From Ferribacterium limneticum (lineage in GTDB: Bacteria > Pseudomonadota > Gammaproteobacteria > Burkholderiales > Rhodocyclaceae), in assembly GCF_020510565.1 (NCBI RefSeq), contig NZ_CP075189.1, positions 744,001 through 808,000 on the forward strand: a DNA stretch of 64,000 nt, read 5' to 3'. Shown here one piece after another: positions 1 through 64,000 of the stretch. A model generated the notes under the pieces. It was not told where the DNA came from. It made no database searches and saw nothing but the letters and a program-made list of their open reading frames with translations. The position numbers were made by a program, and so were the translations under genes. Each line of letters starts with the position of its first letter. The first letter of the stretch is position 1.

Positions 1-725
1 AGGACGGCCAATGCGTCCGTCTCAAGCAGGGCCTGATGGAACAGGCCACTGTTTTTTCCGATAGCCCGGCCGAACAGGCGCGTCACTGGCTAGCCCAAGG
101 CGCCCGTCGCCTGCATCTGGTCGACCTGAATGGCGCCTTTGCCGGCAAGCCGAAGAATGCGGCGGCGATCAAGGCCATCCTGGCCGAAGTCGGCGACCAG
201 ATTCCGGTCCAGCTTGGCGGTGGCATTCGCGACCTCGATACCATCGAAGCCTGCATCGACGGCGGTCTGTCCTACGTCATCATCGGCACGGCGGCGGTCA
301 AGAACCCGGGCTTCCTGCACGATGCCTGTGTCGCCTTTCCCGGCCACATCATCGTCGGCCTCGACGCCAAGGACGGCAAGGTGGCGACGGACGGTTGGTC
401 CAAGCTGACCGGCCACGATGTCGTCGATCTGGCCAAGAAGTACGAAGATTATGGCGTCGAGTCGATTATCTATACCGACATCGGCCGCGACGGCATGCTC
501 TCCGGCCTCAACATCGAAGCCACCGTGCGCCTTGCCCAGGCGCTGACGATTCCGGTCATTGCCTCCGGCGGTCTGACCGGCTTTGACGATATCCGGGCCC
601 TGTGCGCCGTCGAAGGCGAAGGCATTGTTGGGACCATCGCCGGTCGCGCCGTTTACGACGGTTCGCTCGACTTCAAGGCAGCGCAGGAAATGGCCGACGA
701 TCTGATGGCAAAAGCGCGCGCCTGA
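1..725 (+). CDS. hisA: HisA, phosphoribosylformimino-5-aminoimidazole carboxamide ribotide isomerase (5' end cut by window)
   Basis: Fourth step of histidine synthesis: isomerises ProFAR to PRFAR on a (beta/alpha)8 barrel in the cytoplasm. The open frame already runs at base 3 ([10 protein letters not shown]), so the ATG at 36 is an internal Met and only about ten N-terminal residues, including the first catalytic Asp, lie outside the window. Visible family signatures are the second catalytic loop [10 protein letters not shown] and the C-terminal phosphate-binding [11 protein letters not shown] and [11 protein letters not shown]. The stop overlaps the hisF start (TGATG), implying translational coupling within a his operon. 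Identification is firm; the true start is not visible. Confidence 0.96.
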
Positions 726-1483
726 TGCTCGCCAAACGCATCATTCCGTGCCTTGACGTCACGGCTGGCCGTGTTGTCAAGGGCACCAATTTTGTCGGCC
801 TGCGCGATGCCGGCGATCCGATCGAGATCGCCCGCCGCTACAACGAACAGGGTGCCGACGAGGTGACTTTCCTCGACATCACGGCGTCCAGCGATCAGCG
901 CGACATCATCCTGCACATTGTCGAAGCCTGCGCCGAGCAAGTCTTCATTCCGCTGACCGTCGGTGGCGGCGTGCGCAAGGTCGAGGACGTCCGTCGTCTG
1001 CTCAACGCAGGTGCCGATAAGGTGTCGATGAACACGGCGGCGGTGCAGAACCCGGACCTCGTTTTCGACGCCTCGAGCAAGGTTGGCTCGCAGTGCATCG
1101 TCGTCGCCATCGACGCCAAGCAGGTGGCACCCGGCCAGTGGCACGTCTTTACGCACGGCGGCCGCAACGATACCGGCCTCGATACGATTGAGTGGGCGAA
1201 AAAAGTGGCGGCGCTCGGCGCTGGCGAAATCCTGCTGACCAGCATGGACCGCGACGGCACCAAGAACGGTTTCGATCTGGCGCTGACCCGTGCCGTTTCC
1301 GATGCGGTAAGTATTCCGGTCATCGCCTCGGGCGGTGTCGGCAACCTGCAGCATCTGGCCGATGGCGTCAGCGAAGGTCGCGCCGATGCCGTACTGGCCG
1401 CCTCGATCTTCCATTTTGGCGAATACACCGTGCGTCAGGCCAAGGAATACATGGCGGCACGTGGCATCGAAGTGCGACTCTGA
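725..1483 (+). CDS. hisF: HisF, imidazole glycerol phosphate synthase cyclase subunit
   Basis: Cyclase half of IGP synthase; uses ammonia from HisH to turn PRFAR into IGP and AICAR. The 252-residue length is normal. The N-terminus [20 protein letters not shown] carries catalytic Asp11, and VAIDAKQV near residue 130 carries the second catalytic Asp; the phosphate loops ([15 protein letters not shown]) are intact. A longer in-frame reading from 602 is possible, but the ATG at 725 overlapping the hisA stop matches the family start. Immediately after the stop lies a copy of the dispersed 35-bp element, which fills almost the whole gap to hisI. Confidence 0.97.
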
Positions 1484-1516
1484 CGGTCAACCGGAAAAAA
1501 CGCCCAAAATCGAAAT
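1483..1516 (-). repeat. Dispersed ~35-bp element, copy 1 (hisF-hisI gap)
   Basis: The + strand reads ACGGTCAACCGGAAAAAA, then CGCC, then AAAATCGAAAT. The element starts at the last base of the hisF stop codon and runs into the hisI ATG, so any hisI ribosome site must lie inside it. Eight other copies are present in the window. Confidence 0.8.
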
Positions 1517-1913
1517 GGCTGATCTCGACAATTCCCTGGACTGGCTCGCCGCGTTGAAGTGGGACGCCGACGGCATGATTCCGGCCATCGCCCAGGATGA
1601 AAACGGCCGCGTCGTGATGTTCGCTTACATGAACCGTGAGTCGTTGCAGGAAACGCTGCAGTGCGGCAACGCGGTATACTGGTCGCGCTCGAGAAAGCGT
1701 CTGTGGCGCAAGGGCGAGGAGTCGGGGCATTTCCAGAAAATCCGCTCCATTCGCACCGATTGCGACGGCGACGTCTTGCTGTTGAGCATTGAACAAGTCG
1801 GCGGGATTGCCTGTCATACTGGCCGAGAAAGCTGTTTTTTCAATGAATTGAACGGGGACCGCTGGGTTCCCGCTGATCCGGTTCTGAAAGACCCGAAGGA
1901 AATCTACAAATGA
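1515..1913 (+). CDS. hisI: HisI, phosphoribosyl-AMP cyclohydrolase
   Basis: Third step of histidine synthesis, opening the adenine ring of PR-AMP; a zinc enzyme. The 132-residue protein starts [17 protein letters not shown] and carries the family hallmarks [19 protein letters not shown] and the metal-binding cysteines in [20 protein letters not shown]. This is the monofunctional form, with HisE encoded separately, as usual in betaproteobacteria. No clear Shine-Dalgarno precedes the ATG; the upstream 30 bases are the dispersed element, whose CCGGAAAAAA could at best act as a weak site. The stop overlaps the hisE start (ATGA). Confidence 0.96.
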
Positions 1914-2236
1914 GCACCCATGACATGCTGCACCGTCTCTCCGAGACGCTGGCTTCCCGTCGGCACGCCGATCCGGAAAAGTCCTACACCGCCAAGCTCT
2001 TTTCGGAAGGTCCGGATTCGATTCTGAAAAAGATCGGCGAGGAAACTGCCGAGCTGATCATGGCCGCCAAGGATGGCAAGCGCCTGAACATCGTCTGGGA
2101 ATCGACTGACGTCATTTATCACGTGCTCGTTCTGCTCGCCTTCTACGGCCTGAGCATCGAGGATGTTTCGCAGGAAATGCGCCGCCGCGAAGGCATTTCC
2201 GGCATCGATGAAAAGGCTTCCCGGGGCGCCAAGTGA
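1910..2236 (+). CDS. hisE: HisE, phosphoribosyl-ATP pyrophosphatase
   Basis: Second step of histidine synthesis: hydrolyses PR-ATP to PR-AMP and pyrophosphate. A 108-residue all-alpha MazG-like fold. Visible are the metal-site helices [17 protein letters not shown] and [15 protein letters not shown], in which acidic residues of EExxE and ExxD bind Mg. It overlaps hisI by four bases at the start and the following HIT gene at the stop, so it sits in the middle of a tightly coupled operon. Confidence 0.96.
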
Positions 2237-2583
2237 GCGACTGCATTTTCTGCAAGATCGTCGACGGCAAGATTCCGGCGCAGAAGGTCTATGAAGACGA
2301 GGACATCCTCGCCTTCAACGACATCAATCCGGCGCGTCCGGTGCATGTGTTGGTGATTCCGAAAAAACACATCACCTCGCTGGCGACCGCCGCTGCCGAA
2401 GATGCGCCGGTGCTCGGCAAGATACTGGCCAAGGCCAACGAAATTGCGGTAACTCAAGGCAGCCCGGACGGTTTCCGGGTGATCATCAACACAGGACGTG
2501 TGGGGCAGCAGGAAGTGCCGCACCTGCACGCGCATATCGTGGGCGGACCGGATCCGGTTGGCCCCATGCTTAAACGCATTTAG
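2233..2583 (+). CDS. HIT-family nucleotide-binding hydrolase (HinT type)
   Basis: Small histidine-triad hydrolase of 116 residues, the length of bacterial HinT purine nucleoside phosphoramidases. The N-terminus [20 protein letters not shown] is typical, and the catalytic triad motif HLHAHIVGG (His-x-His-x-His) lies near the C-terminus. It starts with GTG overlapping the hisE stop. The position between his genes and tatABC is a common betaproteobacterial arrangement and does not by itself imply a role in histidine synthesis. The exact physiological substrate is unknown. Confidence 0.94.
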
Positions 2584-2593
2584 GAGACACATC

Positions 2594-2827
2594 ATGGGCA
2601 GTTTTTCCATTTGGCACTGGCTGATCGTTCTGGTCATCGTCATGCTTATTTTCGGTACCAAGAAATTGCGTAACGTCGGGCAGGATCTCGGCGGTGCCGT
2701 CAAGGGTTTCAAGGACGGCATGAAGGATGCAACGGCGGGTGACAAGCCGGCCGACGCAGCGCAGCCGACCCAGCAGGTGGGCGGTCAGACCATCGACGTT
2801 GAAGTCAAGGAAAAGACCAAGTCCTGA
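2594..2827 (+). CDS. tatA: TatA, twin-arginine translocase pore subunit
   Basis: Small membrane protein (77 residues) that oligomerises to form the Tat export channel for folded proteins. One N-terminal transmembrane helix (about residues 4-20, [15 protein letters not shown]) is followed by the hinge and amphipathic helix [20 protein letters not shown], the classic TatA signature, then an acidic/polar tail. The ATG at 2594 is preceded by TAGGAGACACATC, a good ribosome site; a longer upstream frame lies inside the HIT gene and is not used. First gene of tatABC. Confidence 0.96.
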
Positions 2828-2873
2828 TCTTCCGGACGGGGTTTCTCCCGTTCCTTGAGACGACTTTCAAATC

Positions 2874-3239
2874 ATGTTCGATATCGGCTTTTCCGAATTG
2901 ATGGTGATCGGCATCGTGGCGCTGATCGTCATCGGCCCCGAGCGCCTGCCCAAGGTGGCACGCACGCTCGGGCACCTGCTCGGCCGCGCCCAGCGTTACG
3001 TTAACGACGTGAAGTCGGACATCAGCCGCGAGGTTCAACTCGACGAGCTGAGAAAACTGCAATCCCAGGTTTCCGAATCAGCCCGCGAACTGGAAAGCTC
3101 GGTGCGCAACGAATATGAAACAGCGCGCAGCGCGATCGAGGCGCCGGCCAAGGAGGCCGCCGCCGAGTTGCAGTCGACCGCTGCCTCGCTGAGCGAAACC
3201 CTGCCGGTCGCTGAAACCATTGGCAAGCCGGCGGCATGA
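2874..3239 (+). CDS. tatB: TatB, twin-arginine translocase receptor subunit
   Basis: Works with TatC to bind twin-arginine signal peptides. The 121 residues begin MFDIGFSELMVIGIVALIVIG, one transmembrane helix, then GPERLPKVARTLGHLLGR, the TatB-specific hinge with Glu and Pro, followed by a long charged amphipathic helix and an Ala/Glu-rich tail. The stop overlaps the tatC start (ATGA at 3236-3239). Confidence 0.95.
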   Translation: MFDIGFSELMVIGIVALIVIGPERLPKVARTLGHLLGRAQRYVNDVKSDISREVQLDELRKLQSQVSESARELESSVRNEYETARSAIEAPAKEAAAELQSTAASLSETLPVAETIGKPAA

Positions 3240-4063
3240 GCGAACCCCAGGAAGACTCTTTCATCTCCCATCTGGTTGAGCTGCGCGATCGTTTGATGCG
3301 CAGCCTGATCGCCATCGCGGTCGTCCTTGGTGTCCTGTGCATCTATCCGGGGCCGGGGGAAATCTACGACATCCTCGCCGCGCCGCTGACCAAGGCCTTG
3401 CCGGAAGGCACCAAGATGGTCGCCATCGGCGTCATCACGCCGTTCATGGTGCCGCTCAAGGTCACGGCCATGGTCGCTTTCGTGCTGGCCTTGCCGTTCA
3501 TTCTTTTCCAGGTCTGGGGCTTTATTGCCCCCGGTTTGTATGCCCATGAAAAGCGTCTGGGGATTCCGCTGATCATTTCCAGCACCTTCCTGTTCGTTTC
3601 TGGCATGGCCTTCTGCTACTTCTTCGTGTTCGGGCAGGTGTTCAGTTTCATCAGCAGCTTTGCGCCGAAGAGCATTACGCCGGCGCCAGATATCGAAGCC
3701 TACCTGTCCTTCGTGATGACCATGTTCCTGGCCTTCGGTCTGGCCTTCGAGGTGCCGGTGGCGCTCGTCATGCTGGTCAAGCTCAACGTCGTGACCGTTG
3801 AAAAGCTCAAGGAGTGGCGTTCCTACTTCATCGTCGGCGCCTTCGTCGTGGCGGCCGTGGTGACGCCGCCCGATGTCGTTTCCCAGTTGGCTCTGGCCAT
3901 CCCGATGTGCCTGCTTTACGAGTTGGGCATCCTGGCTTCGCGGCTGGTGTCGCGTCCTGCACCGGTGGAGGCGACTCCCACGGTCAACCCGGAAAATGAC
4001 GCAAAAATGGAATCCGAAATGGACAAGGCGGAAGAAGAGTTCCGCAATCTGTCCAAGGACTGA
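3236..4063 (+). CDS. tatC: TatC, twin-arginine translocase core subunit
   Basis: Six-helix inner-membrane core of the Tat system that recognises the twin-arginine motif. The 275 residues contain SFISHLVELRDRLMRSL at the N-terminus and the FxxExPV-type FGLAFEVPVALVMLV segment. The C-terminal cytoplasmic tail (from about residue 235) is longer than in E. coli, and residues 249-260 (TVNPENDAKMES) are encoded by a slightly degenerate copy of the dispersed element. The stop is directly adjacent to the stop of the convergent amidotransferase gene, with no spacer. Confidence 0.95.
   Translation: MSEPQEDSFISHLVELRDRLMRSLIAIAVVLGVLCIYPGPGEIYDILAAPLTKALPEGTKMVAIGVITPFMVPLKVTAMVAFVLALPFILFQVWGFIAPGLYAHEKRLGIPLIISSTFLFVSGMAFCYFFVFGQVFSFISSFAPKSITPAPDIEAYLSFVMTMFLAFGLAFEVPVALVMLVKLNVVTVEKLKEWRSYFIVGAFVVAAVVTPPDVVSQLALAIPMCLLYELGILASRLVSRPAPVEATPTVNPENDAKMESEMDKAEEEFRNLSKD
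3980..4015 (-). repeat. Dispersed ~35-bp element, copy 2 (degenerate, inside tatC)
   Basis: Reads ACGGTCAACCCGGAAAATGA on the + strand, then CGC, AAAAATGG. Compared with the other copies it has one extra C in the core and a less regular A-tract, and it lies in the variable C-terminal tail of tatC. The weakest of the nine copies. Confidence 0.55.
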
Positions 4064-4867
4064 TCAGGCCTTCTTCACCGGCCCCGGTCGCGTCGGCAAG
4101 GTCTTGACCGGCGCCCCCTCCTCGAACCACCACAACGTTCCCGGCGGCATGTCGGTCCATGTCTCGTTGTCAGTTAGCGGCAATGTTGCGATGACGGCGA
4201 CGCGGTCGTTCGGCGAGGTGACATCGCTGAAATCGACCGTGATGTCCTGATCCATCAGGTGCGCTTGGGCAAACGGCGCCTTGCGCACGATGTGGCTCAA
4301 TTTGGTCGAGGCGTGGGCGAACAGGCAGTCGCCATTCGAGAGCAGGAAATTGAATTCGCCATGCTGCGCAATTTGCAGCGTCAGTTCTTGCACGGCATCA
4401 AACAGCGCGCTGCGCTCCGGTACATGGTTGCCGAAGCGACTGCGCAACTCCTGCAGCAACCAGCAGAAGGCGCGTTCGCTGTCGGTCAGGCCGACCGGAA
4501 CGAAGCTGCCGTCGAGTTGCGGCATGAAATCGAAGAGATTGCCGTTGTGGGCGAAAATCCAGTAACGGCCCCACAGTTCGCGCATGAACGGATGGGTGTT
4601 TTCCAGTCCGATGGCGCCCTGTGTCGCCTTGCGAATATGGGCAATGACGTTCTTCGAGCGGATCGGGTAGTGGCGGACCAGTTCGGCCACCGGCGAGGTG
4701 CTCGACGGCTGCGGGTCGAGGAACAGGCGGGTGCCTTTGCCTTCAAAAAAGGCAATGCCCCAGCCATCCGAATGAACATCCGTGGCGCCGCCCCGGGCCT
4801 GGAATCCGCTGAACGAAAAGCAGATGTCGGTCGGCACGTTGCAGTTCATGCCGAGCAGCTGGCACAT
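4064..4867 (-). CDS. Class II glutamine amidotransferase domain protein (YafJ/DUG3-like)
   Basis: N-terminal nucleophile hydrolase of 267 residues. After Met removal the N-terminus is Cys (MCQLLGMNCNVPTDICFSFS), the class II GATase nucleophile. Other family features are HSDGWGIAFFEG, NVIAHIRKATQG and the oxyanion-region FAHNGNLFDF. No synthase domain is attached, so the acceptor of any ammonia is unknown; the YafJ family is poorly characterised. It lies 3 bp downstream of the protease gene on the same strand, so the two are probably co-transcribed. Family call is firm, biochemical role open. Confidence 0.88.
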   Translation of the reverse strand: MCQLLGMNCNVPTDICFSFSGFQARGGATDVHSDGWGIAFFEGKGTRLFLDPQPSSTSPVAELVRHYPIRSKNVIAHIRKATQGAIGLENTHPFMRELWGRYWIFAHNGNLFDFMPQLDGSFVPVGLTDSERAFCWLLQELRSRFGNHVPERSALFDAVQELTLQIAQHGEFNFLLSNGDCLFAHASTKLSHIVRKAPFAQAHLMDQDITVDFSDVTSPNDRVAVIATLPLTDNETWTDMPPGTLWWFEEGAPVKTLPTRPGPVKKA

Positions 4868-4870
4868 GGC

Positions 4871-6025
4871 TTACTCTTTTTCGGCGCGCATGGCCGGGCG
4901 TTTGCCGATCTTGACCTGGACTTCGACGATGGTCTTGTCGCGGCGCAGGCGGAAAGCCGAGCGGTCGTCCGGGGTCAGGGCGGCAATCAGGTCGAGCATG
5001 ACCTGCGGATCCTTGACCGCCTTGCCGCCAACCGAGAGCAGGACATCGCCCGGCCGGATGCCGGCCGTGTCGGCCGGGCTGCCGCGCACGACGCCGGCGA
5101 TCAGGGCGCCCTCGTTGTCGGGCAGGCCGAAGGATTCGGCCAGTTCGGGGGTGATTTCCTGGGCTTCGACGCCGATCCAGCCACGCGTCACGGCGCCGGT
5201 CCGGATGATCTGCTCCATGATGCTGCGCGCGCTGGAGACCGGGATGGCGAAGCCGATGCCGAGCGAGCCGCCGGTGCGCGAGTAGATGGCAGAATTGATG
5301 CCGACCAGGTTGCCGTTGACGTCGATCAGCGCGCCACCGGAGTTGCCGGGGTTGATCGCGGCGTCGGTCTGGATGAAGTTCTCGAAGGTGTTGATGCCAA
5401 GATGCGAGCGGCCGAGGGCCGAAACGATACCCATGGTCACTGTCTGGCCGACGCCGAAGGGATTGCCGATAGCCAGCACGACATCGCCGACGCGCAGGTT
5501 GTCGAGTTGGCCGAAGGTGACGGCCGGCAGTTTGTCGGCCTTGATCTGCAGGATGGCGAGATCGGATTCCGGGTCGCTGCCGACGATCTTCGCCTTGTAG
5601 GTCTTGCTGTCATTGAGCGAGACCTGGATGTCGTCGGCGCCGTCGATGACGTGGTAATTGGTCAGGATGTAGCCGTTGGGGCTGACGATGACGCCGGAGC
5701 CAAGACCGGAGTTGCGCTGCGGCTGGCCCTCGGGGCGCTCGCCGAAAAAGTGGCGGAAAATCGGGTCGTCGAACAGCGGATGGCGTTGTTGTTTGATTTC
5801 CTGAGTCGTGTAAATGTGCACGACCGAAGGCAGCGCGGCGCGCGCCGCGTCGCGATATGAGCCGGTTGGCGCGACTTTGCCGTCGTCGCTGTCGGCCGGT
5901 GCTTCCTGCACGGCCAGGACCGCTTGGCGCGGTGGCAGCCACTCCGGTTTGAGCGTGGAGACGACGAACAGAATGGCCAGCGCAACGGTGACCGTTTGTG
6001 CAAAAATCAGCCACAACCTCTGCAT
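4871..6025 (-). CDS. Membrane-anchored HtrA/DegS-type serine protease
   Basis: Periplasmic quality-control protease of the trypsin-like S1C family. The 384 residues begin with an uncleaved-looking membrane anchor ([18 protein letters not shown]), then the protease domain with His in TNYHVIDGA, Asp in DPESDLAIL and Ser in [13 protein letters not shown], and a single PDZ domain (about residues 275-370; [20 protein letters not shown]). One PDZ plus an N-terminal anchor resembles DegS rather than DegP. No RseA/RpoE genes are nearby, so a sigma-E role is not shown. Its start codon overlaps the region of the divergent NIF3 start. Confidence 0.92.
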
Positions 6026-6038
6026 GGAAATTGTCTCG

Positions 6039-6785
6039 ATGAAGCGTGAAGAATTGTTGGAGTATCTGGAGGGGCTGTTGATGCCCGGAAAGTTCCGGGA
6101 TTATTGCCCAAACGGCCTGCAAGTGGAAGGCAGATCCGAGATCAGCCGCATCGTGGCCGGCGTAACGGCCAGCCAGGCGCTGCTTGATGCGGCGGTCGAG
6201 CGTCAGGCTGATGCCATTCTGGTGCACCACGGCTATTTCTGGAAAGGCGAGGACGGCAGGGTCACCGGTATCCGGCGCAAGCGCTTGGCGACACTGCTGG
6301 CCAACGACATCAACCTGCTGGCTTACCACTTGCCGCTCGACGCCCACCCGGAACTCGGCAACAACGCTCAACTGGCGAGCCGGCTCGGCTGGGTTCTCGA
6401 AGGTCGTTTTGGCGAACAGGATATTGCCTTGCTGGGAACGGTCGCCGAACCTTGTGATTTGGCGGCGCTGGTGGCAAGAGTGGCGGCTGTTCTCGGGCGG
6501 GAACCGATGGTGATCGGTGATGGTGCCCGGCTGATTCGGCGAATCGGCTGGTGCTCAGGCGGAGCGCAGGGTTATTTCGAGCAGGCCATCGCGCTGGGGG
6601 TCGATGCCTTCATGTCCGGCGAAATTTCGGAACAAACCGTGCATCTGGCCCGCGAGAGCGGCGTGGCCTATCTGGCGGCCGGGCATCATGCCACCGAGCG
6701 TTACGGGGTGCAGGCGCTGGCCGGGCATCTGGCGCAGCAGTTCGGCATTGCCTGCGAATTCGTCGATGTGGATAACCCCGTCTAG
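6039..6785 (+). CDS. NIF3/YbgI-family dinuclear metal-binding protein (GTP cyclohydrolase I type 2-like)
   Basis: Member of the conserved Nif3-like family, 248 residues, with the metal ligands expected of the family: HHGYFW near residue 65 and [10 protein letters not shown] near residue 217. The N-terminus [19 protein letters not shown] then [11 protein letters not shown] matches YbgI. Start chosen at 6039; an ATG at 6024 would add five residues. The family's enzymatic role is disputed. It is divergent from the HtrA gene with only about 13 bp between the start codons. A weak hairpin (AACCCCG/CGGGGTT, 6774-6799) spans the stop but has no T-run. Confidence 0.9.
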
Positions 6786-6823
6786 GTCGTCCCGGGGTTT
6801 GCCGGGAAAGCGGCAACACCCGA

Positions 6824-6858
6824 TTTCAATTTTGGCCAAAAATTCCGGTTGACCGTGG
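6824..6858 (+). repeat. Dispersed ~35-bp element, copy 3 (between NIF3 and FimV-like genes)
   Basis: Reads TTCAATTTTGGCC, AAAAATT, then the core CCGGTTGACCGT. It lies in the 134-bp gap between two convergent genes. In this copy the T-rich arm forms a short palindrome, TTTTGGCCAAAA. Confidence 0.8.
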
Positions 6859-6919
6859 CAATGACGGCTGGCGGCATGGAACGCGAAAGCGAGACTGGCT
6901 CGCCCCGGCTTCTACTCGG

Positions 6920-7945
6920 TCAAGCCGTTGCCGGCCGGCGTGGTTTGGCGATGCGCGGTGGCGGAGTGTCGAAGCTGCGTGCTTTGTCGTGCCGGCGGCT
7001 GACCAGATGGGCGACGCCGGCAGAGACGCTGCCGCCGAGCAGAAGGCCGATCAGCAATTCCAGCCAGCCGTTTTGGCTTGATGCGGCGCGGGCCGGGGCC
7101 TGCGGCACGGCGGCCTGGACGCTGGGCACGATGCCGGGCGTTGCCTGTTGTGCCTGCATGTCCTGCAGCTTTTCGCGCACGGCGCGCGATTCGGCGTTCA
7201 GGGTGACGGCGGTACTCAGCTTGTCCACTTCCTGATTGAGCAGATGCAGCGTCGTCTCCATCTTGAGCAGGCGCTCGTCGAGTTCATTGACGGGGGCCAG
7301 CGGATCGCCGGCGCTCGGTGGCGGCAGATCGTCGAGGGCGGCGCCGAGGACAATCCGGTCCTTGCTGCTGGCCATGCCGGCCAGCGTGTCGCGCGGCAGC
7401 GGTTTCTTGGGTTTCGCTGCGGCACGTTCCCGGCGAGGCTGGGTGGCCGGCTGCTCTGGCGACGCGTTGTCGGTCGTTGCGGTCTCGCTGAAACGTTCGG
7501 CCCGGGCGCGACGGGGCTGGACTTGGCGCGGCAATGGCGCCGCAACCTCGGCCAGCGGCTCACTGTCGCCGACGGAGCTTGGCGGGGCCGGCAGCAGCAC
7601 ATATTCGCGCTGCACATCCATGCCGCAGCCGGCATGCAGGCTGATGACGACGATCGGCTCGTCGATGGCCTTGCTGCCGGTGAGGATCAGTCGATAATCC
7701 TGGCTGATGCGCACGAGGCGTGTCCGCGCGCTGGTGACGACAGGAAAGTCGGCGCCGGGAACGGGGCCGAGGGTGAAGCAGGCGGCATCAAGGGATTCGC
7801 CGCCGGAGATGACCGGGATGTCGGCGCGCAGGGCCTCGCCGATGCGCGAATGAAGGTTGATTTCGCCGAGTCCGACGGCGCCGGCCGCACCCGAGATAAT
7901 TGCCATGCTCAGCAGTCCGTGGCGCAGCAGTCGTGAAGCGATCAT
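6920..7945 (-). CDS. Short FimV/HubP-like membrane protein
   Basis: 341 residues: N-terminal signal/hydrophobic segment, then a domain starting GLGEINLHSRIGEALRADIP that matches the N-terminal FimV region of polar hub proteins used in type IV pilus and flagellar-pole organisation. A Pro/Arg-rich linker, a coiled-coil stretch near residues 225-260 (LDERLLKMETTLHLLNQEVDKL) and one transmembrane segment near residue 300 (WLELLIGLLLGGSVSAG) follow. It lacks the LysM domain and the long acidic TPR-containing C-terminus of full FimV and is far shorter. It may be a reduced paralogue; a full-length fimV would be expected elsewhere. Confidence 0.7.
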   Translation of the reverse strand: MIASRLLRHGLLSMAIISGAAGAVGLGEINLHSRIGEALRADIPVISGGESLDAACFTLGPVPGADFPVVTSARTRLVRISQDYRLILTGSKAIDEPIVVISLHAGCGMDVQREYVLLPAPPSSVGDSEPLAEVAAPLPRQVQPRRARAERFSETATTDNASPEQPATQPRRERAAAKPKKPLPRDTLAGMASSKDRIVLGAALDDLPPPSAGDPLAPVNELDERLLKMETTLHLLNQEVDKLSTAVTLNAESRAVREKLQDMQAQQATPGIVPSVQAAVPQAPARAASSQNGWLELLIGLLLGGSVSAGVAHLVSRRHDKARSFDTPPPRIAKPRRPATA

Positions 7946-8059
7946 CCGGTGTTCTATGTCAATTGGTTTTCGGGTGGCGAAACTTTATCACCGGGCTGGC
8001 CGGGTACGGGTGAAATGTTGCACACTTTCAGCCCTGATCACCGACCGTGGAGCTTTCCC

Positions 8060-8761
8060 ATGAACCTCGTCTTCCCGCCGCATCCATTCGCCACCTTGCC
8101 GATTGCCGGGAGTGAGCAGCGCTTTCCAGTCCGCCGGATATTTTGTGTTGGCCGTAACTATGCCGATCACGCCCGCGAGATGGGGGCGCTCGATCAGGCC
8201 GAGGGGCGCGAACCGCCGTTTTTCTTTACCAAGCCGGGTGACGCGGTGGTCAGCGGCGAGGGGGAAATCACCGTCGCCTATCCGCCGCTGACCAACAACC
8301 TCCATCACGAAATCGAAATGGTCGTAGCCCTCGGCGCGGGCGGGGCAAATGTTGCGGTCGACGCGGCAAATCAGCTGATTTTTGGCTACGCCGTTGGCCT
8401 CGATCTGACGCGCCGCGACATGCAGGCGAAGGCCAAGGAAAAGAGCCATCCGTGGGATATGAGCAAGGGATTTGATCAGTCGGCCGTATCCGGCGCGATT
8501 TGCCCGGCAGCGGTCAGCGGGCATCCCTCCGTCGGCCGCATCTGGCTGACGGTGAATGGTCAGCCGCGGCAGCAGGGTGACCTGTCGGCCATGATGTGGA
8601 AGGTCGCCGAAATCATCGCCAACCTGTCGACGCTGGTTCGCCTGGAAGCCGGTGACCTGATCTACACCGGGACGCCGGCCGGGGTTGGACCGCTCGTTCG
8701 GGGTGACCTGCTGGAGGGCGGCGTCGATGGCGTCGGAACGCTGCGTGCCCGCATTGCTTAA
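8060..8761 (+). CDS. Fumarylacetoacetate hydrolase (FAA) family protein
   Basis: 233-residue single-domain FAH protein, the size of acylpyruvases/oxaloacetate decarboxylases (FAHD1, YcgM). The substrate and metal site is intact: FCVGRNYADHAREMG, FFFTKPGDAV, HHEIEMVVALG and GLDLTRRDMQ supply the two Glu and one Asp metal ligands. An ATG at 8060 with GGAG seven bases upstream is the natural start; a longer in-frame reading exists from 7949. Exact substrate (acylpyruvate, fumarylpyruvate or other) cannot be told from sequence. Converges on paaK across a shared hairpin. Confidence 0.9.
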   Translation: MNLVFPPHPFATLPIAGSEQRFPVRRIFCVGRNYADHAREMGALDQAEGREPPFFFTKPGDAVVSGEGEITVAYPPLTNNLHHEIEMVVALGAGGANVAVDAANQLIFGYAVGLDLTRRDMQAKAKEKSHPWDMSKGFDQSAVSGAICPAAVSGHPSVGRIWLTVNGQPRQQGDLSAMMWKVAEIIANLSTLVRLEAGDLIYTGTPAGVGPLVRGDLLEGGVDGVGTLRARIA

Positions 8762-8766
8762 GGCGT

Positions 8767-8790
8767 GAAACCCCGCGCTGGCGGGGTTTC
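8767..8790. terminator. Bidirectional hairpin between FAA hydrolase and paaK
   Basis: Perfect 10-bp stem GAAACCCCGC/GCGGGGTTTC with a GCTG loop, in the 40-bp gap of two convergent genes. The stem itself starts with AAA and ends with TTT, so it could act on both strands, though no long T-run follows. Confidence 0.65.
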
Positions 8791-8801
8791 AGTTGCCTGC
8801 C

Positions 8802-10097
8802 TTACTTCGGACGTTTGTCGATAACCCGTTTGGCCTTGCCGATCGAGCGCTCGACACCACCTTCTTCGACGATGTCGATCTTGGCCGAGATGCCGATGTA
8901 GGACTTGATGTGGTGCTGCAGGTCGTGCGCCACGAATTCCTTCTCGGCGCCGCTGGCAAACTGGAACTCCGGCTTCAGCTCGACATTGACCTTCATCGAA
9001 TCAAGGTGGCCGTCGCGGCTGACTTCGATGACGTAGTGCGGCGACAGCTTTGGCTGCTTGAGGATCAGTTCCTCGATCTGCGACGGGAAGACATTGACGC
9101 CGCGGATGATCAGCATGTCGTCCGAGCGGCCGGTGATCTTGCCGATCCGGCGCATGCTGCGCGAGGTTGGCGCCAGCAGGCGGGTCAGGTCGCGCGTCCG
9201 GTAGCGGATGACCGGCATCGCTTCCTTGGTCAGCGAGGTGAACACCAGTTCGCCCTGGCTGCCTTCGGGCAGCACTTCGCCGGTCACCGGGTCGATGATT
9301 TCCGGGTAGAAGTGGTCTTCCCAAATGACCGGGCCGTCCTTGCTTTCGGCGCATTCGTTGGCGACGCCCGGGCCGATCACTTCGGACAGGCCATAGATGT
9401 CGATGGCGTCAATGCCGAAAGCCTTTTCGATCTCGCCGCGCATGGCGTCGGTCCACGGTTCGGCGCCGTGGATGCCGATGCGCAGCTCGGTGCTGCGCGG
9501 ATCGATGCCCTGACGGCGGAACTCGTCGGCAATGTTGAGCATGTACGACGGCGTCACCATGATGATGTTGGGCTTGAAATCGCAGATCAGCTGGACCTGC
9601 TTTTCGGTCTGCCCGCCGGACATCGGGATCACCGTGCAACCGAGCCGCTCGGCGCCGTAGTGGGCGCCCAGGCCGCCGGTGAACAGGCCGTAGCCATAGG
9701 CGACATGGACGATGTCGCCGGGCCGGCCACCTGAGGCGTAGATCGAGCGGGCGATCAGGTCGGCCCAGGTGTCGATGTCCTTCAGCGTGTAACCGACGAC
9801 GGTCGGCTTGCCCGTCGTGCCGCTCGAGGCGTGAATGCGGGCCACCTTTTCGCGCGGCACGGCGAACATGTTGTACGGGTAGTTGTCGCGCAGGTCCTGC
9901 TTGGTGGTGAACGGAAACTTGGCGAGGTCGGCCAGCGATTTGAGGTCATCCGGATGGACGCCGGCCGCGTCGAATTTGGCTTTGTAATACGGCACGTTGT
10001 GGTAAACGTGGTTCAGCGTCCACTTCAGGCGCTCGGTTTGCAGGGCGACGATTTCGTCGCGGCTGGCGTTTTCTATGGCGTGCAGGCCCAGGCTCAT
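8802..10097 (-). CDS. paaK: Phenylacetate-CoA ligase (PaaK)
   Basis: Adenylate-forming enzyme that activates phenylacetate with ATP and CoA. 431 residues, normal for PaaK. P-loop ASSGTTGKPTVVGYT, the adenylation motif IYGLSEVIGPG, the hinge aspartate RSDDMLIIRGVNVFP and the C-terminal lysine region SIGKAKRVIDKRPK are present. Start chosen at 10097, where GGGAGAGAATA precedes the ATG; a longer frame to 10163 has no such site. No other paa genes are visible, so it may serve an anaerobic aromatic pathway or indolepyruvate-derived aryl acids. Confidence 0.95.
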   Translation of the reverse strand: MSLGLHAIENASRDEIVALQTERLKWTLNHVYHNVPYYKAKFDAAGVHPDDLKSLADLAKFPFTTKQDLRDNYPYNMFAVPREKVARIHASSGTTGKPTVVGYTLKDIDTWADLIARSIYASGGRPGDIVHVAYGYGLFTGGLGAHYGAERLGCTVIPMSGGQTEKQVQLICDFKPNIIMVTPSYMLNIADEFRRQGIDPRSTELRIGIHGAEPWTDAMRGEIEKAFGIDAIDIYGLSEVIGPGVANECAESKDGPVIWEDHFYPEIIDPVTGEVLPEGSQGELVFTSLTKEAMPVIRYRTRDLTRLLAPTSRSMRRIGKITGRSDDMLIIRGVNVFPSQIEELILKQPKLSPHYVIEVSRDGHLDSMKVNVELKPEFQFASGAEKEFVAHDLQHHIKSYIGISAKIDIVEEGGVERSIGKAKRVIDKRPK

Positions 10098-10171
10098 TAT
10101 TCTCTCCCTCTGGAACCGCGAATTCTGAAGCGGCAGCCGGGGAGGGCGGTTGAGGCAGATCAACTACGCCC

Positions 10172-10208
10172 GTTTTTAATTTTGGCCCATTTTTCCGGTT
10201 GACCGTAG
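10172..10208 (+). repeat. Dispersed ~35-bp element, copy 4 (between paaK and MATE genes)
   Basis: Reads TTTTTAATTTTGGCCCA, TTTTT, then CCGGTTGACCGTAG. It lies in the 179-bp divergent gap upstream of both paaK and the MATE gene. Confidence 0.8.
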
Positions 10209-10276
10209 CAAGCCCGGTTGGCCGGGGAAACCGGCCGGCGGGGCCGACTGGCCGCGTTATGCGACAATCCTGCCCC

Positions 10277-11617
10277 ATGTTTCGCGCCGCCGCGCGTGGC
10301 CTTATAGCCCACGCCCTCCCCATTCTGATCGCCCAGTTGTCCTCCATCGGCATGATGGTGGTCGATACCGCCGTGCTCGGCCATGTCAGCTCGCTCGATC
10401 TGGCCGCCGTGGCGATCGGTGGCGGCATCCACGTTTCGGTTGTCTTCGCGCTGGTTGGGATTCTGCAGGCGGTGTCGCCGGTCGTCGCCCACCTGCACGG
10501 CGCCGGGCGCGATGACGAAGTGGCTGGCGTTCTCCAGCAAGGCTTCTGGCTGGCCATGTTGCTTGCCGTGCCGGGCATCCTGTTCCTGACCCATCCCGGC
10601 GCCGTGCTCGGGATGGCCGACATGGATGCGGCGGTCGACGCCAAGGTTCGGGAATACCTGTCGCTGCTCGCCTGGAGCCTGCCGGCGGCCCTGTTCTACC
10701 GGACGTTCTGGGCTTTTTGCAATGCGCTGGGCAAGCCGCGCGTGCTCATGGGCATCGGGCTGTTCAGTCTGGCTCTGCACGCCCTGCTGGCTTGGGGCTT
10801 CGCCCTGCAAGGCTGGCTCGGCGCGCCACTCGGCGTCGCCGGGTGCGCGTTGTCCAATATCCTGATCGGCTGGCTGGCCTGCATCAGTGGTGCAGCCTAT
10901 CTGGCTTTCGGGCCGCTCGGCCGGCGCTATCGGCCGTTTTCCAACTGGCAGTCGCCGAACTGGGCGGCTTGGCGTGAGTTGCTGCGTATCGGCGTCCCGA
11001 TGGGCTTGTCCAATCTGGTCGAAATTACCTCGTTCACACTGATCGCGCTGTTTGTCGCTTCGCTCGGGGCGACCGTGGTGGCTGGCCATCGCATCGTCGC
11101 CAACCTGTCGGCCCTGATCTACATGATGCCGCTGTCGCTCGGCATCGCCACCATGGTCGCTGTGGGTCAGGCGGTGGGGGCGCACGACGCGGCGCGGGCG
11201 CGGGCGACGATCCGCGCCGGGCTGATCCTGGCCGGCGCCTCGTCTTCCGTCGTCGGTCTCCTGCTCTGGCTCAGCGCCGAACCGTTGGTTGCCGCTTATA
11301 CCGACGACCCGGCGGTGCGTGCCGTGGCCCTGAGCCTGATCATCTATGTCGCCATCTATCAGTTTTTCGATGCGCTGCAGACCATTGCTGGCCACGTTTT
11401 GCGGGCCTATCGGGTGACTTTCGTGCCGATGCTCGTGCAGATTTTCTGCTTCTGGGGCATCGGTCTGCTCGGCGGCGCCTGGCTCTGTTATCGCTGGTCA
11501 ACGCCACTTGGCGTGGCCGGTTTCTGGCTGGGCGCCGCGCTCAGTCTGCTACTCGCTGCAGCCATGCTGCTGCCCTTGTTGCGCAAGGTGATGCTGGCCT
11601 CTGAATCAACGCCGTAA
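10277..11617 (+). CDS. MATE-family multidrug/cation antiporter (NorM-like)
   Basis: About 446 residues with twelve predicted transmembrane helices in two homologous halves, the length and hydropathy of MATE efflux proteins. N-terminal signature LPILIAQLSSIGMMVVDTAVLG and second-half GVPMGLSNLVEITSFTLIALFV fit the NorM branch. Start set at 10277 (MFRAAARGLIAHALPIL), as the stretch upstream is low-hydropathy and overlaps the repeat; an ATG at 10259 is an alternative. Substrates are unknown. Confidence 0.9.
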   Translation: MFRAAARGLIAHALPILIAQLSSIGMMVVDTAVLGHVSSLDLAAVAIGGGIHVSVVFALVGILQAVSPVVAHLHGAGRDDEVAGVLQQGFWLAMLLAVPGILFLTHPGAVLGMADMDAAVDAKVREYLSLLAWSLPAALFYRTFWAFCNALGKPRVLMGIGLFSLALHALLAWGFALQGWLGAPLGVAGCALSNILIGWLACISGAAYLAFGPLGRRYRPFSNWQSPNWAAWRELLRIGVPMGLSNLVEITSFTLIALFVASLGATVVAGHRIVANLSALIYMMPLSLGIATMVAVGQAVGAHDAARARATIRAGLILAGASSSVVGLLLWLSAEPLVAAYTDDPAVRAVALSLIIYVAIYQFFDALQTIAGHVLRAYRVTFVPMLVQIFCFWGIGLLGGAWLCYRWSTPLGVAGFWLGAALSLLLAAAMLLPLLRKVMLASESTP

Positions 11618-11753
11618 TTATGAATTTCGGCGTGTCGCGATTGTTTGCGTCTGTGGTAAGATTTTGAGTTCAAGCCGGTATAACCGGGTGGGGTCGGGGG
11701 AAGTTTCGGCCACTGCTCATTGCTCGCAACTCAACTAAACGCAAGGAAAGCGC

Positions 11754-12914
<1,161 letters not shown>

Positions 12915-12925
12915 GGAGCTATTGA

Positions 12926-13819
12926 ATGTCCATTTTCATCAATAAGAACACCCGCATCATCACCCAGGGCATCACCGGCAAGACCGGCCAGTTCCATACG
13001 GAAAAGTGCCAGGAATACGCCAACGGCAAGGAATGCTTCGTTGCTGGCGTGAACCCGAAGAAGGCTGGCGAAAGCATCTTCAATATTCCTATCTTCGGCT
13101 CCGTCAAGGAAGCTGCGGCCGAAACCGGTGCCACCGTTTCCGTCATCTACGTGCCGCCCCCGGGTGCTGCCGCTGCGATCTGGGAAGCCGTTGAGGCCGA
13201 CCTCGATCTGGCCATCTGTATCACCGAAGGCATCCCTGTCCGCGACATGCTCATCCTGCGCAACAAGATGAAGGCCAAGGAAGCTGCCGGCGGCAAGAAG
13301 ACCCTGCTGCTCGGCCCGAACTGCCCCGGTCTGATCACCCCGGACGAAGTGAAGATCGGCATCATGCCAGGTCACATCCACCGCAAGGGTCGCATCGGCG
13401 TCGTTTCCCGTTCCGGCACCCTGACCTACGAAGCCGTTGGTCAGCTGACCGAAATCGGTCTCGGCCAGTCGTCTGCCGTCGGTATCGGTGGTGACCCGAT
13501 CAACGGTCTGAAGCACATCGACGTCATGAAGGCTTTCAACGACGATCCGGATACCGACGCCGTCATCATGATCGGCGAAATCGGCGGTCCTGACGAAGCC
13601 GAAGCCGCCATGTGGTGCAAGGAAAACATGAAGAAGCCGATCGTTGGCTTCATCGCTGGTGTTACCGCTCCGGCCGGCAAGCGCATGGGTCACGCTGGTG
13701 CGTTGATCTCCGGCGGTGCCGACACGGCTGATGCCAAGCTGGAAATCATGGAAGCCTGTGGCTTCACCGTGACGCGCAACCCGTCCGAAATGGCCAAGCT
13801 GCTCAAGGCCTTGCTGTAA
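12926..13819 (+). CDS. sucD: Succinyl-CoA synthetase alpha subunit (SucD)
   Basis: Alpha chain, 297 residues. It starts MSIFINKNTRIITQGITGKTG (CoA-binding Rossmann fold), with the PPPGAAAAIWEA loop and the phosphohistidine region MGHAGALISGG near residue 250. AAGGAGCTATTGA upstream gives a clear ribosome site. It closes the sucCD operon; a strong intrinsic terminator follows at 13840. Confidence 0.98.
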   Translation: MSIFINKNTRIITQGITGKTGQFHTEKCQEYANGKECFVAGVNPKKAGESIFNIPIFGSVKEAAAETGATVSVIYVPPPGAAAAIWEAVEADLDLAICITEGIPVRDMLILRNKMKAKEAAGGKKTLLLGPNCPGLITPDEVKIGIMPGHIHRKGRIGVVSRSGTLTYEAVGQLTEIGLGQSSAVGIGGDPINGLKHIDVMKAFNDDPDTDAVIMIGEIGGPDEAEAAMWCKENMKKPIVGFIAGVTAPAGKRMGHAGALISGGADTADAKLEIMEACGFTVTRNPSEMAKLLKALL

Positions 13820-13839
13820 AATTCGAGCCTAGCTCAACC

Positions 13840-13870
13840 AAAAAGGCGGGCCGCGTGTCCGCCTTTTTTT
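13840..13870 (+). terminator. Intrinsic terminator after sucCD
   Basis: Stem AAAAAGGCGG/CCGCCTTTTT with a 9-base loop and a run of seven Ts, 20 bp after the sucD stop. It ends 13 bp before the TerC start. Confidence 0.88.
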
Positions 13871-13882
13871 CGCCTGGTTTTT

Positions 13883-14584
13883 ATGGAACTTGATTTAACT
13901 TCTGCCGTTTTCTGGGTCGCCGTCGGCCAGATCATCCTGATCGACATCGTGCTCTCTGGTGACAACGCCGTGGTCATTGCGCTGGCCTGCCGCAATCTTT
14001 CCCCCGAACAGCGCCGCACCGGCATTTTTTGGGGCGTGGCCGGCGCCGTCAGCCTGCGCGTTGTGCTCACGGTATTTGCCGCGCTGGTCATGAACCTGCC
14101 GTGGCTCAAGCTCGTCGGCGGCCTGCTGCTGGTGTGGATTGCCGTCAAGCTTATGCTGCCCGAGGATGAGGAGGGGCATGATATCGAGTCTTCGGCGAAT
14201 CTTTGGGGGGCGGTGAAAACCATCGTTGTCGCCGATTTCGTCATGAGCCTGGACAACGTGATTGCCGTTGCCGGCGCCGCTCACGGCAGTCTGGCGCTGC
14301 TGCTCTTCGGGCTGGCGGTCAGCATCCCGCTGATTGTCTGGTCGAGCCAACTGATCCTGCACTGGATGGAGCGATTTCCGTCCATCGTCCTGCTTGGCGC
14401 TGCCTTGCTCGGCTACGTTGCCGGGCAAATGATTTTTTCCGATCCCGGCGTCACTGCCATCCTGCCGCAGTTGCCGGATTGGTCGGCCAAGGTAGCCGGA
14501 ATCGTCGGCGCGTTACTGGTTGTTATCGTCGGCCGCTGGCTGGAAAAACGGATTCTCGCCCGCCAGGACGTCACTATCGTATAA
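13883..14584 (+). CDS. TerC/YjbE-family integral membrane protein
   Basis: 233 residues, about seven transmembrane helices. It has the two TerC signature repeats, each with a conserved Asp and Asn in the membrane: IVLSGDNAVVIALA (about residue 24) and FVMSLDNVIAVAGAA (about residue 120). Members of this family (YjbE, Alx, TerC) are linked to metal handling, notably manganese export; the substrate here is not shown. No tellurite-resistance genes are nearby. Separated from sucD by a terminator. Confidence 0.88.
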   Translation: MELDLTSAVFWVAVGQIILIDIVLSGDNAVVIALACRNLSPEQRRTGIFWGVAGAVSLRVVLTVFAALVMNLPWLKLVGGLLLVWIAVKLMLPEDEEGHDIESSANLWGAVKTIVVADFVMSLDNVIAVAGAAHGSLALLLFGLAVSIPLIVWSSQLILHWMERFPSIVLLGAALLGYVAGQMIFSDPGVTAILPQLPDWSAKVAGIVGALLVVIVGRWLEKRILARQDVTIV

Positions 14585-14593
14585 GGGAAAATC

Positions 14594-15550
14594 GTGGCCT
14601 TGTTTCTTTCGGAAAATGACGTAAAAAACCTGTTGACCGTGGAAATGGCGCTTGAGGCAGTCGAGTCCGCACATCGCGACCTGGCCAGCGGTCAGGCCAT
14701 CGATACCCCGCGGGCGCGCAGCCGCCTGCCGCAGACGGTGCTCCATATCTTGCAGGGGGCGCTCCCGGCGCAGGGCGTGATCGGCTACAAGGCGTATACC
14801 AGCAACAAGAGCGGCAACCGTTTTCTGGTCCATCTGTTTGATGCTGCGACCGGGCGGCTCAAGGCCGTTATCGAGGCCGACTATCTGGGCATGATCCGCA
14901 CCGGTGCGGCGAGCGGTGTCGCGGCCCGCTGGCTGGCCCGGCCCGATGCCAGCGTGGCCGGTGTGTTCGGCGCTGGCTGGCAGGCCGAAGGCCATGTCCG
15001 GGCAATCTGCGCCGCCTTGCCGCTCGAACGTGTCAAGGTATTCAGCCGCAAGGCCGACAAGCTGCAGGACTTCTGTCGGCGCATGAGCGAAACGACAGGT
15101 GTTGCCGTCGAGCCAGCCGAAAGCGCCGAGGAAACGGTGCGCGGCAGCGATCTGATCGGGACGGTGACGACGGCGGCGCTGCCTTTGTTTGATGCCGCAT
15201 GGTTGGAACCCGGGGCACACGTCAATGCCGCCGGATCCAATTCACTGATTCGCCAGGAGCTGTCCGAGGCGGCCGTCAGGCGCTGCGACCTCATCACTGT
15301 CGATGCTGTGCCGACGGCGCTGGCCGAGGCTGGTGATCTGTTGCCCTTGCTCGAGAAAGGCCGACTGCATGCCCGGCAATTAGTGGAGCTGGGCGAGGTG
15401 ATTGTCGGGCGTCATGCCGGACGGACATCGGTGGAGCAGATCACGCTGTTCGAGTCGCAGGGGATGGCCATTCAGGATCTTGCTGTCGCGCTGCGGGTGC
15501 TGGCCGCCGCCGAGGCCAGCGGGCTGGGTCAGCCCATACCGATGGAATGA
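14594..15550 (+). CDS. Ornithine cyclodeaminase / mu-crystallin family protein
   Basis: 318-residue NAD(P)-dependent enzyme of the OCD family. The Rossmann motif VFGAGWQAEGHVRAI (near residue 127) and family stretches YKAYTSNKSGNRFLVHLFD and GMIRTGAASGVAARWLA are present. Start is GTG at 14594. The family covers ornithine cyclodeaminase, alanine dehydrogenase and ketimine reductases; sequence alone does not decide between them. It follows TerC by 9 bp and may share its transcript. The last codons overlap a small open frame that bridges to the PP2C gene. Confidence 0.88.
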   Translation: MALFLSENDVKNLLTVEMALEAVESAHRDLASGQAIDTPRARSRLPQTVLHILQGALPAQGVIGYKAYTSNKSGNRFLVHLFDAATGRLKAVIEADYLGMIRTGAASGVAARWLARPDASVAGVFGAGWQAEGHVRAICAALPLERVKVFSRKADKLQDFCRRMSETTGVAVEPAESAEETVRGSDLIGTVTTAALPLFDAAWLEPGAHVNAAGSNSLIRQELSEAAVRRCDLITVDAVPTALAEAGDLLPLLEKGRLHARQLVELGEVIVGRHAGRTSVEQITLFESQGMAIQDLAVALRVLAAAEASGLGQPIPME

Positions 15551-15756
15551 GGTTTGACCGAAACGTGGCGACAGGTAAGAATGGCAAGGTTTTATGTTCC
15601 CGAAACGATTGGGGGACAGCCATCGGCGGAGGAAAAATGTTCGGGGCTGCGGGGAGAAGGGCAGATCAACGTCGCGGGATACGAGTTGTCCCGTTGATGC
15701 CGCACGTCGAAAAGCCAGCCTTGGACACGTGTGCTTTGACCGGGTTGGCCCAATGA
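15547..15756 (+). CDS. Doubtful small ORF bridging OCD and PP2C genes
   Basis: A 69-residue frame whose ATG overlaps the OCD stop (ATGA at 15547) and whose stop overlaps the PP2C start (ATGA at 15753). The double overlap would suit translational coupling. The product (MRFDRNVATGKNGKV at the start; basic, no hydrophobic segment) resembles nothing I recognise and has a composition like out-of-frame sequence. It could be chance in an otherwise 202-bp gap. Confidence 0.2.
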   Translation: MRFDRNVATGKNGKVLCSRNDWGTAIGGGKMFGAAGRRADQRRGIRVVPLMPHVEKPALDTCALTGLAQ

Positions 15757-16574
15757 GACTGGCCGACGCCCTGGAAATGGTGACGCGCACCGATCCGGGC
15801 ATGATCCGTTCGCACAATGAGGATGCCATCTATGCCGATGCCGGACTGGGCGTCGCCATCCTGGCCGATGGAATGGGCGGTTACAACGCCGGCGAGGTGG
15901 CGAGCGGACTGGCGACGACCCGTCTGGCCGAGGATGTGGCCGCCATCATCAATTCTCCCGCCGTTCTGACGAGGGGCCTGCACGATTCAGCAAGTGTCGA
16001 GGCGCATATCGTCAATGAGGTGAAGGCGGCCAATCTGGCCATCTTCAATGCGGCGCAAGGCTGTTCGCAATACACGGGGATGGGGACGACGCTCGTTATG
16101 GCGTGGTTTTACAACAACCGGATGAGTGTCGCGCATGTCGGCGACTCGCGCCTGTATCGCTTGCGCGGCGAATGTTTCGAGCAACTGACCCGCGATCATT
16201 CCCTCTTACAGGAACAGCTTGATAATGGCATGATTACTGCTGAACAGGCTCGGTATGCGGAAAACCGGAATCTGGTGACGCGAGCGCTCGGGGTGGATCC
16301 TGATGTCGAGGTCGAGGTTCATGATTTCGACGTTTTTCCGGGTGATATCGTGATGCTTTGCTCGGACGGTCTGAACGATATGATCGAAGATGACGAGATT
16401 GCGGTAACCCTGCTCACCCTGCGCGGAAATTTGGCGTTGGCGGCAGATCATCTGGTGCACATGTCCAACGCCCATGGCGGACGAGACAATGTGTCGGTCA
16501 TACTGGTCAAGGTGGTGGGCGATTTTGCTTCGCCCAAGGGTTGGTGGCAGCGGCTGCTGGCCCGTTTGCAGTGA
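15753..16574 (+). CDS. PP2C-type serine/threonine phosphatase (Stp1/PppA-like)
   Basis: Cytoplasmic metal-dependent protein phosphatase, 273 residues. All metal-site motifs are present: SHNEDAIYAD, ILADGMGGYNAGEVAS, VGDSRLYRLRG, LCSDGLNDMIEDDE and GGRDNVSVILV. An upstream in-frame extension to 15594 is arginine-rich and lacks family similarity, so the ATG at 15753 is preferred although it has no clear ribosome site. An FHA protein is encoded 15 bp downstream, a pairing typical of phospho-Ser/Thr signalling modules. No Ser/Thr kinase is visible in the window. Confidence 0.92.
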   Translation: MRLADALEMVTRTDPGMIRSHNEDAIYADAGLGVAILADGMGGYNAGEVASGLATTRLAEDVAAIINSPAVLTRGLHDSASVEAHIVNEVKAANLAIFNAAQGCSQYTGMGTTLVMAWFYNNRMSVAHVGDSRLYRLRGECFEQLTRDHSLLQEQLDNGMITAEQARYAENRNLVTRALGVDPDVEVEVHDFDVFPGDIVMLCSDGLNDMIEDDEIAVTLLTLRGNLALAADHLVHMSNAHGGRDNVSVILVKVVGDFASPKGWWQRLLARLQ

Positions 16575-16589
16575 TATGAGGAAGGCAAG

Positions 16590-17294
16590 ATGGCAAAACT
16601 GATCCTTTCTATGGATGGCTTGGTGCTCAAGGAGATTCAGCTCAACCAGGAGCGCCTGACCATTGGCCGCAAGCCACAGAACGACATCCAGATCGACAAT
16701 CTGGCGATCTCCGGCGAGCACGCCGTGGTTGTCACCATTCTTGCTGATTCCTTCCTCGAGGACCTCAATAGCACCAACGGCACGCTGGTCAATGGTCAAC
16801 CGATCAAGAAGCATTTCCTGCGCAACAACGACATCATCGAGCTGGGCAAGTACAAGCTCAAGTACATGGCCGACCTGCAGGCGGGGGCGGCGGCCAGTGA
16901 TTTTGAAAAGAACGCGGCGATCCGTTCGGGTTCGCTCAAGCTGCCTTCCGAGCTGCAACTGGCACCGACGGAAAACATGAGCCGATCCAGCATCGGCATG
17001 GCCTCCCAGCCCAAGGCGCCGGTGCCCGGCATGGCGGCGGCCATCCAACTCTTGAATGGTCCGAATGCCGGCAAGGAACTGGATCTGACCAAGACGCTGA
17101 CGACGCTGGGCAAGCCCGGCTTGCAGGTGGCGGTGATTGCCAAGCGGCCGCATGGTTATTTCATTACGCATGTCGAAGGGCGGCAGTTCCCCGTCGTCAA
17201 TGGCAAGGCGCTCGATGCGCAGGCTGTTCCGCTGGGCGACCATGATGTGATTGAGATCGCCGGCATCAAGATGGAGTTTTTCCTCAAGCACTGA
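16590..17294 (+). CDS. Protein with two FHA-like phosphopeptide-binding domains
   Basis: 234 residues. The first FHA domain (about residues 20-95) has the canonical TIGRKPQNDIQID, ISGEHAVV, STNGTLVNG pattern that binds phosphothreonine. A second, more degenerate FHA-like domain (about residues 150-234) has LNGPNAGKELDLTK, FITHVEGRQFPVVNGK and GDHDVIEIAGIKMEFF. A linker with a short Ser/Met stretch joins them. AGGAAGGCAAG upstream is a good ribosome site. Probably the read-out partner of the adjacent PP2C phosphatase. Confidence 0.88.
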   Translation: MAKLILSMDGLVLKEIQLNQERLTIGRKPQNDIQIDNLAISGEHAVVVTILADSFLEDLNSTNGTLVNGQPIKKHFLRNNDIIELGKYKLKYMADLQAGAAASDFEKNAAIRSGSLKLPSELQLAPTENMSRSSIGMASQPKAPVPGMAAAIQLLNGPNAGKELDLTKTLTTLGKPGLQVAVIAKRPHGYFITHVEGRQFPVVNGKALDAQAVPLGDHDVIEIAGIKMEFFLKH

Positions 17295-17409
17295 GCGCGT
17301 GTTTTTTGGCCGGGGACTGGGCCGGTTTGGGGGTGGAGCGTTACAATCCGCGTCGGCCAGTACCCGGGGAATCCGCAGACGGCCCAACTTTTCGGCAGGC
17401 CCAACAAGC

Positions 17410-18177
17410 ATGAAGCTTCGCGTACTTGGTTGCAGTGGCGGCATCGGTGGCAGGCACCAACGAACCACCTCTTTTCTCGTTGACCACGACATCCTGATCG
17501 ATGCCGGTACCGGCATCACCGACTTGTCGATAGCCGAACTGGCCGCGATCGACCACGTTTTCCTGACCCATGCACACCTTGATCACATCGCTGCGTTGCC
17601 GATGATGATCGATACCGTGGCCGATCGCCGCGACAGGCCGCTGACCGTTTACGGCACGCCGGCGGTGCTCGATAGCCTGCGCCAGCATATTTTCAACTGG
17701 GCGATCTGGCCTGATTTTTCGACCGTACCATCGACTGAGCGGCCCTTCATGCGCTATCGCAGCATCGAGTTGGCCGAAACGGTCACCTTTGCAGGACGCC
17801 ACGTTTCGGCTTTGCCGGCTGATCACACCGTTCCCGCCGTCGGCTATCGACTCGATTCCGGTGCCGCCAGCCTGGTTTTTTCCGGCGATACCGGCCCGTG
17901 CGATGCTTTCTGGCAAGCCGTGAATGCGATCCCGAATCTGCGTCACCTGATTGTCGAATGCGCTTTCCCCAACCATGAGGCGCGCTTGGCCGAACTGTCC
18001 AGGCACTACTGGCCAGAGATGCTGGCGGCAGAACTGAAAAAAATGACGCATCCGTGCCAGATCCACATCACGCATCTGAAGCCCGGGCAGGTCGAGGCCA
18101 CCATGGAAGAAATCAACCGCTGTCTTCAGGCTTTCTCGCCCGGCATGCTGCAGAACAACCAGATTCTAGAGCTCTGA
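17410..18177 (+). CDS. Metallo-beta-lactamase-fold hydrolase (class II cyclic nucleotide phosphodiesterase-like)
   Basis: 255 residues with a dinuclear zinc site HAHLDHIAALP (about residue 55), a later His in ALPADHTVPAVGY, Asp in FSGDTGPCDAFW and a final His in IHITHLKPGQ. The arrangement is like RNase Z-like and class II cAMP/cGMP phosphodiesterases (3',5'-cyclic-nucleotide type). Start chosen at 17410 (MKLRVLGCSGGIGG), the beginning of the fold. It sits between FHA and HD-GYP genes, hinting at a nucleotide second-messenger role, but the substrate is not shown. Confidence 0.82.
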   Translation: MKLRVLGCSGGIGGRHQRTTSFLVDHDILIDAGTGITDLSIAELAAIDHVFLTHAHLDHIAALPMMIDTVADRRDRPLTVYGTPAVLDSLRQHIFNWAIWPDFSTVPSTERPFMRYRSIELAETVTFAGRHVSALPADHTVPAVGYRLDSGAASLVFSGDTGPCDAFWQAVNAIPNLRHLIVECAFPNHEARLAELSRHYWPEMLAAELKKMTHPCQIHITHLKPGQVEATMEEINRCLQAFSPGMLQNNQILEL

Positions 18178-18193
18178 CCGGGCACTATCCTTC

Positions 18194-19780
18194 ATGGAAA
18201 CTTCCGACGATCTGTTTCGCCGTTTGGAACAACTCAACGACATCGGTGCCTCCTTGTCCAGCGAGCGCAACATCAAGCTGCTGCTCGAAAAGATTGTTCT
18301 CGCCGCCAAGCAGATTACCCGGGCCGATGGCGGCACGCTTTATCTGCTCTCGGACGACCGGCGCCATCTGCATTTCGAAATTGTCCGCACCGACTCCCTG
18401 CATCTGGCCTTCGGCGGTTCCAGCGATCAGCCAACCTCGGGCAAGTTCCCGGACCTGCCGCTTTATCGCGATGACGGTTCGCCCAACGACTGCATGGTCG
18501 CCGCCTATGCCGCCATAACCGGCAAGACGGTCAATATCGCCGACGCCTATAGCGCCGAGGGATTTGATTTTTCCGGTACGCGCCAGTTCGACGCGCGCAC
18601 CGGCTATCGCTCGCAATCCTTCCTGACCGTGCCGATGAAGGACCACGAGGGCGAAATCATCGGCGTGCTGCAACTGATCAACTCACTCAGTCCAACGGAT
18701 GGGGCGGTCAGCGAATTCTCCCAGGCCGACCAGCGCCTAGCCGAATCGCTTGCCTCGCAGGCCGCCATCGCCCTGAGCAACCGGCAACTCGTCCAGCAAC
18801 TCGAAGCGCTTTTTGAGTCCTTCGTCAAACTCATCAACCTGGCCATCGACGAAAAGTCGCCCTACACCGGCGGCCACTGCCAGCGAGTGCCGGAGCTGAC
18901 CATGATGCTCGCCGAAGCCGCCGACGCCACCCGCGAAGGTCCGCTCGCTGATTTCAAGCTGACCGACAAGGACCGCTACGAACTGCGCATCGCCGCGCTG
19001 CTGCACGATTGCGGCAAGGTCACGACGCCGGTGCACATCGTCGATAAAGCCACCAAGCTGCAAACCATTTACGACCGCATTCATCTCATCGACACGCGTT
19101 TTGAGGTCGTCAAGCGCGATGCCGAAATTCGTAAATGGAAAGGCATCGCCGAAGGGGTTCCGCCGGCCGAAGCAGAGCGAATCTTTTTTCATTTTTGCCA
19201 AAAAATTCCGGTTGACCGTGGGATTCTGCATCGCGCCAATATCGGCTGCGAAAAAATGTCCGATGACGACATCGGGCAGGTCCGGCGAATCGCTGCCGAG
19301 TATCGCTGGCGCAACGCCGACGGAGAGGAAGTGCCATTCCTCAGCGACGACGAACTCGAAAACCTGACCATCCGCTCCGGCACTCTGACCCGAGCCGAGC
19401 GCGACATCATCAACCACCACATCGTCGCCACCATCAAGATGCTCGAACAGCTACCGTGGCCGCGACACCTCAAAAACGTCCCCGAATACGCCGGCGGCCA
19501 TCACGAACGGATGGACGGCAAAGGCTACCCCAAAGGCCTCAAGCGCGAAAACATGAGCTGGCAGGCCAGGATCATGGGCATCGCCGATATCTTCGAAGCG
19601 CTCACCGCCAAGGACCGGCCGTACAAGGACGGCATGAGGCTCTCTGAAGCACTAGTCATCCTCGAACGATTCAGCCAGAACGGCCATATCGACCCGGCTC
19701 TGCATGAAGTTTTCATCAGCAGCCAGGTTTACCGCCGATACGCCAGCGCTTTCCTGAAAACTCATCAGGTTGACTGCTGA
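18194..19780 (+). CDS. GAF and HD-GYP domain protein (c-di-GMP phosphodiesterase type)
   Basis: 528 residues. N-terminal GAF sensor domain (about 10-195), then an HD-GYP domain with the metal motif LLHDCGKVTTP and the defining GHHERMDGKGYPKGL. HD-GYP enzymes cleave c-di-GMP. The segment between HD and GYP motifs is about 130 residues longer than in minimal HD-GYP domains; within it residues 331-342 (FFHFCQKIPVDR) are encoded by a copy of the dispersed element. It follows the MBL-fold gene by 16 bp. Active-site residues look intact, so catalysis is expected. Confidence 0.9.
   Translation: METSDDLFRRLEQLNDIGASLSSERNIKLLLEKIVLAAKQITRADGGTLYLLSDDRRHLHFEIVRTDSLHLAFGGSSDQPTSGKFPDLPLYRDDGSPNDCMVAAYAAITGKTVNIADAYSAEGFDFSGTRQFDARTGYRSQSFLTVPMKDHEGEIIGVLQLINSLSPTDGAVSEFSQADQRLAESLASQAAIALSNRQLVQQLEALFESFVKLINLAIDEKSPYTGGHCQRVPELTMMLAEAADATREGPLADFKLTDKDRYELRIAALLHDCGKVTTPVHIVDKATKLQTIYDRIHLIDTRFEVVKRDAEIRKWKGIAEGVPPAEAERIFFHFCQKIPVDRGILHRANIGCEKMSDDDIGQVRRIAAEYRWRNADGEEVPFLSDDELENLTIRSGTLTRAERDIINHHIVATIKMLEQLPWPRHLKNVPEYAGGHHERMDGKGYPKGLKRENMSWQARIMGIADIFEALTAKDRPYKDGMRLSEALVILERFSQNGHIDPALHEVFISSQVYRRYASAFLKTHQVDC
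19184..19220 (+). repeat. Dispersed ~35-bp element, copy 5 (inside HD-GYP gene)
   Basis: Reads TTTTTTCATTTTTGCC, AAAAAATT, then CCGGTTGACCGTG. It is read in frame as FFHFCQKIPVDR without a stop, in the insert between the HD and GYP motifs. Confidence 0.8.
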
Positions 19781-20066
19781 ATCATCGTCGGGTTATCTGG
19801 CTGGTGTTGTATTTGCCATATTTCACAGCCCTTATGCCCATGCCTGCCGCATTGCGTCCGCTCAGGGTGACGCAAATTGTCATGTCTTTTTGGGTGCTTG
19901 GGCACTACGTTTATTTGCAGTTACCGTATGAATACGGCCAAGCCTATGAGTGACAAAGGATTTGCGAAAGTCAGGGGGCATTTATGCTGCGTTTCCAAAA
20001 CCTGGCACGGAAACTGTTATAGGTAAATCAGCGGCTTTCCCGCCTTGTCACTAAAAGGAGATTCAA
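19781..20066. other. 286-bp gap upstream of the first pilin
   Basis: No gene seen. The last 65 bases hold a sigma-54-like promoter and a strong ribosome site for the pilin. The earlier part shows no convincing open frame or hairpin and is less GC-rich than flanking genes. Confidence 0.5.
20003..20019 (+). promoter_or_regulatory. Sigma-54-type promoter of the first pilin gene
   Basis: TGGCACGGAAACTGTTA matches the -24 element TGGCACG; ten bases separate the -24 GG from the -12 dinucleotide, but the latter is GT rather than GC. It lies about 48 bp upstream of the pilin ATG. Major pilin genes are commonly RpoN/PilR dependent, so the placement is sensible despite the mismatch. Confidence 0.6.
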
Positions 20067-20438
20067 ATGAAGAACGTTCAAAAAGGTTTTACCCTGATCG
20101 AACTGATGATCGTTGTCGCCATCATTGGTATTCTGGCTGCCATTGCACTGCCGCAATATCGTGATTACACCCAGCGCTCCGCCAACGGTGCATGCGAGGC
20201 CGAGGCGAAGTCTTATATGAGTTCGGCGGTTGCTCTTTTGGCTAACAATGAGAATGCACCGGCTTTCGCTAACTCCGCCTGCCTTGCACTTGCCGCCGCC
20301 CCGACTATTCAGAACTATGCAGACAATGCCCCTATCACCTTCACGCCGCAAACGCGTGGCAACGCCGCTATTATCAGAACTACTACCTGTAACTCTGGTT
20401 CAAGTACTTGCGTCTTGAATGCTGTCGCCGCTCCCTGA
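20067..20438 (+). CDS. pilA: Type IV pilin, major-pilin type (PilA-like)
   Basis: 123-residue prepilin. The leader MKNVQKG is cut before Phe by PilD; the mature N-terminus [20 protein letters not shown] with Glu5 is the canonical N-methylated pilin helix. The globular part has four Cys, with a C-terminal pair ([10 protein letters not shown]) suited to the D-region disulfide. AAAAGGAGATTCAA is a strong ribosome site. A sigma-54-like promoter is upstream and an intrinsic terminator follows, so it is probably transcribed alone. Used for twitching, attachment or DNA uptake. Confidence 0.93.
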
Positions 20439-20735
20439 TGCTGAGTAGCATAGATAAATAGGGGTTAGCCCTTATTTAGAAAAAGCCGGGGTAGATGCTC
20501 CGGCTTTTTTTAGGCGTCGATTTGGTTTTTCTGCCGTCAATGGAATATTTTCGTGTTTGATCTGACCATCGCTGCAAGCCAAATGGTTAAGTTCTGCTTT
20601 CTGCTAGTCCGTGCTGTTAGCACCCGATGCGGCGTTCATGATTCCAGGCCTGACTCTCGAACGCCTACTCAGCGCTGTTTGAAACAAGTGCAGCAGTATT
20701 CGGAATTCGAGATATGTCCTTGGGGGGGCATCCAC
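20439..20735. other. 297-bp gap between the two pilin genes
   Basis: Beyond the terminator of the first pilin (20481-20511), nothing decisive is seen; TGGTTAAGTTCTGC at 20583-20596 is spaced one base short for a sigma-54 site. A strong ribosome site for the second pilin ends the gap. Confidence 0.45.
20481..20511 (+). terminator. Intrinsic terminator after first pilin
   Basis: Stem AAAAGCCGG/CCGGCTTTT with a 10-base loop, continuing into a T-run of seven. It lies about 40 bp after the pilin stop. Confidence 0.88.
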
Positions 20736-21083
20736 ATGAAAACGATGCAGAAAGGTTTTACTCTGATCGAACTGATGATTGTGGTTGCGATCATTGGAAT
20801 TCTGGCAGCCATCGCAATCCCCCAATACCGAACTTACATCGAAAGATCAGCGGATGCCGCCTGCTTGGATGAGGCAACGGCCGTGGCCCGCAGTGCTGCT
20901 GTTGCCGGGGCGGCGAACGACACTACCTTGTTGTTTCCCGTTGTCTTGCAATCATGCAACTCAACCGGCGCGTCGCCGACAACTATTGCCGAAGCACAAA
21001 ACGCCGATGCAACATTCAGTTCCAGTAGAGGCGTAAGGACTGTTCACTGTAATTTCTCTATTGGTACCTGTAACCTGCAGTAA
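20736..21083 (+). CDS. Second type IV pilin
   Basis: 115-residue prepilin with leader MKTMQKG and mature helix [20 protein letters not shown], identical to the first pilin over this stretch, but a different globular domain ([20 protein letters not shown] onward, C-terminal pair HCNFSIGTC). A TTGGGGGGGCATCCAC ribosome site precedes the ATG at 20736; an upstream in-frame extension to 20553 would bury the prepilin leader, so it is rejected. No RpoN site is evident upstream. A paralogue from tandem duplication followed by divergence, possibly a specialised or minor pilin. Confidence 0.9.
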
Positions 21084-21153
21084 AGGGCTGGCAGGTTTGG
21101 GTGACGGTAAGGGGCACATGGCGCCAAGTTTTGAACCTTAAGAAGGTTGTTAC

Positions 21154-21190
21154 TACGGTCAACCGGGAAAAACGGTAAAAATTAAAATCT
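21154..21190 (-). repeat. Dispersed ~35-bp element, copy 6 (between pilin and CYTH/CHAD genes)
   Basis: The + strand reads TACGGTCAACCGGGAAAAA, CGGT, AAAAATTAAAAT. It lies in the 131-bp gap between two convergent genes; the core has one substitution (GGG for GGA). Confidence 0.78.
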
Positions 21191-21214
21191 TTCCGGCTTT
21201 GTTTTGCCCGGGGC

Positions 21215-22678
21215 TTACGGCGTTCTTTGAGCTAGCCATGTCTGCAGCACTTCAGGCAATTCACTGACCAGCAGGGCGTGTCGACCGGAAATCCAGCCGT
21301 GGATCGGGCCAATCGGGCGCCCCTTGAGGGCTTCGGCTATCAGCGCCTCTGCGGTGACGTGGTCGTTGATCAGGCCAAGTTCGTCCTGCAGTTGCGATAG
21401 CGCAGCCAGATAGGGCTTGAGCTTGCGTGGCGGGAGGAGAGGGGCAAAGAACTCCAGCGTGTAGCGCAGCTTCTTGAAGGCGATGCGCATTTTGTGGCGT
21501 TCCTCCGGGCTGAGTTCGGCGTGCCGACTGGCCATGCGGCGGGCTTTTCGGGCGTGGCTGCGGATTTGCTGTTGGGCGAAATCCTTGATCGGCAGCGGTA
21601 GCGTATCGCCCAGCGTGTATACGGCGGCGGTGAATTCGAGCAGCAGGCGCGGATATTCCTTAACTGCGAGCAGGCCGATGACGGATTTTCGGGCGCTGCT
21701 GGCGCGGCGTTGCGCTGCTTTGCGCAGGCGCTTGATGTCGCGATTTTCCGGAAAGGCTTCAGCGATGGGCGGAAGGGTTTCTTCGAGGAAGACGTCCCAA
21801 TTGCGCGTATCGCCCAGGGCTCCAGCCAGCGTTTGCCAGGTTTGGCCATAGGCAGCGACAAATTCAGGTGGCAGCACCGGGGCGAAGAGCTTGATCGCCG
21901 AACGCAGGCGGCGTAGCGCGACGCGGGCCTGGTGGATGAATTCAGCTTCGTCACCCAATAGCAGTCCTTTTTCGTTGCGCTGGAAATGTTCCAGGCAGCC
22001 CAGCGCGATGCTGCGAAAGGCCTCGATGGGTGCCTGCTGCTCGTTGATTGGCACCGGTTTGCTTTTGAATGGGCGGAGCGGCTCATTGAGAAACAAGGCG
22101 TAGCCACGTTCAGCTTTGCTGGCGATGGCGGGGAAGAGATCGAAGTCTTTTTGAAGCTGGCGGGTCAGGTTGAAGATGTCATCGACCTGGCCCGAAAGCA
22201 GTTCGAGTTCGATTTCGCAGATCGGCGTCCGCTGACCACGGCTCTCTATCTGGCCGCGGTCGATGGCCAGCTCAATCAGCGATTCGCCGAATGGCACGCT
22301 CCAGACCTGACGGCGAAAATCGGTGGTGAAAATGGGCTCGAACTGATTGACGCGCTGCTCGAGAAAGACACGGAAATCGTTGGCATCCACGTGGCTGAAA
22401 TCGAAGATGCCCGGTGTGGCCGGCGCTTCCCATTCGCTGCGCATGGCCAGTCCGCCGCTGGCCGGCTCAGCCGATTTGACGGTGCACAGCCATTGCCAGC
22501 CCTTTTTACGCAACCGTAGGGCAACGCGCCGGGCATGAAGCTCCCGTGTCGGCGTGTCGAAATAGGTGTTCAGCAAATGCAGTTTCTGCGACTCGATGTT
22601 GGCGAGCAACGGATGATCGGCCAGTTTGCGCGCTGCCTTCGGGCTGAGTTGAAGCTTGAGTTCGATTTCGGTGCTCAT
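21215..22678 (-). CDS. CYTH and CHAD domain protein (YgiF-like triphosphatase family)
   Basis: 487 residues. The N-terminal CYTH domain has the ExExK signature (STEIELKLQLS) and basic/acidic strands of a triphosphate tunnel, as in the E. coli inorganic triphosphatase YgiF. The C-terminal CHAD domain (about residues 225-470), a helical bundle with conserved His and Arg (FIHQARVALRRLRSAIKLF, HKMRIAFKKLRYTLEFF), is known to bind polyphosphate. Its start is 3 bp after the lapD stop, so it is the third gene of a lapG-lapD-CYTH/CHAD unit. No role in the Lap pathway is established. Confidence 0.92.
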   Translation of the reverse strand: MSTEIELKLQLSPKAARKLADHPLLANIESQKLHLLNTYFDTPTRELHARRVALRLRKKGWQWLCTVKSAEPASGGLAMRSEWEAPATPGIFDFSHVDANDFRVFLEQRVNQFEPIFTTDFRRQVWSVPFGESLIELAIDRGQIESRGQRTPICEIELELLSGQVDDIFNLTRQLQKDFDLFPAIASKAERGYALFLNEPLRPFKSKPVPINEQQAPIEAFRSIALGCLEHFQRNEKGLLLGDEAEFIHQARVALRRLRSAIKLFAPVLPPEFVAAYGQTWQTLAGALGDTRNWDVFLEETLPPIAEAFPENRDIKRLRKAAQRRASSARKSVIGLLAVKEYPRLLLEFTAAVYTLGDTLPLPIKDFAQQQIRSHARKARRMASRHAELSPEERHKMRIAFKKLRYTLEFFAPLLPPRKLKPYLAALSQLQDELGLINDHVTAEALIAEALKGRPIGPIHGWISGRHALLVSELPEVLQTWLAQRTP

Positions 22679-22681
22679 CGT

Positions 22682-24595
22682 TCAATTCCTCGGGACGGCG
22701 GGGCCGGTAGCGCCGTCGAAGCCCAGTTCGGGCAGGATGGCCAGTTCCTCGGCGGTCTGGACGCCTTCGGCAATCACGGTCAAACCAATGTTATGCGCGA
22801 TGCTGCACAGGCCCTTGATGAAGGCCTGGTTACCTGCCTGGGTATCGATGGCGCGGATGAAGCTGCCATCGACCTTCAGATAATCGAGGCCGATGCCGTG
22901 CAGGCGGCCTATTTCGCTGAATTGACGGCCGAAGTGTTCGATACCGAGGCGGCAGCCGAGAGGGCGCAGCGCGTCACAGAACGCATGGAATTCATCAAAA
23001 TGCTGGAAGGCGCCGATTTCCGACACTTCCAGCCAGAGACGCGGGGCCAGATCCTTGCGGGCAGCGATTTGGGCGAACAGTCGGGCGCGGAACGAGGCAT
23101 CCAGAATGGACTCCCCGGAGAGGTTGACCGCAACGGCCGGTGCGCCAGCGGCTATGCGCTCCAGCGCCAGGCGGGCAGCAGCCAGATCGAGCTCGGTAGT
23201 CATCGATAGCCGCGAGGCCATCGGCATGAAGCTGCCGGCGGTCAGCCATTCGCCGTCCTCAGTGGTTTGCAGGCGAAGCGGGCATTCGAAGTGGAGCAAT
23301 TGCCCGGCGTTGCCGGCTACCGGGAAATCGATCAGGCGCAGGCGCTGGGTCTGGATGGCGCCTTCGAGTAGTTTCTTCCAGTCAGCGTTGGAAGTTGCAT
23401 GTTGATCGCAATCTCTCTCGGCACGGCACCAGGCCAGCCCGCTCTGGCCCTCGGCCGATGCCAGCGCGGTGTCGACGCGCGACAACAGGCTGCCTATCGT
23501 CTGGCCGTGCAGATAGACGCCGCTGGCAATGTGGCCGATGCGTTCGCCGTCGATCAGTCCGGCAGCAGTCAGGTCGTTTAGTGCGTGAAGCAGTATCTCG
23601 GCATACGGCGCGGGATCCTGGACGCCCGGCAGGAGCAGCGCAAAATCGGCACCATTTAGGCGGGCGGCGGCGGCATTGGGCTTTTCCGCAGCCAGTCCGT
23701 TCAGGGTGCTGCCGAGTCGACTCAGCAGTTCATCGGCCATTTCCCGACCGGACCGCTTGTTGATGCCGGCCAGATCGGCCAGACGCAGCAAGACCAGCGA
23801 ACCGGAGGCAGCTGCGTCGTCGTCACTGAGGGCGGCAGCCAACTGGTTCATGAAAAAGGCCCGGTTGGCCAAGCCGGTCAGGCTATCGAGGTTCGCTTCG
23901 CGGCGTACCTGCTCGAGGCGGGCCGCCTCTTCGGCAAACATCGCCTTGAGGCGGTCGACCATGGCATTCATCGCACTGGCCAGACTTTTTAGCTCGGGTG
24001 TCGAAGGTTCGCTGATGGTTGTGAAGCGCCTTTCGCTGATGGCTTGCGCCTGCCCGACCACGGCGTCGAGTGGCCGCCGTATGCTGCGCAGGAAGTGCAT
24101 GCCGAGGAGGCCCATCAGGCCGCCGCCGATGGCGAACCAGCAGAGCAATTTGAGGGCACCACTCCATAGTTCGGTGTAGGCAAAATGGCTGTGGCTGACC
24201 AGTTCTATCGTGCCAAACTGGTTCCAGCCGGACGAAACTTGGGCTTGACCAGGCTGCGAGTCAATCGGGAAAACACGGATGAACCAGTCGGGCACTCTTC
24301 CGGCATCCTGCGGGCTGGTTTTTTCAATCATGCTCTTGCCGTTCGGGTCGATCAGGCGGACAACGGCATACTGGCCACTGTCGAAAACGGCTGCGACCTG
24401 TAGTTCGACCGTGACCGGATCCTTATCGAGTTGCGACATGGCCAGCGCCAGGGTGGCGGCGTTGTCATTGTTCTTGATGGCCAACTGGCGCTCCAGATAA
24501 TGGCGAGCCGTCAGCGTGCTGACGATGAAGCTGCCGGCAAACGCGATAACGGCGCTGGCGATCACCGCGAGCCAGAGTTGTCGGAATAAGGACAT
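22682..24595 (-). CDS. lapD: LapD-like c-di-GMP receptor (degenerate GGDEF-EAL)
   Basis: Inner-membrane receptor, 637 residues: N-terminal transmembrane helix, periplasmic LapD/MoxY-type domain (about 30-150), second helix, HAMP, then GGDEF and EAL domains. GGDEF is replaced by NGADF (RLNGADFALLLPG), the EAL motif by ECPLRL, and the usual DDFG by IEHFG, so it should bind rather than make or cleave c-di-GMP. In the known Lap system c-di-GMP-bound LapD sequesters the protease LapG. Start taken at 24595 (MSLFRQLWLAVIAS), a typical LapD N-terminus; lapG lies 10 bp upstream. Confidence 0.9.
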   Translation of the reverse strand: MSLFRQLWLAVIASAVIAFAGSFIVSTLTARHYLERQLAIKNNDNAATLALAMSQLDKDPVTVELQVAAVFDSGQYAVVRLIDPNGKSMIEKTSPQDAGRVPDWFIRVFPIDSQPGQAQVSSGWNQFGTIELVSHSHFAYTELWSGALKLLCWFAIGGGLMGLLGMHFLRSIRRPLDAVVGQAQAISERRFTTISEPSTPELKSLASAMNAMVDRLKAMFAEEAARLEQVRREANLDSLTGLANRAFFMNQLAAALSDDDAAASGSLVLLRLADLAGINKRSGREMADELLSRLGSTLNGLAAEKPNAAAARLNGADFALLLPGVQDPAPYAEILLHALNDLTAAGLIDGERIGHIASGVYLHGQTIGSLLSRVDTALASAEGQSGLAWCRAERDCDQHATSNADWKKLLEGAIQTQRLRLIDFPVAGNAGQLLHFECPLRLQTTEDGEWLTAGSFMPMASRLSMTTELDLAAARLALERIAAGAPAVAVNLSGESILDASFRARLFAQIAARKDLAPRLWLEVSEIGAFQHFDEFHAFCDALRPLGCRLGIEHFGRQFSEIGRLHGIGLDYLKVDGSFIRAIDTQAGNQAFIKGLCSIAHNIGLTVIAEGVQTAEELAILPELGFDGATGPAVPRN

Positions 24596-24605
24596 GTCGA
24601 TTACC

Positions 24606-25292
24606 TCACTGGAAGCCTTCAGCGCGCGCCCGGGCCAGCAAATCCTGCCAGCGTGAAAGATTGCTCTTGCTGGCATTGTTGCCGGTGCCCTGCCACAGCC
24701 CCGCGCTGTTGAAACTGAAAATGGGTGAAAGATCGCTGCGTCGCGAGGCGGGCAGGATCTGGGGATTCAGGTTGTCGAGGACGAGCGGATCCGCCGTCGG
24801 TGTGGCGTAATAGGCCAGCACCATGTGCGCTTGGAGGAAGGTTCCCGCCGGCCCCGTCTGTGCTGCCTTGACGTAGACCAGACGAAGTTTGTTGATCGGT
24901 ATGCCGAGATCGATCAACGAGTAATACTTGGCGATGGAGAAATCCTCACAATCACCGCGCCCCTGGCCAATTGTTTCGGTCGGCGTTGCCCAGTAGTCGT
25001 TCTGGCCCCACACCGACATGTCGTCGTCGAAAGTAATTCGCCGATTGATGAAGTCATTGACGCGCCGCAGGTTGTCCATTTCCGGCGCCTTGCGCTCTTC
25101 GCCGAGCATGCGCTGCCAATCGATCAACAACGGTACCCGGTCGGCGCCAAAACGGCTGAGCAACACCTGTTGCAGCCGGTCAAAGTCCACGCCCAGTGCC
25201 AAGGGCAGCCCGCTCAAAGAGAGCATGCCTATGGCGACGACTGTGGCCAGCCAGCGGAGTAGCGCAGTTTTGTTACGCAATGGACGCGTCAA
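24606..25292 (-). CDS. lapG: LapG-type periplasmic transglutaminase-like cysteine protease
   Basis: 228 residues with an N-terminal signal/hydrophobic segment (LLRWLATVVAIGMLSLSGLP) and the BTLCP fold. Catalytic Cys in GRGDCEDFSIAKY, His in QAHMVLAYY and Asp in LVLDNLN are all present, as is the WxxM/GQ-rich lead-in. LapG clips large RTX adhesins from the cell surface unless held by LapD, encoded next. The adhesin substrate (LapA type) is not in this window. Confidence 0.93.
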   Translation of the reverse strand: MTRPLRNKTALLRWLATVVAIGMLSLSGLPLALGVDFDRLQQVLLSRFGADRVPLLIDWQRMLGEERKAPEMDNLRRVNDFINRRITFDDDMSVWGQNDYWATPTETIGQGRGDCEDFSIAKYYSLIDLGIPINKLRLVYVKAAQTGPAGTFLQAHMVLAYYATPTADPLVLDNLNPQILPASRRSDLSPIFSFNSAGLWQGTGNNASKSNLSRWQDLLARARAEGFQ

Positions 25293-25352
25293 GTCGTTGA
25301 ATTATCAGGTTGGAAACGTCGGTTATTTCACATTCGCCCAATGGCTAATCTC

Positions 25353-25358
25353 TATAAT
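25353..25358 (+). promoter_or_regulatory. Likely -10 box of the TolC-like gene
   Basis: Perfect TATAAT in the 94-bp gap between divergent lapG and the TolC-like gene, 29 bp upstream of the ATG. The best -35 candidate (TTCACA, 25327-25332) sits at a long 20-bp spacing, so the match is only half convincing. Confidence 0.4.
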
Positions 25359-25386
25359 CCGGCCAAAACCTTGCTGATTATCCTCC

Positions 25387-27252
25387 ATGAAAATGAAAAA
25401 ACTCCTTTCCTTGCTGGTAACCGTCGCATTTCCTGTCCTGGCAAATGCGGCAGAGTCGATCCCGAGCGCCATTGCAGCCCCCGCCACCCTAAAACAAGTA
25501 GCCCAACGCGCCGTCCTCAACAGCCCGGAAGTTACCGCCAAGTGGCACGCCTACCGCGCCGCTGACGAAGAAATCGGCGTCGCCCGCGGTGGCTACTTCC
25601 CGCGTGTCGACCTCACCGCCGGCTCCGGCCGCGAAAGCCTGCGCCAACCCACCGCCGCCGACCGCGACTACACCCGCAGCGGCGTCATGCTCAGCCTCAA
25701 CCAAATGCTCTTCGACGGCTTCGCCACGCGCAACGAAGTCCGCCGCCTCGACAAAGCCCGCATCGTCCGCTACTACGAACTCCTCGACGCCTCCGAAACC
25801 ACCGCCCTCGAAGCCGGCCGCGCCTACCTCGACGTCCTGCGCTACCGCCACCTCGTCGACCTCGCCAAAGACAACTACATCCAGCACAAAGCCACCTACG
25901 ACCAGATCGAACGACGCACCCAAAGCGGCGTCGGCCGTCGTGTCGACTTCGAACAAGCCGGCAGCCGCCTCGCCCTCGCTGAAATCAACCTGATCACCGA
26001 AAGCGCCAACCTCCACGACGTCAGCGCCCGCTACCAGCGCCTCGTCGGCCAGCACCCCGCCGACGCCATCGCTCCCCCGGCCGAACTCAACACCGCCATC
26101 CCGGCCCAGGCCAAAGTTGCCCTCGACACCCTGCACCGCAAAAACCCCGCGCTCTTAGCCGCCACCGAAAACATCGAAGCCAGCCAATACGAAATCAACA
26201 ACCGGCGCGCCGCCTACTCCCCGAAGCTCGACTTCCGCGCCCGCACCGACAACACCCGCAACTACCTCGGTGACACCGGTGACCGCCACCACAACGTCGC
26301 CGAACTCGTCGTTAGCTGGAACCTCTTCAACGGCGGCTCCGATCGTGCCCGCGAAAAGCAGACCATCGAAAAGAAAAACCTCGCCTTCGACCTCCGCGAA
26401 AAAGCCTGCCGCGACACCCGGCAAACGCTCCTCATCGCCTATAACGACGTCCAGCGCCTCAAGGAACAAACCACCTTCAACGCCCGCCAGGTCACCCTCC
26501 TGGAAAAGACCCGTGACGCCTACCGTGACCAGTTCAACGTCGGCCAACGCACCCTGCTCGACCTCCTCGACACCGAAAACGAACTCCTTGCCGCCCGCCG
26601 CGCCAATATCAACGCCGACACCGACCTGAGCCTCGCCTACCTGCGCACCTACGCCGGCATGGGCACGCTGCTCGAACAGCTCGGCCTGCAACGCCTCGAC
26701 GCCGCCACCCCGGACAACAGCGAACTCGCCGACGTTGACCCCAGCCAACTCTGCCCGAATGACCCCGTCGCCCTCGGCCTGCCTGACCGTAACGAACTCA
26801 ACGCCAAAGCCGCCGCCCTCAACGCCAGCCGTGCTCCGCTCATGGCAGCGGCTCCCGCTATCGCCAGCCCCGAAGCCGGCATCCAGAGCCAGGTCAAATC
26901 CTGGGCTGCCGCCTGGTCGGCCAGAGACTACGCCGCCTACAGCGCCTTCTACGCCCCGACCTTCACCCCGGACGGTGGTCTGACCCGCGAAGACTGGGCG
27001 CAACTGCGCCGCGGTCGCATCGCCCCGCGCGACAGCATCAATGTCGATATCCAGGACATGAAAGTCAGGATGGACGGTAACGACCGCGCCTTCGCCGAAT
27101 TCCGCCAGGTCTATCAGTCGAAGGGCTACAACGACACGACGCAGAAGACGCTCGAGATGATCAAGGTCAATGGCAAGTGGCTGATCAATCGGGAGACCTC
27201 GGTGCCGTGTAACGGCAACACGGTTGGCGGTTGCAAGGGGCTGGCCAAGTAA
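25387..27252 (+). CDS. TolC/LapE-type outer-membrane efflux protein with C-terminal NTF2/Cds6-like domain
   Basis: 621 residues: signal peptide (MKMKKLLSLLVTVAFPVLANA), a TolC/AggA-type body (about 30-450) with two repeats of coiled-coil and beta-barrel pieces, and an extra C-terminal domain (about 495-610; IQSQVKSWAAAWSARDYAAY to KVNGKWLINRETSVPC) of the SnoaL/NTF2 or Cds6-like kind. Divergent from lapGD, it fits the outer-membrane channel of a type I secretion system exporting an adhesin. Most of the gene prefers CTC leucine and C-ending codons, unlike neighbours, which prefer CTG; the C-terminal ~300 bases return to the local style. Confidence 0.88.
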   Translation: MKMKKLLSLLVTVAFPVLANAAESIPSAIAAPATLKQVAQRAVLNSPEVTAKWHAYRAADEEIGVARGGYFPRVDLTAGSGRESLRQPTAADRDYTRSGVMLSLNQMLFDGFATRNEVRRLDKARIVRYYELLDASETTALEAGRAYLDVLRYRHLVDLAKDNYIQHKATYDQIERRTQSGVGRRVDFEQAGSRLALAEINLITESANLHDVSARYQRLVGQHPADAIAPPAELNTAIPAQAKVALDTLHRKNPALLAATENIEASQYEINNRRAAYSPKLDFRARTDNTRNYLGDTGDRHHNVAELVVSWNLFNGGSDRAREKQTIEKKNLAFDLREKACRDTRQTLLIAYNDVQRLKEQTTFNARQVTLLEKTRDAYRDQFNVGQRTLLDLLDTENELLAARRANINADTDLSLAYLRTYAGMGTLLEQLGLQRLDAATPDNSELADVDPSQLCPNDPVALGLPDRNELNAKAAALNASRAPLMAAAPAIASPEAGIQSQVKSWAAAWSARDYAAYSAFYAPTFTPDGGLTREDWAQLRRGRIAPRDSINVDIQDMKVRMDGNDRAFAEFRQVYQSKGYNDTTQKTLEMIKVNGKWLINRETSVPCNGNTVGGCKGLAK

Positions 27253-27274
27253 GGCGCCCGCCGGCTAGAAAAGA

Positions 27275-27302
27275 CAAAGGCCATGCGATTGCATGGCCTT
27301 TG
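27275..27302. terminator. Long hairpin between TolC-like and PEBP genes
   Basis: Perfect 12-bp stem CAAAGGCCATGC/GCATGGCCTTTG with a GATT loop between convergent genes. No T-run of length follows on either strand, so it may act as a barrier rather than a classical terminator. Confidence 0.55.
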
Positions 27303-27321
27303 GCGTTAACGGATACGAAAA

Positions 27322-27951
27322 TCAGGCTTGCAGGCTGGCGTTCAGCGTATACGTGCCGGTCAGGCTGGCTTCGGCCAGAATGTGGCCCTGTATGGCGGCG
27401 CGGACTTCCGGTCCGCCGAACTTGCCTTCGAGCGGCAGCTTTTCAATATCCAGTGCATACACCGTGAAGATGTAGTGATGGATGATTTCGTCGTTCCACG
27501 GCGGGCAGGGGCCGTCGTAGCCGTAGTAGTCGCCGCTCATGTCGTGGTCGCCGGCGAACCAGTCGGTGTAGTTATTGATGCCCTGGCGGCCGCCTTGTGT
27601 TGTCTGTGGCCCCGGCTTGCCGCGCGGGGTGACGGTGTTGCTGAACTCGCCCGCCTTGATCTCGCCAGTCGTGGCTGGCAGGTCGACCAGAACCCAGTGG
27701 AAGAAATCGACCCGGGGCAGGGCCGCGGGAACGGTTCGGCCTTCCTGATTGACGTCGTCGCCCTTGCTTGGGACGTCCGGGTCGTGGCAGATAATGACAA
27801 AGGATTTTGTGCCGGCAGGGACGTCACTCCATGCCAGATTGGGGTTCTCGTTCTTGCCAAGGCAGACGTGACGAGCCGGATCAGGGGTGCAAAAGGCGAA
27901 CTCCCCCGGGACTTTTTGCCCATCCGCAAAGCTGGTGCTGGTCAGTTTCAT
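27322..27951 (-). CDS. YbhB/YbcL-family phosphatidylethanolamine-binding-like (PEBP) protein
   Basis: 209 residues with the PEBP anion-binding motifs: LAWSDVPAGTKSFVIICHDPDVP near residue 40, FFHWVLVDLPATTGEI, and YDGPCPPWNDEIIHHYIFTVYALD. No signal peptide is seen, so it is likely cytoplasmic. The bacterial family has no settled function. It is 15 bp downstream of murJ on the same strand with its own AAGAGGTTACG ribosome site, and probably shares the murJ transcript. Confidence 0.9.
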   Translation of the reverse strand: MKLTSTSFADGQKVPGEFAFCTPDPARHVCLGKNENPNLAWSDVPAGTKSFVIICHDPDVPSKGDDVNQEGRTVPAALPRVDFFHWVLVDLPATTGEIKAGEFSNTVTPRGKPGPQTTQGGRQGINNYTDWFAGDHDMSGDYYGYDGPCPPWNDEIIHHYIFTVYALDIEKLPLEGKFGGPEVRAAIQGHILAEASLTGTYTLNASLQA

Positions 27952-27966
27952 CGTAACCTCTTCTGA

Positions 27967-29514
27967 TTAGGCCGCCTGGCGTTTGAAATCCCGCGGACGG
28001 AAGCCAAGAATCCATAGTGTGGCGAAATAGGTGGTGGCGCCGAGGGGAACCAGCCAAGACAAATGGATTGTCCGGTCGACGAAGCTGCTTTGCAACCAGC
28101 TTTTTTCCTGGCCCATACCAAACCACAGGGCCGCGCCCATGACGATCAGGGCGAGCAGCAGCTTGCCGCTGAAAATCAGCCATCCGGCCTGCGGCTGGTA
28201 GATTTCCAGCCGACGCAGGCCGCGATAGAGCATCAGGGCGTTGAGGCAGGCGGCGAGGCCGATCGACAGGGCCAGTCCGGCATGTTCGAGCCAGCCGACG
28301 AAGGCGAGGTTCATGAACTGCGTGGCAGCCAGTGAAATGAGGGCGATACGCACCGGCGTCTTGATGTTCTGGCGGGCATAAAAGCCGGGGGCCAGCACCT
28401 TGACGAGAATCATGCCGGTCAGGCCGACGGTGTAGGCGACCAGCGCTTCCCTGGTGCGGAAGACGTCGTCGGCTGAAAAAGCGCCGTGATAGAACAGGGC
28501 CGAGATCAGCGGCACGGCCAGGATGGCCAGGGCTAGGGCGGCCGGGGCGGCGAGCAGCAGGGTCAGGCGCAGGCCCCAGTCGAGCAGCCGCGAATATTCG
28601 ACAGGGTTGTTGCTCGCGTGATAGCGCGATAGCGAGGGCAGAAGGATGGTCCCCAGCGCCGCGCCGAGGAGGCCGGAAGGGAATTCCATGAGACGGTCGG
28701 CGTAATAAAGCCAGGAAACGCTGCCGGATTTGAGGAACGAAGCAAAAATGGTGTTGATGAGCAGGCTGATCTGCGACACCGAGACGCCAATCATCGCCGG
28801 TGCCATGAGCATCGTAATCCGGCGCACCCCGGGGTCGGCCCAGGCTGCGCGCCAGTTCAGCGAGGGGCGCGGCAGCATGGCGATTTTCTTCAGGGCGGGA
28901 ATCTGGATGGCCAGTTGCAGCAGGCCGCCGAGAAATACCGCCCAACCCAGAACCAGCACCGGCGGATCGAAATAGGGGGCGGCAAAAAGGGCCATGCCGA
29001 TGAAGGTAAGGTTAAGCAGCACAGGCGTGAAAGCCGGCAGGGCGAAACGGCTCCAGCTGTTGAGAATGCCGCCAGACAGTGCGACCAGCGACATGAAGAA
29101 AATGTACGGAAAGGTGATGCGGGTCAGCGTCACCGTCAGTTCGAACTTGTCCGTGTCTTCGGCAAAGCCGGGAGCTGAAATCCAGACCAGCACGGGGGCC
29201 AGAGCCACCCCCAGCGCGGTGACGGCAAACAGCGCTATCGAAAGCAGGCTGGCGACATGGTCGACCAGCGTGCGCGTATCTTCCTCGCTGCCCTTGTTCT
29301 TGTATTCGCCAAGGATAGGGACGAAGGCTTGGGAAAATGCGCCTTCGGCAAACATCCGGCGTAGCAGATTGGGTAGCTTGAAGGCAACAAAGAAAGCATC
29401 GGTGGCCAACCCGGCGCCGAAGGTACGGGCGATGACAAAGTCACGGGCGAAGCCGAGTATTCGGGAGAGAAGGGTCATGCCACTGACCGTGGCCAGGGCG
29501 CGGAGTAGATTCAT
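27967..29514 (-). CDS. murJ: MurJ, lipid II flippase
   Basis: 515 residues, about fourteen transmembrane helices, MOP-superfamily fold. The family opening [25 protein letters not shown] and the conserved Arg-rich [22 protein letters not shown] with loop charges are present. Flips lipid II for peptidoglycan synthesis at the inner membrane; normally essential. Starts from ATG at 29514. The upstream 190-bp gap to tRNA-Thr carries the tRNA promoter on the opposite strand. Confidence 0.96.
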
Positions 29515-29661
29515 TCGATATGGGCGTTGCCGGAAAACCCGTGATTCTACGCTGTGCTTCTACAACGGCCGCAAAAGGCATTTGAAATGAATATCCGAGC
29601 CTTCGGGATGGTGACGGTGGTCGTGATCGCGTCGCAGGATGGCGATTCGGAACACTCCTTG

Positions 29662-29690
29662 TTGCCCGTACAGATCAGCTGCTGTAGAAT
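29662..29690 (+). promoter_or_regulatory. Promoter of tRNA-Thr
   Basis: TTGCCC, 17-bp spacer, TAGAAT, ending 15 bp before the tRNA. A GC-rich discriminator (TCGCGACC) follows, as at stable-RNA promoters under stringent control. Confidence 0.75.
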
Positions 29691-29705
29691 TCGCGACCTT
29701 GGTTT

Positions 29706-29781
29706 GCCGCTTTAGCTCAGTTGGTAGAGCAGTTCATTCGTAATGAAAAGGTCGCCAGTTCGATTCCGGCAAGCGGCACCA
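29706..29781 (+). tRNA. tRNA-Thr (anticodon CGT)
   Basis: 76-nt cloverleaf: acceptor GCCGCTT/AAGCGGC, D arm with AGCTCAGTTGGTAGAGC, anticodon loop TTCGTAA (anticodon CGT) on stem TTCAT/ATGAA, variable loop AAGGTC, T arm CCAGTTCGATTCCGG, discriminator A and an encoded CCA. Reads ACG codons. Confidence 0.97.
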
Positions 29782-29790
29782 TCTTGATTC

Positions 29791-29815
29791 AGCCCACCTC
29801 GTGTGGGCTTTTTCA
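29791..29815 (+). terminator. Terminator of tRNA-Thr
   Basis: Stem AGCCCAC/GTGGGCT with a 5-base loop followed by TTTTTCATTTTC, ten bases after the tRNA CCA end. Confidence 0.85.
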
Positions 29816-29830
29816 TTTTCGGCGAGGCGA

Positions 29831-30802
29831 TTACTCGAGATTGAGTATGACCCGATTACGGCCGGCGCTTTTGGCGGCGTAAAGGCTGGCATCCGCCGTT
29901 TTGACCAGTTGCTGTGGTGCTTTTTCTGTGCTCGGTAGCGTGCTGGCAACACCGAAACTGCAGGAAACCCGGCCGTCAATGCCGCGTTCATGCGGGATGT
30001 GCAGGTCGCGGGCCGATTGGCGCATGCGTTCGGCGACGGCGTAGGCGCCATTGGCATCGGTGCCGGGCAGGATGGCGACGAACTCCTCGCCGCCGTAACG
30101 GGCGACAGTGTCTTCGACGCGAAAGAGCGATTCGCTGAGCGAACTGGCTACTGCCTTCAGGCAGAAATCGCCGGCCTGATGGCCATAGATATCGTTGAAC
30201 TGCTTGAAGAAATCGACGTCGCTGAGGACGATGCTGAGCGGCGTGTCGTTGCGGATGCAACGCTTCCATTCGACGGCCAGGGTGTCATCGAAGTGGCGGC
30301 GATTCGGGATGCCGGTGAGGCTGTCGAGAATGGCGATTTCCTTGAGTTGGCGATGGACTTCGCAAATTTCCTGTTGCCGGGTCGAAATGCGCAGCATGGC
30401 GCGCACCTTGGCCAATAGCACGACTTCCGAGACGGGCTTGCTCAGGAAGTCGTCACCGCCGGCCAGGATTCCCTGAGCGAGGGTGTCTTCATCGGTGACC
30501 GAGGAGAGAAAGACGATCGGCGTCCATGGCGAAATCCCGGTTTCAATTCTGGATAGCTCCCAGGCGCGGATTTTTCGCGTCAATTCGATGCCGTTGGTGT
30601 CCTGCTGGGTGGTGTCGAGCAGAACCAGGCTGGGCCAGGTTTCGCGGAACATCTGCAGCGCCTGGTCACCATCTCCGGTGGCCATGGTCCGGACTTCCGG
30701 CAACTGGCGAAGGCACTCGCAGATCAAAGCTCTATTGCTCGCCGACGGGTCGATGACGAGAACGGTTGGCCCGGGTCTGTCGGATGTGGCCTGCGCGGAC
30801 AT
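29831..30802 (-). CDS. Response regulator diguanylate cyclase (REC-GGDEF)
   Basis: 323 residues. The REC domain (about 12-140) has the phospho-acceptor Asp in LVLLDTTQQDTNGIEL and Lys in DDFLSKPVSEV. The GGDEF domain (about 165-320) has the active RYGGEEFVAILPG and an inhibitory I-site RVED five residues before it, so it should make c-di-GMP with product feedback. Architecture matches PleD/WspR-type enzymes with one REC. Start taken at 30802 (MSAQATSDRPGPTVLVID); a 14-residue longer form from 30844 is possible. No kinase gene is adjacent. It faces the tRNA. Confidence 0.9.
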   Translation of the reverse strand: MSAQATSDRPGPTVLVIDPSASNRALICECLRQLPEVRTMATGDGDQALQMFRETWPSLVLLDTTQQDTNGIELTRKIRAWELSRIETGISPWTPIVFLSSVTDEDTLAQGILAGGDDFLSKPVSEVVLLAKVRAMLRISTRQQEICEVHRQLKEIAILDSLTGIPNRRHFDDTLAVEWKRCIRNDTPLSIVLSDVDFFKQFNDIYGHQAGDFCLKAVASSLSESLFRVEDTVARYGGEEFVAILPGTDANGAYAVAERMRQSARDLHIPHERGIDGRVSCSFGVASTLPSTEKAPQQLVKTADASLYAAKSAGRNRVILNLE

Positions 30803-30967
30803 GGTCGGATAGCGCCTTGATTGGTCGGGATATTTATCGATCATAGCATCACGGCAAGGCGGGGGCGCACGGTGAGGCCATTTTCGATCGCGACTTCGAG
30901 GAGTAATATGTGCTTTCTTTCCATACGGTACCGTCTGGAAAAAGATAATTATTCAGGAGAGAGTGGC

Positions 30968-31735
30968 ATGCAAATCAAGGACAAGGTTTTTCTGGTAACC
31001 GGCGCGGGTTCTGGTCTGGGCGCAGCGACGGCGAGTGCTTTGGCGGAAGCAGGGGCGAAGGTGGTGCTGGTCGACCTGAATCGTCAGGCTGGCGAAAAGA
31101 TGGCGGCAGACTTGGGCGCGAATACCTGTTTTGTCGAAACCGATGTGGCGAATGAGGTTTCTGCGGTCAACGCGATAAATACGGCAATTTCGAAATTTGG
31201 CGCGCTGCATGGCCTGGTGAACTGCGCCGGCGTGGCTCCTGCCGAGAAGGTGCTTGGCAAGGAGGGGCCACATCGGCTGGAGAGCTTCGCCAAGGTGATT
31301 AATATCAATCTGGTCGGTACTTTCAACATGATCCGCCTGGCGGCTGATGCCATGATGAAGCATGAGCCGGATGTCGGTGGCGAGCGTGGCGTGATTATTA
31401 ATACCGCGTCGGTTGCCGCTTACGAAGGCCAGCTCGGTCAGGCCGCCTACGCTGCTTCGAAGGGCGGCATCGTCGCGCTGACCTTGCCGGTTGCCCGCGA
31501 ACTGGCGCGTAGTGGCATCCGCTGCATGACGATCGCACCGGGCATCATGGAGACGCCGATGCTGCTCGGCATGCCGCCCGAGGTGCAGGACTCGCTGAAC
31601 AAAATGGTGCCGTTCCCGACACGTATGGGCAAGCCGGCCGAGTACGCCGCACTGGTCAGGCATATCGCGGAGAATGCCTACCTCAATGGCGAAGTCATCC
31701 GGCTGGATGGCGCCATCCGGATGGGCGTCAAATAA
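30968..31735 (+). CDS. Short-chain dehydrogenase, 3-hydroxyacyl-CoA dehydrogenase type-2-like
   Basis: 255-residue classical SDR. Cofactor loop [18 protein letters not shown], acidic DLNRQAG choosing NAD(H), NCAGVAP, and the catalytic Ser in [11 protein letters not shown], Tyr and Lys in [11 protein letters not shown]. The C-terminal [16 protein letters not shown] resembles HSD17B10-type 3-hydroxyacyl-CoA dehydrogenases. Start at 30968 behind CAGGAGAGAGTGGC. Ends in a tight UUCG-loop terminator, so it is transcriptionally separated from the cbb3 locus downstream. Confidence 0.9.
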
Positions 31736-31762
31736 ACTATACTTCGGCTCCGTCCTTGACCC

Positions 31763-31787
31763 AAAAGGCACTTCGGTGCCTTTTTAT
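31763..31787 (+). terminator. UUCG-loop terminator after SDR, touching the ccoI start
   Basis: AAAAGGCAC, TTCG, GTGCCTTTT, then T-rich; a 9-bp perfect stem with an extra-stable tetraloop. It ends only a few bases before the ccoI ATG at 31791. Confidence 0.85.
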
Positions 31788-31790
31788 TTG

Positions 31791-34229
31791 ATGCCCTCCG
31801 CTTCCTGTTATCACTGTGGCCTGCCGATTCCCGACGATGTCGATCTGTCGGTAAAAATCGACAGCGAGCCGCGGGCCATGTGCTGTTTCGGCTGCCAGGC
31901 GGTTGCGCAATCGATTGTCGATAACGGGCTGGCGGACTACTACCGTAGCCGCGACGCGATGCCCGAGTCGCCGCGCGAAGCGATGCCGGCGATCCTCGAT
32001 CAACTGGTCATGTACGATCACGCCGAGTTCCAGAAAAGCTTTGTCAAGGAGCTTGGGCAAAACGAGCGCGAAGCTTCGTTGCTGCTTGAGGGCATCACCT
32101 GTTCCGCTTGTATCTGGTTGAACGAACAACATGTCGGCCGCTTGCCCGGCGTGACGGCGGTCAATATCAATTACACGACCCGCCGGGCGCGCGTGCGCTG
32201 GGACGAAACCCGCATCAAGCTCTCGGATATTCTCGGCGCCATCGCTGCCATCGGTTATCGCGCCTACCCGTACGATGCGGCCAAGAACGAGGAAATCTCC
32301 CGCAAGGAACGGCGCGACGCCATGTGGCGCCTGTGGGTCGCCGGCTTCGGCATGATGCAGGTGATGATGTACGCCTATCCGGTCTATATCGCCGACGGTG
32401 ATATGGCGCCTGACATCGAAAGCCTGATGCGCTGGGCCAGCCTGTTGCTCACTGTGCCGGTCATTTTCTATTCCTCGGCGCCGTTCTTCCGCAATGCGTG
32501 GCGCGATATCAAGCTGCGCCGGGTCGGCATGGATGTGCCGGTGGCGCTTGGCGTCGGTGCAGCTTTTGTTGCCAGTTGCTGGGCCACCTTTGTGCAGGCC
32601 GGCGAGGTCTATTTTGATTCGGTCACGATGTTCATCTTCTTCCTTCTTGGTGGCCGCTATCTGGAAATGACGGCACGCCAGAAGGCGGTCAGCGTGACGG
32701 AAGCGCTAGCTAGGCTGCTCCCGGCGTTTGCCCAAAAAATGCCAAAATTTCCGGTTGACCGTGACACTGAACAATGTGTTGTCGCCGACCTGCGTCAGGG
32801 TGACTACGTCATGGTTCGGGCTGGCGATATCGTCCCCGCCGATGGGCGAGTGATCGAAGGCGTTAGTTGTGCCAACGAGGCTTTGCTGACGGGCGAGAGC
32901 AAGCCCGTGCCAAAGTCGCCCGGCGAGCCAGTCACCGGCGGTTCAATCAATGCCGAGAGCCCGCTGGTTGTGCAGGTCGAGCAGGTCGGCGAAGGTACAC
33001 GGCTGTCGGCCATCATTCAGTTGATGGAGCGGGCCGCCGCTGAAAAGCCGAAAATCGTTGTGCTGGCGGATCGTATCGCCAGCTATTTCGTCGCGGCGCT
33101 GCTTGCCGTGGCAATTCTTGTCGCGGTTGGCTGGTATTTCGTCGATCCCTCGAAGGCGTTGTGGATCACCGTTTCGGTCCTCGTCGTTACTTGCCCGTGC
33201 GCCCTGTCGCTGGCGACGCCGATTGCGCTGACCGTATCGGCGGGGGCGCTAGCCAAGGACGGCCTGCTGGTAACGCGCGGGCATGCCATTGAAACCTTGG
33301 CCAGAGCAACCCATTTTGTCTTTGATAAAACGGGTACCTTGACGACTGGGCACATGCATCTGGTAGACGTCTTTCCGATGGCTGGAGCAAGCCGGGAGGA
33401 GTGCCTCGTCATCGCCGCCGCCCTCGAACACGCCTCGGAACACCCGGTAGCATCCGCCCTGCGTCAGGCGGCAGGAGAGCAATTGCTTGAAACATCCGAG
33501 GTGGTCAGCGAGCCCGGGCAGGGCATCGAGGCGCTCGTTGCCGGTCGTCGTTGCCGCATCGGTCGCCCGGACTATGCACTCGCGCTGAGCGCCGCCAAAC
33601 TGCCGGATGCCGCCCTTGACTGGCTGGAAAGCGGCGATACCGTTGTTGTGCTCGCAGATGAAAACGGTTGCTTGGCACTGTTCCGGATCGGCGACGAGTT
33701 GCGCCATGAGTCGGCGGCCTTGATCGCGGAACTTAGGGCGGCGGGAAAAAAAGTGATTCTGTTGACTGGCGATGCGCCAGCAGTGGCTAATCGTGTTGCC
33801 AGCAAGCTGGGAATCACCGACGTTCGGGCGGGTGTTACTCCGCAGGGCAAGCACGATTGTGTCACCGGCCTTCAGGCGGAGGGGGCCGTTGTTGCCATGC
33901 TCGGCGATGGTGTCAATGACGCGCCGGTTCTGGCTCTGGCACAGGTTTCCGTCGCCATGGGCGGGGGCGCACAACTGGCCAGAACACAGTCTGATTTCAT
34001 TCTTCTCTCCGAAAACCTGGATCACCTGCGTCACGGTTTGCGGCGGGCCCGGAAAACCCTGCAAGTGATCCGCCAGAATCTCTGGTGGTCCTTCGCGTAC
34101 AATTTTGTTGCTCTGCCATTGGCTATAACGGGCTACGTAACTCCTTGGATTGCCGGCATCGGCATGTCGGCCAGTTCGTTGCTGGTTGTCCTCAATTCAC
34201 TGCGCATTCAGCGTGTGGAGACAGATTGA
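31791..34229 (+). CDS. ccoI: CcoI/FixI, copper-translocating P1B-type ATPase for cbb3 assembly
   Basis: Delivers copper during maturation of the CcoN subunit. 812 residues: N-terminal Cys cluster (CYHCGLPIPDD, MCCFGCQAV), a ferredoxin-like metal-binding domain (GITCSACIWLNEQ), eight transmembrane helices, CPC ion motif (VTCPCALSLATP), phosphorylation DKTGTLTTG, HP motif EHPVAS and hinge GDGVNDAPVLA. The ATG at 31791 has no Shine-Dalgarno and directly follows a terminator hairpin. Residues 314-325 (AQKMPKFPVDRD) are encoded by the dispersed element, in the loop entering the actuator domain. Overlaps ccoS by one base. Confidence 0.94.
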   Translation: MPSASCYHCGLPIPDDVDLSVKIDSEPRAMCCFGCQAVAQSIVDNGLADYYRSRDAMPESPREAMPAILDQLVMYDHAEFQKSFVKELGQNEREASLLLEGITCSACIWLNEQHVGRLPGVTAVNINYTTRRARVRWDETRIKLSDILGAIAAIGYRAYPYDAAKNEEISRKERRDAMWRLWVAGFGMMQVMMYAYPVYIADGDMAPDIESLMRWASLLLTVPVIFYSSAPFFRNAWRDIKLRRVGMDVPVALGVGAAFVASCWATFVQAGEVYFDSVTMFIFFLLGGRYLEMTARQKAVSVTEALARLLPAFAQKMPKFPVDRDTEQCVVADLRQGDYVMVRAGDIVPADGRVIEGVSCANEALLTGESKPVPKSPGEPVTGGSINAESPLVVQVEQVGEGTRLSAIIQLMERAAAEKPKIVVLADRIASYFVAALLAVAILVAVGWYFVDPSKALWITVSVLVVTCPCALSLATPIALTVSAGALAKDGLLVTRGHAIETLARATHFVFDKTGTLTTGHMHLVDVFPMAGASREECLVIAAALEHASEHPVASALRQAAGEQLLETSEVVSEPGQGIEALVAGRRCRIGRPDYALALSAAKLPDAALDWLESGDTVVVLADENGCLALFRIGDELRHESAALIAELRAAGKKVILLTGDAPAVANRVASKLGITDVRAGVTPQGKHDCVTGLQAEGAVVAMLGDGVNDAPVLALAQVSVAMGGGAQLARTQSDFILLSENLDHLRHGLRRARKTLQVIRQNLWWSFAYNFVALPLAITGYVTPWIAGIGMSASSLLVVLNSLRIQRVETD
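32730..32764 (+). repeat. Dispersed ~35-bp element, copy 7 (inside ccoI)
   Basis: Reads GCCCAAAAAATGCC, AAAATTT, then CCGGTTGACCGTGA. Same reading frame as copy 5, giving the shared peptide PVDR. Confidence 0.78.
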
Positions 34230-34420
34230 TGGAAAGTGTATATCTACTTATCCCGGTTTCGGTTCTTCTGGTTTTCGGGATCGCCTTGGCTTTCTGGTGG
34301 TCAGTGCGCAGCGGCCAGTTCGATGACCTCGAAGGGCCGGGATTTCGTGTGCTGATGGACGAAGATCAACCAAAGCCACCAGTCGATCCAGCAGAAATTA
34401 ACAAACGAGAGAATGGTTGA
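34229..34420 (+). CDS. ccoS: CcoS, cbb3 oxidase assembly protein
   Basis: 63-residue single-span protein, MESVYLLIPVSVLLVFGIAL then FWWSVRSGQFDDLEGPG, the exact CcoS signature; needed for cofactor insertion into cbb3. The start overlaps the ccoI stop by one base, so it is coupled to ccoI. The stop lies inside an FNR-like palindrome. Confidence 0.95.
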   Translation: MESVYLLIPVSVLLVFGIALAFWWSVRSGQFDDLEGPGFRVLMDEDQPKPPVDPAEINKRENG

Positions 34421-34430
34421 CCTGCGTCAA
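34417..34430. promoter_or_regulatory. FNR/Anr-like palindrome at the ccoS stop
   Basis: TTGACCTGCGTCAA: half-sites TTGAC and GTCAA with four bases between, a symmetric variant of the FNR box TTGATNNNNATCAA. It overlaps the ccoS stop and lies 282 bp upstream of ccoN, so it is less well placed than the downstream box. Confidence 0.4.
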
Positions 34431-34506
34431 CGTAGGAGGCGGCAACGCTAGGCAAAATAACCTCATTGTGAAGCGAGCGCTTCACTGCAATTCTCTGTTG
34501 GGGTTG

Positions 34507-34533
34507 GGGTGCGTTACGACGCACCCTTTTTTT
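34507..34533 (+). terminator. Terminator after ccoIS
   Basis: GGGTGCGT, TACG, ACGCACCC then seven Ts; a perfect 8-bp stem. It separates ccoIS from the ccoNOQP transcript. Confidence 0.9.
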
Positions 34534-34601
34534 GTCCTGGCTCCGCATGTCAAGCGCCACACCTAGATATTTTGGACTATCTGCCTTAGATAATAGGTAG
34601 G

Positions 34602-34615
34602 TTGATCTAGGTCAA
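34602..34615. promoter_or_regulatory. FNR/Anr box upstream of ccoN
   Basis: TTGATCTAGGTCAA matches TTGATNNNNATCAA at all but one position, 97 bp upstream of the ccoN ATG. TAGAATAAC lies at 34632-34640, so the box would sit about 36-39 bases upstream of transcription, close to the class II activator position. cbb3 operons are commonly induced by FNR/Anr at low oxygen. Confidence 0.75.
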
Positions 34616-34711
34616 AACAGCGCCCCTGAACTAGAATAACATCGCTTTCCATGTGCCCCCTTGGGTTAAGGGAGGTGGGCATTCCGTTTTTTCTTTACGA
34701 GAGGTGGGTTC

Positions 34712-36136
34712 ATGTCTGGAACGAAAACCACATATAACGATAAAGTCGTACGGCAATTCGCTGTCATGACTGTTATTTGGGGCATTGTTGGCATGCTGGT
34801 TGGTGTCATCATCGCCGCGCAGTTGGTCTGGCCGGAGCTGAATATTGGCTTCCTGCACTTTGGCCGTTTACGCCCGTTGCATACCAACGCTGTTATTTTC
34901 GCGTTTGGTGGCTGCGCTCTGTTTGCAACGTCTTACTGGTGTGTTCAGCGCACCGGGCACACCCGCTTGTGGGGTGGTCCGCTGATTCCATTTACTTTCT
35001 GGGGTTGGCAGCTTGTCATTCTGTTGGCTGCAATTACTTTGCCCTTGGGTTTTACCCAGGGTAAGGAATATGCCGAGCTGGAATGGCCAATTGATATCCT
35101 GATCACGCTGGTCTGGGTTTCCTACGCAATTGTGTTCTTCGGCACCATCGGCAAGCGGACTGTTTCTCACATTTATGTGGCGAACTGGTTCTTTGGCGCG
35201 ATGATCATCGCCGTTGCCCTGTTGCACCTGGGTAATAGCGCTGTGCTGCCGGTCTCGTACCTGAAGTCCTACTCGGCCTACGCCGGTGTTCAGGATGCCA
35301 TGATTCAGTGGTGGTATGGCCACAACGCTGTAGGCTTCTTCCTGACAGCTGGCTTCCTCGGCATGATGTACTACTTCGTGCCGAAACAAGCTGGTCGCCC
35401 GGTTTACTCTTATCGTCTGTCCGTGGTTCACTTCTGGGCGCTGATTTTTACGTACATGTGGGCGGGCCCTCACCATCTGCATTACACCGCTCTGCCTGAC
35501 TGGACTCAGTCTGTCGGTATGGTCTTCTCGCTGATTCTGCTGGCTCCGTCCTGGGGTGGCATGATCAACGGCATCATGACCCTGTCCGGTGCCTGGCATA
35601 AGCTGCGCGACGATCCTGTCCTGAAGTTCCTGATCACCTCGCTCTCCTTCTACGGTATGTCTACGTTTGAAGGTCCGATGATGTCGATCAAGACGGTCAA
35701 TGCGCTGTCGCACTACACGGACTGGACTGTTGGTCACGTGCACTCCGGTGCTCTTGGCTGGGTGGCGATGGTTTCCATCGGCTCCATGTACTACCTGCTA
35801 CCGAAGCTCTTTGGCAAGACCGAAATGTATAGCACCAAGCTAATGACGACCCACTTCTGGGTTGCGACTATTGGCACTGTGCTCTATATCGCTTCTACCT
35901 GGATTTCCGGCGTTATGCAGGGGCTGATGTGGCGTGCAGTTAATGCTGACGGCACGCTGGCTTACAGCTTCGTCGAGTCCGTCAAGGGTTCCTACCCGTT
36001 CTGGGCGATCCGTTGGTTGGGTGGTGTTCTGTTCCTAGGCGGTATGCTGATCATGGCCTACAACATGTTCAAGACCATGGCTGGTGGAAACACCAAGGAC
36101 ACGCCGGTGATCGTTCCGGTTGGTCATCACGCCTGA
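34712..36136 (+). CDS. ccoN: CcoN, cbb3-type cytochrome c oxidase subunit I
   Basis: Catalytic heme-copper subunit, 474 residues, twelve transmembrane helices. Heme and CuB histidines fall in conserved segments: [20 protein letters not shown] (low-spin heme), [20 protein letters not shown] with the cross-linked Tyr, [15 protein letters not shown] (CuB His pair) and [15 protein letters not shown] (heme b3 and b). Ribosome site GAGAGGTGGG. Codon choice is T-rich compared with neighbours, as in highly expressed genes. First gene of ccoNOQP. Confidence 0.98.
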
Positions 36137-36152
36137 TTAGGGGGGAATAACA

Positions 36153-36788
36153 ATGCTCAAACACGAACAAATTGAAAAGAGCGTAACGCTCCTTATCATT
36201 CTTACGCTGTTGGTTGTGATCTGGGGTGGTTTGCTGGAAATTGTTCCGCTGTTCTTCCAGAAATCCACCACGACTCCGGTTGAAGGCACCAAGCCGTACG
36301 ATGCTGTGCGTCTTGCTGGTCGCGACATTTATATCCGTGAAGGCTGCTACAACTGCCATTCACAGATGATTCGTCCGTTCCGTGCCGAAACCGAGCGCTA
36401 CGGTCACTACTCAGTTGCGGGCGAGTACGTTTATGATCACCCGTTCCAGTGGGGCTCCAAGCGTACCGGTCCTGACATCCATCGCGTTGGCGGCCGTTAC
36501 TCTGACGAGTGGCAGCGCGCTCACCTGATCAATCCTCGTGACGTGGTTCCCGAGTCCAACATGCCTGCCTTCGCCTTCCTGGGGAACACCAAGGCCAAGG
36601 ATTCGGTTGGCGCCGACATCGAGAAGAAGATGCAGGTCATGCGCACCTACGCCAATGTCCGCGGTATTCCTACCTACTCTGACGAAGAGATCAAGGGTGC
36701 CAAGGCAGCTATCGGTGACAAGACCGAACTCGACGTCCTGATTGCGTACCTACAGGGCATGGGTACGGCACTGAAGAACGTCAAGTAA
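36153..36788 (+). CDS. ccoO: CcoO, cbb3 oxidase monoheme cytochrome c subunit
   Basis: 211 residues: an N-terminal membrane anchor ([20 protein letters not shown]) and one c-type heme motif [14 protein letters not shown] with axial Met in [12 protein letters not shown]. Passes electrons from CcoP to CcoN on the periplasmic side. AGGGGGGAATAAC precedes the ATG. Length and motif spacing match the family. Confidence 0.97.
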
Positions 36789-36793
36789 TAGCC

Positions 36794-36970
36794 ATGGACA
36801 TCAACGATCTGCGTTCCATCGTTACGGTTGTCGGGTTGCTTTGCTTCCTGGGAATCGTGGGGTGGGCCTACGGCAAGGGTAGCAAGAAGGGGTTTGAGGA
36901 AGCTGCCAACTTGCCGTTCGCGGAGCATGATGATCAGGGTGCGACGTCAAAGCCGTCGCACCCCCGCTGA
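36794..36970 (+). CDS. ccoQ: CcoQ, small cbb3 oxidase subunit
   Basis: 58 residues: MDINDLRSIVTVVGLLCFLG then IVGWAYGKGSKKGFEEAANL, one transmembrane helix and the FxxAxxLPF motif common to CcoQ. Five bases after the ccoO stop and 14 before ccoP. Stabilises the oxidase complex. Confidence 0.93.
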   Translation: MDINDLRSIVTVVGLLCFLGIVGWAYGKGSKKGFEEAANLPFAEHDDQGATSKPSHPR

Positions 36971-36984
36971 AAAAAGGAAAGCAA

Positions 36985-37884
36985 ATGAGCGATTTCGTTA
37001 GCGATTTTTGGAACATGTACGTGGTTGTGATTGTGGTGGGTAGCATTCTCGCCTGCGCAATTCTTCTCTACATGCAGGGTAAGGCGACCTTCACCCCAGG
37101 CAAGACGATGGGGCACGTTTGGGATGAAACATTGGAGGAGTACAACAATCCAATGCCCAAGTGGTGGAGCTGGATGTTCATCATCACGGTTATCTTCGCC
37201 TTCGTTTACCTCGCGCTGTATCCGGGCTTGGGTAATTACAAGGGCATGCTGGGCTGGACGTCAGGTGGTCAGCACAAGGCAGAAGTCGACAAGATGGATG
37301 CTACGGTCAAGCCACTGTTCGACAAGTTCATGGCCATGGATGTCAAGGCTGTTGCCGGCGACAAGCAAGCCATGGAAATGGGCAAGCGCCTGTACCTGAC
37401 CTACTGCATGCAGTGTCACGGTGCTGATGCGCGTGGTGCCAAGGGTTTCCCGAATCTGACCGACGCTGACTGGCAGTATGGCGGTGAGCCGGATCAGATC
37501 AAGGAAACCATTTCCAACGGCCGTATGGGCGTCATGCCTCCGCATGAGCAGTTGGGTGCAGATAGCATCAAGGATCTGGCCAACTACGTCCGTTCGCTGT
37601 CTGGCCTGCCGAATGACTCCGTGCGTTCTGCCAAGGGCAAGGAAACCTTTGCCTCTGCAGGTTGCGTCGGTTGCCACGGCATGGAAGCCACGGGTATGGC
37701 CGCTGTCGGTGCTCCCAATCTGACCGACAAGATCTGGTTGTATGGTTCTTCTGAAGCGACCATCACCGAAACGATCACCAAGGGTCGTCAGAACCAGATG
37801 CCTGCCTGGAAGGAATTCCTGGGCGACGCCAAGGTGCATCTGCTGTCAGCTTACGTGATCAGCCTGAGTCAAGGCGCCAAGTAA
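36985..37884 (+). CDS. ccoP: CcoP, cbb3 oxidase diheme cytochrome c subunit
   Basis: 299 residues: N-terminal hairpin of two membrane segments (WNMYVVVIVVGSILACAILL; WSWMFIITVIFAFVYLALYP) and two cytochrome c domains with YCMQCHGADARG and GCVGCHGMEATGM. Entry point for electrons from soluble cytochrome c. AAAAAAGGAAAGCAA is the ribosome site. Ends the ccoNOQP operon at a strong terminator. Confidence 0.97.
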   Translation: MSDFVSDFWNMYVVVIVVGSILACAILLYMQGKATFTPGKTMGHVWDETLEEYNNPMPKWWSWMFIITVIFAFVYLALYPGLGNYKGMLGWTSGGQHKAEVDKMDATVKPLFDKFMAMDVKAVAGDKQAMEMGKRLYLTYCMQCHGADARGAKGFPNLTDADWQYGGEPDQIKETISNGRMGVMPPHEQLGADSIKDLANYVRSLSGLPNDSVRSAKGKETFASAGCVGCHGMEATGMAAVGAPNLTDKIWLYGSSEATITETITKGRQNQMPAWKEFLGDAKVHLLSAYVISLSQGAK

Positions 37885-37892
37885 TTGGTTGA

Positions 37893-37926
37893 AACGGGGC
37901 GGCATAGCCGCCCCGTTTTTCTTTTG
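37893..37926 (+). terminator. Terminator after ccoNOQP
   Basis: CGGGGCGGC, ATA, GCCGCCCCG followed by TTTTTCTTTT; a 9-bp GC-rich stem, 10 bp after the ccoP stop. Confidence 0.92.
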
Positions 37927-37945
37927 TATTTGAAAATGCTGATTT

Positions 37946-38003
37946 GTATCTAAATTGCGTTGAAAAAACGCTGGGCACGGCACGCTCAGCGCAATTTAGA
38001 TAC
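37946..38003. promoter_or_regulatory. Perfect 14-bp inverted repeat in the ccoG leader
   Basis: Arms GTATCTAAATTGCG (37946-37959) and CGCAATTTAGATAC (37990-38003) with a 30-base spacer that itself holds CGCTG/CAGCG. The right arm ends where the ribosome-binding stretch GGATAAG begins, 10 bases before the ccoG ATG at 38014. It could be an RNA hairpin that controls ccoG translation or a two-site operator; neither is shown. Confidence 0.6.
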
Positions 38004-38013
38004 GGATAAGACA

Positions 38014-39435
38014 ATGACGGAACCCTCTAGCAATAGCCCTCACGCCAAATCTGCCGATACCCAGGTGGAAGTTTCTTTTTACGAGAAACACAAAAAGGTC
38101 TATATCCGTGACGTCAAGGGGTGGTGGAATAATTGGCGATGGGTTCTGGTCTGGGTTACCCAAATTCTTTTTTACTGTGCGCCGTGGCTCGAGTGGAATG
38201 GTCGTCAGGCCGTTTTGCTGCATCTGGTTGAACGAAAATTCTATTTGTTCGGACTTGTCCTGTGGCCCCAGGATGTTTTCTACCTGGCTTTGCTGCTTAT
38301 CGTTTCTGCTTATGCGCTGTTCTTGTTCACGGCGATTGCCGGGCGCTTGTTCTGCGGGTATGCCTGTCCGCAGACCGTGTACACCGAAATATTCATGTGG
38401 GTTGAGAACCGGATCGAAGGAGAACGTTCGGCGCGCATGAAGTTGGACAAAGGGCCGATGACGGTTAGGAAATTCGGTCTGAAGGCTGCGAAGCACGCCA
38501 TATGGTTGCTGATCTCACTATGGACGGGGTTTACGCTGGTTGCTTATTTCACGCCAGTAAGCGAACTGCTTGCCGCGCTGCCTTTTGGATTTTCCGGGTG
38601 GGAGCTGTTCTGGACCTTTTTCTATGGTGGCTTCTGCTACATGCAGGCCGGCTTCCTTCGGGAACAGGTTTGCAAGTATATGTGCCCCTATGCGCGTTTT
38701 CAGGGGGTTATGTTCGATCCCGATACGCTGATCATCACTTACGACCCGGAACGGGGGGAGCCGCGTGGCGCGCGCAAGAAGGCCGTGAATGCCAAGGAGG
38801 CTGGTCAGGGCGATTGCGTGGACTGTGGTTTGTGCGTGGTGGTTTGCCCGACCGGTATCGATATCCGTAAGGGGCAGCAATACGAATGTATCGGTTGCGG
38901 GGCGTGTATTGATGCTTGTGACCCGGTAATGGACAAGGTGGGGCTGCCCAGGGGGCTGATCCGCTATACTACGGAAAATGCGCTGACGAAGCACTTTACC
39001 TCCGAGGAGGTCATTGCGCATCTTGTTCGACCACGGATCATCCTGTACACGACGATTCTGACGGCTATCACGATTGCAGCAATCTGGTCCTTGGCGGTGC
39101 GCGTGCCCTTGAAGGTGGATGTTATTCGCGACCGTTCTCTCCTGGCGCGAGAGGCTGACGACGGGCGTATCGAAAACGTCTATAACCTAAAAATAATGAA
39201 TACCACCGAAGAGCCAAAGCGATATGCATTGTCGGTTGAGGGTATGGAGGGGGTGGAAATTGTTGGTGACCGTATCGTTGAGGTTGCCAGTGCCGAGAAC
39301 CATGAAGTGACCATCGTTGTTCGTGTGCCGCCGGAGTCCGGAAAGAAAGGCGCGAACACCATTTATTTTGATATCAAGGCCCAGAACCACGAGAAAATCG
39401 CGGTTCACGAAAAGGCCTCATTCCTGATGCCCTGA
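38014..39435 (+). CDS. ccoG: CcoG/FixG, cbb3 assembly iron-sulfur protein
   Basis: 473 residues from ATG 38014: several transmembrane helices in the first half with FCGYACPQTVYTE and CKYMCPYARFQG, two 4Fe-4S cluster motifs (CVDCGLCVVVCPTGIDI; CIGCGACIDACDPVM) and a periplasmic immunoglobulin-like C-terminal domain (about 375-473). Acts as a copper reductase in cbb3 maturation in studied species. A TTG-initiated form from 37960 is possible but the ATG fits CcoG N-termini and a weak site GGATAAG. The stop is one base before ccoH. Confidence 0.95.
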   Translation: MTEPSSNSPHAKSADTQVEVSFYEKHKKVYIRDVKGWWNNWRWVLVWVTQILFYCAPWLEWNGRQAVLLHLVERKFYLFGLVLWPQDVFYLALLLIVSAYALFLFTAIAGRLFCGYACPQTVYTEIFMWVENRIEGERSARMKLDKGPMTVRKFGLKAAKHAIWLLISLWTGFTLVAYFTPVSELLAALPFGFSGWELFWTFFYGGFCYMQAGFLREQVCKYMCPYARFQGVMFDPDTLIITYDPERGEPRGARKKAVNAKEAGQGDCVDCGLCVVVCPTGIDIRKGQQYECIGCGACIDACDPVMDKVGLPRGLIRYTTENALTKHFTSEEVIAHLVRPRIILYTTILTAITIAAIWSLAVRVPLKVDVIRDRSLLAREADDGRIENVYNLKIMNTTEEPKRYALSVEGMEGVEIVGDRIVEVASAENHEVTIVVRVPPESGKKGANTIYFDIKAQNHEKIAVHEKASFLMP

Positions 39436-39436
39436 C

Positions 39437-39958
39437 ATGAGTAACGCAATGACATTGAAGAACGACAATCAACCTTGGTACAAGGAGCGCTGGCCCTGGT
39501 TTCTGATGGCTGGGCCGGGCATTGTTATCGTCGCAGGATTCATCACGCTATGGCTGGCCGTTGTCAGTAACGACGGTTTGGTGACGGATGACTATTACAA
39601 GCAGGGTTTGTCTGTTAATCAGAGCTTGCAGCGCGACCAAAAGGCCGGCAGCCTTGGCTTGCATGGCGATGTAATGCGTTCAGGCCCTAATTTGCGACTG
39701 TTGCTGAGCGCGGAACGCGACGCAACTTTTCCGTCGGAGATCACGTTCAAACTTGCGCATCCGACGCGTGCCGGACAGGACCAGTTGGTCAAGATGACTT
39801 TGGAAGGACAGGGCTTCTATAGTGGCAAGCTGGCTACGGAAGTCTCTGGGCGTTGGCTTGTTTCGATTGAGGATCCCGCGGCTCAATGGCGGCTCCAAGG
39901 CAATTGGCAGGCTGATTCGGTGGAACCGTTGCGCCTGACGGCGCGCACGGGAAATTAG
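39437..39958 (+). CDS. ccoH: CcoH/FixH, cbb3 assembly protein
   Basis: 173 residues: one transmembrane helix (WPWFLMAGPGIVIVAGFITLW), then the periplasmic FixH domain with VTDDYYKQGLSVNQSLQRDQ, the family hallmark, and a beta-rich C-terminus. Interacts with the oxidase complex during assembly. One base after the ccoG stop. Confidence 0.94.
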   Translation: MSNAMTLKNDNQPWYKERWPWFLMAGPGIVIVAGFITLWLAVVSNDGLVTDDYYKQGLSVNQSLQRDQKAGSLGLHGDVMRSGPNLRLLLSAERDATFPSEITFKLAHPTRAGQDQLVKMTLEGQGFYSGKLATEVSGRWLVSIEDPAAQWRLQGNWQADSVEPLRLTARTGN

Positions 39959-39986
39959 TTTTTTATTTGTTACTGGGAGGTGACAT

Positions 39987-40127
39987 ATGGCGTGGGAACT
40001 TTTGTTTAGCAGCGATTTTGGTCTGATGAGCTTCGCCGTGATCGTGGGTGTTCTGGTCATTGGTGTAGTCATGGGCAAGATGTACTCCAACAAGATGGAC
40101 GAAGATTCACGCAAGGCCGGCAAGTAA
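39987..40127 (+). CDS. Small DUF3149-like membrane protein
   Basis: 46 residues: MAWELLFSSDFGLMSFAVIV then GVLVIGVVMGKMYSNKMDED, one transmembrane helix and a charged tail. The W-x-x-LFSSDxGLxS opening is that of the DUF3149 family, of unknown function. GGGAGGTGACAT is a strong ribosome site, supporting translation. It is the last gene of the ccoGH unit and is followed by a terminator, so a role with the cbb3 oxidase is plausible but unproven. Confidence 0.82.
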   Translation: MAWELLFSSDFGLMSFAVIVGVLVIGVVMGKMYSNKMDEDSRKAGK

Positions 40128-40169
40128 GGCGCCGCCCTGCGCGTCGCTCGTTGAGTGATGGCAGCTATA

Positions 40170-40209
40170 AACCCCTGATTTGCTTAGCGGATCAGGGGTT
40201 TGTTTTTTG
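40170..40209 (+). terminator. Terminator after the ccoGH unit
   Basis: Perfect stem AACCCCTGAT/ATCAGGGGTT with an 11-base loop, then TGTTTTTTG. Confidence 0.88.
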
Positions 40210-40233
40210 TGTCGAAAACGGTAAAACTGGCGC

Positions 40234-40881
40234 ATGCTGATTCGTGCCATAGTCATTTCCGTTTTGTTGCATGTGGTGATCCTGGTGTCGCCGAATTATC
40301 TTGGCGAACTGGCTCGGACAGCGCCTGACGGCGATGGAGTGAGCGCCTTGAGTGTGGTCATTGCCTCTCAGCGCGGGATTGATTCGCTTGATCCCGGAAT
40401 TCGCAAGGCTGCGATGATCAAAGCTCGGGCTGCCGTTCGAGCTCCCGACGCACCACCCAAATCAACAGCAGAAAATTTCAATTTTGGCCCATTTTTCCGG
40501 TCGACCGTAGAGCCTGCTGTTTCCGGAGAGGCGAGGTCGGATCGCTCGCTTGAGGTGACTCCGATTGATGTGCCAGTGGCCTCAGTTGAGGAAATTGGGC
40601 GGTATCGATTGAACGTTGCACGGAGCGCCCGCCAGTTCAAGGTCTATCCCCCTCTGGCTCGGGAGAAGGGGTGGGAAGGCGTGGTCCAGGTCTCGGTTTC
40701 CATGCCAACAGGACAGGGGACCCCGATGGTCTCGCTGGTTAACTCATCCGGTTACGAATTACTTGATTCCCAGGCGCTTGAAATGGTTACGCAGGCGGTC
40801 AATCTGGCGGTTTTGCCGGAGGGCATGCGGGGCCGGCGTATGGCGATTTCCTTGCCGGTGGAATACCGCCTCGGCGACTGA
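40234..40881 (+). CDS. TonB-family energy transducer-like protein
   Basis: 215 residues: N-terminal membrane anchor (MLIRAIVISVLLHVVILVSP, with the SxxxH-type His typical of TonB), a linker, and a C-terminal TonB domain (about 125-213) with YPPLAREKGWEGVVQVSV and a final SLPVEYRL. Residues 81-92 (NFNFGPFFRSTV) in the linker are encoded by the dispersed element. The usual Pro-rich spacer is weak and no ExbBD or TonB-dependent receptor is adjacent, so its partner is unknown. Confidence 0.8.
   Translation: MLIRAIVISVLLHVVILVSPNYLGELARTAPDGDGVSALSVVIASQRGIDSLDPGIRKAAMIKARAAVRAPDAPPKSTAENFNFGPFFRSTVEPAVSGEARSDRSLEVTPIDVPVASVEEIGRYRLNVARSARQFKVYPPLAREKGWEGVVQVSVSMPTGQGTPMVSLVNSSGYELLDSQALEMVTQAVNLAVLPEGMRGRRMAISLPVEYRLGD
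40475..40510 (+). repeat. Dispersed ~35-bp element, copy 8 (inside TonB-like gene)
   Basis: Reads ATTTCAATTTTGGCCCA, TTTTT, then CCGGTCGACCGTAG, with one change in the core. Read in a different frame from copies 5 and 7. Confidence 0.8.
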
Positions 40882-40887
40882 CGAGGC

Positions 40888-41424
40888 CTATGTGGCCAGA
40901 ATTTCGGATTCGTGAAAGCCGAATGTACCTTTTGCGCGATCAGCAAGGTATCGCTCAAGGCACAAGCTGACGCTGCGAAACGCCAGTTCATTCCAGGGAA
41001 TCTCCTCTGGGTGGCACAGGCTGACTTCAAGGCTCTCCTCGCCAGCAGAAAAGTGCGGGCTGCTCATGCGGCCGCGATAGAACAAATGGACCTGGTTGAT
41101 ATGAGCGATGCTGATCATGGCGAACGGTGCATCAATCAGAATCCTCGCTCCCGCTTCTTCGTGTGTTTCCCGAATCGCTGCCTGCGCCGTGGTTTCGCCA
41201 TTTTCCATGAAGCCGGCAGGAAGTGTCCAGAAGCCGTGTCGTGGCTCGATGGCACGGCGGCAGAGCAGGATTCTATCCTCCCATTCCGCGACGCAACCGA
41301 CCACCAGACGCGGGTTTTCATAGTGGATGTATCCGCACGTATCACACACGTGTCGCGGTAGCGAATCTCCCGGAGGAATAGCCAAGCTGACATGTGCGCC
41401 GCAGTGGTTGCAGTATTGGATCAT
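40888..41424 (-). CDS. Zinc-ribbon Nudix hydrolase
   Basis: 178 residues: N-terminal zinc ribbon (YCNHCGAHV, HVCDTCGYIHYENP; four Cys) and a Nudix domain whose box is complete, GFMENGETTAQAAIRETHEEAG. The zinc-ribbon plus Nudix layout recalls NADH pyrophosphatase-like and YjaD/NudF groups, but the NudC-specific SQPWPFPxS stretch is absent, so the substrate is undefined. Convergent with the TonB-like gene, divergent from motA. Confidence 0.9.
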   Translation of the reverse strand: MIQYCNHCGAHVSLAIPPGDSLPRHVCDTCGYIHYENPRLVVGCVAEWEDRILLCRRAIEPRHGFWTLPAGFMENGETTAQAAIRETHEEAGARILIDAPFAMISIAHINQVHLFYRGRMSSPHFSAGEESLEVSLCHPEEIPWNELAFRSVSLCLERYLADRAKGTFGFHESEILAT

Positions 41425-41589
41425 GGGCTGTGGATCGGTGTCGTAATATGCTTCAGTCTACCACCGGGCATTTCCGCCAAGTCGGCTCTCTCTTTCTTTG
41501 CACGCCGGCAATTCAAGTGGCTACAATAGCGAAAACCAATTACTGGGCGGATCTGCGCTGGTTTTTGCCGGCGCGACAGGGGGCTTTGC

Positions 41590-42447
41590 ATGTTTCTGAT
41601 TGTTGGTTACGTCATCATTCTGGCCTCGGCGCTGGGAACGTATGCACTGCACGGGAGTCTCCTCGCGCTATGGGTGCCGACCGAGTACGTCGCGATTATC
41701 GGTTTGACCATCGGTTACTTCGTTGCGGCCAATGACATCAAGATCATCAAGGCGACGGTTGGTGCCGTTCCTGGCATTCTCAAAGGATCAAAATACAACA
41801 AGGCATTCTATGTCGATGCCTTGGCCATGCTTTTCGAAATCCTCGGCAAGGTGCGCAAGGAAGGTCTGATGTCCATCGAGGGGGATATCGAAAATCCCGA
41901 AGCCAGCCCGATTTTCAGCAAATATCCGAATCTGGTGCATGACCATCATGTGATGGAATTTACTTGCGACTACCTTCGGATGATGGTCGGCGGGAATCTG
42001 AATACGGTTGAAATCGAAAGCTTGATGGATGTCGAGCTGGAAACACATCATCACGAAGCAGCGGAACCCGGTCATGTCGTGGCCAGCATTGCTGGTGCCG
42101 TGCCGGCCTTCGGTATCGTGGTGGCGGTGATGGGCGTCGTGAACGTGATGGGGTCGGTGGGCAGCCCACCAGCCGTGCTGGGGAAAATGATCGGCGGGGC
42201 GCTGGTCGGAACCTTTCTCGGTATCCTGATTTCCTACGGCTTCGTCGAGCCGGTTGCCAAACTGCTGGAACAAAAGGCCGCCGAAGGGGCGACGATCTAC
42301 AAGACCATCAAGATGGTTCTATTGGCCTCCATGTCCGGCTATGCACCACAGGTCGCCATCGAGTTCGGTCGCAAGACCCTGGGTTCGCATGAACGCCCCA
42401 GCTTTATCGAACTTGAGGAAGAGCTGAAAGCTCGAAAAGGCAAATAG
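41590..42447 (+). CDS. motA: MotA, flagellar motor stator protein
   Basis: 285 residues, four transmembrane helices, MotA/TolQ/ExbB family. Conserved helix segments MFLIVGYVIILASALGTYAL and SIAGAVPAFGIVVAVMGVVN, and the charged cytoplasmic loop (KVRKEGLMSIEGDIENP) that contacts FliG. With MotB it forms the proton-driven stator. It is followed 27 bp later by motB. Confidence 0.95.
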   Translation: MFLIVGYVIILASALGTYALHGSLLALWVPTEYVAIIGLTIGYFVAANDIKIIKATVGAVPGILKGSKYNKAFYVDALAMLFEILGKVRKEGLMSIEGDIENPEASPIFSKYPNLVHDHHVMEFTCDYLRMMVGGNLNTVEIESLMDVELETHHHEAAEPGHVVASIAGAVPAFGIVVAVMGVVNVMGSVGSPPAVLGKMIGGALVGTFLGILISYGFVEPVAKLLEQKAAEGATIYKTIKMVLLASMSGYAPQVAIEFGRKTLGSHERPSFIELEEELKARKGK

Positions 42448-42474
42448 CATGTCGTCAGTCATTAGATAAATACG

Positions 42475-43422
42475 ATGAGCGACGATTCGACACGCCCCAT
42501 AGTTATCAAGCGCAAGAAGGTTGTTGCCGGCGGAGCGCATGGCGGCGCCTGGAAGATCGCCTATGCCGACTTCGTGACGGCAATGATGGCCTTCTTCCTG
42601 TTGATGTGGCTGCTTGGCTCGACTGCCAAGGGTGACCTTCAGGGGATTGCCGACCATTTCCAGAATCCGCTGAAAGTTTCCATGCAGGGCGGTAGTGGCT
42701 CGGGCGATGCGACCAGCGTCCTTCAGGGGGGCGGGAAGGATTTGACGCGTCAGTCCGGGCAAGTCAAGCGCGGCGATGTTGAGGCCAAGAAATCAACTTC
42801 TTTCTCTAAGGAAGCTCAGGCCGAATTTCGCCGCAAGGAGCAGGAGCGCCTGGAGAGTCTGAAGGCTGAGATCGAAAAAATGATCGAGCAGAGCCCCCAA
42901 TTGGCCCAGTTCAAAAAGCAGATGTTGCTCGATATAACCTCAGAGGGGCTGCGCATCCAGATCATCGACGAGCAGAATCGGCCGATGTTTGATTCCAGCA
43001 GTGCCGATCTCAAGCCCTACACGCGCGATATCCTGCGCCAGATTGGCCAAGCGCTGAACGGTGTGGCAAATCGGATCAGTCTCGCCGGACACACTGATGC
43101 ATCGCAGTTTTCCGGTGGCGAAAAGGGTTTCTCAAATTGGGAACTCTCTGCCAATCGGGCAAATGCATCCAGGCGCGAGTTGGTCCTTGGTGGCATGGAC
43201 GACAGCAAGGTAATACGTGTCGTCGGCCTCGCCTCGACTGTTCTTTTTGACAAAAACGACCCGCTGAATTCTGTTAATCGGAGAATCAGTATCGTTGTCC
43301 TGAATCGCAAGACGGAGACAGCCATTTTGCAGGAAGAAGGACCCGAGTCTGAGGCCGGTGAGGAGGAGCTTCTTCCTGAAGGCTTGAAACTGCCTGGCGC
43401 TGGAAAAGGCACTGCCGGATAA
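42475..43422 (+). CDS. motB: MotB, flagellar motor stator protein
   Basis: 315 residues. The N-terminal segment GGAWKIAYADFVTAMMAFFLL contains the proton-carrying Asp32 in its single transmembrane helix, followed by a plug/linker and an OmpA-like peptidoglycan-binding domain (about 165-285; RPMFDSSSADLKPYTRD, ISLAGHTDASQFSGG). The N-terminus IVIKRKKVVAGGAHGG is typical of MotB. No terminator is obvious downstream; the chemotaxis cluster starts about 300 bp later. Confidence 0.95.
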   Translation: MSDDSTRPIVIKRKKVVAGGAHGGAWKIAYADFVTAMMAFFLLMWLLGSTAKGDLQGIADHFQNPLKVSMQGGSGSGDATSVLQGGGKDLTRQSGQVKRGDVEAKKSTSFSKEAQAEFRRKEQERLESLKAEIEKMIEQSPQLAQFKKQMLLDITSEGLRIQIIDEQNRPMFDSSSADLKPYTRDILRQIGQALNGVANRISLAGHTDASQFSGGEKGFSNWELSANRANASRRELVLGGMDDSKVIRVVGLASTVLFDKNDPLNSVNRRISIVVLNRKTETAILQEEGPESEAGEEELLPEGLKLPGAGKGTAG

Positions 43423-43730
43423 CAGGTCGGCGTGCTGCCCCAAACGAGTGGCAACATCGAACGGCAGCGGAAAATTTCGTTTGAGCGAACCGGGCTGATC
43501 CCCGACCTGAGTAAATCATCCCGGAAACAAGGATTAGCCTGAACTTTTTCGCGACAAAACGGCGTGATGTCCGCGGGAGTATGGGAGGCTCTCTCTGCCA
43601 GCCGTTCTCACGTTGACCATATTTCGCAAAAAACCAGTGTCGTTTCGCAAAAAATGGACAATAATCCTGTTAGTCAAACCAGCTTCGCCCGCGGCGGAGT
43701 TGCGTTGTTCTGAATATTCACGAGGAAAAA
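43423..43730. other. 308-bp gap between motB and cheY
   Basis: No gene seen. It contains two direct copies of TTTCGCAAAAAA (43622-43633 and 43643-43654), spaced exactly 21 bp start to start, about two helical turns, followed by ACAATAAT. These could be an operator next to a promoter for the cheY-led transcript. Confidence 0.45.
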
Positions 43731-44096
43731 ATGGCAAAAACCATTCTTGCAGTTGACGATTCCGCATCCATCCGTCAGATGGTCTCCTTTACCTTGAAGA
43801 GTGCGGGTTACGACGTGGTTGAAGCCGTCGACGGGCAGGATGGCCTCGATAAAGCCAAGACCAAGAGCATCAACCTGGTTTTGACTGACCAGAACATGCC
43901 CCGCATGGATGGGCTGACCTTGATCAAAAGTCTTCGGGGGATGCCGCAATACGCCTCGACCCCCATTCTGATGCTGACTACCGAGTCTTCAGATGCGATG
44001 AAATCGCAAGGGCGTGCAGCCGGTGCCACCGGTTGGCTGGTCAAGCCTTTCGACCCCCAAAAACTGATCGAAGTCGTACGCAAGGTGATCGGCTAA
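43731..44096 (+). CDS. cheY: CheY-type single-domain response regulator (first)
   Basis: 121 residues, stand-alone REC domain. Acid pair DD at 9-10, phospho-acceptor Asp53 (LVLTDQNMPRMDG), Thr in LMLTTES and Lys in WLVKPFD are all present. AGGAAAAA ribosome site. Located just before the first cheA. Its sequence is closer to CheY3-type stand-alone receivers than to the second CheY in the cluster; whether it binds the motor or acts as a phosphate sink is unknown. Confidence 0.93.
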   Translation: MAKTILAVDDSASIRQMVSFTLKSAGYDVVEAVDGQDGLDKAKTKSINLVLTDQNMPRMDGLTLIKSLRGMPQYASTPILMLTTESSDAMKSQGRAAGATGWLVKPFDPQKLIEVVRKVIG

Positions 44097-44108
44097 GCGA
44101 AGCCGGCG

Positions 44109-44132
44109 GACCTGTAACAGGGCAGGTCTTTT
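44109..44132 (+). terminator. Weak hairpin after first cheY
   Basis: GACCTG/CAGGTC stem of 6 bp, 8-base loop, then four Ts. It might attenuate rather than end transcription. Confidence 0.4.
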
Positions 44133-44182
44133 GCATTCAATTTTCGGCCTTCCATTTGTAGGGGCCGAGATCAGGGGGTGGC

Positions 44183-46528
44183 ATGACTATCGACATGAGT
44201 CAGTTCTACCAGGTATTTTTTGAGGAGTCGGCAGAGCACTTGGCAACAATGGAGGGGCTGCTGCTTGAACTGGACGTCGAAAATCCGGATTCTGAGCAAC
44301 TCAATGCCATTTTTCGTGCTGCTCACTCCATCAAGGGAAGTGCGGGAACGTTCGGTTTTACCGATCTGGCTGAGACAACTCACATCCTGGAGAACCTGCT
44401 GGACAGGATTCGCAAGCAGGAACTGGGATTGCGGGCCGATATGGTTGACGCCTTTCTTGAATCAGGCGATCTCCTGCGTGAAATGCTCGAAGCCCATCAA
44501 GGGCAAGGAGAGGTCGATCCCCTGCGCGTGGAGTCGATTTGTGCCCGCCTTCGTCAGCTATCGGCCGGCGATGTTGCGCCAGTCGCACCGCCGCCGAGGG
44601 CGGCGTCAGGCAATGTGGCGAGTGCCCAGGAAATACCTGTTGGCAAGCGCACTTTCGATATCCAGTTTGTCCCAACGGATGTGTCGGCCCGCGGTAACGG
44701 CGTGGCCAGTCTTCTCGATGAGCTGCGTTCATTGGGGGCTTTGGAAATACTGAGCCAGCCGGCATCGGATATGAATAATGTCGGCTACTGGCAACTTCGT
44801 TTGGTTACCGCGGCTGAACAGAGCGATTTTTCCGATCAGATTGATTTCATTGCAGAAAATGGTGCTTGGCGGGTGGTTGAAGAAACTGCTGCTGATGACG
44901 AGGGGGGCGCTTTCGGGTTCTTTGGTGATTCACCAGGGGCGCCAGAGGATGATCCCGGTTATGGTTTCTTTGCTCCGTTAGATGCTGTGCCGGGCGCTGC
45001 TGCGGGTACTGACGCCGCTGTGGCCTGGAATGAGTCTTATGGATTTTTTGATCCACCGCCACAGGCTGGTGAGATTGTGCCTGCCGTCACTGCAGCGCTG
45101 AGCGAAGATGGTGATGGTTACGGCTTCTTTGCGCCGTTACCTTCTCAAGCCCCGGCGCAGCCTCTGGCCGAGGAGGGGGATGGCTTCGGCTTTTTCGAGC
45201 CGCTGGCGCCTGTTTCTGTTTCTTCTGCCCCCGTTTCATCTACTAGCCTTCCTGGCCGACCTTCTGTTCAGGTTCTTGCAGAAAAAAAAGTGGGAGAGCT
45301 GCATCCTCGTGCTGCCAAGTCGGTGACTCCAACTGCGGCGGCAGACTCATCGATTCGCGTCAGTGTTGAAAAAGTCGATCAGTTGATCAATCTGGTCGGC
45401 GAATTGGTCATTACGCAGGCGATGCTCTTGCAGACGGCCGCGCAGATGCAGGAGGGCGCGCCAGAACGCCTGGTCAATGGTTTGACTCAACTGGAGCGAA
45501 ATACCCGCGATTTGCAGGAATCGGTAATGTCCATCCGGATGATGCAGATTTCCTTTGTTTTTTCACGCTTTCCGCGTGTCGTCCGTGATCTCTCCGGCAA
45601 GCTTGGCAAGCAGGTTGAGTTGAAAACGTCTGGAGAAACGACGGAACTCGACAAGGGGCTAATCGAGCGGATCGCCGATCCCTTGACTCACCTGATTCGC
45701 AATAGCCTCGATCACGGTATCGAATTGCCGGAAGCGCGGATTGCAGCAGGCAAAAATCCGGTCGGGACTATCACCTTGAAGGCCTACCATCAGGGAGGAA
45801 ATGTTGTCATCGAGGTCGGTGATGATGGCGCTGGCTTGCCCCGCAACAAGATATTGGCCAAGGCTCGTGAGCGCGGACTACCGGTTTCCGATCAGATGAC
45901 TGACTCGGAGGTTTTCAATCTTATTTTCGAAGCCGGCTTCTCGACGGCCGATCAGGTCACTGACGTATCCGGGCGTGGCGTGGGTATGGATGTCGTCCGC
46001 CGCAATATTCAGTCCATGGGTGGCCGCGTAGAAATTGAGTCGATGTTGGGTGTCGGCACGCGGATGACAGTTCGATTGCCGCTGACGCTGGCTATTCTCG
46101 ATGGAATGTCTATCGCAGTTGGTGACCAGACCTACATTCTGCCGCTGTCATATGTGGTGGAGTCGTTTCAGCCACAGTTGGGCGACATCAAGACTTTATC
46201 GAATCAGGCGCGGGTCATTCAGGTTCGCGGCGACTATCTACCCGTAGTGGTACTGCACGAATTATTCAATATCAAGTCGCATTCGAGCAATTTCGCGCAA
46301 GGCATCATGGTTGTTGTCGATGCGGATGGTATCAAGGCAGCTCTTTTCGTCGATGCGCTGGTTGGTCAGCACCAGGTGGTCATCAAGAGCCTGGAGGCGA
46401 ACTATCGCCGTGTGCAGGGGATTTCCGGCGCGACCATCATGGGTGACGGCCATGTGGCGCTCATTCTGGATGTGTCGGCCATTGCCGGCATGGCGAAGAC
46501 AAGCCTGCAAAAGCTGGCTGACGGTTGA
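44183..46528 (+). CDS. cheA: CheA histidine kinase, first copy, with [YF]GFF-repeat linker
   Basis: 781 residues: P1 HPt domain with phospho-His48 (FRAAHSIKGSAGTFGF), a P2-like domain (about 150-230), a long linker, P3 dimerisation, P4 kinase (NSLDHGIELP; EVGDDGAGL; DVSGRGVGMDVVRR) and P5 CheW-like domain (about 640-775). All catalytic boxes look intact. The linker (about 240-345) holds five [YF]GFF motifs at 244, 260, 286, 313 and 335, separated by acidic/Pro-rich spacers. Followed 15 bp later by cheW. Uncommonly, a second cheA closes the same cluster. Confidence 0.95.
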   Translation: MTIDMSQFYQVFFEESAEHLATMEGLLLELDVENPDSEQLNAIFRAAHSIKGSAGTFGFTDLAETTHILENLLDRIRKQELGLRADMVDAFLESGDLLREMLEAHQGQGEVDPLRVESICARLRQLSAGDVAPVAPPPRAASGNVASAQEIPVGKRTFDIQFVPTDVSARGNGVASLLDELRSLGALEILSQPASDMNNVGYWQLRLVTAAEQSDFSDQIDFIAENGAWRVVEETAADDEGGAFGFFGDSPGAPEDDPGYGFFAPLDAVPGAAAGTDAAVAWNESYGFFDPPPQAGEIVPAVTAALSEDGDGYGFFAPLPSQAPAQPLAEEGDGFGFFEPLAPVSVSSAPVSSTSLPGRPSVQVLAEKKVGELHPRAAKSVTPTAAADSSIRVSVEKVDQLINLVGELVITQAMLLQTAAQMQEGAPERLVNGLTQLERNTRDLQESVMSIRMMQISFVFSRFPRVVRDLSGKLGKQVELKTSGETTELDKGLIERIADPLTHLIRNSLDHGIELPEARIAAGKNPVGTITLKAYHQGGNVVIEVGDDGAGLPRNKILAKARERGLPVSDQMTDSEVFNLIFEAGFSTADQVTDVSGRGVGMDVVRRNIQSMGGRVEIESMLGVGTRMTVRLPLTLAILDGMSIAVGDQTYILPLSYVVESFQPQLGDIKTLSNQARVIQVRGDYLPVVVLHELFNIKSHSSNFAQGIMVVVDADGIKAALFVDALVGQHQVVIKSLEANYRRVQGISGATIMGDGHVALILDVSAIAGMAKTSLQKLADG

Positions 46529-46543
46529 ATTGAGGAGCAAGAG

Positions 46544-47044
46544 ATGGAAGCGATGAGCCATGGCAGTAGCCCGGCAAACGAAGATGATCTGGTGGCCAGT
46601 GAGTACCTGACCTTCACGCTGGGTAGCGAAGAGTACGCAATCGATATCCTCAAGGTTCAGGAGATTCGAGGTTACGAGCCGCCGACGCTGATCGCCAATG
46701 CCCCGCCATTCATCAAGGGGGTGATCAACTTGCGCGGCATTATCGTGCCCGTCGTTGATCTGCGGATCAAGTTCAATCTCGGCAAGATCGAATACACGCC
46801 CTTCACTGTAGTCATCATCCTCAATGTGGCCGGGCGCGTCATCGGTGCTGTGGTCGACAGCGTTTCCGACGTGTTTTCTCTGACGCGCTCGCAAATTCGC
46901 CAAGCACCTGATTTTTCAGGGATGTTTGATACCAAATACATACTTGGTCTGGCCACGGTCGATTCACGCATGATGATTGTTACGGATATCGAACGCCTGA
47001 TGACCAGTGCCGATATGGCGCTCATCGACTCGGCCAGCGAGTAA
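46544..47044 (+). CDS. cheW: CheW chemotaxis coupling protein
   Basis: 166 residues, single CheW/SH3-like domain: [37 protein letters not shown] and [17 protein letters not shown]. Bridges receptors and CheA. GAGGAGCAAGAG precedes the ATG. Located between cheA and the receptor genes, the usual order. Confidence 0.95.
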
Positions 47045-47072
47045 CGCGCAGCCCTCATTCAGGAGCCGTAGT

Positions 47073-49769
47073 ATGTTGAATTTACGCAATTTCAAAATTG
47101 GCACCCGTCTGATCATGACGACTGTCGGTGCCTTGGCACTGATGATTGCCTTTGTGGCCATTGCTTGGCTCAGCCTGAATTCGATTAGCGACAAGGTTGA
47201 TCACATAGCGAACAACAACATCAAGAAAACCGAACTGGCCGTCAACATGCGTACGCGCAATCTCTTGATTGACAGGAGTGTGCGTACGGCAATGATCCAT
47301 GAGGAAATCGAGAAGCAGCAAGATGAGGAGAAGCAGGTTAAAGCCGAACTCCTGGCGTACATGGAATCCGAAAAACAGATCGGCGGCACAGTGGGCTCGG
47401 CGCGCGGGAAGGAAATACATGAGCGCATCGTGGTCGCAAGAAAGGAGGCCGAAGCATCTATTTCTCGGATGTTTGTGCTCATCAAGGCAGGGAACCGACC
47501 GGAACTCGAAGATTATTTTTTCGCTGCTTTTCGCCCGAAAATGCAAGGGTGGTTCGAAGCGGCTGACGAAATGCTACAGCTGCAAAAAGAGAACAATCTT
47601 CGTGATGTAGCCGAGATCGACACGGTCAAGTCGCGTGTTCAAACCACCATGTTGCTGATGGTTGGCTTGGCGTTGATTATCATGATTCCGGCCGGGATGT
47701 GGGTTACACGTCAGATTACCGGCCCCTTGGACGAGGCGGTCGGTGTGGCCGATGCCGTTGCCGCAGGTCATCTGGAAAATACAATTGATGTCGGTGGTAA
47801 CGATGAAACTGCGCATTTGATGCGTGCGCTCAGTCGCATGCAGACCGATCTTAGAGCGCGCACCGAAGCGGAGCACAAGGTGGCCAACGAGGCGCTACGC
47901 ATCAAAGTGGCTCTCGATGTGACTTCAAACAGCGTGATGGTTGCCGATCCGGATGGGGTGATCGTTTATTGCAACGCAGCGGTCCTCGACATGATGCGTG
48001 TTGCCGAGGCAGATATCCGCAAGGAGTTGCCAGCTTTCCGAGCTGATTCGATTCTTGGGGCCAATTTCGATATCTATCACAAGAATACGGCGCATCAGCG
48101 CAACCTGCTGGCTGGACTCAAGGGCATGCATCGCGCGCAAATAATAGTTGGGGGCCGTACTTTCAAACTGGTGGCCAGCCCTATTGTTAACGAGCGGAAT
48201 GAACGTCTTGGCACCGTCGTCGAGTGGACTGATCGCACCGCCGAGGTAGCAGTCGAAGAAGAGGTCAGCGGCATCATTGCGGCTGCGGCTTCCGGTGATT
48301 TCTCGCGGCGCATTGATGCGAGTGAGATGAGTGGCTTCTTCCGGCAGATTTCTACTGGCATTAACGATCTTCTCGATGTGAATAGTCAGGCCTTGGGCGA
48401 TGTCGGGACCATGCTGGCCCGTCTTTCGAAAGGCGATCTGACTCGCAAGATCGATACCCAGTATCAGGGCGTCCTGGGTCGATTGAAAGATGATGCCAAT
48501 GTCACGGTCGACAACCTGCAGGAGATCATTTTCTCGATCAAAAGCGCTACCGATGCCATCAATACGGCAGCTCAGGAGATTGCCTGCGGCAACCAGGATC
48601 TTTCCGGGCGTACCGAGCAGCAGGCATCCAGTCTTGAGGAAACGGCTTCGAGCATGGAGCAGTTAACCAGCACGGTTAAACAAAACGCTGACAATGCTCG
48701 CCAGGCCAACGAGCTGGCGAGCAATGCGCAGAGGGTGGCAGAAAAAGGTGGGCAGGTGGTTGGGCAGGTGGTGGAAACCATGGGTGCCATCCATCTGGCC
48801 TCAAACAGGATTTCCGACATCATCAGCGTTATCGATGGTATTGCCTTCCAGACAAACATATTGGCCCTCAATGCGGCGGTCGAGGCGGCTCGTGCCGGTG
48901 AGCAGGGGCGTGGTTTTGCCGTGGTCGCGACTGAAGTACGAAATCTGGCCCAGCGCAGTGCTGCTGCGGCCAAGGAAATCAAGGGCCTGATTTCCGACTC
49001 CGTCGAAAAGGTGCAAACCGGTGGACGTTTGGTCGATCAGGCTGGACAAACCATGGGAGAGGTAGTGGCGAGCATCCAGCGCGTAGCCAAGATCATGGCC
49101 GATATTTCTTATGCCAGCCGCGAGCAGACGGCGGGTATCGAGCAGGTTGGTCTGGCAATAGGGCAGATGGATGAGATGACTCAGCAAAATGCTGCACTGG
49201 TCGAACAGGCGGCAGCTGCAGCCGAAAGCCTCGAAGAACAGGCGCGTAACCTGGCTGAGTCGGTTGCTGTATTCCGTCTTTCTGGCGGACTGGTCATTAA
49301 AGGGCAGTCAGAGCTGGCCGGATTGGACTTTGATGGTGCGATAGCCGCACATGGCAAATGGAAGCAACGCCTGCTTGATTACGTATCCGGTGGCGGAGAG
49401 CAGCTTGACCCGGCTGTGGTTGGGCGTGACGATCAGTGTGCGCTCGGCTGCTGGATTCACGGCGATGGTCGCGCGCTGCGTGGAAATGCTGGGTATACCG
49501 AGCTCAAGGGCGAGCACGCGGGCTTCCATCGCTGTGCAGCGGAAGTAATACGTACCCAGTTGGCGGGAAATAGTGATGGGGCCAGGGCACAAATATCCGG
49601 CGAGTTTTCCAATAGATCGGCGCGGGTGATCGGATTGTTGCAGAGCATGCGTGGTGGTGGAAAAAGCACGCCTTCCAGGCAACTGGCTGTTGCTGTTCCA
49701 CGGAACATCCCCGCCGCAAAGACGCCGGCGCTCGCCGTGCCTGATGAAGACGAGTGGGAAGAGTTCTAA
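47073..49769 (+). CDS. Chemoreceptor with PAS, tandem HAMP-like and CZB domains
   Basis: 898 residues. Two transmembrane helices flank a periplasmic four-helix-bundle-like sensor (about 30-190), then HAMP, a PAS domain (about 290-400), another HAMP-like linker, the MCP signalling hairpin with [20 protein letters not shown], and a CZB zinc-binding domain (about 770-850; CALGCWIHGDGR and EHAGFHRC supply His/Cys ligands). The C-terminus DEDEWEEF is a CheR/CheB tether. Start at 47073 behind AGGAGCCGTAGT; the longer frame from 47007 overlaps cheW. CZB receptors are linked to zinc or oxidant sensing. Confidence 0.92.
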   Translation: MLNLRNFKIGTRLIMTTVGALALMIAFVAIAWLSLNSISDKVDHIANNNIKKTELAVNMRTRNLLIDRSVRTAMIHEEIEKQQDEEKQVKAELLAYMESEKQIGGTVGSARGKEIHERIVVARKEAEASISRMFVLIKAGNRPELEDYFFAAFRPKMQGWFEAADEMLQLQKENNLRDVAEIDTVKSRVQTTMLLMVGLALIIMIPAGMWVTRQITGPLDEAVGVADAVAAGHLENTIDVGGNDETAHLMRALSRMQTDLRARTEAEHKVANEALRIKVALDVTSNSVMVADPDGVIVYCNAAVLDMMRVAEADIRKELPAFRADSILGANFDIYHKNTAHQRNLLAGLKGMHRAQIIVGGRTFKLVASPIVNERNERLGTVVEWTDRTAEVAVEEEVSGIIAAAASGDFSRRIDASEMSGFFRQISTGINDLLDVNSQALGDVGTMLARLSKGDLTRKIDTQYQGVLGRLKDDANVTVDNLQEIIFSIKSATDAINTAAQEIACGNQDLSGRTEQQASSLEETASSMEQLTSTVKQNADNARQANELASNAQRVAEKGGQVVGQVVETMGAIHLASNRISDIISVIDGIAFQTNILALNAAVEAARAGEQGRGFAVVATEVRNLAQRSAAAAKEIKGLISDSVEKVQTGGRLVDQAGQTMGEVVASIQRVAKIMADISYASREQTAGIEQVGLAIGQMDEMTQQNAALVEQAAAAAESLEEQARNLAESVAVFRLSGGLVIKGQSELAGLDFDGAIAAHGKWKQRLLDYVSGGGEQLDPAVVGRDDQCALGCWIHGDGRALRGNAGYTELKGEHAGFHRCAAEVIRTQLAGNSDGARAQISGEFSNRSARVIGLLQSMRGGGKSTPSRQLAVAVPRNIPAAKTPALAVPDEDEWEEF

Positions 49770-49794
49770 AACGACAGGTTCATAGAGAAAAACG

Positions 49795-52700
49795 ATGCGA
49801 AACAACCAGCCTGTGACCGATGTGGAACTTGAGCTTGATGAGCTCACCCTTATTGCCTCGAAGACTGACCTCAAGGGACAGATTACCTATGTCAACAAAG
49901 CATTCATCGACATCAGTGGATTTTCTGAATCCGAGCTGATTGGACAGCCACACAATATTCTCCGTCATCCGGACATGCCGTCCGAGGCCTTTGCCGATCT
50001 TTGGCGGGATATCAAGGATGGCCGTCCGTGGACCGGAGTTGTCAAGAATCGCTGCAAGAATGGGGACTATTACTGGGTTCTCGCCAACGTAACGCCGTTG
50101 CGTGAAAACGGTGCCGTGGTTGGTTTTCTATCCGTACGCCGGAAGGCGAGTGCACAGCAGATTTCAGCTGCTCAGGCGGTGTACGCCGAGATTCGTGAGA
50201 AACGTGCGGGGGGCAAGGAGATTCGCCACGGCAATGTGGTTAGTGGTGGGCCGGTAGGCGTCCTGCGTCGCTGGATATCCAATGCATCGTCCTCCAAAAA
50301 AATCGTGCTGGGGATGTTGCTGGGGTTCGGCATCATTCTTGGTGGCGCGACCACGTTGCTCGGGAATCATTTGGCGACCCTGCTTGATGCTCAGGGGCGC
50401 GAAAGTCTGAGAAATAATGTGGGTCTGATCAAGGCCATGGTTGAGACGAACCTCGTGGCTCTGCGCAAAGAGGCCATTCAATTGAACCGTGGCTTTGCCA
50501 TGTCGTTTCAGGATGAGATCGTTCTTGAGGGGACTGACGAGCTGGCAGTGTTGCGGCTGGCGAGAGGGGATGTCCTCAATGGAAAATTCGACATAGTTGA
50601 TCGTTTCACTGAAAAAACAGGTGCGGTCTCAACCATCTTCATTCGCAAGGGTGATGACTTTACCCGGATATCAACCTCGGTCAAAAAAGAGAATGGCGAG
50701 CGTGCCGTTGGTACAAATCTGGCCAAGGATCATCCAGCACTGGCTGAGCTATTAGCCGGGAAGCACTATGTCGGACGCGCCAACCTTTTTGGCAAAGCTT
50801 TCTACACGAGCTATACGCCAATCCTTGCAAAGAACGGCACGGTGATCGGAGCGACGTTTATCGGGCTCGATATCTCGACAGAGCTGGAGGTGCTCAAGAA
50901 GCAGATTCGCTCGCTGAAGGTCGGGGAAACCGGTTACTACTATGTGCTTGATGCCAGCCCGGGCAAGGATCTGGGCAATCTCGTCGTCCACCCGGCCAAA
51001 GAGGGGGGCAATGTTCTCGGCGCCAAGGATGCAAGTGGCCGTGAGTTCATTCGCGAAATGCTGGAACGTGGCAGCGGTGATATCAGCTATCCATGGCTCA
51101 ATACGGAACTGGGTGATACGGTTACCCGGGAAAAAATTGTCGTATTCGATAGCTTGCCCGATGCCAAGTGGCTGATTGCCGGTGGCACGTATCTGGAGGA
51201 GTTCCACGCCCTGTCCAGCCAGGTGACACGCTTCGTCATGGTGGGGGGGCTAATTCTGGCGTTGCTGCTTGCGGTCTTCCTTTATCTTTTGATATCAAAG
51301 CTGATCGTCCGGCCGCTCCAGCAAAAAGTCCTGCCGGTATTTAACGATCTGGCGGAGGGGCGATACGATACCCCATTGGATGTCGGGGCAAACGATGAGG
51401 TCGGCCAGGTTCTGCAGGGCCTGCAGTCAATGCAGATTCAACAGGGATTCAATGTTGCCGAGGCACAGCGAATCGCCAATGACAATCTTCGTATTCGCAT
51501 TGCGCTGGATTGCGTTTCGGCCAATCTGCGGATTGCCGATGACGATGGCACGGTAATCTACGCCAACAAGGGCTTGCTGACGACCTTGCGCCAGATCGAG
51601 CCTGGTCTGCGTGAGCAGCAGCCGGGTTTTACGGTTGACGGGTTTGTCGGGAGCAATATCGGGGCGTTTTATCAGGATCCGGAGGCAGCCCTCAAGAGCT
51701 TGCGTGAACTGCAGGGTACGCGCCAGAGCGAGCTCGGTATCGGTCGTCGGATCTATAACATCATTACCAACCCGATCGTTAACGAGCGGGGTCAGCGCCT
51801 TGGCACAGTGGGCGAATGGGTTGATCGCACCGCAGAACTGAATGCGCAGCGCTCGGTAGCGGCGCTCGTCTCACAGGCTTCGGCCGGGGATCTCGAGGCC
51901 CGCCTGGACACCTCGACGCTGGAAGGGTTCTACAAGGAACTAGGAACAGGCATCAACAGCCTGGTTGAAACCAGCGGGGCGGCAATTGGCGAGATTGCCA
52001 ATCTTTTGTCCCGCGTGGCCGATGGCGACCTGACCCAGACGCTCACCAGTTCATACCAAGGGACCTTTGGCCGCTTGCGTGATGATGCCAACCAGACAGT
52101 GACCAAGCTACGTAATCTGGTCGGCGAGATTCAACAGTCGGCCCAAACGATCAATACGGCCGCCAAGGAAATAGCATCGGGCAACCAGGATCTGTCGGGG
52201 CGGACGGAGCAGCAGGCGAGCAGTCTCGAAGAGACGGCTTCGAGCATGGAGCAGCTGACCAGTACGGTGAAGCAGAATGCCGACAACGCACGTCAGGCCA
52301 ACGAGTTGGCCGGTGCGGCACAAAAGGTTGCCGACAAGGGGGGCGAGGTCGTCGGCCAGGTCGTCCACACGATGAGCGCAATCCATCAGTCGAGCAGCAA
52401 GATCGCCGACATCATCGGGGTGATCGACGGCATTGCCTTCCAGACCAATATCCTAGCCCTCAACGCGGCCGTCGAGGCAGCGCGTGCGGGTGAACAGGGG
52501 CGTGGTTTTGCCGTGGTGGCCACCGAGGTGCGCAATCTGGCCCAGCGCAGCGCCGCTGCAGCGAAGGAAATCAAGGGGCTGATCTCTGATTCGGTTGAAA
52601 AGGTCGAAACGGGTAACAAACTGGTCGATCAGGCGGGACGGACGATGGAGGAGGTCGTGGCGAGCATCAAGCGCGTGGCCAAGATCATGGGTGATATCTC

Positions 52701-53019
52701 CGATGCCAGTAGTGAGCAAAGCGCGGGTATCGAGCAGGTCAGTTTGGCGGTAAGCCAGATGGATGAGGTGACGCAGCAGAATGCGGCGCTCGTCGAACAG
52801 GCTGCGGCGGCTGCGGAGAGCCTGGAAGAGCAGGCGCATCAACTGGCGATGACCGTCTCGGTTTTTCGAATTGCCGAGAACAAGGAGCCTTCCCGTCTGA
52901 CGTCGCCACAGCGCCGTATCCAGCATGCAGCTGCCTCAACAACCAATAGCGAGCGGCCTCGCGCCCCAAAGGCGCCGGCGCAACAGGTCAGTCTCGACGA
53001 TGAGTGGGAGGAGTTCTAG
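49795..53019 (+). CDS. Large chemoreceptor with N-terminal Aer-type PAS, Cache and second PAS
   Basis: 1074 residues. The cytoplasmic N-terminus is an Aer-like PAS domain (about 18-120; [52 protein letters not shown]). Next a transmembrane helix near 170, a periplasmic Cache region (about 195-465), a second helix near 480, HAMP, another PAS (about 560-680), HAMP-like linker and the MCP signalling hairpin. The C-terminus DDEWEEF is a CheR/CheB tether. The Aer-type PAS suggests redox/energy sensing; flavin binding is not shown. It and the CZB receptor share a nearly identical signalling tip. Confidence 0.92.
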
Positions 53020-53021
53020 TC

Positions 53022-53924
53022 ATGGTTGATTTTCGCAATCCTGTACCACCTGCGTCGACGCTTCGATCGTCCTTGTCGGCCGGCCTGCCAGCGCGTGACG
53101 GCAGCGCGCGGGAATTCACGTTTTCAACGACCGATTTTGAACGGGTCCGCAAACTGATTTATCAGCACGCTGGCATTTCGTTGTCGCCGGTCAAGCAGGA
53201 CATGGTGTATTCGCGCCTGGCGCGACGTCTGCGTGCTACGGGCATGCCGTCTTTTGCCGCCTATCTCGACGGCCTGGAGCGTAATGGCGGCGACGAGTGG
53301 GAGCGCTTCGTCAATTCGCTGACGACCAACCTGACCTCGTTTTTCCGCGAACCGCATCACTTTCCGATATTTGCCGACCATCTGCGCAAGCTCGGCACCA
53401 AACGGCCGGTCCGGGTGTGGTGTTCGGCCGCGTCGACGGGCGAAGAACCGTACTCGATTGCGATAACTGTGGCGGAAACCTTTGGCGCCAATGTTTCGCA
53501 CATTTCTATCGTGGCCTCTGATCTCGATACCAATGTGCTGGCGACGGCCGAGAAAGGGGTTTATCCAATCGAACGGGTTGAAAAACTCTCGCCTGAACGC
53601 TTGCGTCAATTCTTTTTGCGCGGCACCGGCAGCCAGGAGGGTTTTGTCTCGGTTCGTCCCGAACTGAAGCGGATGGTGTCGTTTCAGCGGATCAATCTGC
53701 TGGATGCCAATTATTCGGTCAAGGGGCCGCTTGACGTCATCTTCTGCCGAAATGTCATGATCTATTTCGACAAGCCGACGCAGTACAAGATTCTGTCGCG
53801 CTTCGCCCCGATAATGCAGCCCGATGGCCTGATGTTTGCCGGCCATTCGGAGAGCTTCCTGCATGCTGCCGATCTTTTCAAGTCACAGGGCAAGACGGTC
53901 TATGCCCTGGCAAATGCCCGATAG
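53022..53924 (+). CDS. cheR: CheR receptor methyltransferase
   Basis: 300 residues: N-terminal CheR helical domain (FERVRKLIYQHAGISLSPVK) and the SAM-binding domain with RVWCSAASTGEEPYSIA, ASDLDTNVLATAEKGVY and LDVIFCRNVMIYFD. Methylates receptor glutamates; both receptors upstream carry C-terminal tethers for it. Start at 53022 two bases after the receptor stop; a start 18 bases earlier would overlap. Confidence 0.96.
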   Translation: MVDFRNPVPPASTLRSSLSAGLPARDGSAREFTFSTTDFERVRKLIYQHAGISLSPVKQDMVYSRLARRLRATGMPSFAAYLDGLERNGGDEWERFVNSLTTNLTSFFREPHHFPIFADHLRKLGTKRPVRVWCSAASTGEEPYSIAITVAETFGANVSHISIVASDLDTNVLATAEKGVYPIERVEKLSPERLRQFFLRGTGSQEGFVSVRPELKRMVSFQRINLLDANYSVKGPLDVIFCRNVMIYFDKPTQYKILSRFAPIMQPDGLMFAGHSESFLHAADLFKSQGKTVYALANAR

Positions 53925-53936
53925 GGAAGGGGCTTG

Positions 53937-54542
53937 GTGCAACATTCCTACGACGAGCAACTAGCCAGCAATCGATATTTCGATCGAAAGTTCGGCCTTG
54001 AGGCCGCCAAGATATTGCCGGGCGAGTACTTTGTTTCCAGCACGGAGGCATTGCTGGTGACGGTGCTCGGCTCCTGTGTCGCTGCTTGTATTCGAGATCC
54101 GGATTTGGGCATTGGCGGGATGAATCACTTCATGTTGCCAGATGATGGCGGCAGGAGCCCGCTCGGCATGTCAGCCCGCTATGGCACCTATGCCATGGAG
54201 GTGTTGATCAATCATCTGCTCAAGCTCGGGGCTCGACGCAACCGTCTCGAGGCCAAGGTGTTTGGCGGTGGAGCCGTCCTGGCCAGTCTGGCGAGCAGCA
54301 ATGTCGGCGCCAAGAATGCGGAATTCGTACTGGATTTCCTGACAACGGAAAAGATTCCCGTTGTCGCCAAGGACTTGCTGGATTCATATCCGCGGAAAGT
54401 CTATTATTTTCCGCATTCAGGGCGCGTTCTGGTCAAGAAGCTGCACCGGGTTCATAACGAGACCTTGTTCAGCCGCGAAAACGATTACAAGGTACGCCTG
54501 AGCGGCTCCACCATCGAAGGCGATGTCGAATTGTTCGTTTGA
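53937..54542 (+). CDS. cheD: CheD chemoreceptor glutamine deamidase
   Basis: 201 residues. The deamidase Cys is in VLGSCVAACIRD, and the family stretches GGMNHFMLPDD and KVFGGGAVLASL are present. The GTG at 53937 fits the strong GGAAGGGG ribosome site better than the TTG three bases earlier. Its last stop base abuts a copy of the dispersed element. Confidence 0.95.
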   Translation: MQHSYDEQLASNRYFDRKFGLEAAKILPGEYFVSSTEALLVTVLGSCVAACIRDPDLGIGGMNHFMLPDDGGRSPLGMSARYGTYAMEVLINHLLKLGARRNRLEAKVFGGGAVLASLASSNVGAKNAEFVLDFLTTEKIPVVAKDLLDSYPRKVYYFPHSGRVLVKKLHRVHNETLFSRENDYKVRLSGSTIEGDVELFV

Positions 54543-54577
54543 TACGGTCAACCGGAAAAAAGCGCCAATTTTGAAAT
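54543..54577 (-). repeat. Dispersed ~35-bp element, copy 9 (cheD-cheB gap)
   Basis: The + strand reads ACGGTCAACCGGAAAAAAG, CGCC, AATTTTGAAAT. It starts right after the cheD stop and fills most of the 53-bp gap to cheB, as copy 1 does between hisF and hisI. Confidence 0.8.
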
Positions 54578-54595
54578 CCATCTCAATAGATACTC

Positions 54596-55636
54596 ATGAA
54601 AATTAGAGTCCTGGTCGTTGATGATTCGGCCTTAATGCGTGGTCTGTTGAGCCAGTTGATCGGCATGGCGTCCGATATGGAGGTGGTGGGGGCGGCTCCC
54701 GATGCCCAAACTGCTCGTGAAATGATCAAGGCGCTCAATCCGGATGTCGTGACCCTCGATGTCCAGATGCCGAAAATGGGTGGGCTTGAATTTCTCGAGC
54801 GACTGATGCGCTTGCGGCCGATGCCGGTCGTCATGGTTTCCTCGTTTACCGAGGCTGGCTCCGACACCACGTTGAAAGCCCTTGAGCTGGGCGCAATTGA
54901 TTTTATAGGCAAGCCACGGGCCGATAGTGGCAGGAGCTTGGAAAGCTATGCAGAAGATCTGGTCGAAAAAATCCGCGCAGCCAAGGGCGCGCGTTTGCGA
55001 GGCGCAATGAGTTCGGCCGCCGCTGTGCCGTCGTTGCCGACACCGACCAGACCTGGCTTGGCTGCGAGTGGAAAGATCATATTTGTCGGCGCCTCGACCG
55101 GTGGCACCGAAGCAATCAAGGAATTTCTCCTCGGCATACCCGCTGATTGTCCGCCCATTCTCATTGTCCAGCACATGCCCGAAGCCTTCACGGCCTCCTT
55201 CGCCCGTCGCCTCGACTCCCTCTGCGCGCCACGCATCATCGAGGCGCAAGGCAATGAAAAGGTCGAGCCGGGCACCGTCTACGTTGCACCGGGGCATTCC
55301 CATTTGCTGATTCGCCGGGGTAATTCCGGTTTCCTCACCGAGTTGGCCGCAAGCCCCCCCGTCAACCGCCATCGCCCTTCGGTCGATGTCCTGTTTGATT
55401 CAGCTGCAGCCTTGGTCGGACGCAAGGCGGTTGGCGTTATTCTGACCGGCATGGGCAAGGATGGCGCTCAAGGTTTGTTGCGCCTGCGCCAGGCCGGGGC
55501 GAGAACCTTCGGCCAGGATGAGACAAGTTGCGTTGTCTACGGAATGCCGCGCGAAGCCTTTCTGATCGGCGCGGTAGAAGAGCAGTGTGCACTCGATGAC
55601 ATGGCACGACGGGTGATCGGTGCGATTTGCGTGTAA
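54596..55636 (+). CDS. cheB: CheB receptor methylesterase/deamidase
   Basis: 346 residues: REC domain with phospho-acceptor Asp55 ([13 protein letters not shown]), linker, and methylesterase domain with catalytic Ser in [11 protein letters not shown], His in [10 protein letters not shown] and Asp in [10 protein letters not shown]. No strong ribosome site lies upstream; the gap is mostly the dispersed element. Completes the cheR-cheD-cheB adaptation set. Confidence 0.96.
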
Positions 55637-55713
55637 TAGGCCAGTCGGGCTTGTTGCCTATGGTCAAAGGATTAAACTAGGATTCGACAGACTTTTTTGG
55701 GATAGGAAAACAA

Positions 55714-56019
55714 ATGCAGGCAAGTATTCTCAATGATTCCGGCAAGGTGACTATCAAGTTGGTTGGGCGTTTTGATTTCAATACCCACCGTGAATTTCGT
55801 GCTGCCTATGAGCCCCTCGTAACCGATTCTACCGTTCGAGCGGTCGCTGTTGATTTTGCCGGGGTCGATTATCTGGATAGCTCGGCATTGGGTATGTTGT
55901 TGATGTTGCGCGATAAATTGGGCGGAGCCAACAAGGAAGTGGCACTCACAGGCGTTCGGGGTAACGTAAAACAGGTGCTAGATATTGCTAATTTTGGTAA
56001 ATTGTTTCAAATTTCCTAA
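55714..56019 (+). CDS. STAS-domain protein (anti-sigma factor antagonist-like)
   Basis: 101 residues, a single STAS domain. The phosphorylatable Ser lies in VDYLDSSALGMLLML, as in SpoIIAA-type antagonists. GGGATAGGAAAAC ahead of the ATG is a usable ribosome site. No anti-sigma factor kinase is in view. STAS proteins within chemotaxis clusters are known in some bacteria, but their role is unclear. Confidence 0.85.
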   Translation: MQASILNDSGKVTIKLVGRFDFNTHREFRAAYEPLVTDSTVRAVAVDFAGVDYLDSSALGMLLMLRDKLGGANKEVALTGVRGNVKQVLDIANFGKLFQIS

Positions 56020-56176
56020 ATGCTCGGTGTTGTTCGCCGTGAATGAAATATGGGGTGGGCACCCACATGGTGCTGATAGCAGGTTCGTCGCTGGCTGGCG
56101 ACGGAGCGAGAAGTGAGTGTTAGTAAGCTTCTAGCTACCGAGGGCAGCCGGCTACGCAACATGCGAGAGGATGACA

Positions 56177-57145
56177 ATGTCTGAGTTATTGAAAAATATC
56201 GATGCGCGAACAAAATTGGCGGGCACCAACAAGCTCGAGATACTTTTGTTCTTTCTCGGCGTCGATCAGCGGACGGGCCGTCGTGAAACCTATGGCATCA
56301 ATGTCTTCAAGGTGCGTGAGGTCATGCGTACCCCGGTGATTACCGCTGCGCCCGATATGCCCGCCTCTGTTGAAGGCATGGTCAGTCTGCGTGGGGCGCT
56401 GGTGCCCGTGATCGATCTTGCCAAGTATTCAGGGATATCTCCCGAAACGCCTCGCGAAATTATGATCGTGACTGAATATAACGGCCACACGCAGGGTTTC
56501 CTGGTCGAAGGCGTCGATACCATCCTTCGCCTGGATTGGAGCAAGATGCGTGTTCCCCCGGAAATGCTGACCTCGCAGACCGGCGGGTTGGTGACGGCTG
56601 TCACGGAACTGGAGGACAACCGTCTGGTGATGATGATGGATGTCGAGAAGGTGCTGTCCGAAACCTCCAGTATCGACAATGAGATCATGTTCCGCGGTGT
56701 TGTTGCGGTCGACAAACCGGATTGCACGGTTTTTTATTGCGATGACTCCAGCGTTGCCCGCAGGCAGATTGAACGTACGCTTTCGGCCATGGGGGTCAAG
56801 GGCATCTCGGCGGTCAATGGTCGCCAGATGTGGGAAGAGATGGAGAAGGTCGCCACCTATGCGCAGTCGATCGGAAAGCCGGCTTCGTCGATGATCAGCC
56901 TGATCCTGACTGACATTGAAATGCCTGAAATGGATGGTTATATCCTGACCAAGAAAATCAAGTCGGATCCTCGATTCAACGGGATTCCCGTGATCATGCA
57001 TTCGTCGCTGTCCGGGATGTCCAACCAAAAGCTGGGGGCATCGGTCGGCGTGGACGAGTATGTGCCAAAATTTGAACCCTTGCGCCTGTCTGAAACATTG
57101 GCACGACGGCTGGGCGTCGATACCACGCCAGTTCGTGTGGCCTGA
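56177..57145 (+). CDS. cheV: CheV coupling/response-regulator fusion, first copy
   Basis: 322 residues: CheW domain (about 25-165) followed by REC (about 190-315; FYCDDSSVARRQIERTL, LILTDIEMPEMDGY, HSSLSG). Acts as a second, phosphorylatable coupling protein between receptors and CheA. The ATG at 56177 sits seven bases after GAGAGG, better than the ATG at 56171. A second CheV follows 19 bp later. Confidence 0.94.
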   Translation: MSELLKNIDARTKLAGTNKLEILLFFLGVDQRTGRRETYGINVFKVREVMRTPVITAAPDMPASVEGMVSLRGALVPVIDLAKYSGISPETPREIMIVTEYNGHTQGFLVEGVDTILRLDWSKMRVPPEMLTSQTGGLVTAVTELEDNRLVMMMDVEKVLSETSSIDNEIMFRGVVAVDKPDCTVFYCDDSSVARRQIERTLSAMGVKGISAVNGRQMWEEMEKVATYAQSIGKPASSMISLILTDIEMPEMDGYILTKKIKSDPRFNGIPVIMHSSLSGMSNQKLGASVGVDEYVPKFEPLRLSETLARRLGVDTTPVRVA

Positions 57146-57164
57146 GAGATAGCGGGAGCTGACG

Positions 57165-58100
57165 ATGGAACTCGTTGAGAACAAAAACCTGCTTGATAGT
57201 GTCGATGCCCGGACACGACTGGCTGGTTCCAACAAGATGGAAATTCTGCTTTTCTCGCTTGGAACGCGCGAGATTTTCGGTATCAATGTCTTCAAGGTTC
57301 GAGAGGTTGGCCGGACCCCGCACATTACCAAGACCCCCAATATGCCGCGTGGTGTCGAAGGGCTGATTTCCTTGCGCGGGAATGTCATCCCTGTCCTTTC
57401 TCTAGCCCCGTTCATGCAACTGGATGCGCCAGCCGGGCTGGGCAAGACAATGATGGTGGCCGAGTATTCAAAGCGAACCCTCGGCTTTTTGGTACATGAC
57501 GTTGATCGGATCATCCGCGTCGACTGGGAGCGGGTGAAGGCGCCTGAAAGCGTCCTGGCGACAAATCAAGGGCTGATCACCGCCGTCATCGAACTGGAAA
57601 GCGGCGGGCTGGTTTCCATTCTTGACGTCGAACAGATTCTTGCCAATGCCTTCGGTGAGGCAATGATTGTCGACATTAGCCCGGCCAGGGTTGATCCGGA
57701 TACGAGCGTATTCTTTGTCGATGACTCGATCGTGGCGCGGCGCAAGATCGCCGAAGTGCTCGACAAGCTTGGTGTGCGTCACAAACATGCCACCAATGGC
57801 ATGGAGGCATGGACGCGCCTGCAGGGTATTGCTGCTCACGCCGTGCAGATGGGGCAAAACATTCGCCAGGATATTCGCCTGATTCTGGTCGACGCCGAGA
57901 TGCCCGAAATGGACGGCTATGTATTGACCAAGAACATCAAGTCCGACCCCCGTTTTGAAGGCGTACCGGTGGTCATGCACTCGTCGCTCTCCTCCGAGGC
58001 CAATCGGGCCATGGGGAAGTCGGTCGGCGTCGATGCCTATGTCGCGAAGTTTGATGCCGAGGCGCTTGCTGATACCTTGCGTCCTCTGATTGAACGATAA
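57165..58100 (+). CDS. cheV: CheV coupling/response-regulator fusion, second copy
   Basis: 311 residues with the same CheW plus REC layout as the preceding gene (NVFKVREVGRTPHIT, ISLRGNVIPVLSL; FFVDDSIVARRKIAEVL; LILVDAEMPEMDGY). The two share only part of their sequence, so this is an old duplication. The pair implies more than one receptor class is coupled here. Confidence 0.94.
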   Translation: MELVENKNLLDSVDARTRLAGSNKMEILLFSLGTREIFGINVFKVREVGRTPHITKTPNMPRGVEGLISLRGNVIPVLSLAPFMQLDAPAGLGKTMMVAEYSKRTLGFLVHDVDRIIRVDWERVKAPESVLATNQGLITAVIELESGGLVSILDVEQILANAFGEAMIVDISPARVDPDTSVFFVDDSIVARRKIAEVLDKLGVRHKHATNGMEAWTRLQGIAAHAVQMGQNIRQDIRLILVDAEMPEMDGYVLTKNIKSDPRFEGVPVVMHSSLSSEANRAMGKSVGVDAYVAKFDAEALADTLRPLIER

Positions 58101-58124
58101 CAAACCAAGTTTCTGGAGTACTGC

Positions 58125-58520
58125 ATGGCAGCTGATCCCAAAATGAAATTTCTGGTGGTGGATGATTTTTCCACCATGCGTCGAATTGTCCGAAATCTCT
58201 TGAAAGAGCTGGGTTTCACGAATGTCGATGAAGCCGAGGACGGCGCTATAGCATTGCAGAAACTGCAGGGCGGCGGTTTTGAGTTTGTCGTCACCGACTG
58301 GAACATGCCGAATATGGATGGCCTTACCTTGCTCCAGTCGATTCGTGCGACGCCGAATCTGAAACATCTGCCGGTATTGATGATCACTGCTGAAGCTAAG
58401 AAAGAAAACATTATTGCTGCGGCTCAGTCGGGGGCTAGCGGCTACATCGTCAAGCCTTTTACTGCGGGAACCCTTTCGGAAAAGCTGAACAAGATTTTCG
58501 AAAAAATGGGTCAGGCGTAA
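58125..58520 (+). CDS. cheY: CheY response regulator (second, motor-binding type)
   Basis: 131 residues. [23 protein letters not shown] is the classical enterobacterial CheY signature; phospho-acceptor Asp58 ([11 protein letters not shown]), Thr in LMITAEA, Lys in YIVKPFT. It is immediately followed by cheZ, so this is the most likely motor-controlling CheY. Confidence 0.96.
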
Positions 58521-58529
58521 GGGGGAAAT

Positions 58530-59393
58530 ATGTCTGCCAATAACGACTCAGATGATCTTGAAGCCCTCTTTGACTCAATTGCAGCGAGCAGTGCACCAGT
58601 ACCGGAGCAACCCAAGCTGGTGCCTGCAGCTCCACCGGCTTCTCTAGCCTCGTCTGATGCTGATAGCGATGATTTGCAGGCCTTGTTCGATAGTGTTGCC
58701 GCGGAGGTTGAGGTTGCGAAGGTCGTTCCCGGGTCATCCGCTGATGCCGGCAAACAAGCGGAGAGTTCCGGAGATGGATGGTCTCAACAGGAGGCTGTCT
58801 TCAATCGAATCGGGCATATGGCACGTGCGCTGCACGATACCCTGGGGCAGCTCGGTTACGACAAGTTGATCGAGAAGACCGTATCGGCGCTTCCTGATGC
58901 CAAGGATCGCCTCGCATACGTGGCCAACCTGACAGAACAAGCTGCCTGCCGCGTCCTTAACGCGACTGATATAGCCAATCCGCTCATCGACGAGATGGAA
59001 AACGGCGCCCTTGTGTTGGGTAGGCGCTGGGATAAGGTTTTTGCCAATGAAATGGGGCCTGCCGAATTCAAGCTGCTGGCGGCGGATACGCGCGCATTCC
59101 TGAATGAGCAGCTCCCGCAGAAAACCCGCGAAACGCATGCCCAGTTGACTGAAATCATGATGGCTCAGGATTTCCAGGATTTGACCGGGCAGGTTATCAA
59201 GAAAATTGTTGGTCTTGCCCATGAGCTTGAGTCGGGACTGATGACCGTCCTTATTGAGGTCTTGCCGGAAACCAAGCGCACTGAAGAAGTGGCCAGTCTG
59301 ATGAATGGCCCGGTAATCAACGCCGAAGGGCGTACCGATGTTGTGGTTAACCAAGAGCAGGTCGATGACCTGCTGGACAGCCTCGGTTTCTGA
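58530..59393 (+). CDS. cheZ: CheZ, CheY-P phosphatase
   Basis: 287 residues, longer than E. coli CheZ (214) through an N-terminal acidic/Ala-rich extension (about 1-80, with a repeated SDDLEALFDSIA / SDDLQALFDSVA pair). The core is a long helical hairpin with the catalytic MAQDFQDLTGQVIKKIVG (Asp and Gln), and the C-terminal CheY-binding helix QVDDLLDSLGF. It pairs with the preceding cheY. Confidence 0.94.
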   Translation: MSANNDSDDLEALFDSIAASSAPVPEQPKLVPAAPPASLASSDADSDDLQALFDSVAAEVEVAKVVPGSSADAGKQAESSGDGWSQQEAVFNRIGHMARALHDTLGQLGYDKLIEKTVSALPDAKDRLAYVANLTEQAACRVLNATDIANPLIDEMENGALVLGRRWDKVFANEMGPAEFKLLAADTRAFLNEQLPQKTRETHAQLTEIMMAQDFQDLTGQVIKKIVGLAHELESGLMTVLIEVLPETKRTEEVASLMNGPVINAEGRTDVVVNQEQVDDLLDSLGF

Positions 59394-59404
59394 GGAGGAC
59401 AAAA

Positions 59405-61312
59405 ATGAGCGACTTTGGCGGAATGGAAGATCTGCTGCAGGATTTCCTGCAGGAGGCGAATGATCTGTTGTCGGATGTCGACAACAAACTCGTTGATCTC
59501 GAAAAGATGCCCGATGATCGTGCGCTACTGAACGATATTTTTCGCGGGTTTCACACCGTCAAGGGGGGAGCTGGCTTTCTCAATGCCACTGAGTTGGTGA
59601 CGCTTTGTCATCTGACAGAAAATCTATTCGATCGACTGCGCAATGGTGAGCTTGAGCTGACTGCCGAGTTGATGGATGTCATCATGGACGCCACCAAGGG
59701 GGTCCGTGAAATGTTCGGCGAATTGGGGCAAATGGTTCAGCCGCAGCCCGCTGATCCGGCGGTGATCGCTGCGCTTAAGGGGGTTTTGAGTATTGGCGTA
59801 GCCGGTGTTGCCCATGTTGCCGTGGCGCCACCTCCGGCCGCCGATGTTGCGCAGGTGCCACCTTCAGCGCCTGGTGAGCCGGACTGGAATTCCTTGCATG
59901 CGGCGGTAACCAGTGAGGCTTCTGTTGCACCGACTCAAAGCGAAGTGATTACCAAAGCCGAGACGGCGATTGCTGAGTCGGTTGTTACGCCAACAGCGGT
60001 TGTGGCTCAGTCGGCTGCTGCAGCATCGCCATTTGGCCGGCGGGGAACGGACAAGCCCGGTGGTCAGCCGACTTCTGCGCGGCGGGCTGAAGAGCGTGGC
60101 CGTGAAAATACGATTCGCGTCGATACATCGCGGCTGGATCAGGTCTTGAATTTGTCGGGCGAAATTGGTTTGACCAAGAACCGACTGACCAGTTTGCGGG
60201 CCGATATTCTCGCCGGGAAGAATGACTCGGAAACGCTGCATGCGCTCGATCAGGCGGTAAGCCAACTCGATCTGCTGGTGTCGGATTTGCAGAATTCGGT
60301 AATGAAGACGCGGATGCAGCCGATTGGCCGGCTGTTCCAAAAGTATCCGCGGATTGCCCGCGATCTCGCCCGGCAACTGGGTAAGGACGTCGAACTGGTC
60401 CTCGCCGGAGAGGAGACCGAAGTCGACAAGACCATGATCGAGGATCTTGCCGATCCGCTGATTCACCTGATCCGCAATGCGGTGGATCACGGTGTCGAAA
60501 TGCCCGAGGAGCGCCAGGCCGCAGGGAAGCCACCAAAGAGCCTGGTACGCCTGGAGGCGCGGCAGGAGGGCGATCATATTGTCCTGATCATTGCTGATGA
60601 CGGCAAGGGGATGAATGCGGAGCGTATTCGTGCCAAGGCTACCGAAAAGGGACTGATTTCCGAGGAAGAGGCCAACACGCTTGATGAGCGCCAGAGCCTC
60701 AACCTGATTTTCATGCCGGGCTTTTCGACCAAAACCCAAATTTCCGATGTGTCGGGGCGGGGGGTTGGTATGGATGTGGTCAAGACCAACATCCAGAAGC
60801 TGAACGGCTCGATCGAGATCCGCTCAGAGCCGGGCAAAGGATCTGTTTTCATAATTTCATTGCCGCTAACCCTGGCGATCTTGCCTGTGCTACTGGTATT
60901 GCTGGGCGATCAGCCGTTTGCGTTGCCGCTGTCGCTCGTTCGTGAAATATTGCCAATCGAGCAAAGCCGGATTCAGGAGGTGGGTGGCAAGGAAACCTTG
61001 GTCGTCCGGGGCGAAGTTCTGCCGGTGATTACGCTGGCTCGCCTGCTTGGCTGGCCGCTTGAGCGATATCCGGAGTACGGGGTGTTCATGCAGACTGCAG
61101 AGCGCAGCTTCATTCTGGCGGTCGATAGTTTTGCGGGGCGCGACGATGCGGTGATCAAATCACTGGAAGATTTTCGTCCAAAGGGTGTGGCCGGGGTTAC
61201 GACCCTGTCTAACGGTCAGATTGTTTTGATTCTGGACATGAAGGAGTTGTTGTCTGATCTCGGTCAGCATCCCGATTTCGGTTCTGCGGTACGGGCGCTC
61301 GACTTCGCCTGA
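59405..61312 (+). CDS. cheA: CheA histidine kinase, second copy
   Basis: 635 residues: P1 with phospho-His50 (FRGFHTVKGGAGFLN), a Pro/Ala-rich linker without a clear P2, P3, P4 kinase (NAVDHGVEMPEERQAAGK; IADDGKGMNAERI; DVSGRGVGMDVVKTNI) and P5 (about 490-630). Active-site boxes are intact. The kinase is shorter than the first CheA and lacks its [YF]GFF linker. It lies 11 bp after cheZ and ends the chemotaxis cluster. Confidence 0.95.
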   Translation: MSDFGGMEDLLQDFLQEANDLLSDVDNKLVDLEKMPDDRALLNDIFRGFHTVKGGAGFLNATELVTLCHLTENLFDRLRNGELELTAELMDVIMDATKGVREMFGELGQMVQPQPADPAVIAALKGVLSIGVAGVAHVAVAPPPAADVAQVPPSAPGEPDWNSLHAAVTSEASVAPTQSEVITKAETAIAESVVTPTAVVAQSAAAASPFGRRGTDKPGGQPTSARRAEERGRENTIRVDTSRLDQVLNLSGEIGLTKNRLTSLRADILAGKNDSETLHALDQAVSQLDLLVSDLQNSVMKTRMQPIGRLFQKYPRIARDLARQLGKDVELVLAGEETEVDKTMIEDLADPLIHLIRNAVDHGVEMPEERQAAGKPPKSLVRLEARQEGDHIVLIIADDGKGMNAERIRAKATEKGLISEEEANTLDERQSLNLIFMPGFSTKTQISDVSGRGVGMDVVKTNIQKLNGSIEIRSEPGKGSVFIISLPLTLAILPVLLVLLGDQPFALPLSLVREILPIEQSRIQEVGGKETLVVRGEVLPVITLARLLGWPLERYPEYGVFMQTAERSFILAVDSFAGRDDAVIKSLEDFRPKGVAGVTTLSNGQIVLILDMKELLSDLGQHPDFGSAVRALDFA

Positions 61313-61335
61313 TTCCTGTTTCCAGTCAACGAGTT

Positions 61336-61364
61336 GAGAGGGGGCTTTGCCCCTCTTTTCTTTT
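61336..61364 (+). terminator. Terminator after second cheA
   Basis: AGAGGGGG/CCCCTCT-type stem with a CTTTG loop and TTTTCTTTT tail; it ends the chemotaxis transcript before flhB. Confidence 0.82.
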
Positions 61365-61457
61365 GGAGGTTTACTCTGTTGTCATGGGCTTGCGAATGGC
61401 ATCTGAGAAACAGAATAAATAAACACACGTACCTATATAATTTTTCTCGTTTTTTCC

Positions 61458-61463
61458 TATAAT
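61458..61463 (+). promoter_or_regulatory. Candidate -10 box for flhBA
   Basis: A perfect TATAAT 20 bp upstream of the flhB ATG, in an AT-rich stretch (61430-61470) that contrasts with the GC-rich surroundings. No convincing -35 at 17 bp, and no sigma-28 or sigma-54 consensus is apparent. Confidence 0.35.
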
Positions 61464-61483
61464 AGCCATAACGTAAACCAAAG

Positions 61484-62623
61484 ATGGCTATGGCCGAAGA
61501 TAGCGACCTCGAGAAAACAGAAGAGCCTACAAGTAGGCGAATCGAGCAAGCCCGGGAGAAGGGGCAGGTCCCTCATTCTCGCGAACTTAGTACCTTTCTT
61601 GTTCTAATCGTTGCCGGTGCTACTTTTTGGATGATGGGTGGCTGGTTCATGCAGCGGTCCATGGCTATTGTCAAAAAAGGCTTTACCGTCGAGCCCGCGG
61701 TCATGCGTGAGCCGGCCCTGATGTTGCCCCGCTTGGTTGAAATTTCCGGCGATGCACTGTTTGCGTTTTCTCCCTTGTTTGGCCTCCTTTTGCTGGCTGC
61801 TGTCCTTCCCCCGTTTTTCCTGAATGCGTGGGTGTTTTCGCCGCAGGCCCTGGCGCCCGATTTCAATCGGCTCAATCCACTGACTGGTTTTGGCCGGATG
61901 TTTTCCTGGAATAGCCTGATGGAGTTGGGCAAGGCTGTTCTGAAGGCAGGTTTGCTGGGAGGGGTCGCCGCTGCGCTGGTCTGGGCCGAACGTGACGAAA
62001 TATTCGGATTATTGGGCGAGCCGCTGGATGCGGGGCTGGTGCATGCCGGAAATCTGGTTTCCTTTTCGTTTCTGATCATGGCCGCAACGCTGGTGCTGGT
62101 TGTTGCTGCGGATGTTCCTTTCCAGTTATGGCAATACTTCGATAAATTGAAGATGACCAAGGAAGAGGTCAAGCAGGAAATGAAGGAAATGATGGGTGAT
62201 CCGCACGTCAAAGGTCGCATTCGCAGTCTGCAGATGCAGGCTGCGCGTAAGCGCATGATGGCCGCGGTTCCCACGGCAAATGTTGTGGTGACGAATCCGA
62301 CCCATTTTGCCGTGGCACTTGCCTATCAAACCGGCATGGCCGCACCGAAGGTGGTGGCGAAGGGGGCGGGAGTTATCGCTCTCAGAATTCGAGAGGTGGC
62401 CCACGAGAATGCGGTCCCGATTATGGAGGCACCGCCGCTGGCAAGGGCCCTCTACAAGCATGCGGAACTCGACTCGGAAATCCCCTCAGCCCTGTATAGT
62501 GCAGTCGCTGAGGTTCTTGCTTATATCTACCAACTCGCCAACTGGCGTCAGCGGGGCGGTACCTATCCTGTGCCCCCGCGTGACCTGCCCGTCCCTGCCG
62601 AGCTAGTTCCGGAGGCGGCGTAA
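61484..62623 (+). CDS. flhB: FlhB, flagellar type III export switch protein
   Basis: 379 residues: N-terminal MAEDSDLEKTEEPTSRRIEQ, four transmembrane helices, and the cytoplasmic domain with the autocleavage site NPTH (VVVTNPTHFAVAL), which switches export from rod/hook to filament substrates. Start at 61484 or, two residues later, at 61490, which gives the more typical MAEDSD. No strong ribosome site is visible. It ends directly at the flhA start. Confidence 0.95.
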   Translation: MAMAEDSDLEKTEEPTSRRIEQAREKGQVPHSRELSTFLVLIVAGATFWMMGGWFMQRSMAIVKKGFTVEPAVMREPALMLPRLVEISGDALFAFSPLFGLLLLAAVLPPFFLNAWVFSPQALAPDFNRLNPLTGFGRMFSWNSLMELGKAVLKAGLLGGVAAALVWAERDEIFGLLGEPLDAGLVHAGNLVSFSFLIMAATLVLVVAADVPFQLWQYFDKLKMTKEEVKQEMKEMMGDPHVKGRIRSLQMQAARKRMMAAVPTANVVVTNPTHFAVALAYQTGMAAPKVVAKGAGVIALRIREVAHENAVPIMEAPPLARALYKHAELDSEIPSALYSAVAEVLAYIYQLANWRQRGGTYPVPPRDLPVPAELVPEAA

Positions 62624-64000
62624 ATGGCTTCCTCATCAGTCGGCATGCAAAATTTCATGGCGCGGATGAACGTCTCCCAGTTGGCTGCGCCGGTTTTGAT
62701 CTTGATGATTTTGGCGATGATGGTATTGCCACTTCCCGCTTTTGCGCTGGATGTGTTCTTCACGTTCAACATTGCAATATCGGTGCTGGTCCTGCTTGTC
62801 GCGGTGAACACGCAAAAGACCCTGGAATTCTCTGTCTTTCCGACAGTGCTGCTGGTTACGACTTTGCTTCGCTTGTCGTTGAACGTGGCTTCAACCCGAG
62901 TGGTTATGCTTGAGGGGCACACTGGCCCTGACGCTGCCGGGAAAGTGATTGAGGCGTTTGGGCATTTCATGGTGGGCGGAAATTTTGCCGTTGGTATCCT
63001 CGTTTTTATGATCCTCGTGGTCATAAATTTTGTCGTGATTACCAAGGGCGCTGGACGAGTTGCCGAGGTGTCTGCGCGCTTCACGCTCGATGCGATGCCT
63101 GGCAAACAGATGGCCATCGATGCCGATCTAAATGCCGGGCTGATTGGTGAGGAGGATGCCCGTAGGCGCCGTTCCGAGATATCCCGTGAAGCTGAGTTTT
63201 TCGGTTCTATGGATGGCGCGTCAAAATTTGTTCGCGGCGACGCTGTCGCTGGCATCATCATCATGCTGCTCAATGTCGTGGGGGGGCTGATTGTTGGCGT
63301 CCTTCAGCACAACATGGAACTGGCTCAGGCGGCAAAGAACTATACGCTCCTGACGATCGGTGATGGCCTTGTGGCGCAGATTCCGGGGCTGATCATCTCC
63401 ATTGCTGCCGGCATGGTTGTTACTCGGGTATCGGATGATCGTGACATTGGCCAACAGGTTGTGGGTCAGATGTTCCGAAGCGCTAAGGCAATCGGCATCA
63501 CTGCGGGAATCGTTGGGTTCCTCGGGATGATTCCGGGCATGCCAAATATGGTCTTCCTGATGTTGGCTTCCGGGATGGGCTGGATGTCCTGGCGGATGAT
63601 GGAAAAAGAAAAGCGGATCGTCGAAGCGCCGGTCAAGGTCGCGCCGGCACCAGTTCAGGAGGCAATGGAGGCGACATGGGGTGATGTCGCTCCGCTGGAC
63701 GTCCTTGGGCTGGAGGTTGGTTATCGCCTGATACCGCTGGTCGATAAGTCCCAGGATGGTGAGTTGCTGCGCCGTATTCGCGGTATTCGCAAGAAGTTTG
63801 CACAGGAAGTCGGTTTCCTCGTTTCCCCGGTTCATATCCGAGATAATCTTGAATTGAAGCCCAACGCCTACCGAATCCTTCTAAAGGGTGTTGAGGTTGG
63901 GCAAGGCGAGGCCTATGCGGGTCAGCTTATGGCAATTAATCCGGGCCGCGTGGCAGGAACGCTGAATGGCGCGGTAACCAAAGATCCGGCGTTTGGGTTG
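62624..64000 (+). CDS. flhA: FlhA, flagellar type III export gate (3' end cut by window)
   Basis: The first 459 codons are open to the last base, and FlhA is normally about 690 residues, so roughly the C-terminal third is missing. Visible are the eight-helix membrane domain (LAAPVLILMILAMMVLPLPAF onward), the FHIPEP-type cytoplasmic loop segment MPGKQMAIDADLNAGLI with EDARRRRSEISREAEFFGSM, and the start of the soluble domain (YRLIPLVDKSQ). The ATG follows the flhB stop with no gap (TAAATG). Confidence 0.95.
   Translation, partial: MASSSVGMQNFMARMNVSQLAAPVLILMILAMMVLPLPAFALDVFFTFNIAISVLVLLVAVNTQKTLEFSVFPTVLLVTTLLRLSLNVASTRVVMLEGHTGPDAAGKVIEAFGHFMVGGNFAVGILVFMILVVINFVVITKGAGRVAEVSARFTLDAMPGKQMAIDADLNAGLIGEEDARRRRSEISREAEFFGSMDGASKFVRGDAVAGIIIMLLNVVGGLIVGVLQHNMELAQAAKNYTLLTIGDGLVAQIPGLIISIAAGMVVTRVSDDRDIGQQVVGQMFRSAKAIGITAGIVGFLGMIPGMPNMVFLMLASGMGWMSWRMMEKEKRIVEAPVKVAPAPVQEAMEATWGDVAPLDVLGLEVGYRLIPLVDKSQDGELLRRIRGIRKKFAQEVGFLVSPVHIRDNLELKPNAYRILLKGVEVGQGEAYAGQLMAINPGRVAGTLNGAVTKDPAFGL

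Follow-up and report, generated by a model that had tools for sequence, protein, structure and literature searches.

A 40-bp motif, AtTgCCACGGTCAACCGGAAAAAAnGGCCAAAATTGAAAT, is spread across the chromosome of Ferribacterium limneticum and is best explained as a self-recognition uptake sequence for natural transformation in a betaproteobacterial genus outside the Neisseriaceae, a reading to which sequence comparison lends a probability of roughly 0.78. Equally probably, the motif would represent a third, independent uptake-sequence system beside the Neisseriaceae DUS and the Pasteurellaceae USS. These two families, whose motifs are unrelated to each other, are the only ones for which the part of a 2025 article used here describes sequence-based choice of own DNA at the uptake step (PMC12616744). 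The initial annotation had proposed an uptake role, and the USS-like architecture, the existence of dialects and the depletion near integrases all fit this proposal, which gives the motif the status of a candidate uptake sequence.

The window, i.e., the whole stretch of 64,000 nt analyzed here, contains 11 copies as identified with a 40-bp matrix. They comprise the nine sites reported previously, all found at their positions, and two further sites with core positions 14629 and 31163. Relative to the core ACGGTCAACCGG, the earlier strand signs were inverted: the sites at 1483, 3980, 21155, and 54544 lie on the plus strand and the other five on the minus strand. The earlier division into five intergenic sites (1483, 6845, 10195, 21155, and 54544) and four within ORFs holds. 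Among the intergenic copies, the one at 1477..1516 (+, matrix score 54.1) occupies the gap between the hisF stop and the hisI start, and that at 6823..6862 (−, 61.6) lies between convergent genes, 3′ of a Nif3-like gene, and is also present in five other genomes with the dialect of the host (D1) in an orthologous comparison. The copy at 10173..10212 (−, 58.3) is located upstream of paaK and adjoins TTGATCTGCCTCAA; genomes G062, G152, and G154 have CGGTCGACCGG at this position. The remaining two are found in the gap of convergent pilin and CYTH/CHAD genes (Pfam; 21149..21188, +, 50.6) and immediately 3′ of the cheD stop, 5′ of cheB (54538..54577, +, 52.3). Within ORFs, copies lie in the C-terminal tail of tatC (NCBIfam; 3974..4013, +, 49.8), where the core has a one-base variant, in ORF 18194-19780 (19186..19225, −, 52.1), in a cation-transport P-type ATPase ORF (Pfam; 32729..32768, −, 32.8) and, with the G variant core GGTCGACC, in a TonB-like ORF (Pfam; 40475..40514, −, 51.1). 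Both additional sites are degenerate and also within ORFs, one at the start of an ornithine-cyclodeaminase-like ORF (NCBIfam; 14607..14646, −, 27.5), the other at 31157..31196 (+, 33.2). A search with a 17-mer consisting of core plus tract, allowing up to three mismatches, returned 10 window matches against 0.10 by chance, the tenth of which (51118) scores too low to be called by the later matrix.

The motif consensus reproduces the layout described earlier, in which the palindromic core (CGGT-ACCG) is followed by an A-tract (+13 to +18), a GC spacer, AAAATT (+24 to +29), and AAAT (+31 to +34). The A/T tracts, centered near +15.5 and +26.5, lie on the same side of the core at a distance of about one helical turn, and outside the roughly 40 bp of shared sequence the copies have no flank in common. 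The consensus is sharp: a 464-kb sample holds 62 exact copies and 37 with one mismatch (control 8), and no excess of two-mismatch copies was found there (77, control 88).

Across the 4.15-Mb genome, 462 exact cores were counted against four for the reversed control, rising to 736 against 66 with up to one mismatch, and 424 copies of the 17-mer against none. The several hundred copies anticipated genome-wide are therefore present, and a total below 50 is excluded. Nor is the motif restricted to one region, as the matrix, with 106 sites in the 464-kb sample against none in its reversal, gave at least one match in each of 20 sampled 20-kb stretches. The counts per stretch (mean 4.75, variance 2.4, P 0.04) carry a weak signal of regular spacing. 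The strands are balanced genome-wide (228 vs. 234, P 0.82); an apparent lack of plus-strand sites between 1.04 and 3.0 Mb was rejected as an artefact, both strands being populated there. Observations that count against an uptake sequence include the density, at 0.23 per kb roughly one fourth of that of the known systems, and the single site in 20 kb of a stretch with core-like genes (clpX, lon; L236).

Dispersal across the chromosome would also suit a site for a chromosome-organizing or segregation protein, nucleoid-associated or parS/matS-like, whose dimeric reader would recognize CGGT-ACCG; the palindromic core and the near-palindromic dialect of genome G147 are likewise compatible with a dimeric DNA-binding protein. 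matS, parS, and KOPS are dispersed short motifs, some palindromic, with dedicated reader proteins. These and similar sites are regional or strand-polar, whereas the motif is neither in the sample, 45 of the 106 matrix sites being on the G-rich strand of their respective stretch. Nor do A/T tracts on one side only have an obvious function in such a site. This alternative, raised in the initial annotation as a nucleoid-protein site, is less likely than uptake, and we consider it improbable.

The gene context of the sites bears on several of these explanations. Non-coding sequence is preferred, since 55 of the 106 matrix sites are intergenic, the intergenic share of the sequence being about 17% as estimated with a rough gene finder, which overlooks a number of genes. 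Convergent gaps are more than twice as densely populated as divergent gaps (1.39 vs. 0.53 per kb). This difference, like the 51 genic sites, speaks against a segregation site. The enrichment in convergent gaps would be expected of a transcription terminator or regulatory element, and in G147 the palindromic sites do form hairpins: 82% of 30 sites (each folded twice) were more than 4 kcal/mol better than shuffles, compared with 12% for random segments. In the host genome, however, the D1 sites (62, on two strands) fold little differently from random segments by the same measure (21% and 27% vs. 15%), so that folding does not support a terminator role for D1 sites. With half of the sites genic and same (17) as well as opposite (13) orientations represented in tandem gaps, a terminator or regulatory element appears the least probable of the explanations considered, and its probability is very small.

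Orthologous loci reveal how individual sites arose, the ancestral state being clear at three of them, with two gains by substitution and one by insertion. At coding site 19208 in ORF 18194-19780, the motif was gained by substitutions without a matching insertion (the row of G165, a misplaced match, was left out). The same holds for cheD/cheB, where comparison with 20 other genomes, leaving out G191 because its best match is a paralogue, found the site in 7 of the 9 further D1 genomes, with degenerate versions in the other two, and in none of the 11 non-D1 genomes. Between hisF and hisI, a unit of about 33-36 bp was inserted in G000, G196, G207, G165, and G218; the junction is compact in seven non-D1 genomes. 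This unit-length gain counts against the uptake reading and would favor a small mobile or REP-like self-copying element, for which the sharp consensus, resembling that of a young repeat, could also be cited. Such an element is nonetheless very unlikely in view of the two substitution origins, the 51 genic sites among 106 and the restriction of sequence sharing to some 40 bp, without common flanks.

Near integrases, 26 sites were found in 240 kb where 54.8 were expected (P 1e-5), a depletion that fits an uptake sequence; new acquisitions would lack sites of a segregation protein too. Four stretches with mobile-element genes, picked post hoc with the counts known, hold two sites against 18.3 expected. 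A Pfam search of another single stretch gave no match. The exact 17-mer occurs in two viral contigs, its reversal in six, and viral contigs are therefore not enriched; each of two viral pieces examined has two matrix sites (scores 37.7-55.1).

Enrichment is confined, among the sampled genomes, to one genus, that of Dechloromonas agitata, which consists of largely free-living bacteria. D1 is carried by 11 of 76 genomes, and others have related dialects, one of them palindromic. Outside the genus, each of 393 of the 399 genomes in an order sample has at most one 17-mer copy (four have one). Within the genus, a second dialect (D2) reaches 886 copies in G147 and 943 in G201 (control 20 each) and is a near-perfect dyad in G147, and a weaker, provisional third form (D3) was also detected. 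Such shifts within one genus, combined with near absence elsewhere in the order, would be unusual for a core function such as segregation. G168 moreover does without the motif: this genome is nested within the D1 clade in a five-gene tree and has a single copy, which also counts against the uptake reading. The five-gene tree supersedes a first tree of eight genes, in which some genomes were oddly placed. Conversely, the non-carrier G112 has D1 sites, five of them in 11.4 kb within a block whose two longest pieces share 87-91% and 90-93% identity with D1 genomes, compared with 80-84% in the his-tat region.

Several properties are shared with the USS of Haemophilus influenzae, which is described as a rigid core with two one-sided A/T segments about one turn apart, unbiased in orientation, with exact copies exceeding near-matches and a preference for non-coding sequence despite many copies in genes (PMC1626085, in part). 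The motif agrees in each of these respects. It differs in its betaproteobacterial host, in its palindromic core, which is unrelated to AAGTGCGGT, and in its abundance of about 0.23 rather than about 1 copy per kb. The USS inner core GCGGT is absent from D1 and D2, whose cores have ACGGT, and is shared solely with provisional D3, possibly by chance. With the Neisseriaceae DUS, the motif has in common a core of 10-12 bp, dialects a few bases apart in a related group and scarcity on mobile islands, an under-representation which has served as a marker (PMC7371117, in part); overlapping DUS pairs forming a dyad in Simonsiella resemble the dyad form of the motif (PMC3630211, in part). In contrast, its core letters are unrelated to GCCGTCTGAA, the inner CTG is absent from its consensus, and it has flanking A/T tracts, while the DUS is without flanking motifs in the portion of PMC1626085 used here.

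ComEC scored above cut-off in 68 of 76 genomes, and the host genome encodes it in one open frame, alongside type IV pilin genes, with 16 N_methyl matches. As in Neisseriaceae, a ComP_DUS-family pilin is found in the host genome and, altogether, in 31 of 31 genomes tested (controls 0 of 14). Unlike in the DUS/ComP system, this pilin is not dialect-specific: its subtypes (aligned for 29 of the 31 genomes; G192 without the locus, G204 dropped) and the neighboring minor-pilin genes (21 genomes) differ strongly among D1 genomes and do not track the dialect. Neither therefore looks like the dialect receptor. For the USS, the candidate receptor is ComN/PpdA (PMC12616744, in part). Keyword searches of the literature turned up neither experiments on uptake or competence in these bacteria nor an uptake-sequence report for this genus, and searches with motif strings returned only papers unrelated by title.

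In the proposed mechanism, the core, whose palindromic nature suggests a symmetric or two-fold contact, would be bound by a DNA receptor at the cell surface, probably one of the minor pilins. The phased A/T tracts may ease bending of stiff DNA into the secretin pore, import would proceed by pilus retraction and ComEC, and recombination of the preferentially imported fragments would let copies pile up where the genome tolerates them (molecular drive). It is likely that the Dechloromonas/Azonexus genus evolved a third, independent form of self-DNA recognition, with a palindromic core and phased A/T tracts, at least two clear dialects, one a near-perfect dyad, and traces of cross-dialect DNA import. 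If so, a third lineage with dialects within a single genus would make it possible to test independently what drives the evolution of uptake sequences, how hundreds of genomic sites change in step with a receptor and whether the pore generally needs A/T-tract phasing, and the dialects would mark importers and donors of DNA.

The repeat described in the initial annotation is real at all nine of its window sites: the 17-mer ACGGTCAACCGGAAAAA with up to three mismatches yields 10 matches in the window, as opposed to 0.10 in shuffles. The reported split into five intergenic and four genic copies was likewise correct, while the strand signs were inverted. A 40-bp matrix trained on 99 sites identifies 11 window sites, namely these nine and degenerate copies at 14629 and 31163. 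The training sites came from a 464-kb sample (the window plus 20 stretches at mostly regular steps), and in this same sample the matrix returns 106 matches at a cut-off score of 16, against zero when the sequence is reversed. The host genome, a single contig of 4,150,051 bases of which the window covers positions 744001–808000, contains the exact core ACGGTCAACCGG 228 times in forward and 234 times in reverse orientation (reversed-pattern control: 4 and 0), and 367 and 369 times by strand if one mismatch is allowed (control: 30 and 36). The 464-kb sample holds 62 exact and 37 one-mismatch cores (control: 8 one-mismatch), and cores with two mismatches show no excess there (77 vs. control 88). 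Such a cliff between exact and near copies is described in PMC1626085 as a mark of the Pasteurellaceae uptake signal sequence (USS) and the Neisseriaceae DNA uptake sequence (DUS), unlike regulatory sites.

The information profile of the motif spans about −6 to +34, with little beyond. An upstream flank, GA.T.CC, precedes the core ACGGTCAACCGG, which is followed by an A-tract (+13 to +18), GGCC (+20 to +23), AAAATT (+24 to +29) and GAAAT (+30 to +34). The centres of the two main A/T tracts lie 11 bp apart, compared with 12 positions, roughly one turn, in the Haemophilus USS, where according to PMC7811141 DNA kinking is thought to be aided by strand separation at the tracts. In three copies (L115:12834, L126:11622, and L209 of genome G207 near paaK, the last differing by one base), the 18-bp stretch GTTTACTACGTGAAACGT lies between core and A-tract. 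This stretch is faintly similar to a ParB site.

The 106 matrix sites comprise 55 intergenic and 51 coding sites with mean scores of 54.5 and 41.1, respectively, and 44 of the 62 exact cores are intergenic; these intergenic shares are upper estimates because the self-made gene finder missed some genes, including tonB, hisI and the pilin genes of the window. Site density is highest in convergent gaps (1.39 per kb), followed by tandem gaps (0.62), divergent gaps (0.53) and genes (0.13). The G-rich strand of the respective stretch holds 45 of the 106 sites. Across the 20 stretches, the number of sites has a mean of 4.75 and a variance of 2.41, hinting weakly at regular spacing (P 0.04). A tandem pair of type IV pilin genes (N_methyl) occupies window positions 20067–21083, with a motif copy just downstream in a convergent gap.

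A search of the host genome for tyrosine integrases gave 10 matches. Three were set aside: two that we take for Xer recombinases given their strong scores, and one below the cut-off, located in a sampled stretch (L123) with only one motif site. The 12 stretches beside the remaining seven matches (six places) contain 26 sites in 240 kb vs. 54.8 expected (P 1e-5). Six of these stretches, picked for having 0–2 sites each, were annotated. Four contain mobile-element genes (YqaJ recombinase with a recombination-directionality-like protein, D5-type primase, TraG, phage tape measure) and 2 sites in 80 kb vs. 18.3 expected; one, with a single site, carries a gene for a type I restriction methylase, and one core-genome-like stretch (clpX, lon) likewise has one site. 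Two IMG/VR viral pieces of 11–12 kb (L317, L318) hold two matrix sites of the host motif dialect (D1) each and may be prophage contigs including host DNA.

Outside the genus, none of the genomes in a family survey (150 genomes) was clearly enriched over its own control, and in an order survey (399 genomes) core plus tract occurred no more than once in each of 393 such genomes. Within the genus (76 genomes), exact cores number 357–462 in nine genomes, 192 in G218, 97 in G184 (76% complete), 45 in G204, 40 in G193 and at most 30 in the remainder. The 11 D1 genomes cluster in a five-gene tree of one region from 21 genomes, where G168, with one motif copy, is nested within the D1 clade as sister of G218. 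K-mer counts over 400 kb of G147 revealed a second dialect, with CACGGTCGAC occurring 126 times vs. 2.6 expected. Genome-wide, CACGGTCGAC is found 943 times in G201, 886 in G147, 471 in G156 and 300 in G205 (controls 11–25); the excess is smaller in most other genus genomes (host 127, control 9). The G147 sites are often long palindromes centred on GGTCGACC with tracts on both sides, resembling the dyad DUS pairs of Simonsiella as presented in PMC3630211. A weaker, provisional third form, GCGGTCGAC, is over-represented in G152, G153 and G155 (26–34 per 100 kb vs. 4–7 expected); 100-kb samples of G150, G154 and G112 showed no comparable form, and G062 has only a slight excess of TGCGGTCAAC. The paaK place carries the D1 motif in most D1 genomes (some degenerate) and CGGTCGACCGG in G062, G152 and G154.

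Between cheD and cheB, compared without G191, the motif is present in seven of nine other D1 genomes, degenerate in two, and missing from all 11 non-D1 genomes, whose spacers are mostly similar in length. In the open reading frame at 18194–19780 it is shared by five other D1 genomes, and three non-carriers have different codons with no indel across the motif. Between hisF and hisI it has been inserted as a unit in G000, G196, G207, G165 and G218 and is absent from four D1 and seven non-D1 genomes (the G191 sequence is cut at the junction); the element is also present, with GGTCGACC, in Dechloromonas sp. Dech2017 (L036). The site at 6845 is common to five other aligned D1 genomes and absent from the remainder. 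Sites thus turn over. Of the three loci with a clear ancestral state, two acquired the motif by substitution and one by insertion. The hisF/hisI element (window 1477–1516) provides the spacer from hisF stop to hisI start, and the inferred hisI start is ATG with the element and GTG in most relatives without it.

A candidate cross-dialect import concerns the non-carrier G112, which has 10 copies of the 17-mer and five matrix sites inside 11.4 kb, a block picked after the cluster was seen. Its two longest pieces are 87–91% and 90–93% identical to D1 genomes and other pieces 78–89%, the baseline in the his-tat region being 80–84%. In the same block, one piece of G157 also exceeds its usual identity (88% vs. 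80%), G150 lies slightly above its own (83% vs. 80%) and G154 does not (79% vs. 79%). Because G157 and G150 exceed their baselines, slow evolution may account for part of the identity.

ComEC scores above cut-off in 68 of the 76 genus genomes and is one open frame of 833 residues in the host. In G150, G157, G158, G181, G193, G195, G202 and G220 the matches are same-strand pieces about 20–64 kb apart. The breaks mostly recur near profile positions 145, 163 and 590, a pattern that would fit repeated insertion of large elements into comEC in this genus, in motif carriers and non-carriers alike. ComEC is apparently frame-shifted in G168 (C1:1958422–1959913), the genome inside the D1 clade with almost no motif copies. 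Among 16 N_methyl pilin matches in the host, one is a ComP_DUS protein (88 bits), a family found in 31 of 31 genomes tested and 0 of 14 control genomes. Versions of the ComP_DUS pilin and of its adjoining minor pilins differ widely among D1 genomes, which makes them improbable as the dialect receptor. Gene sequence and order in the minor-pilin region (L240, L277–L296) diverge strongly between close relatives, as if minor pilin genes were swapped as cassettes.

According to a 2025 paper (PMC12616744), selection of DNA by uptake sequence is known in no families other than Neisseriaceae and Pasteurellaceae. A keyword search of open-access literature, which could miss a report, found none on uptake sequences for Dechloromonas, Azonexus or Rhodocyclales among the papers listed. 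The motif falls short of the density of uptake sequences, and its letters place it in neither known uptake-sequence family. Of the features of an uptake sequence that can be computed, its pattern shows most, making it a candidate for one.
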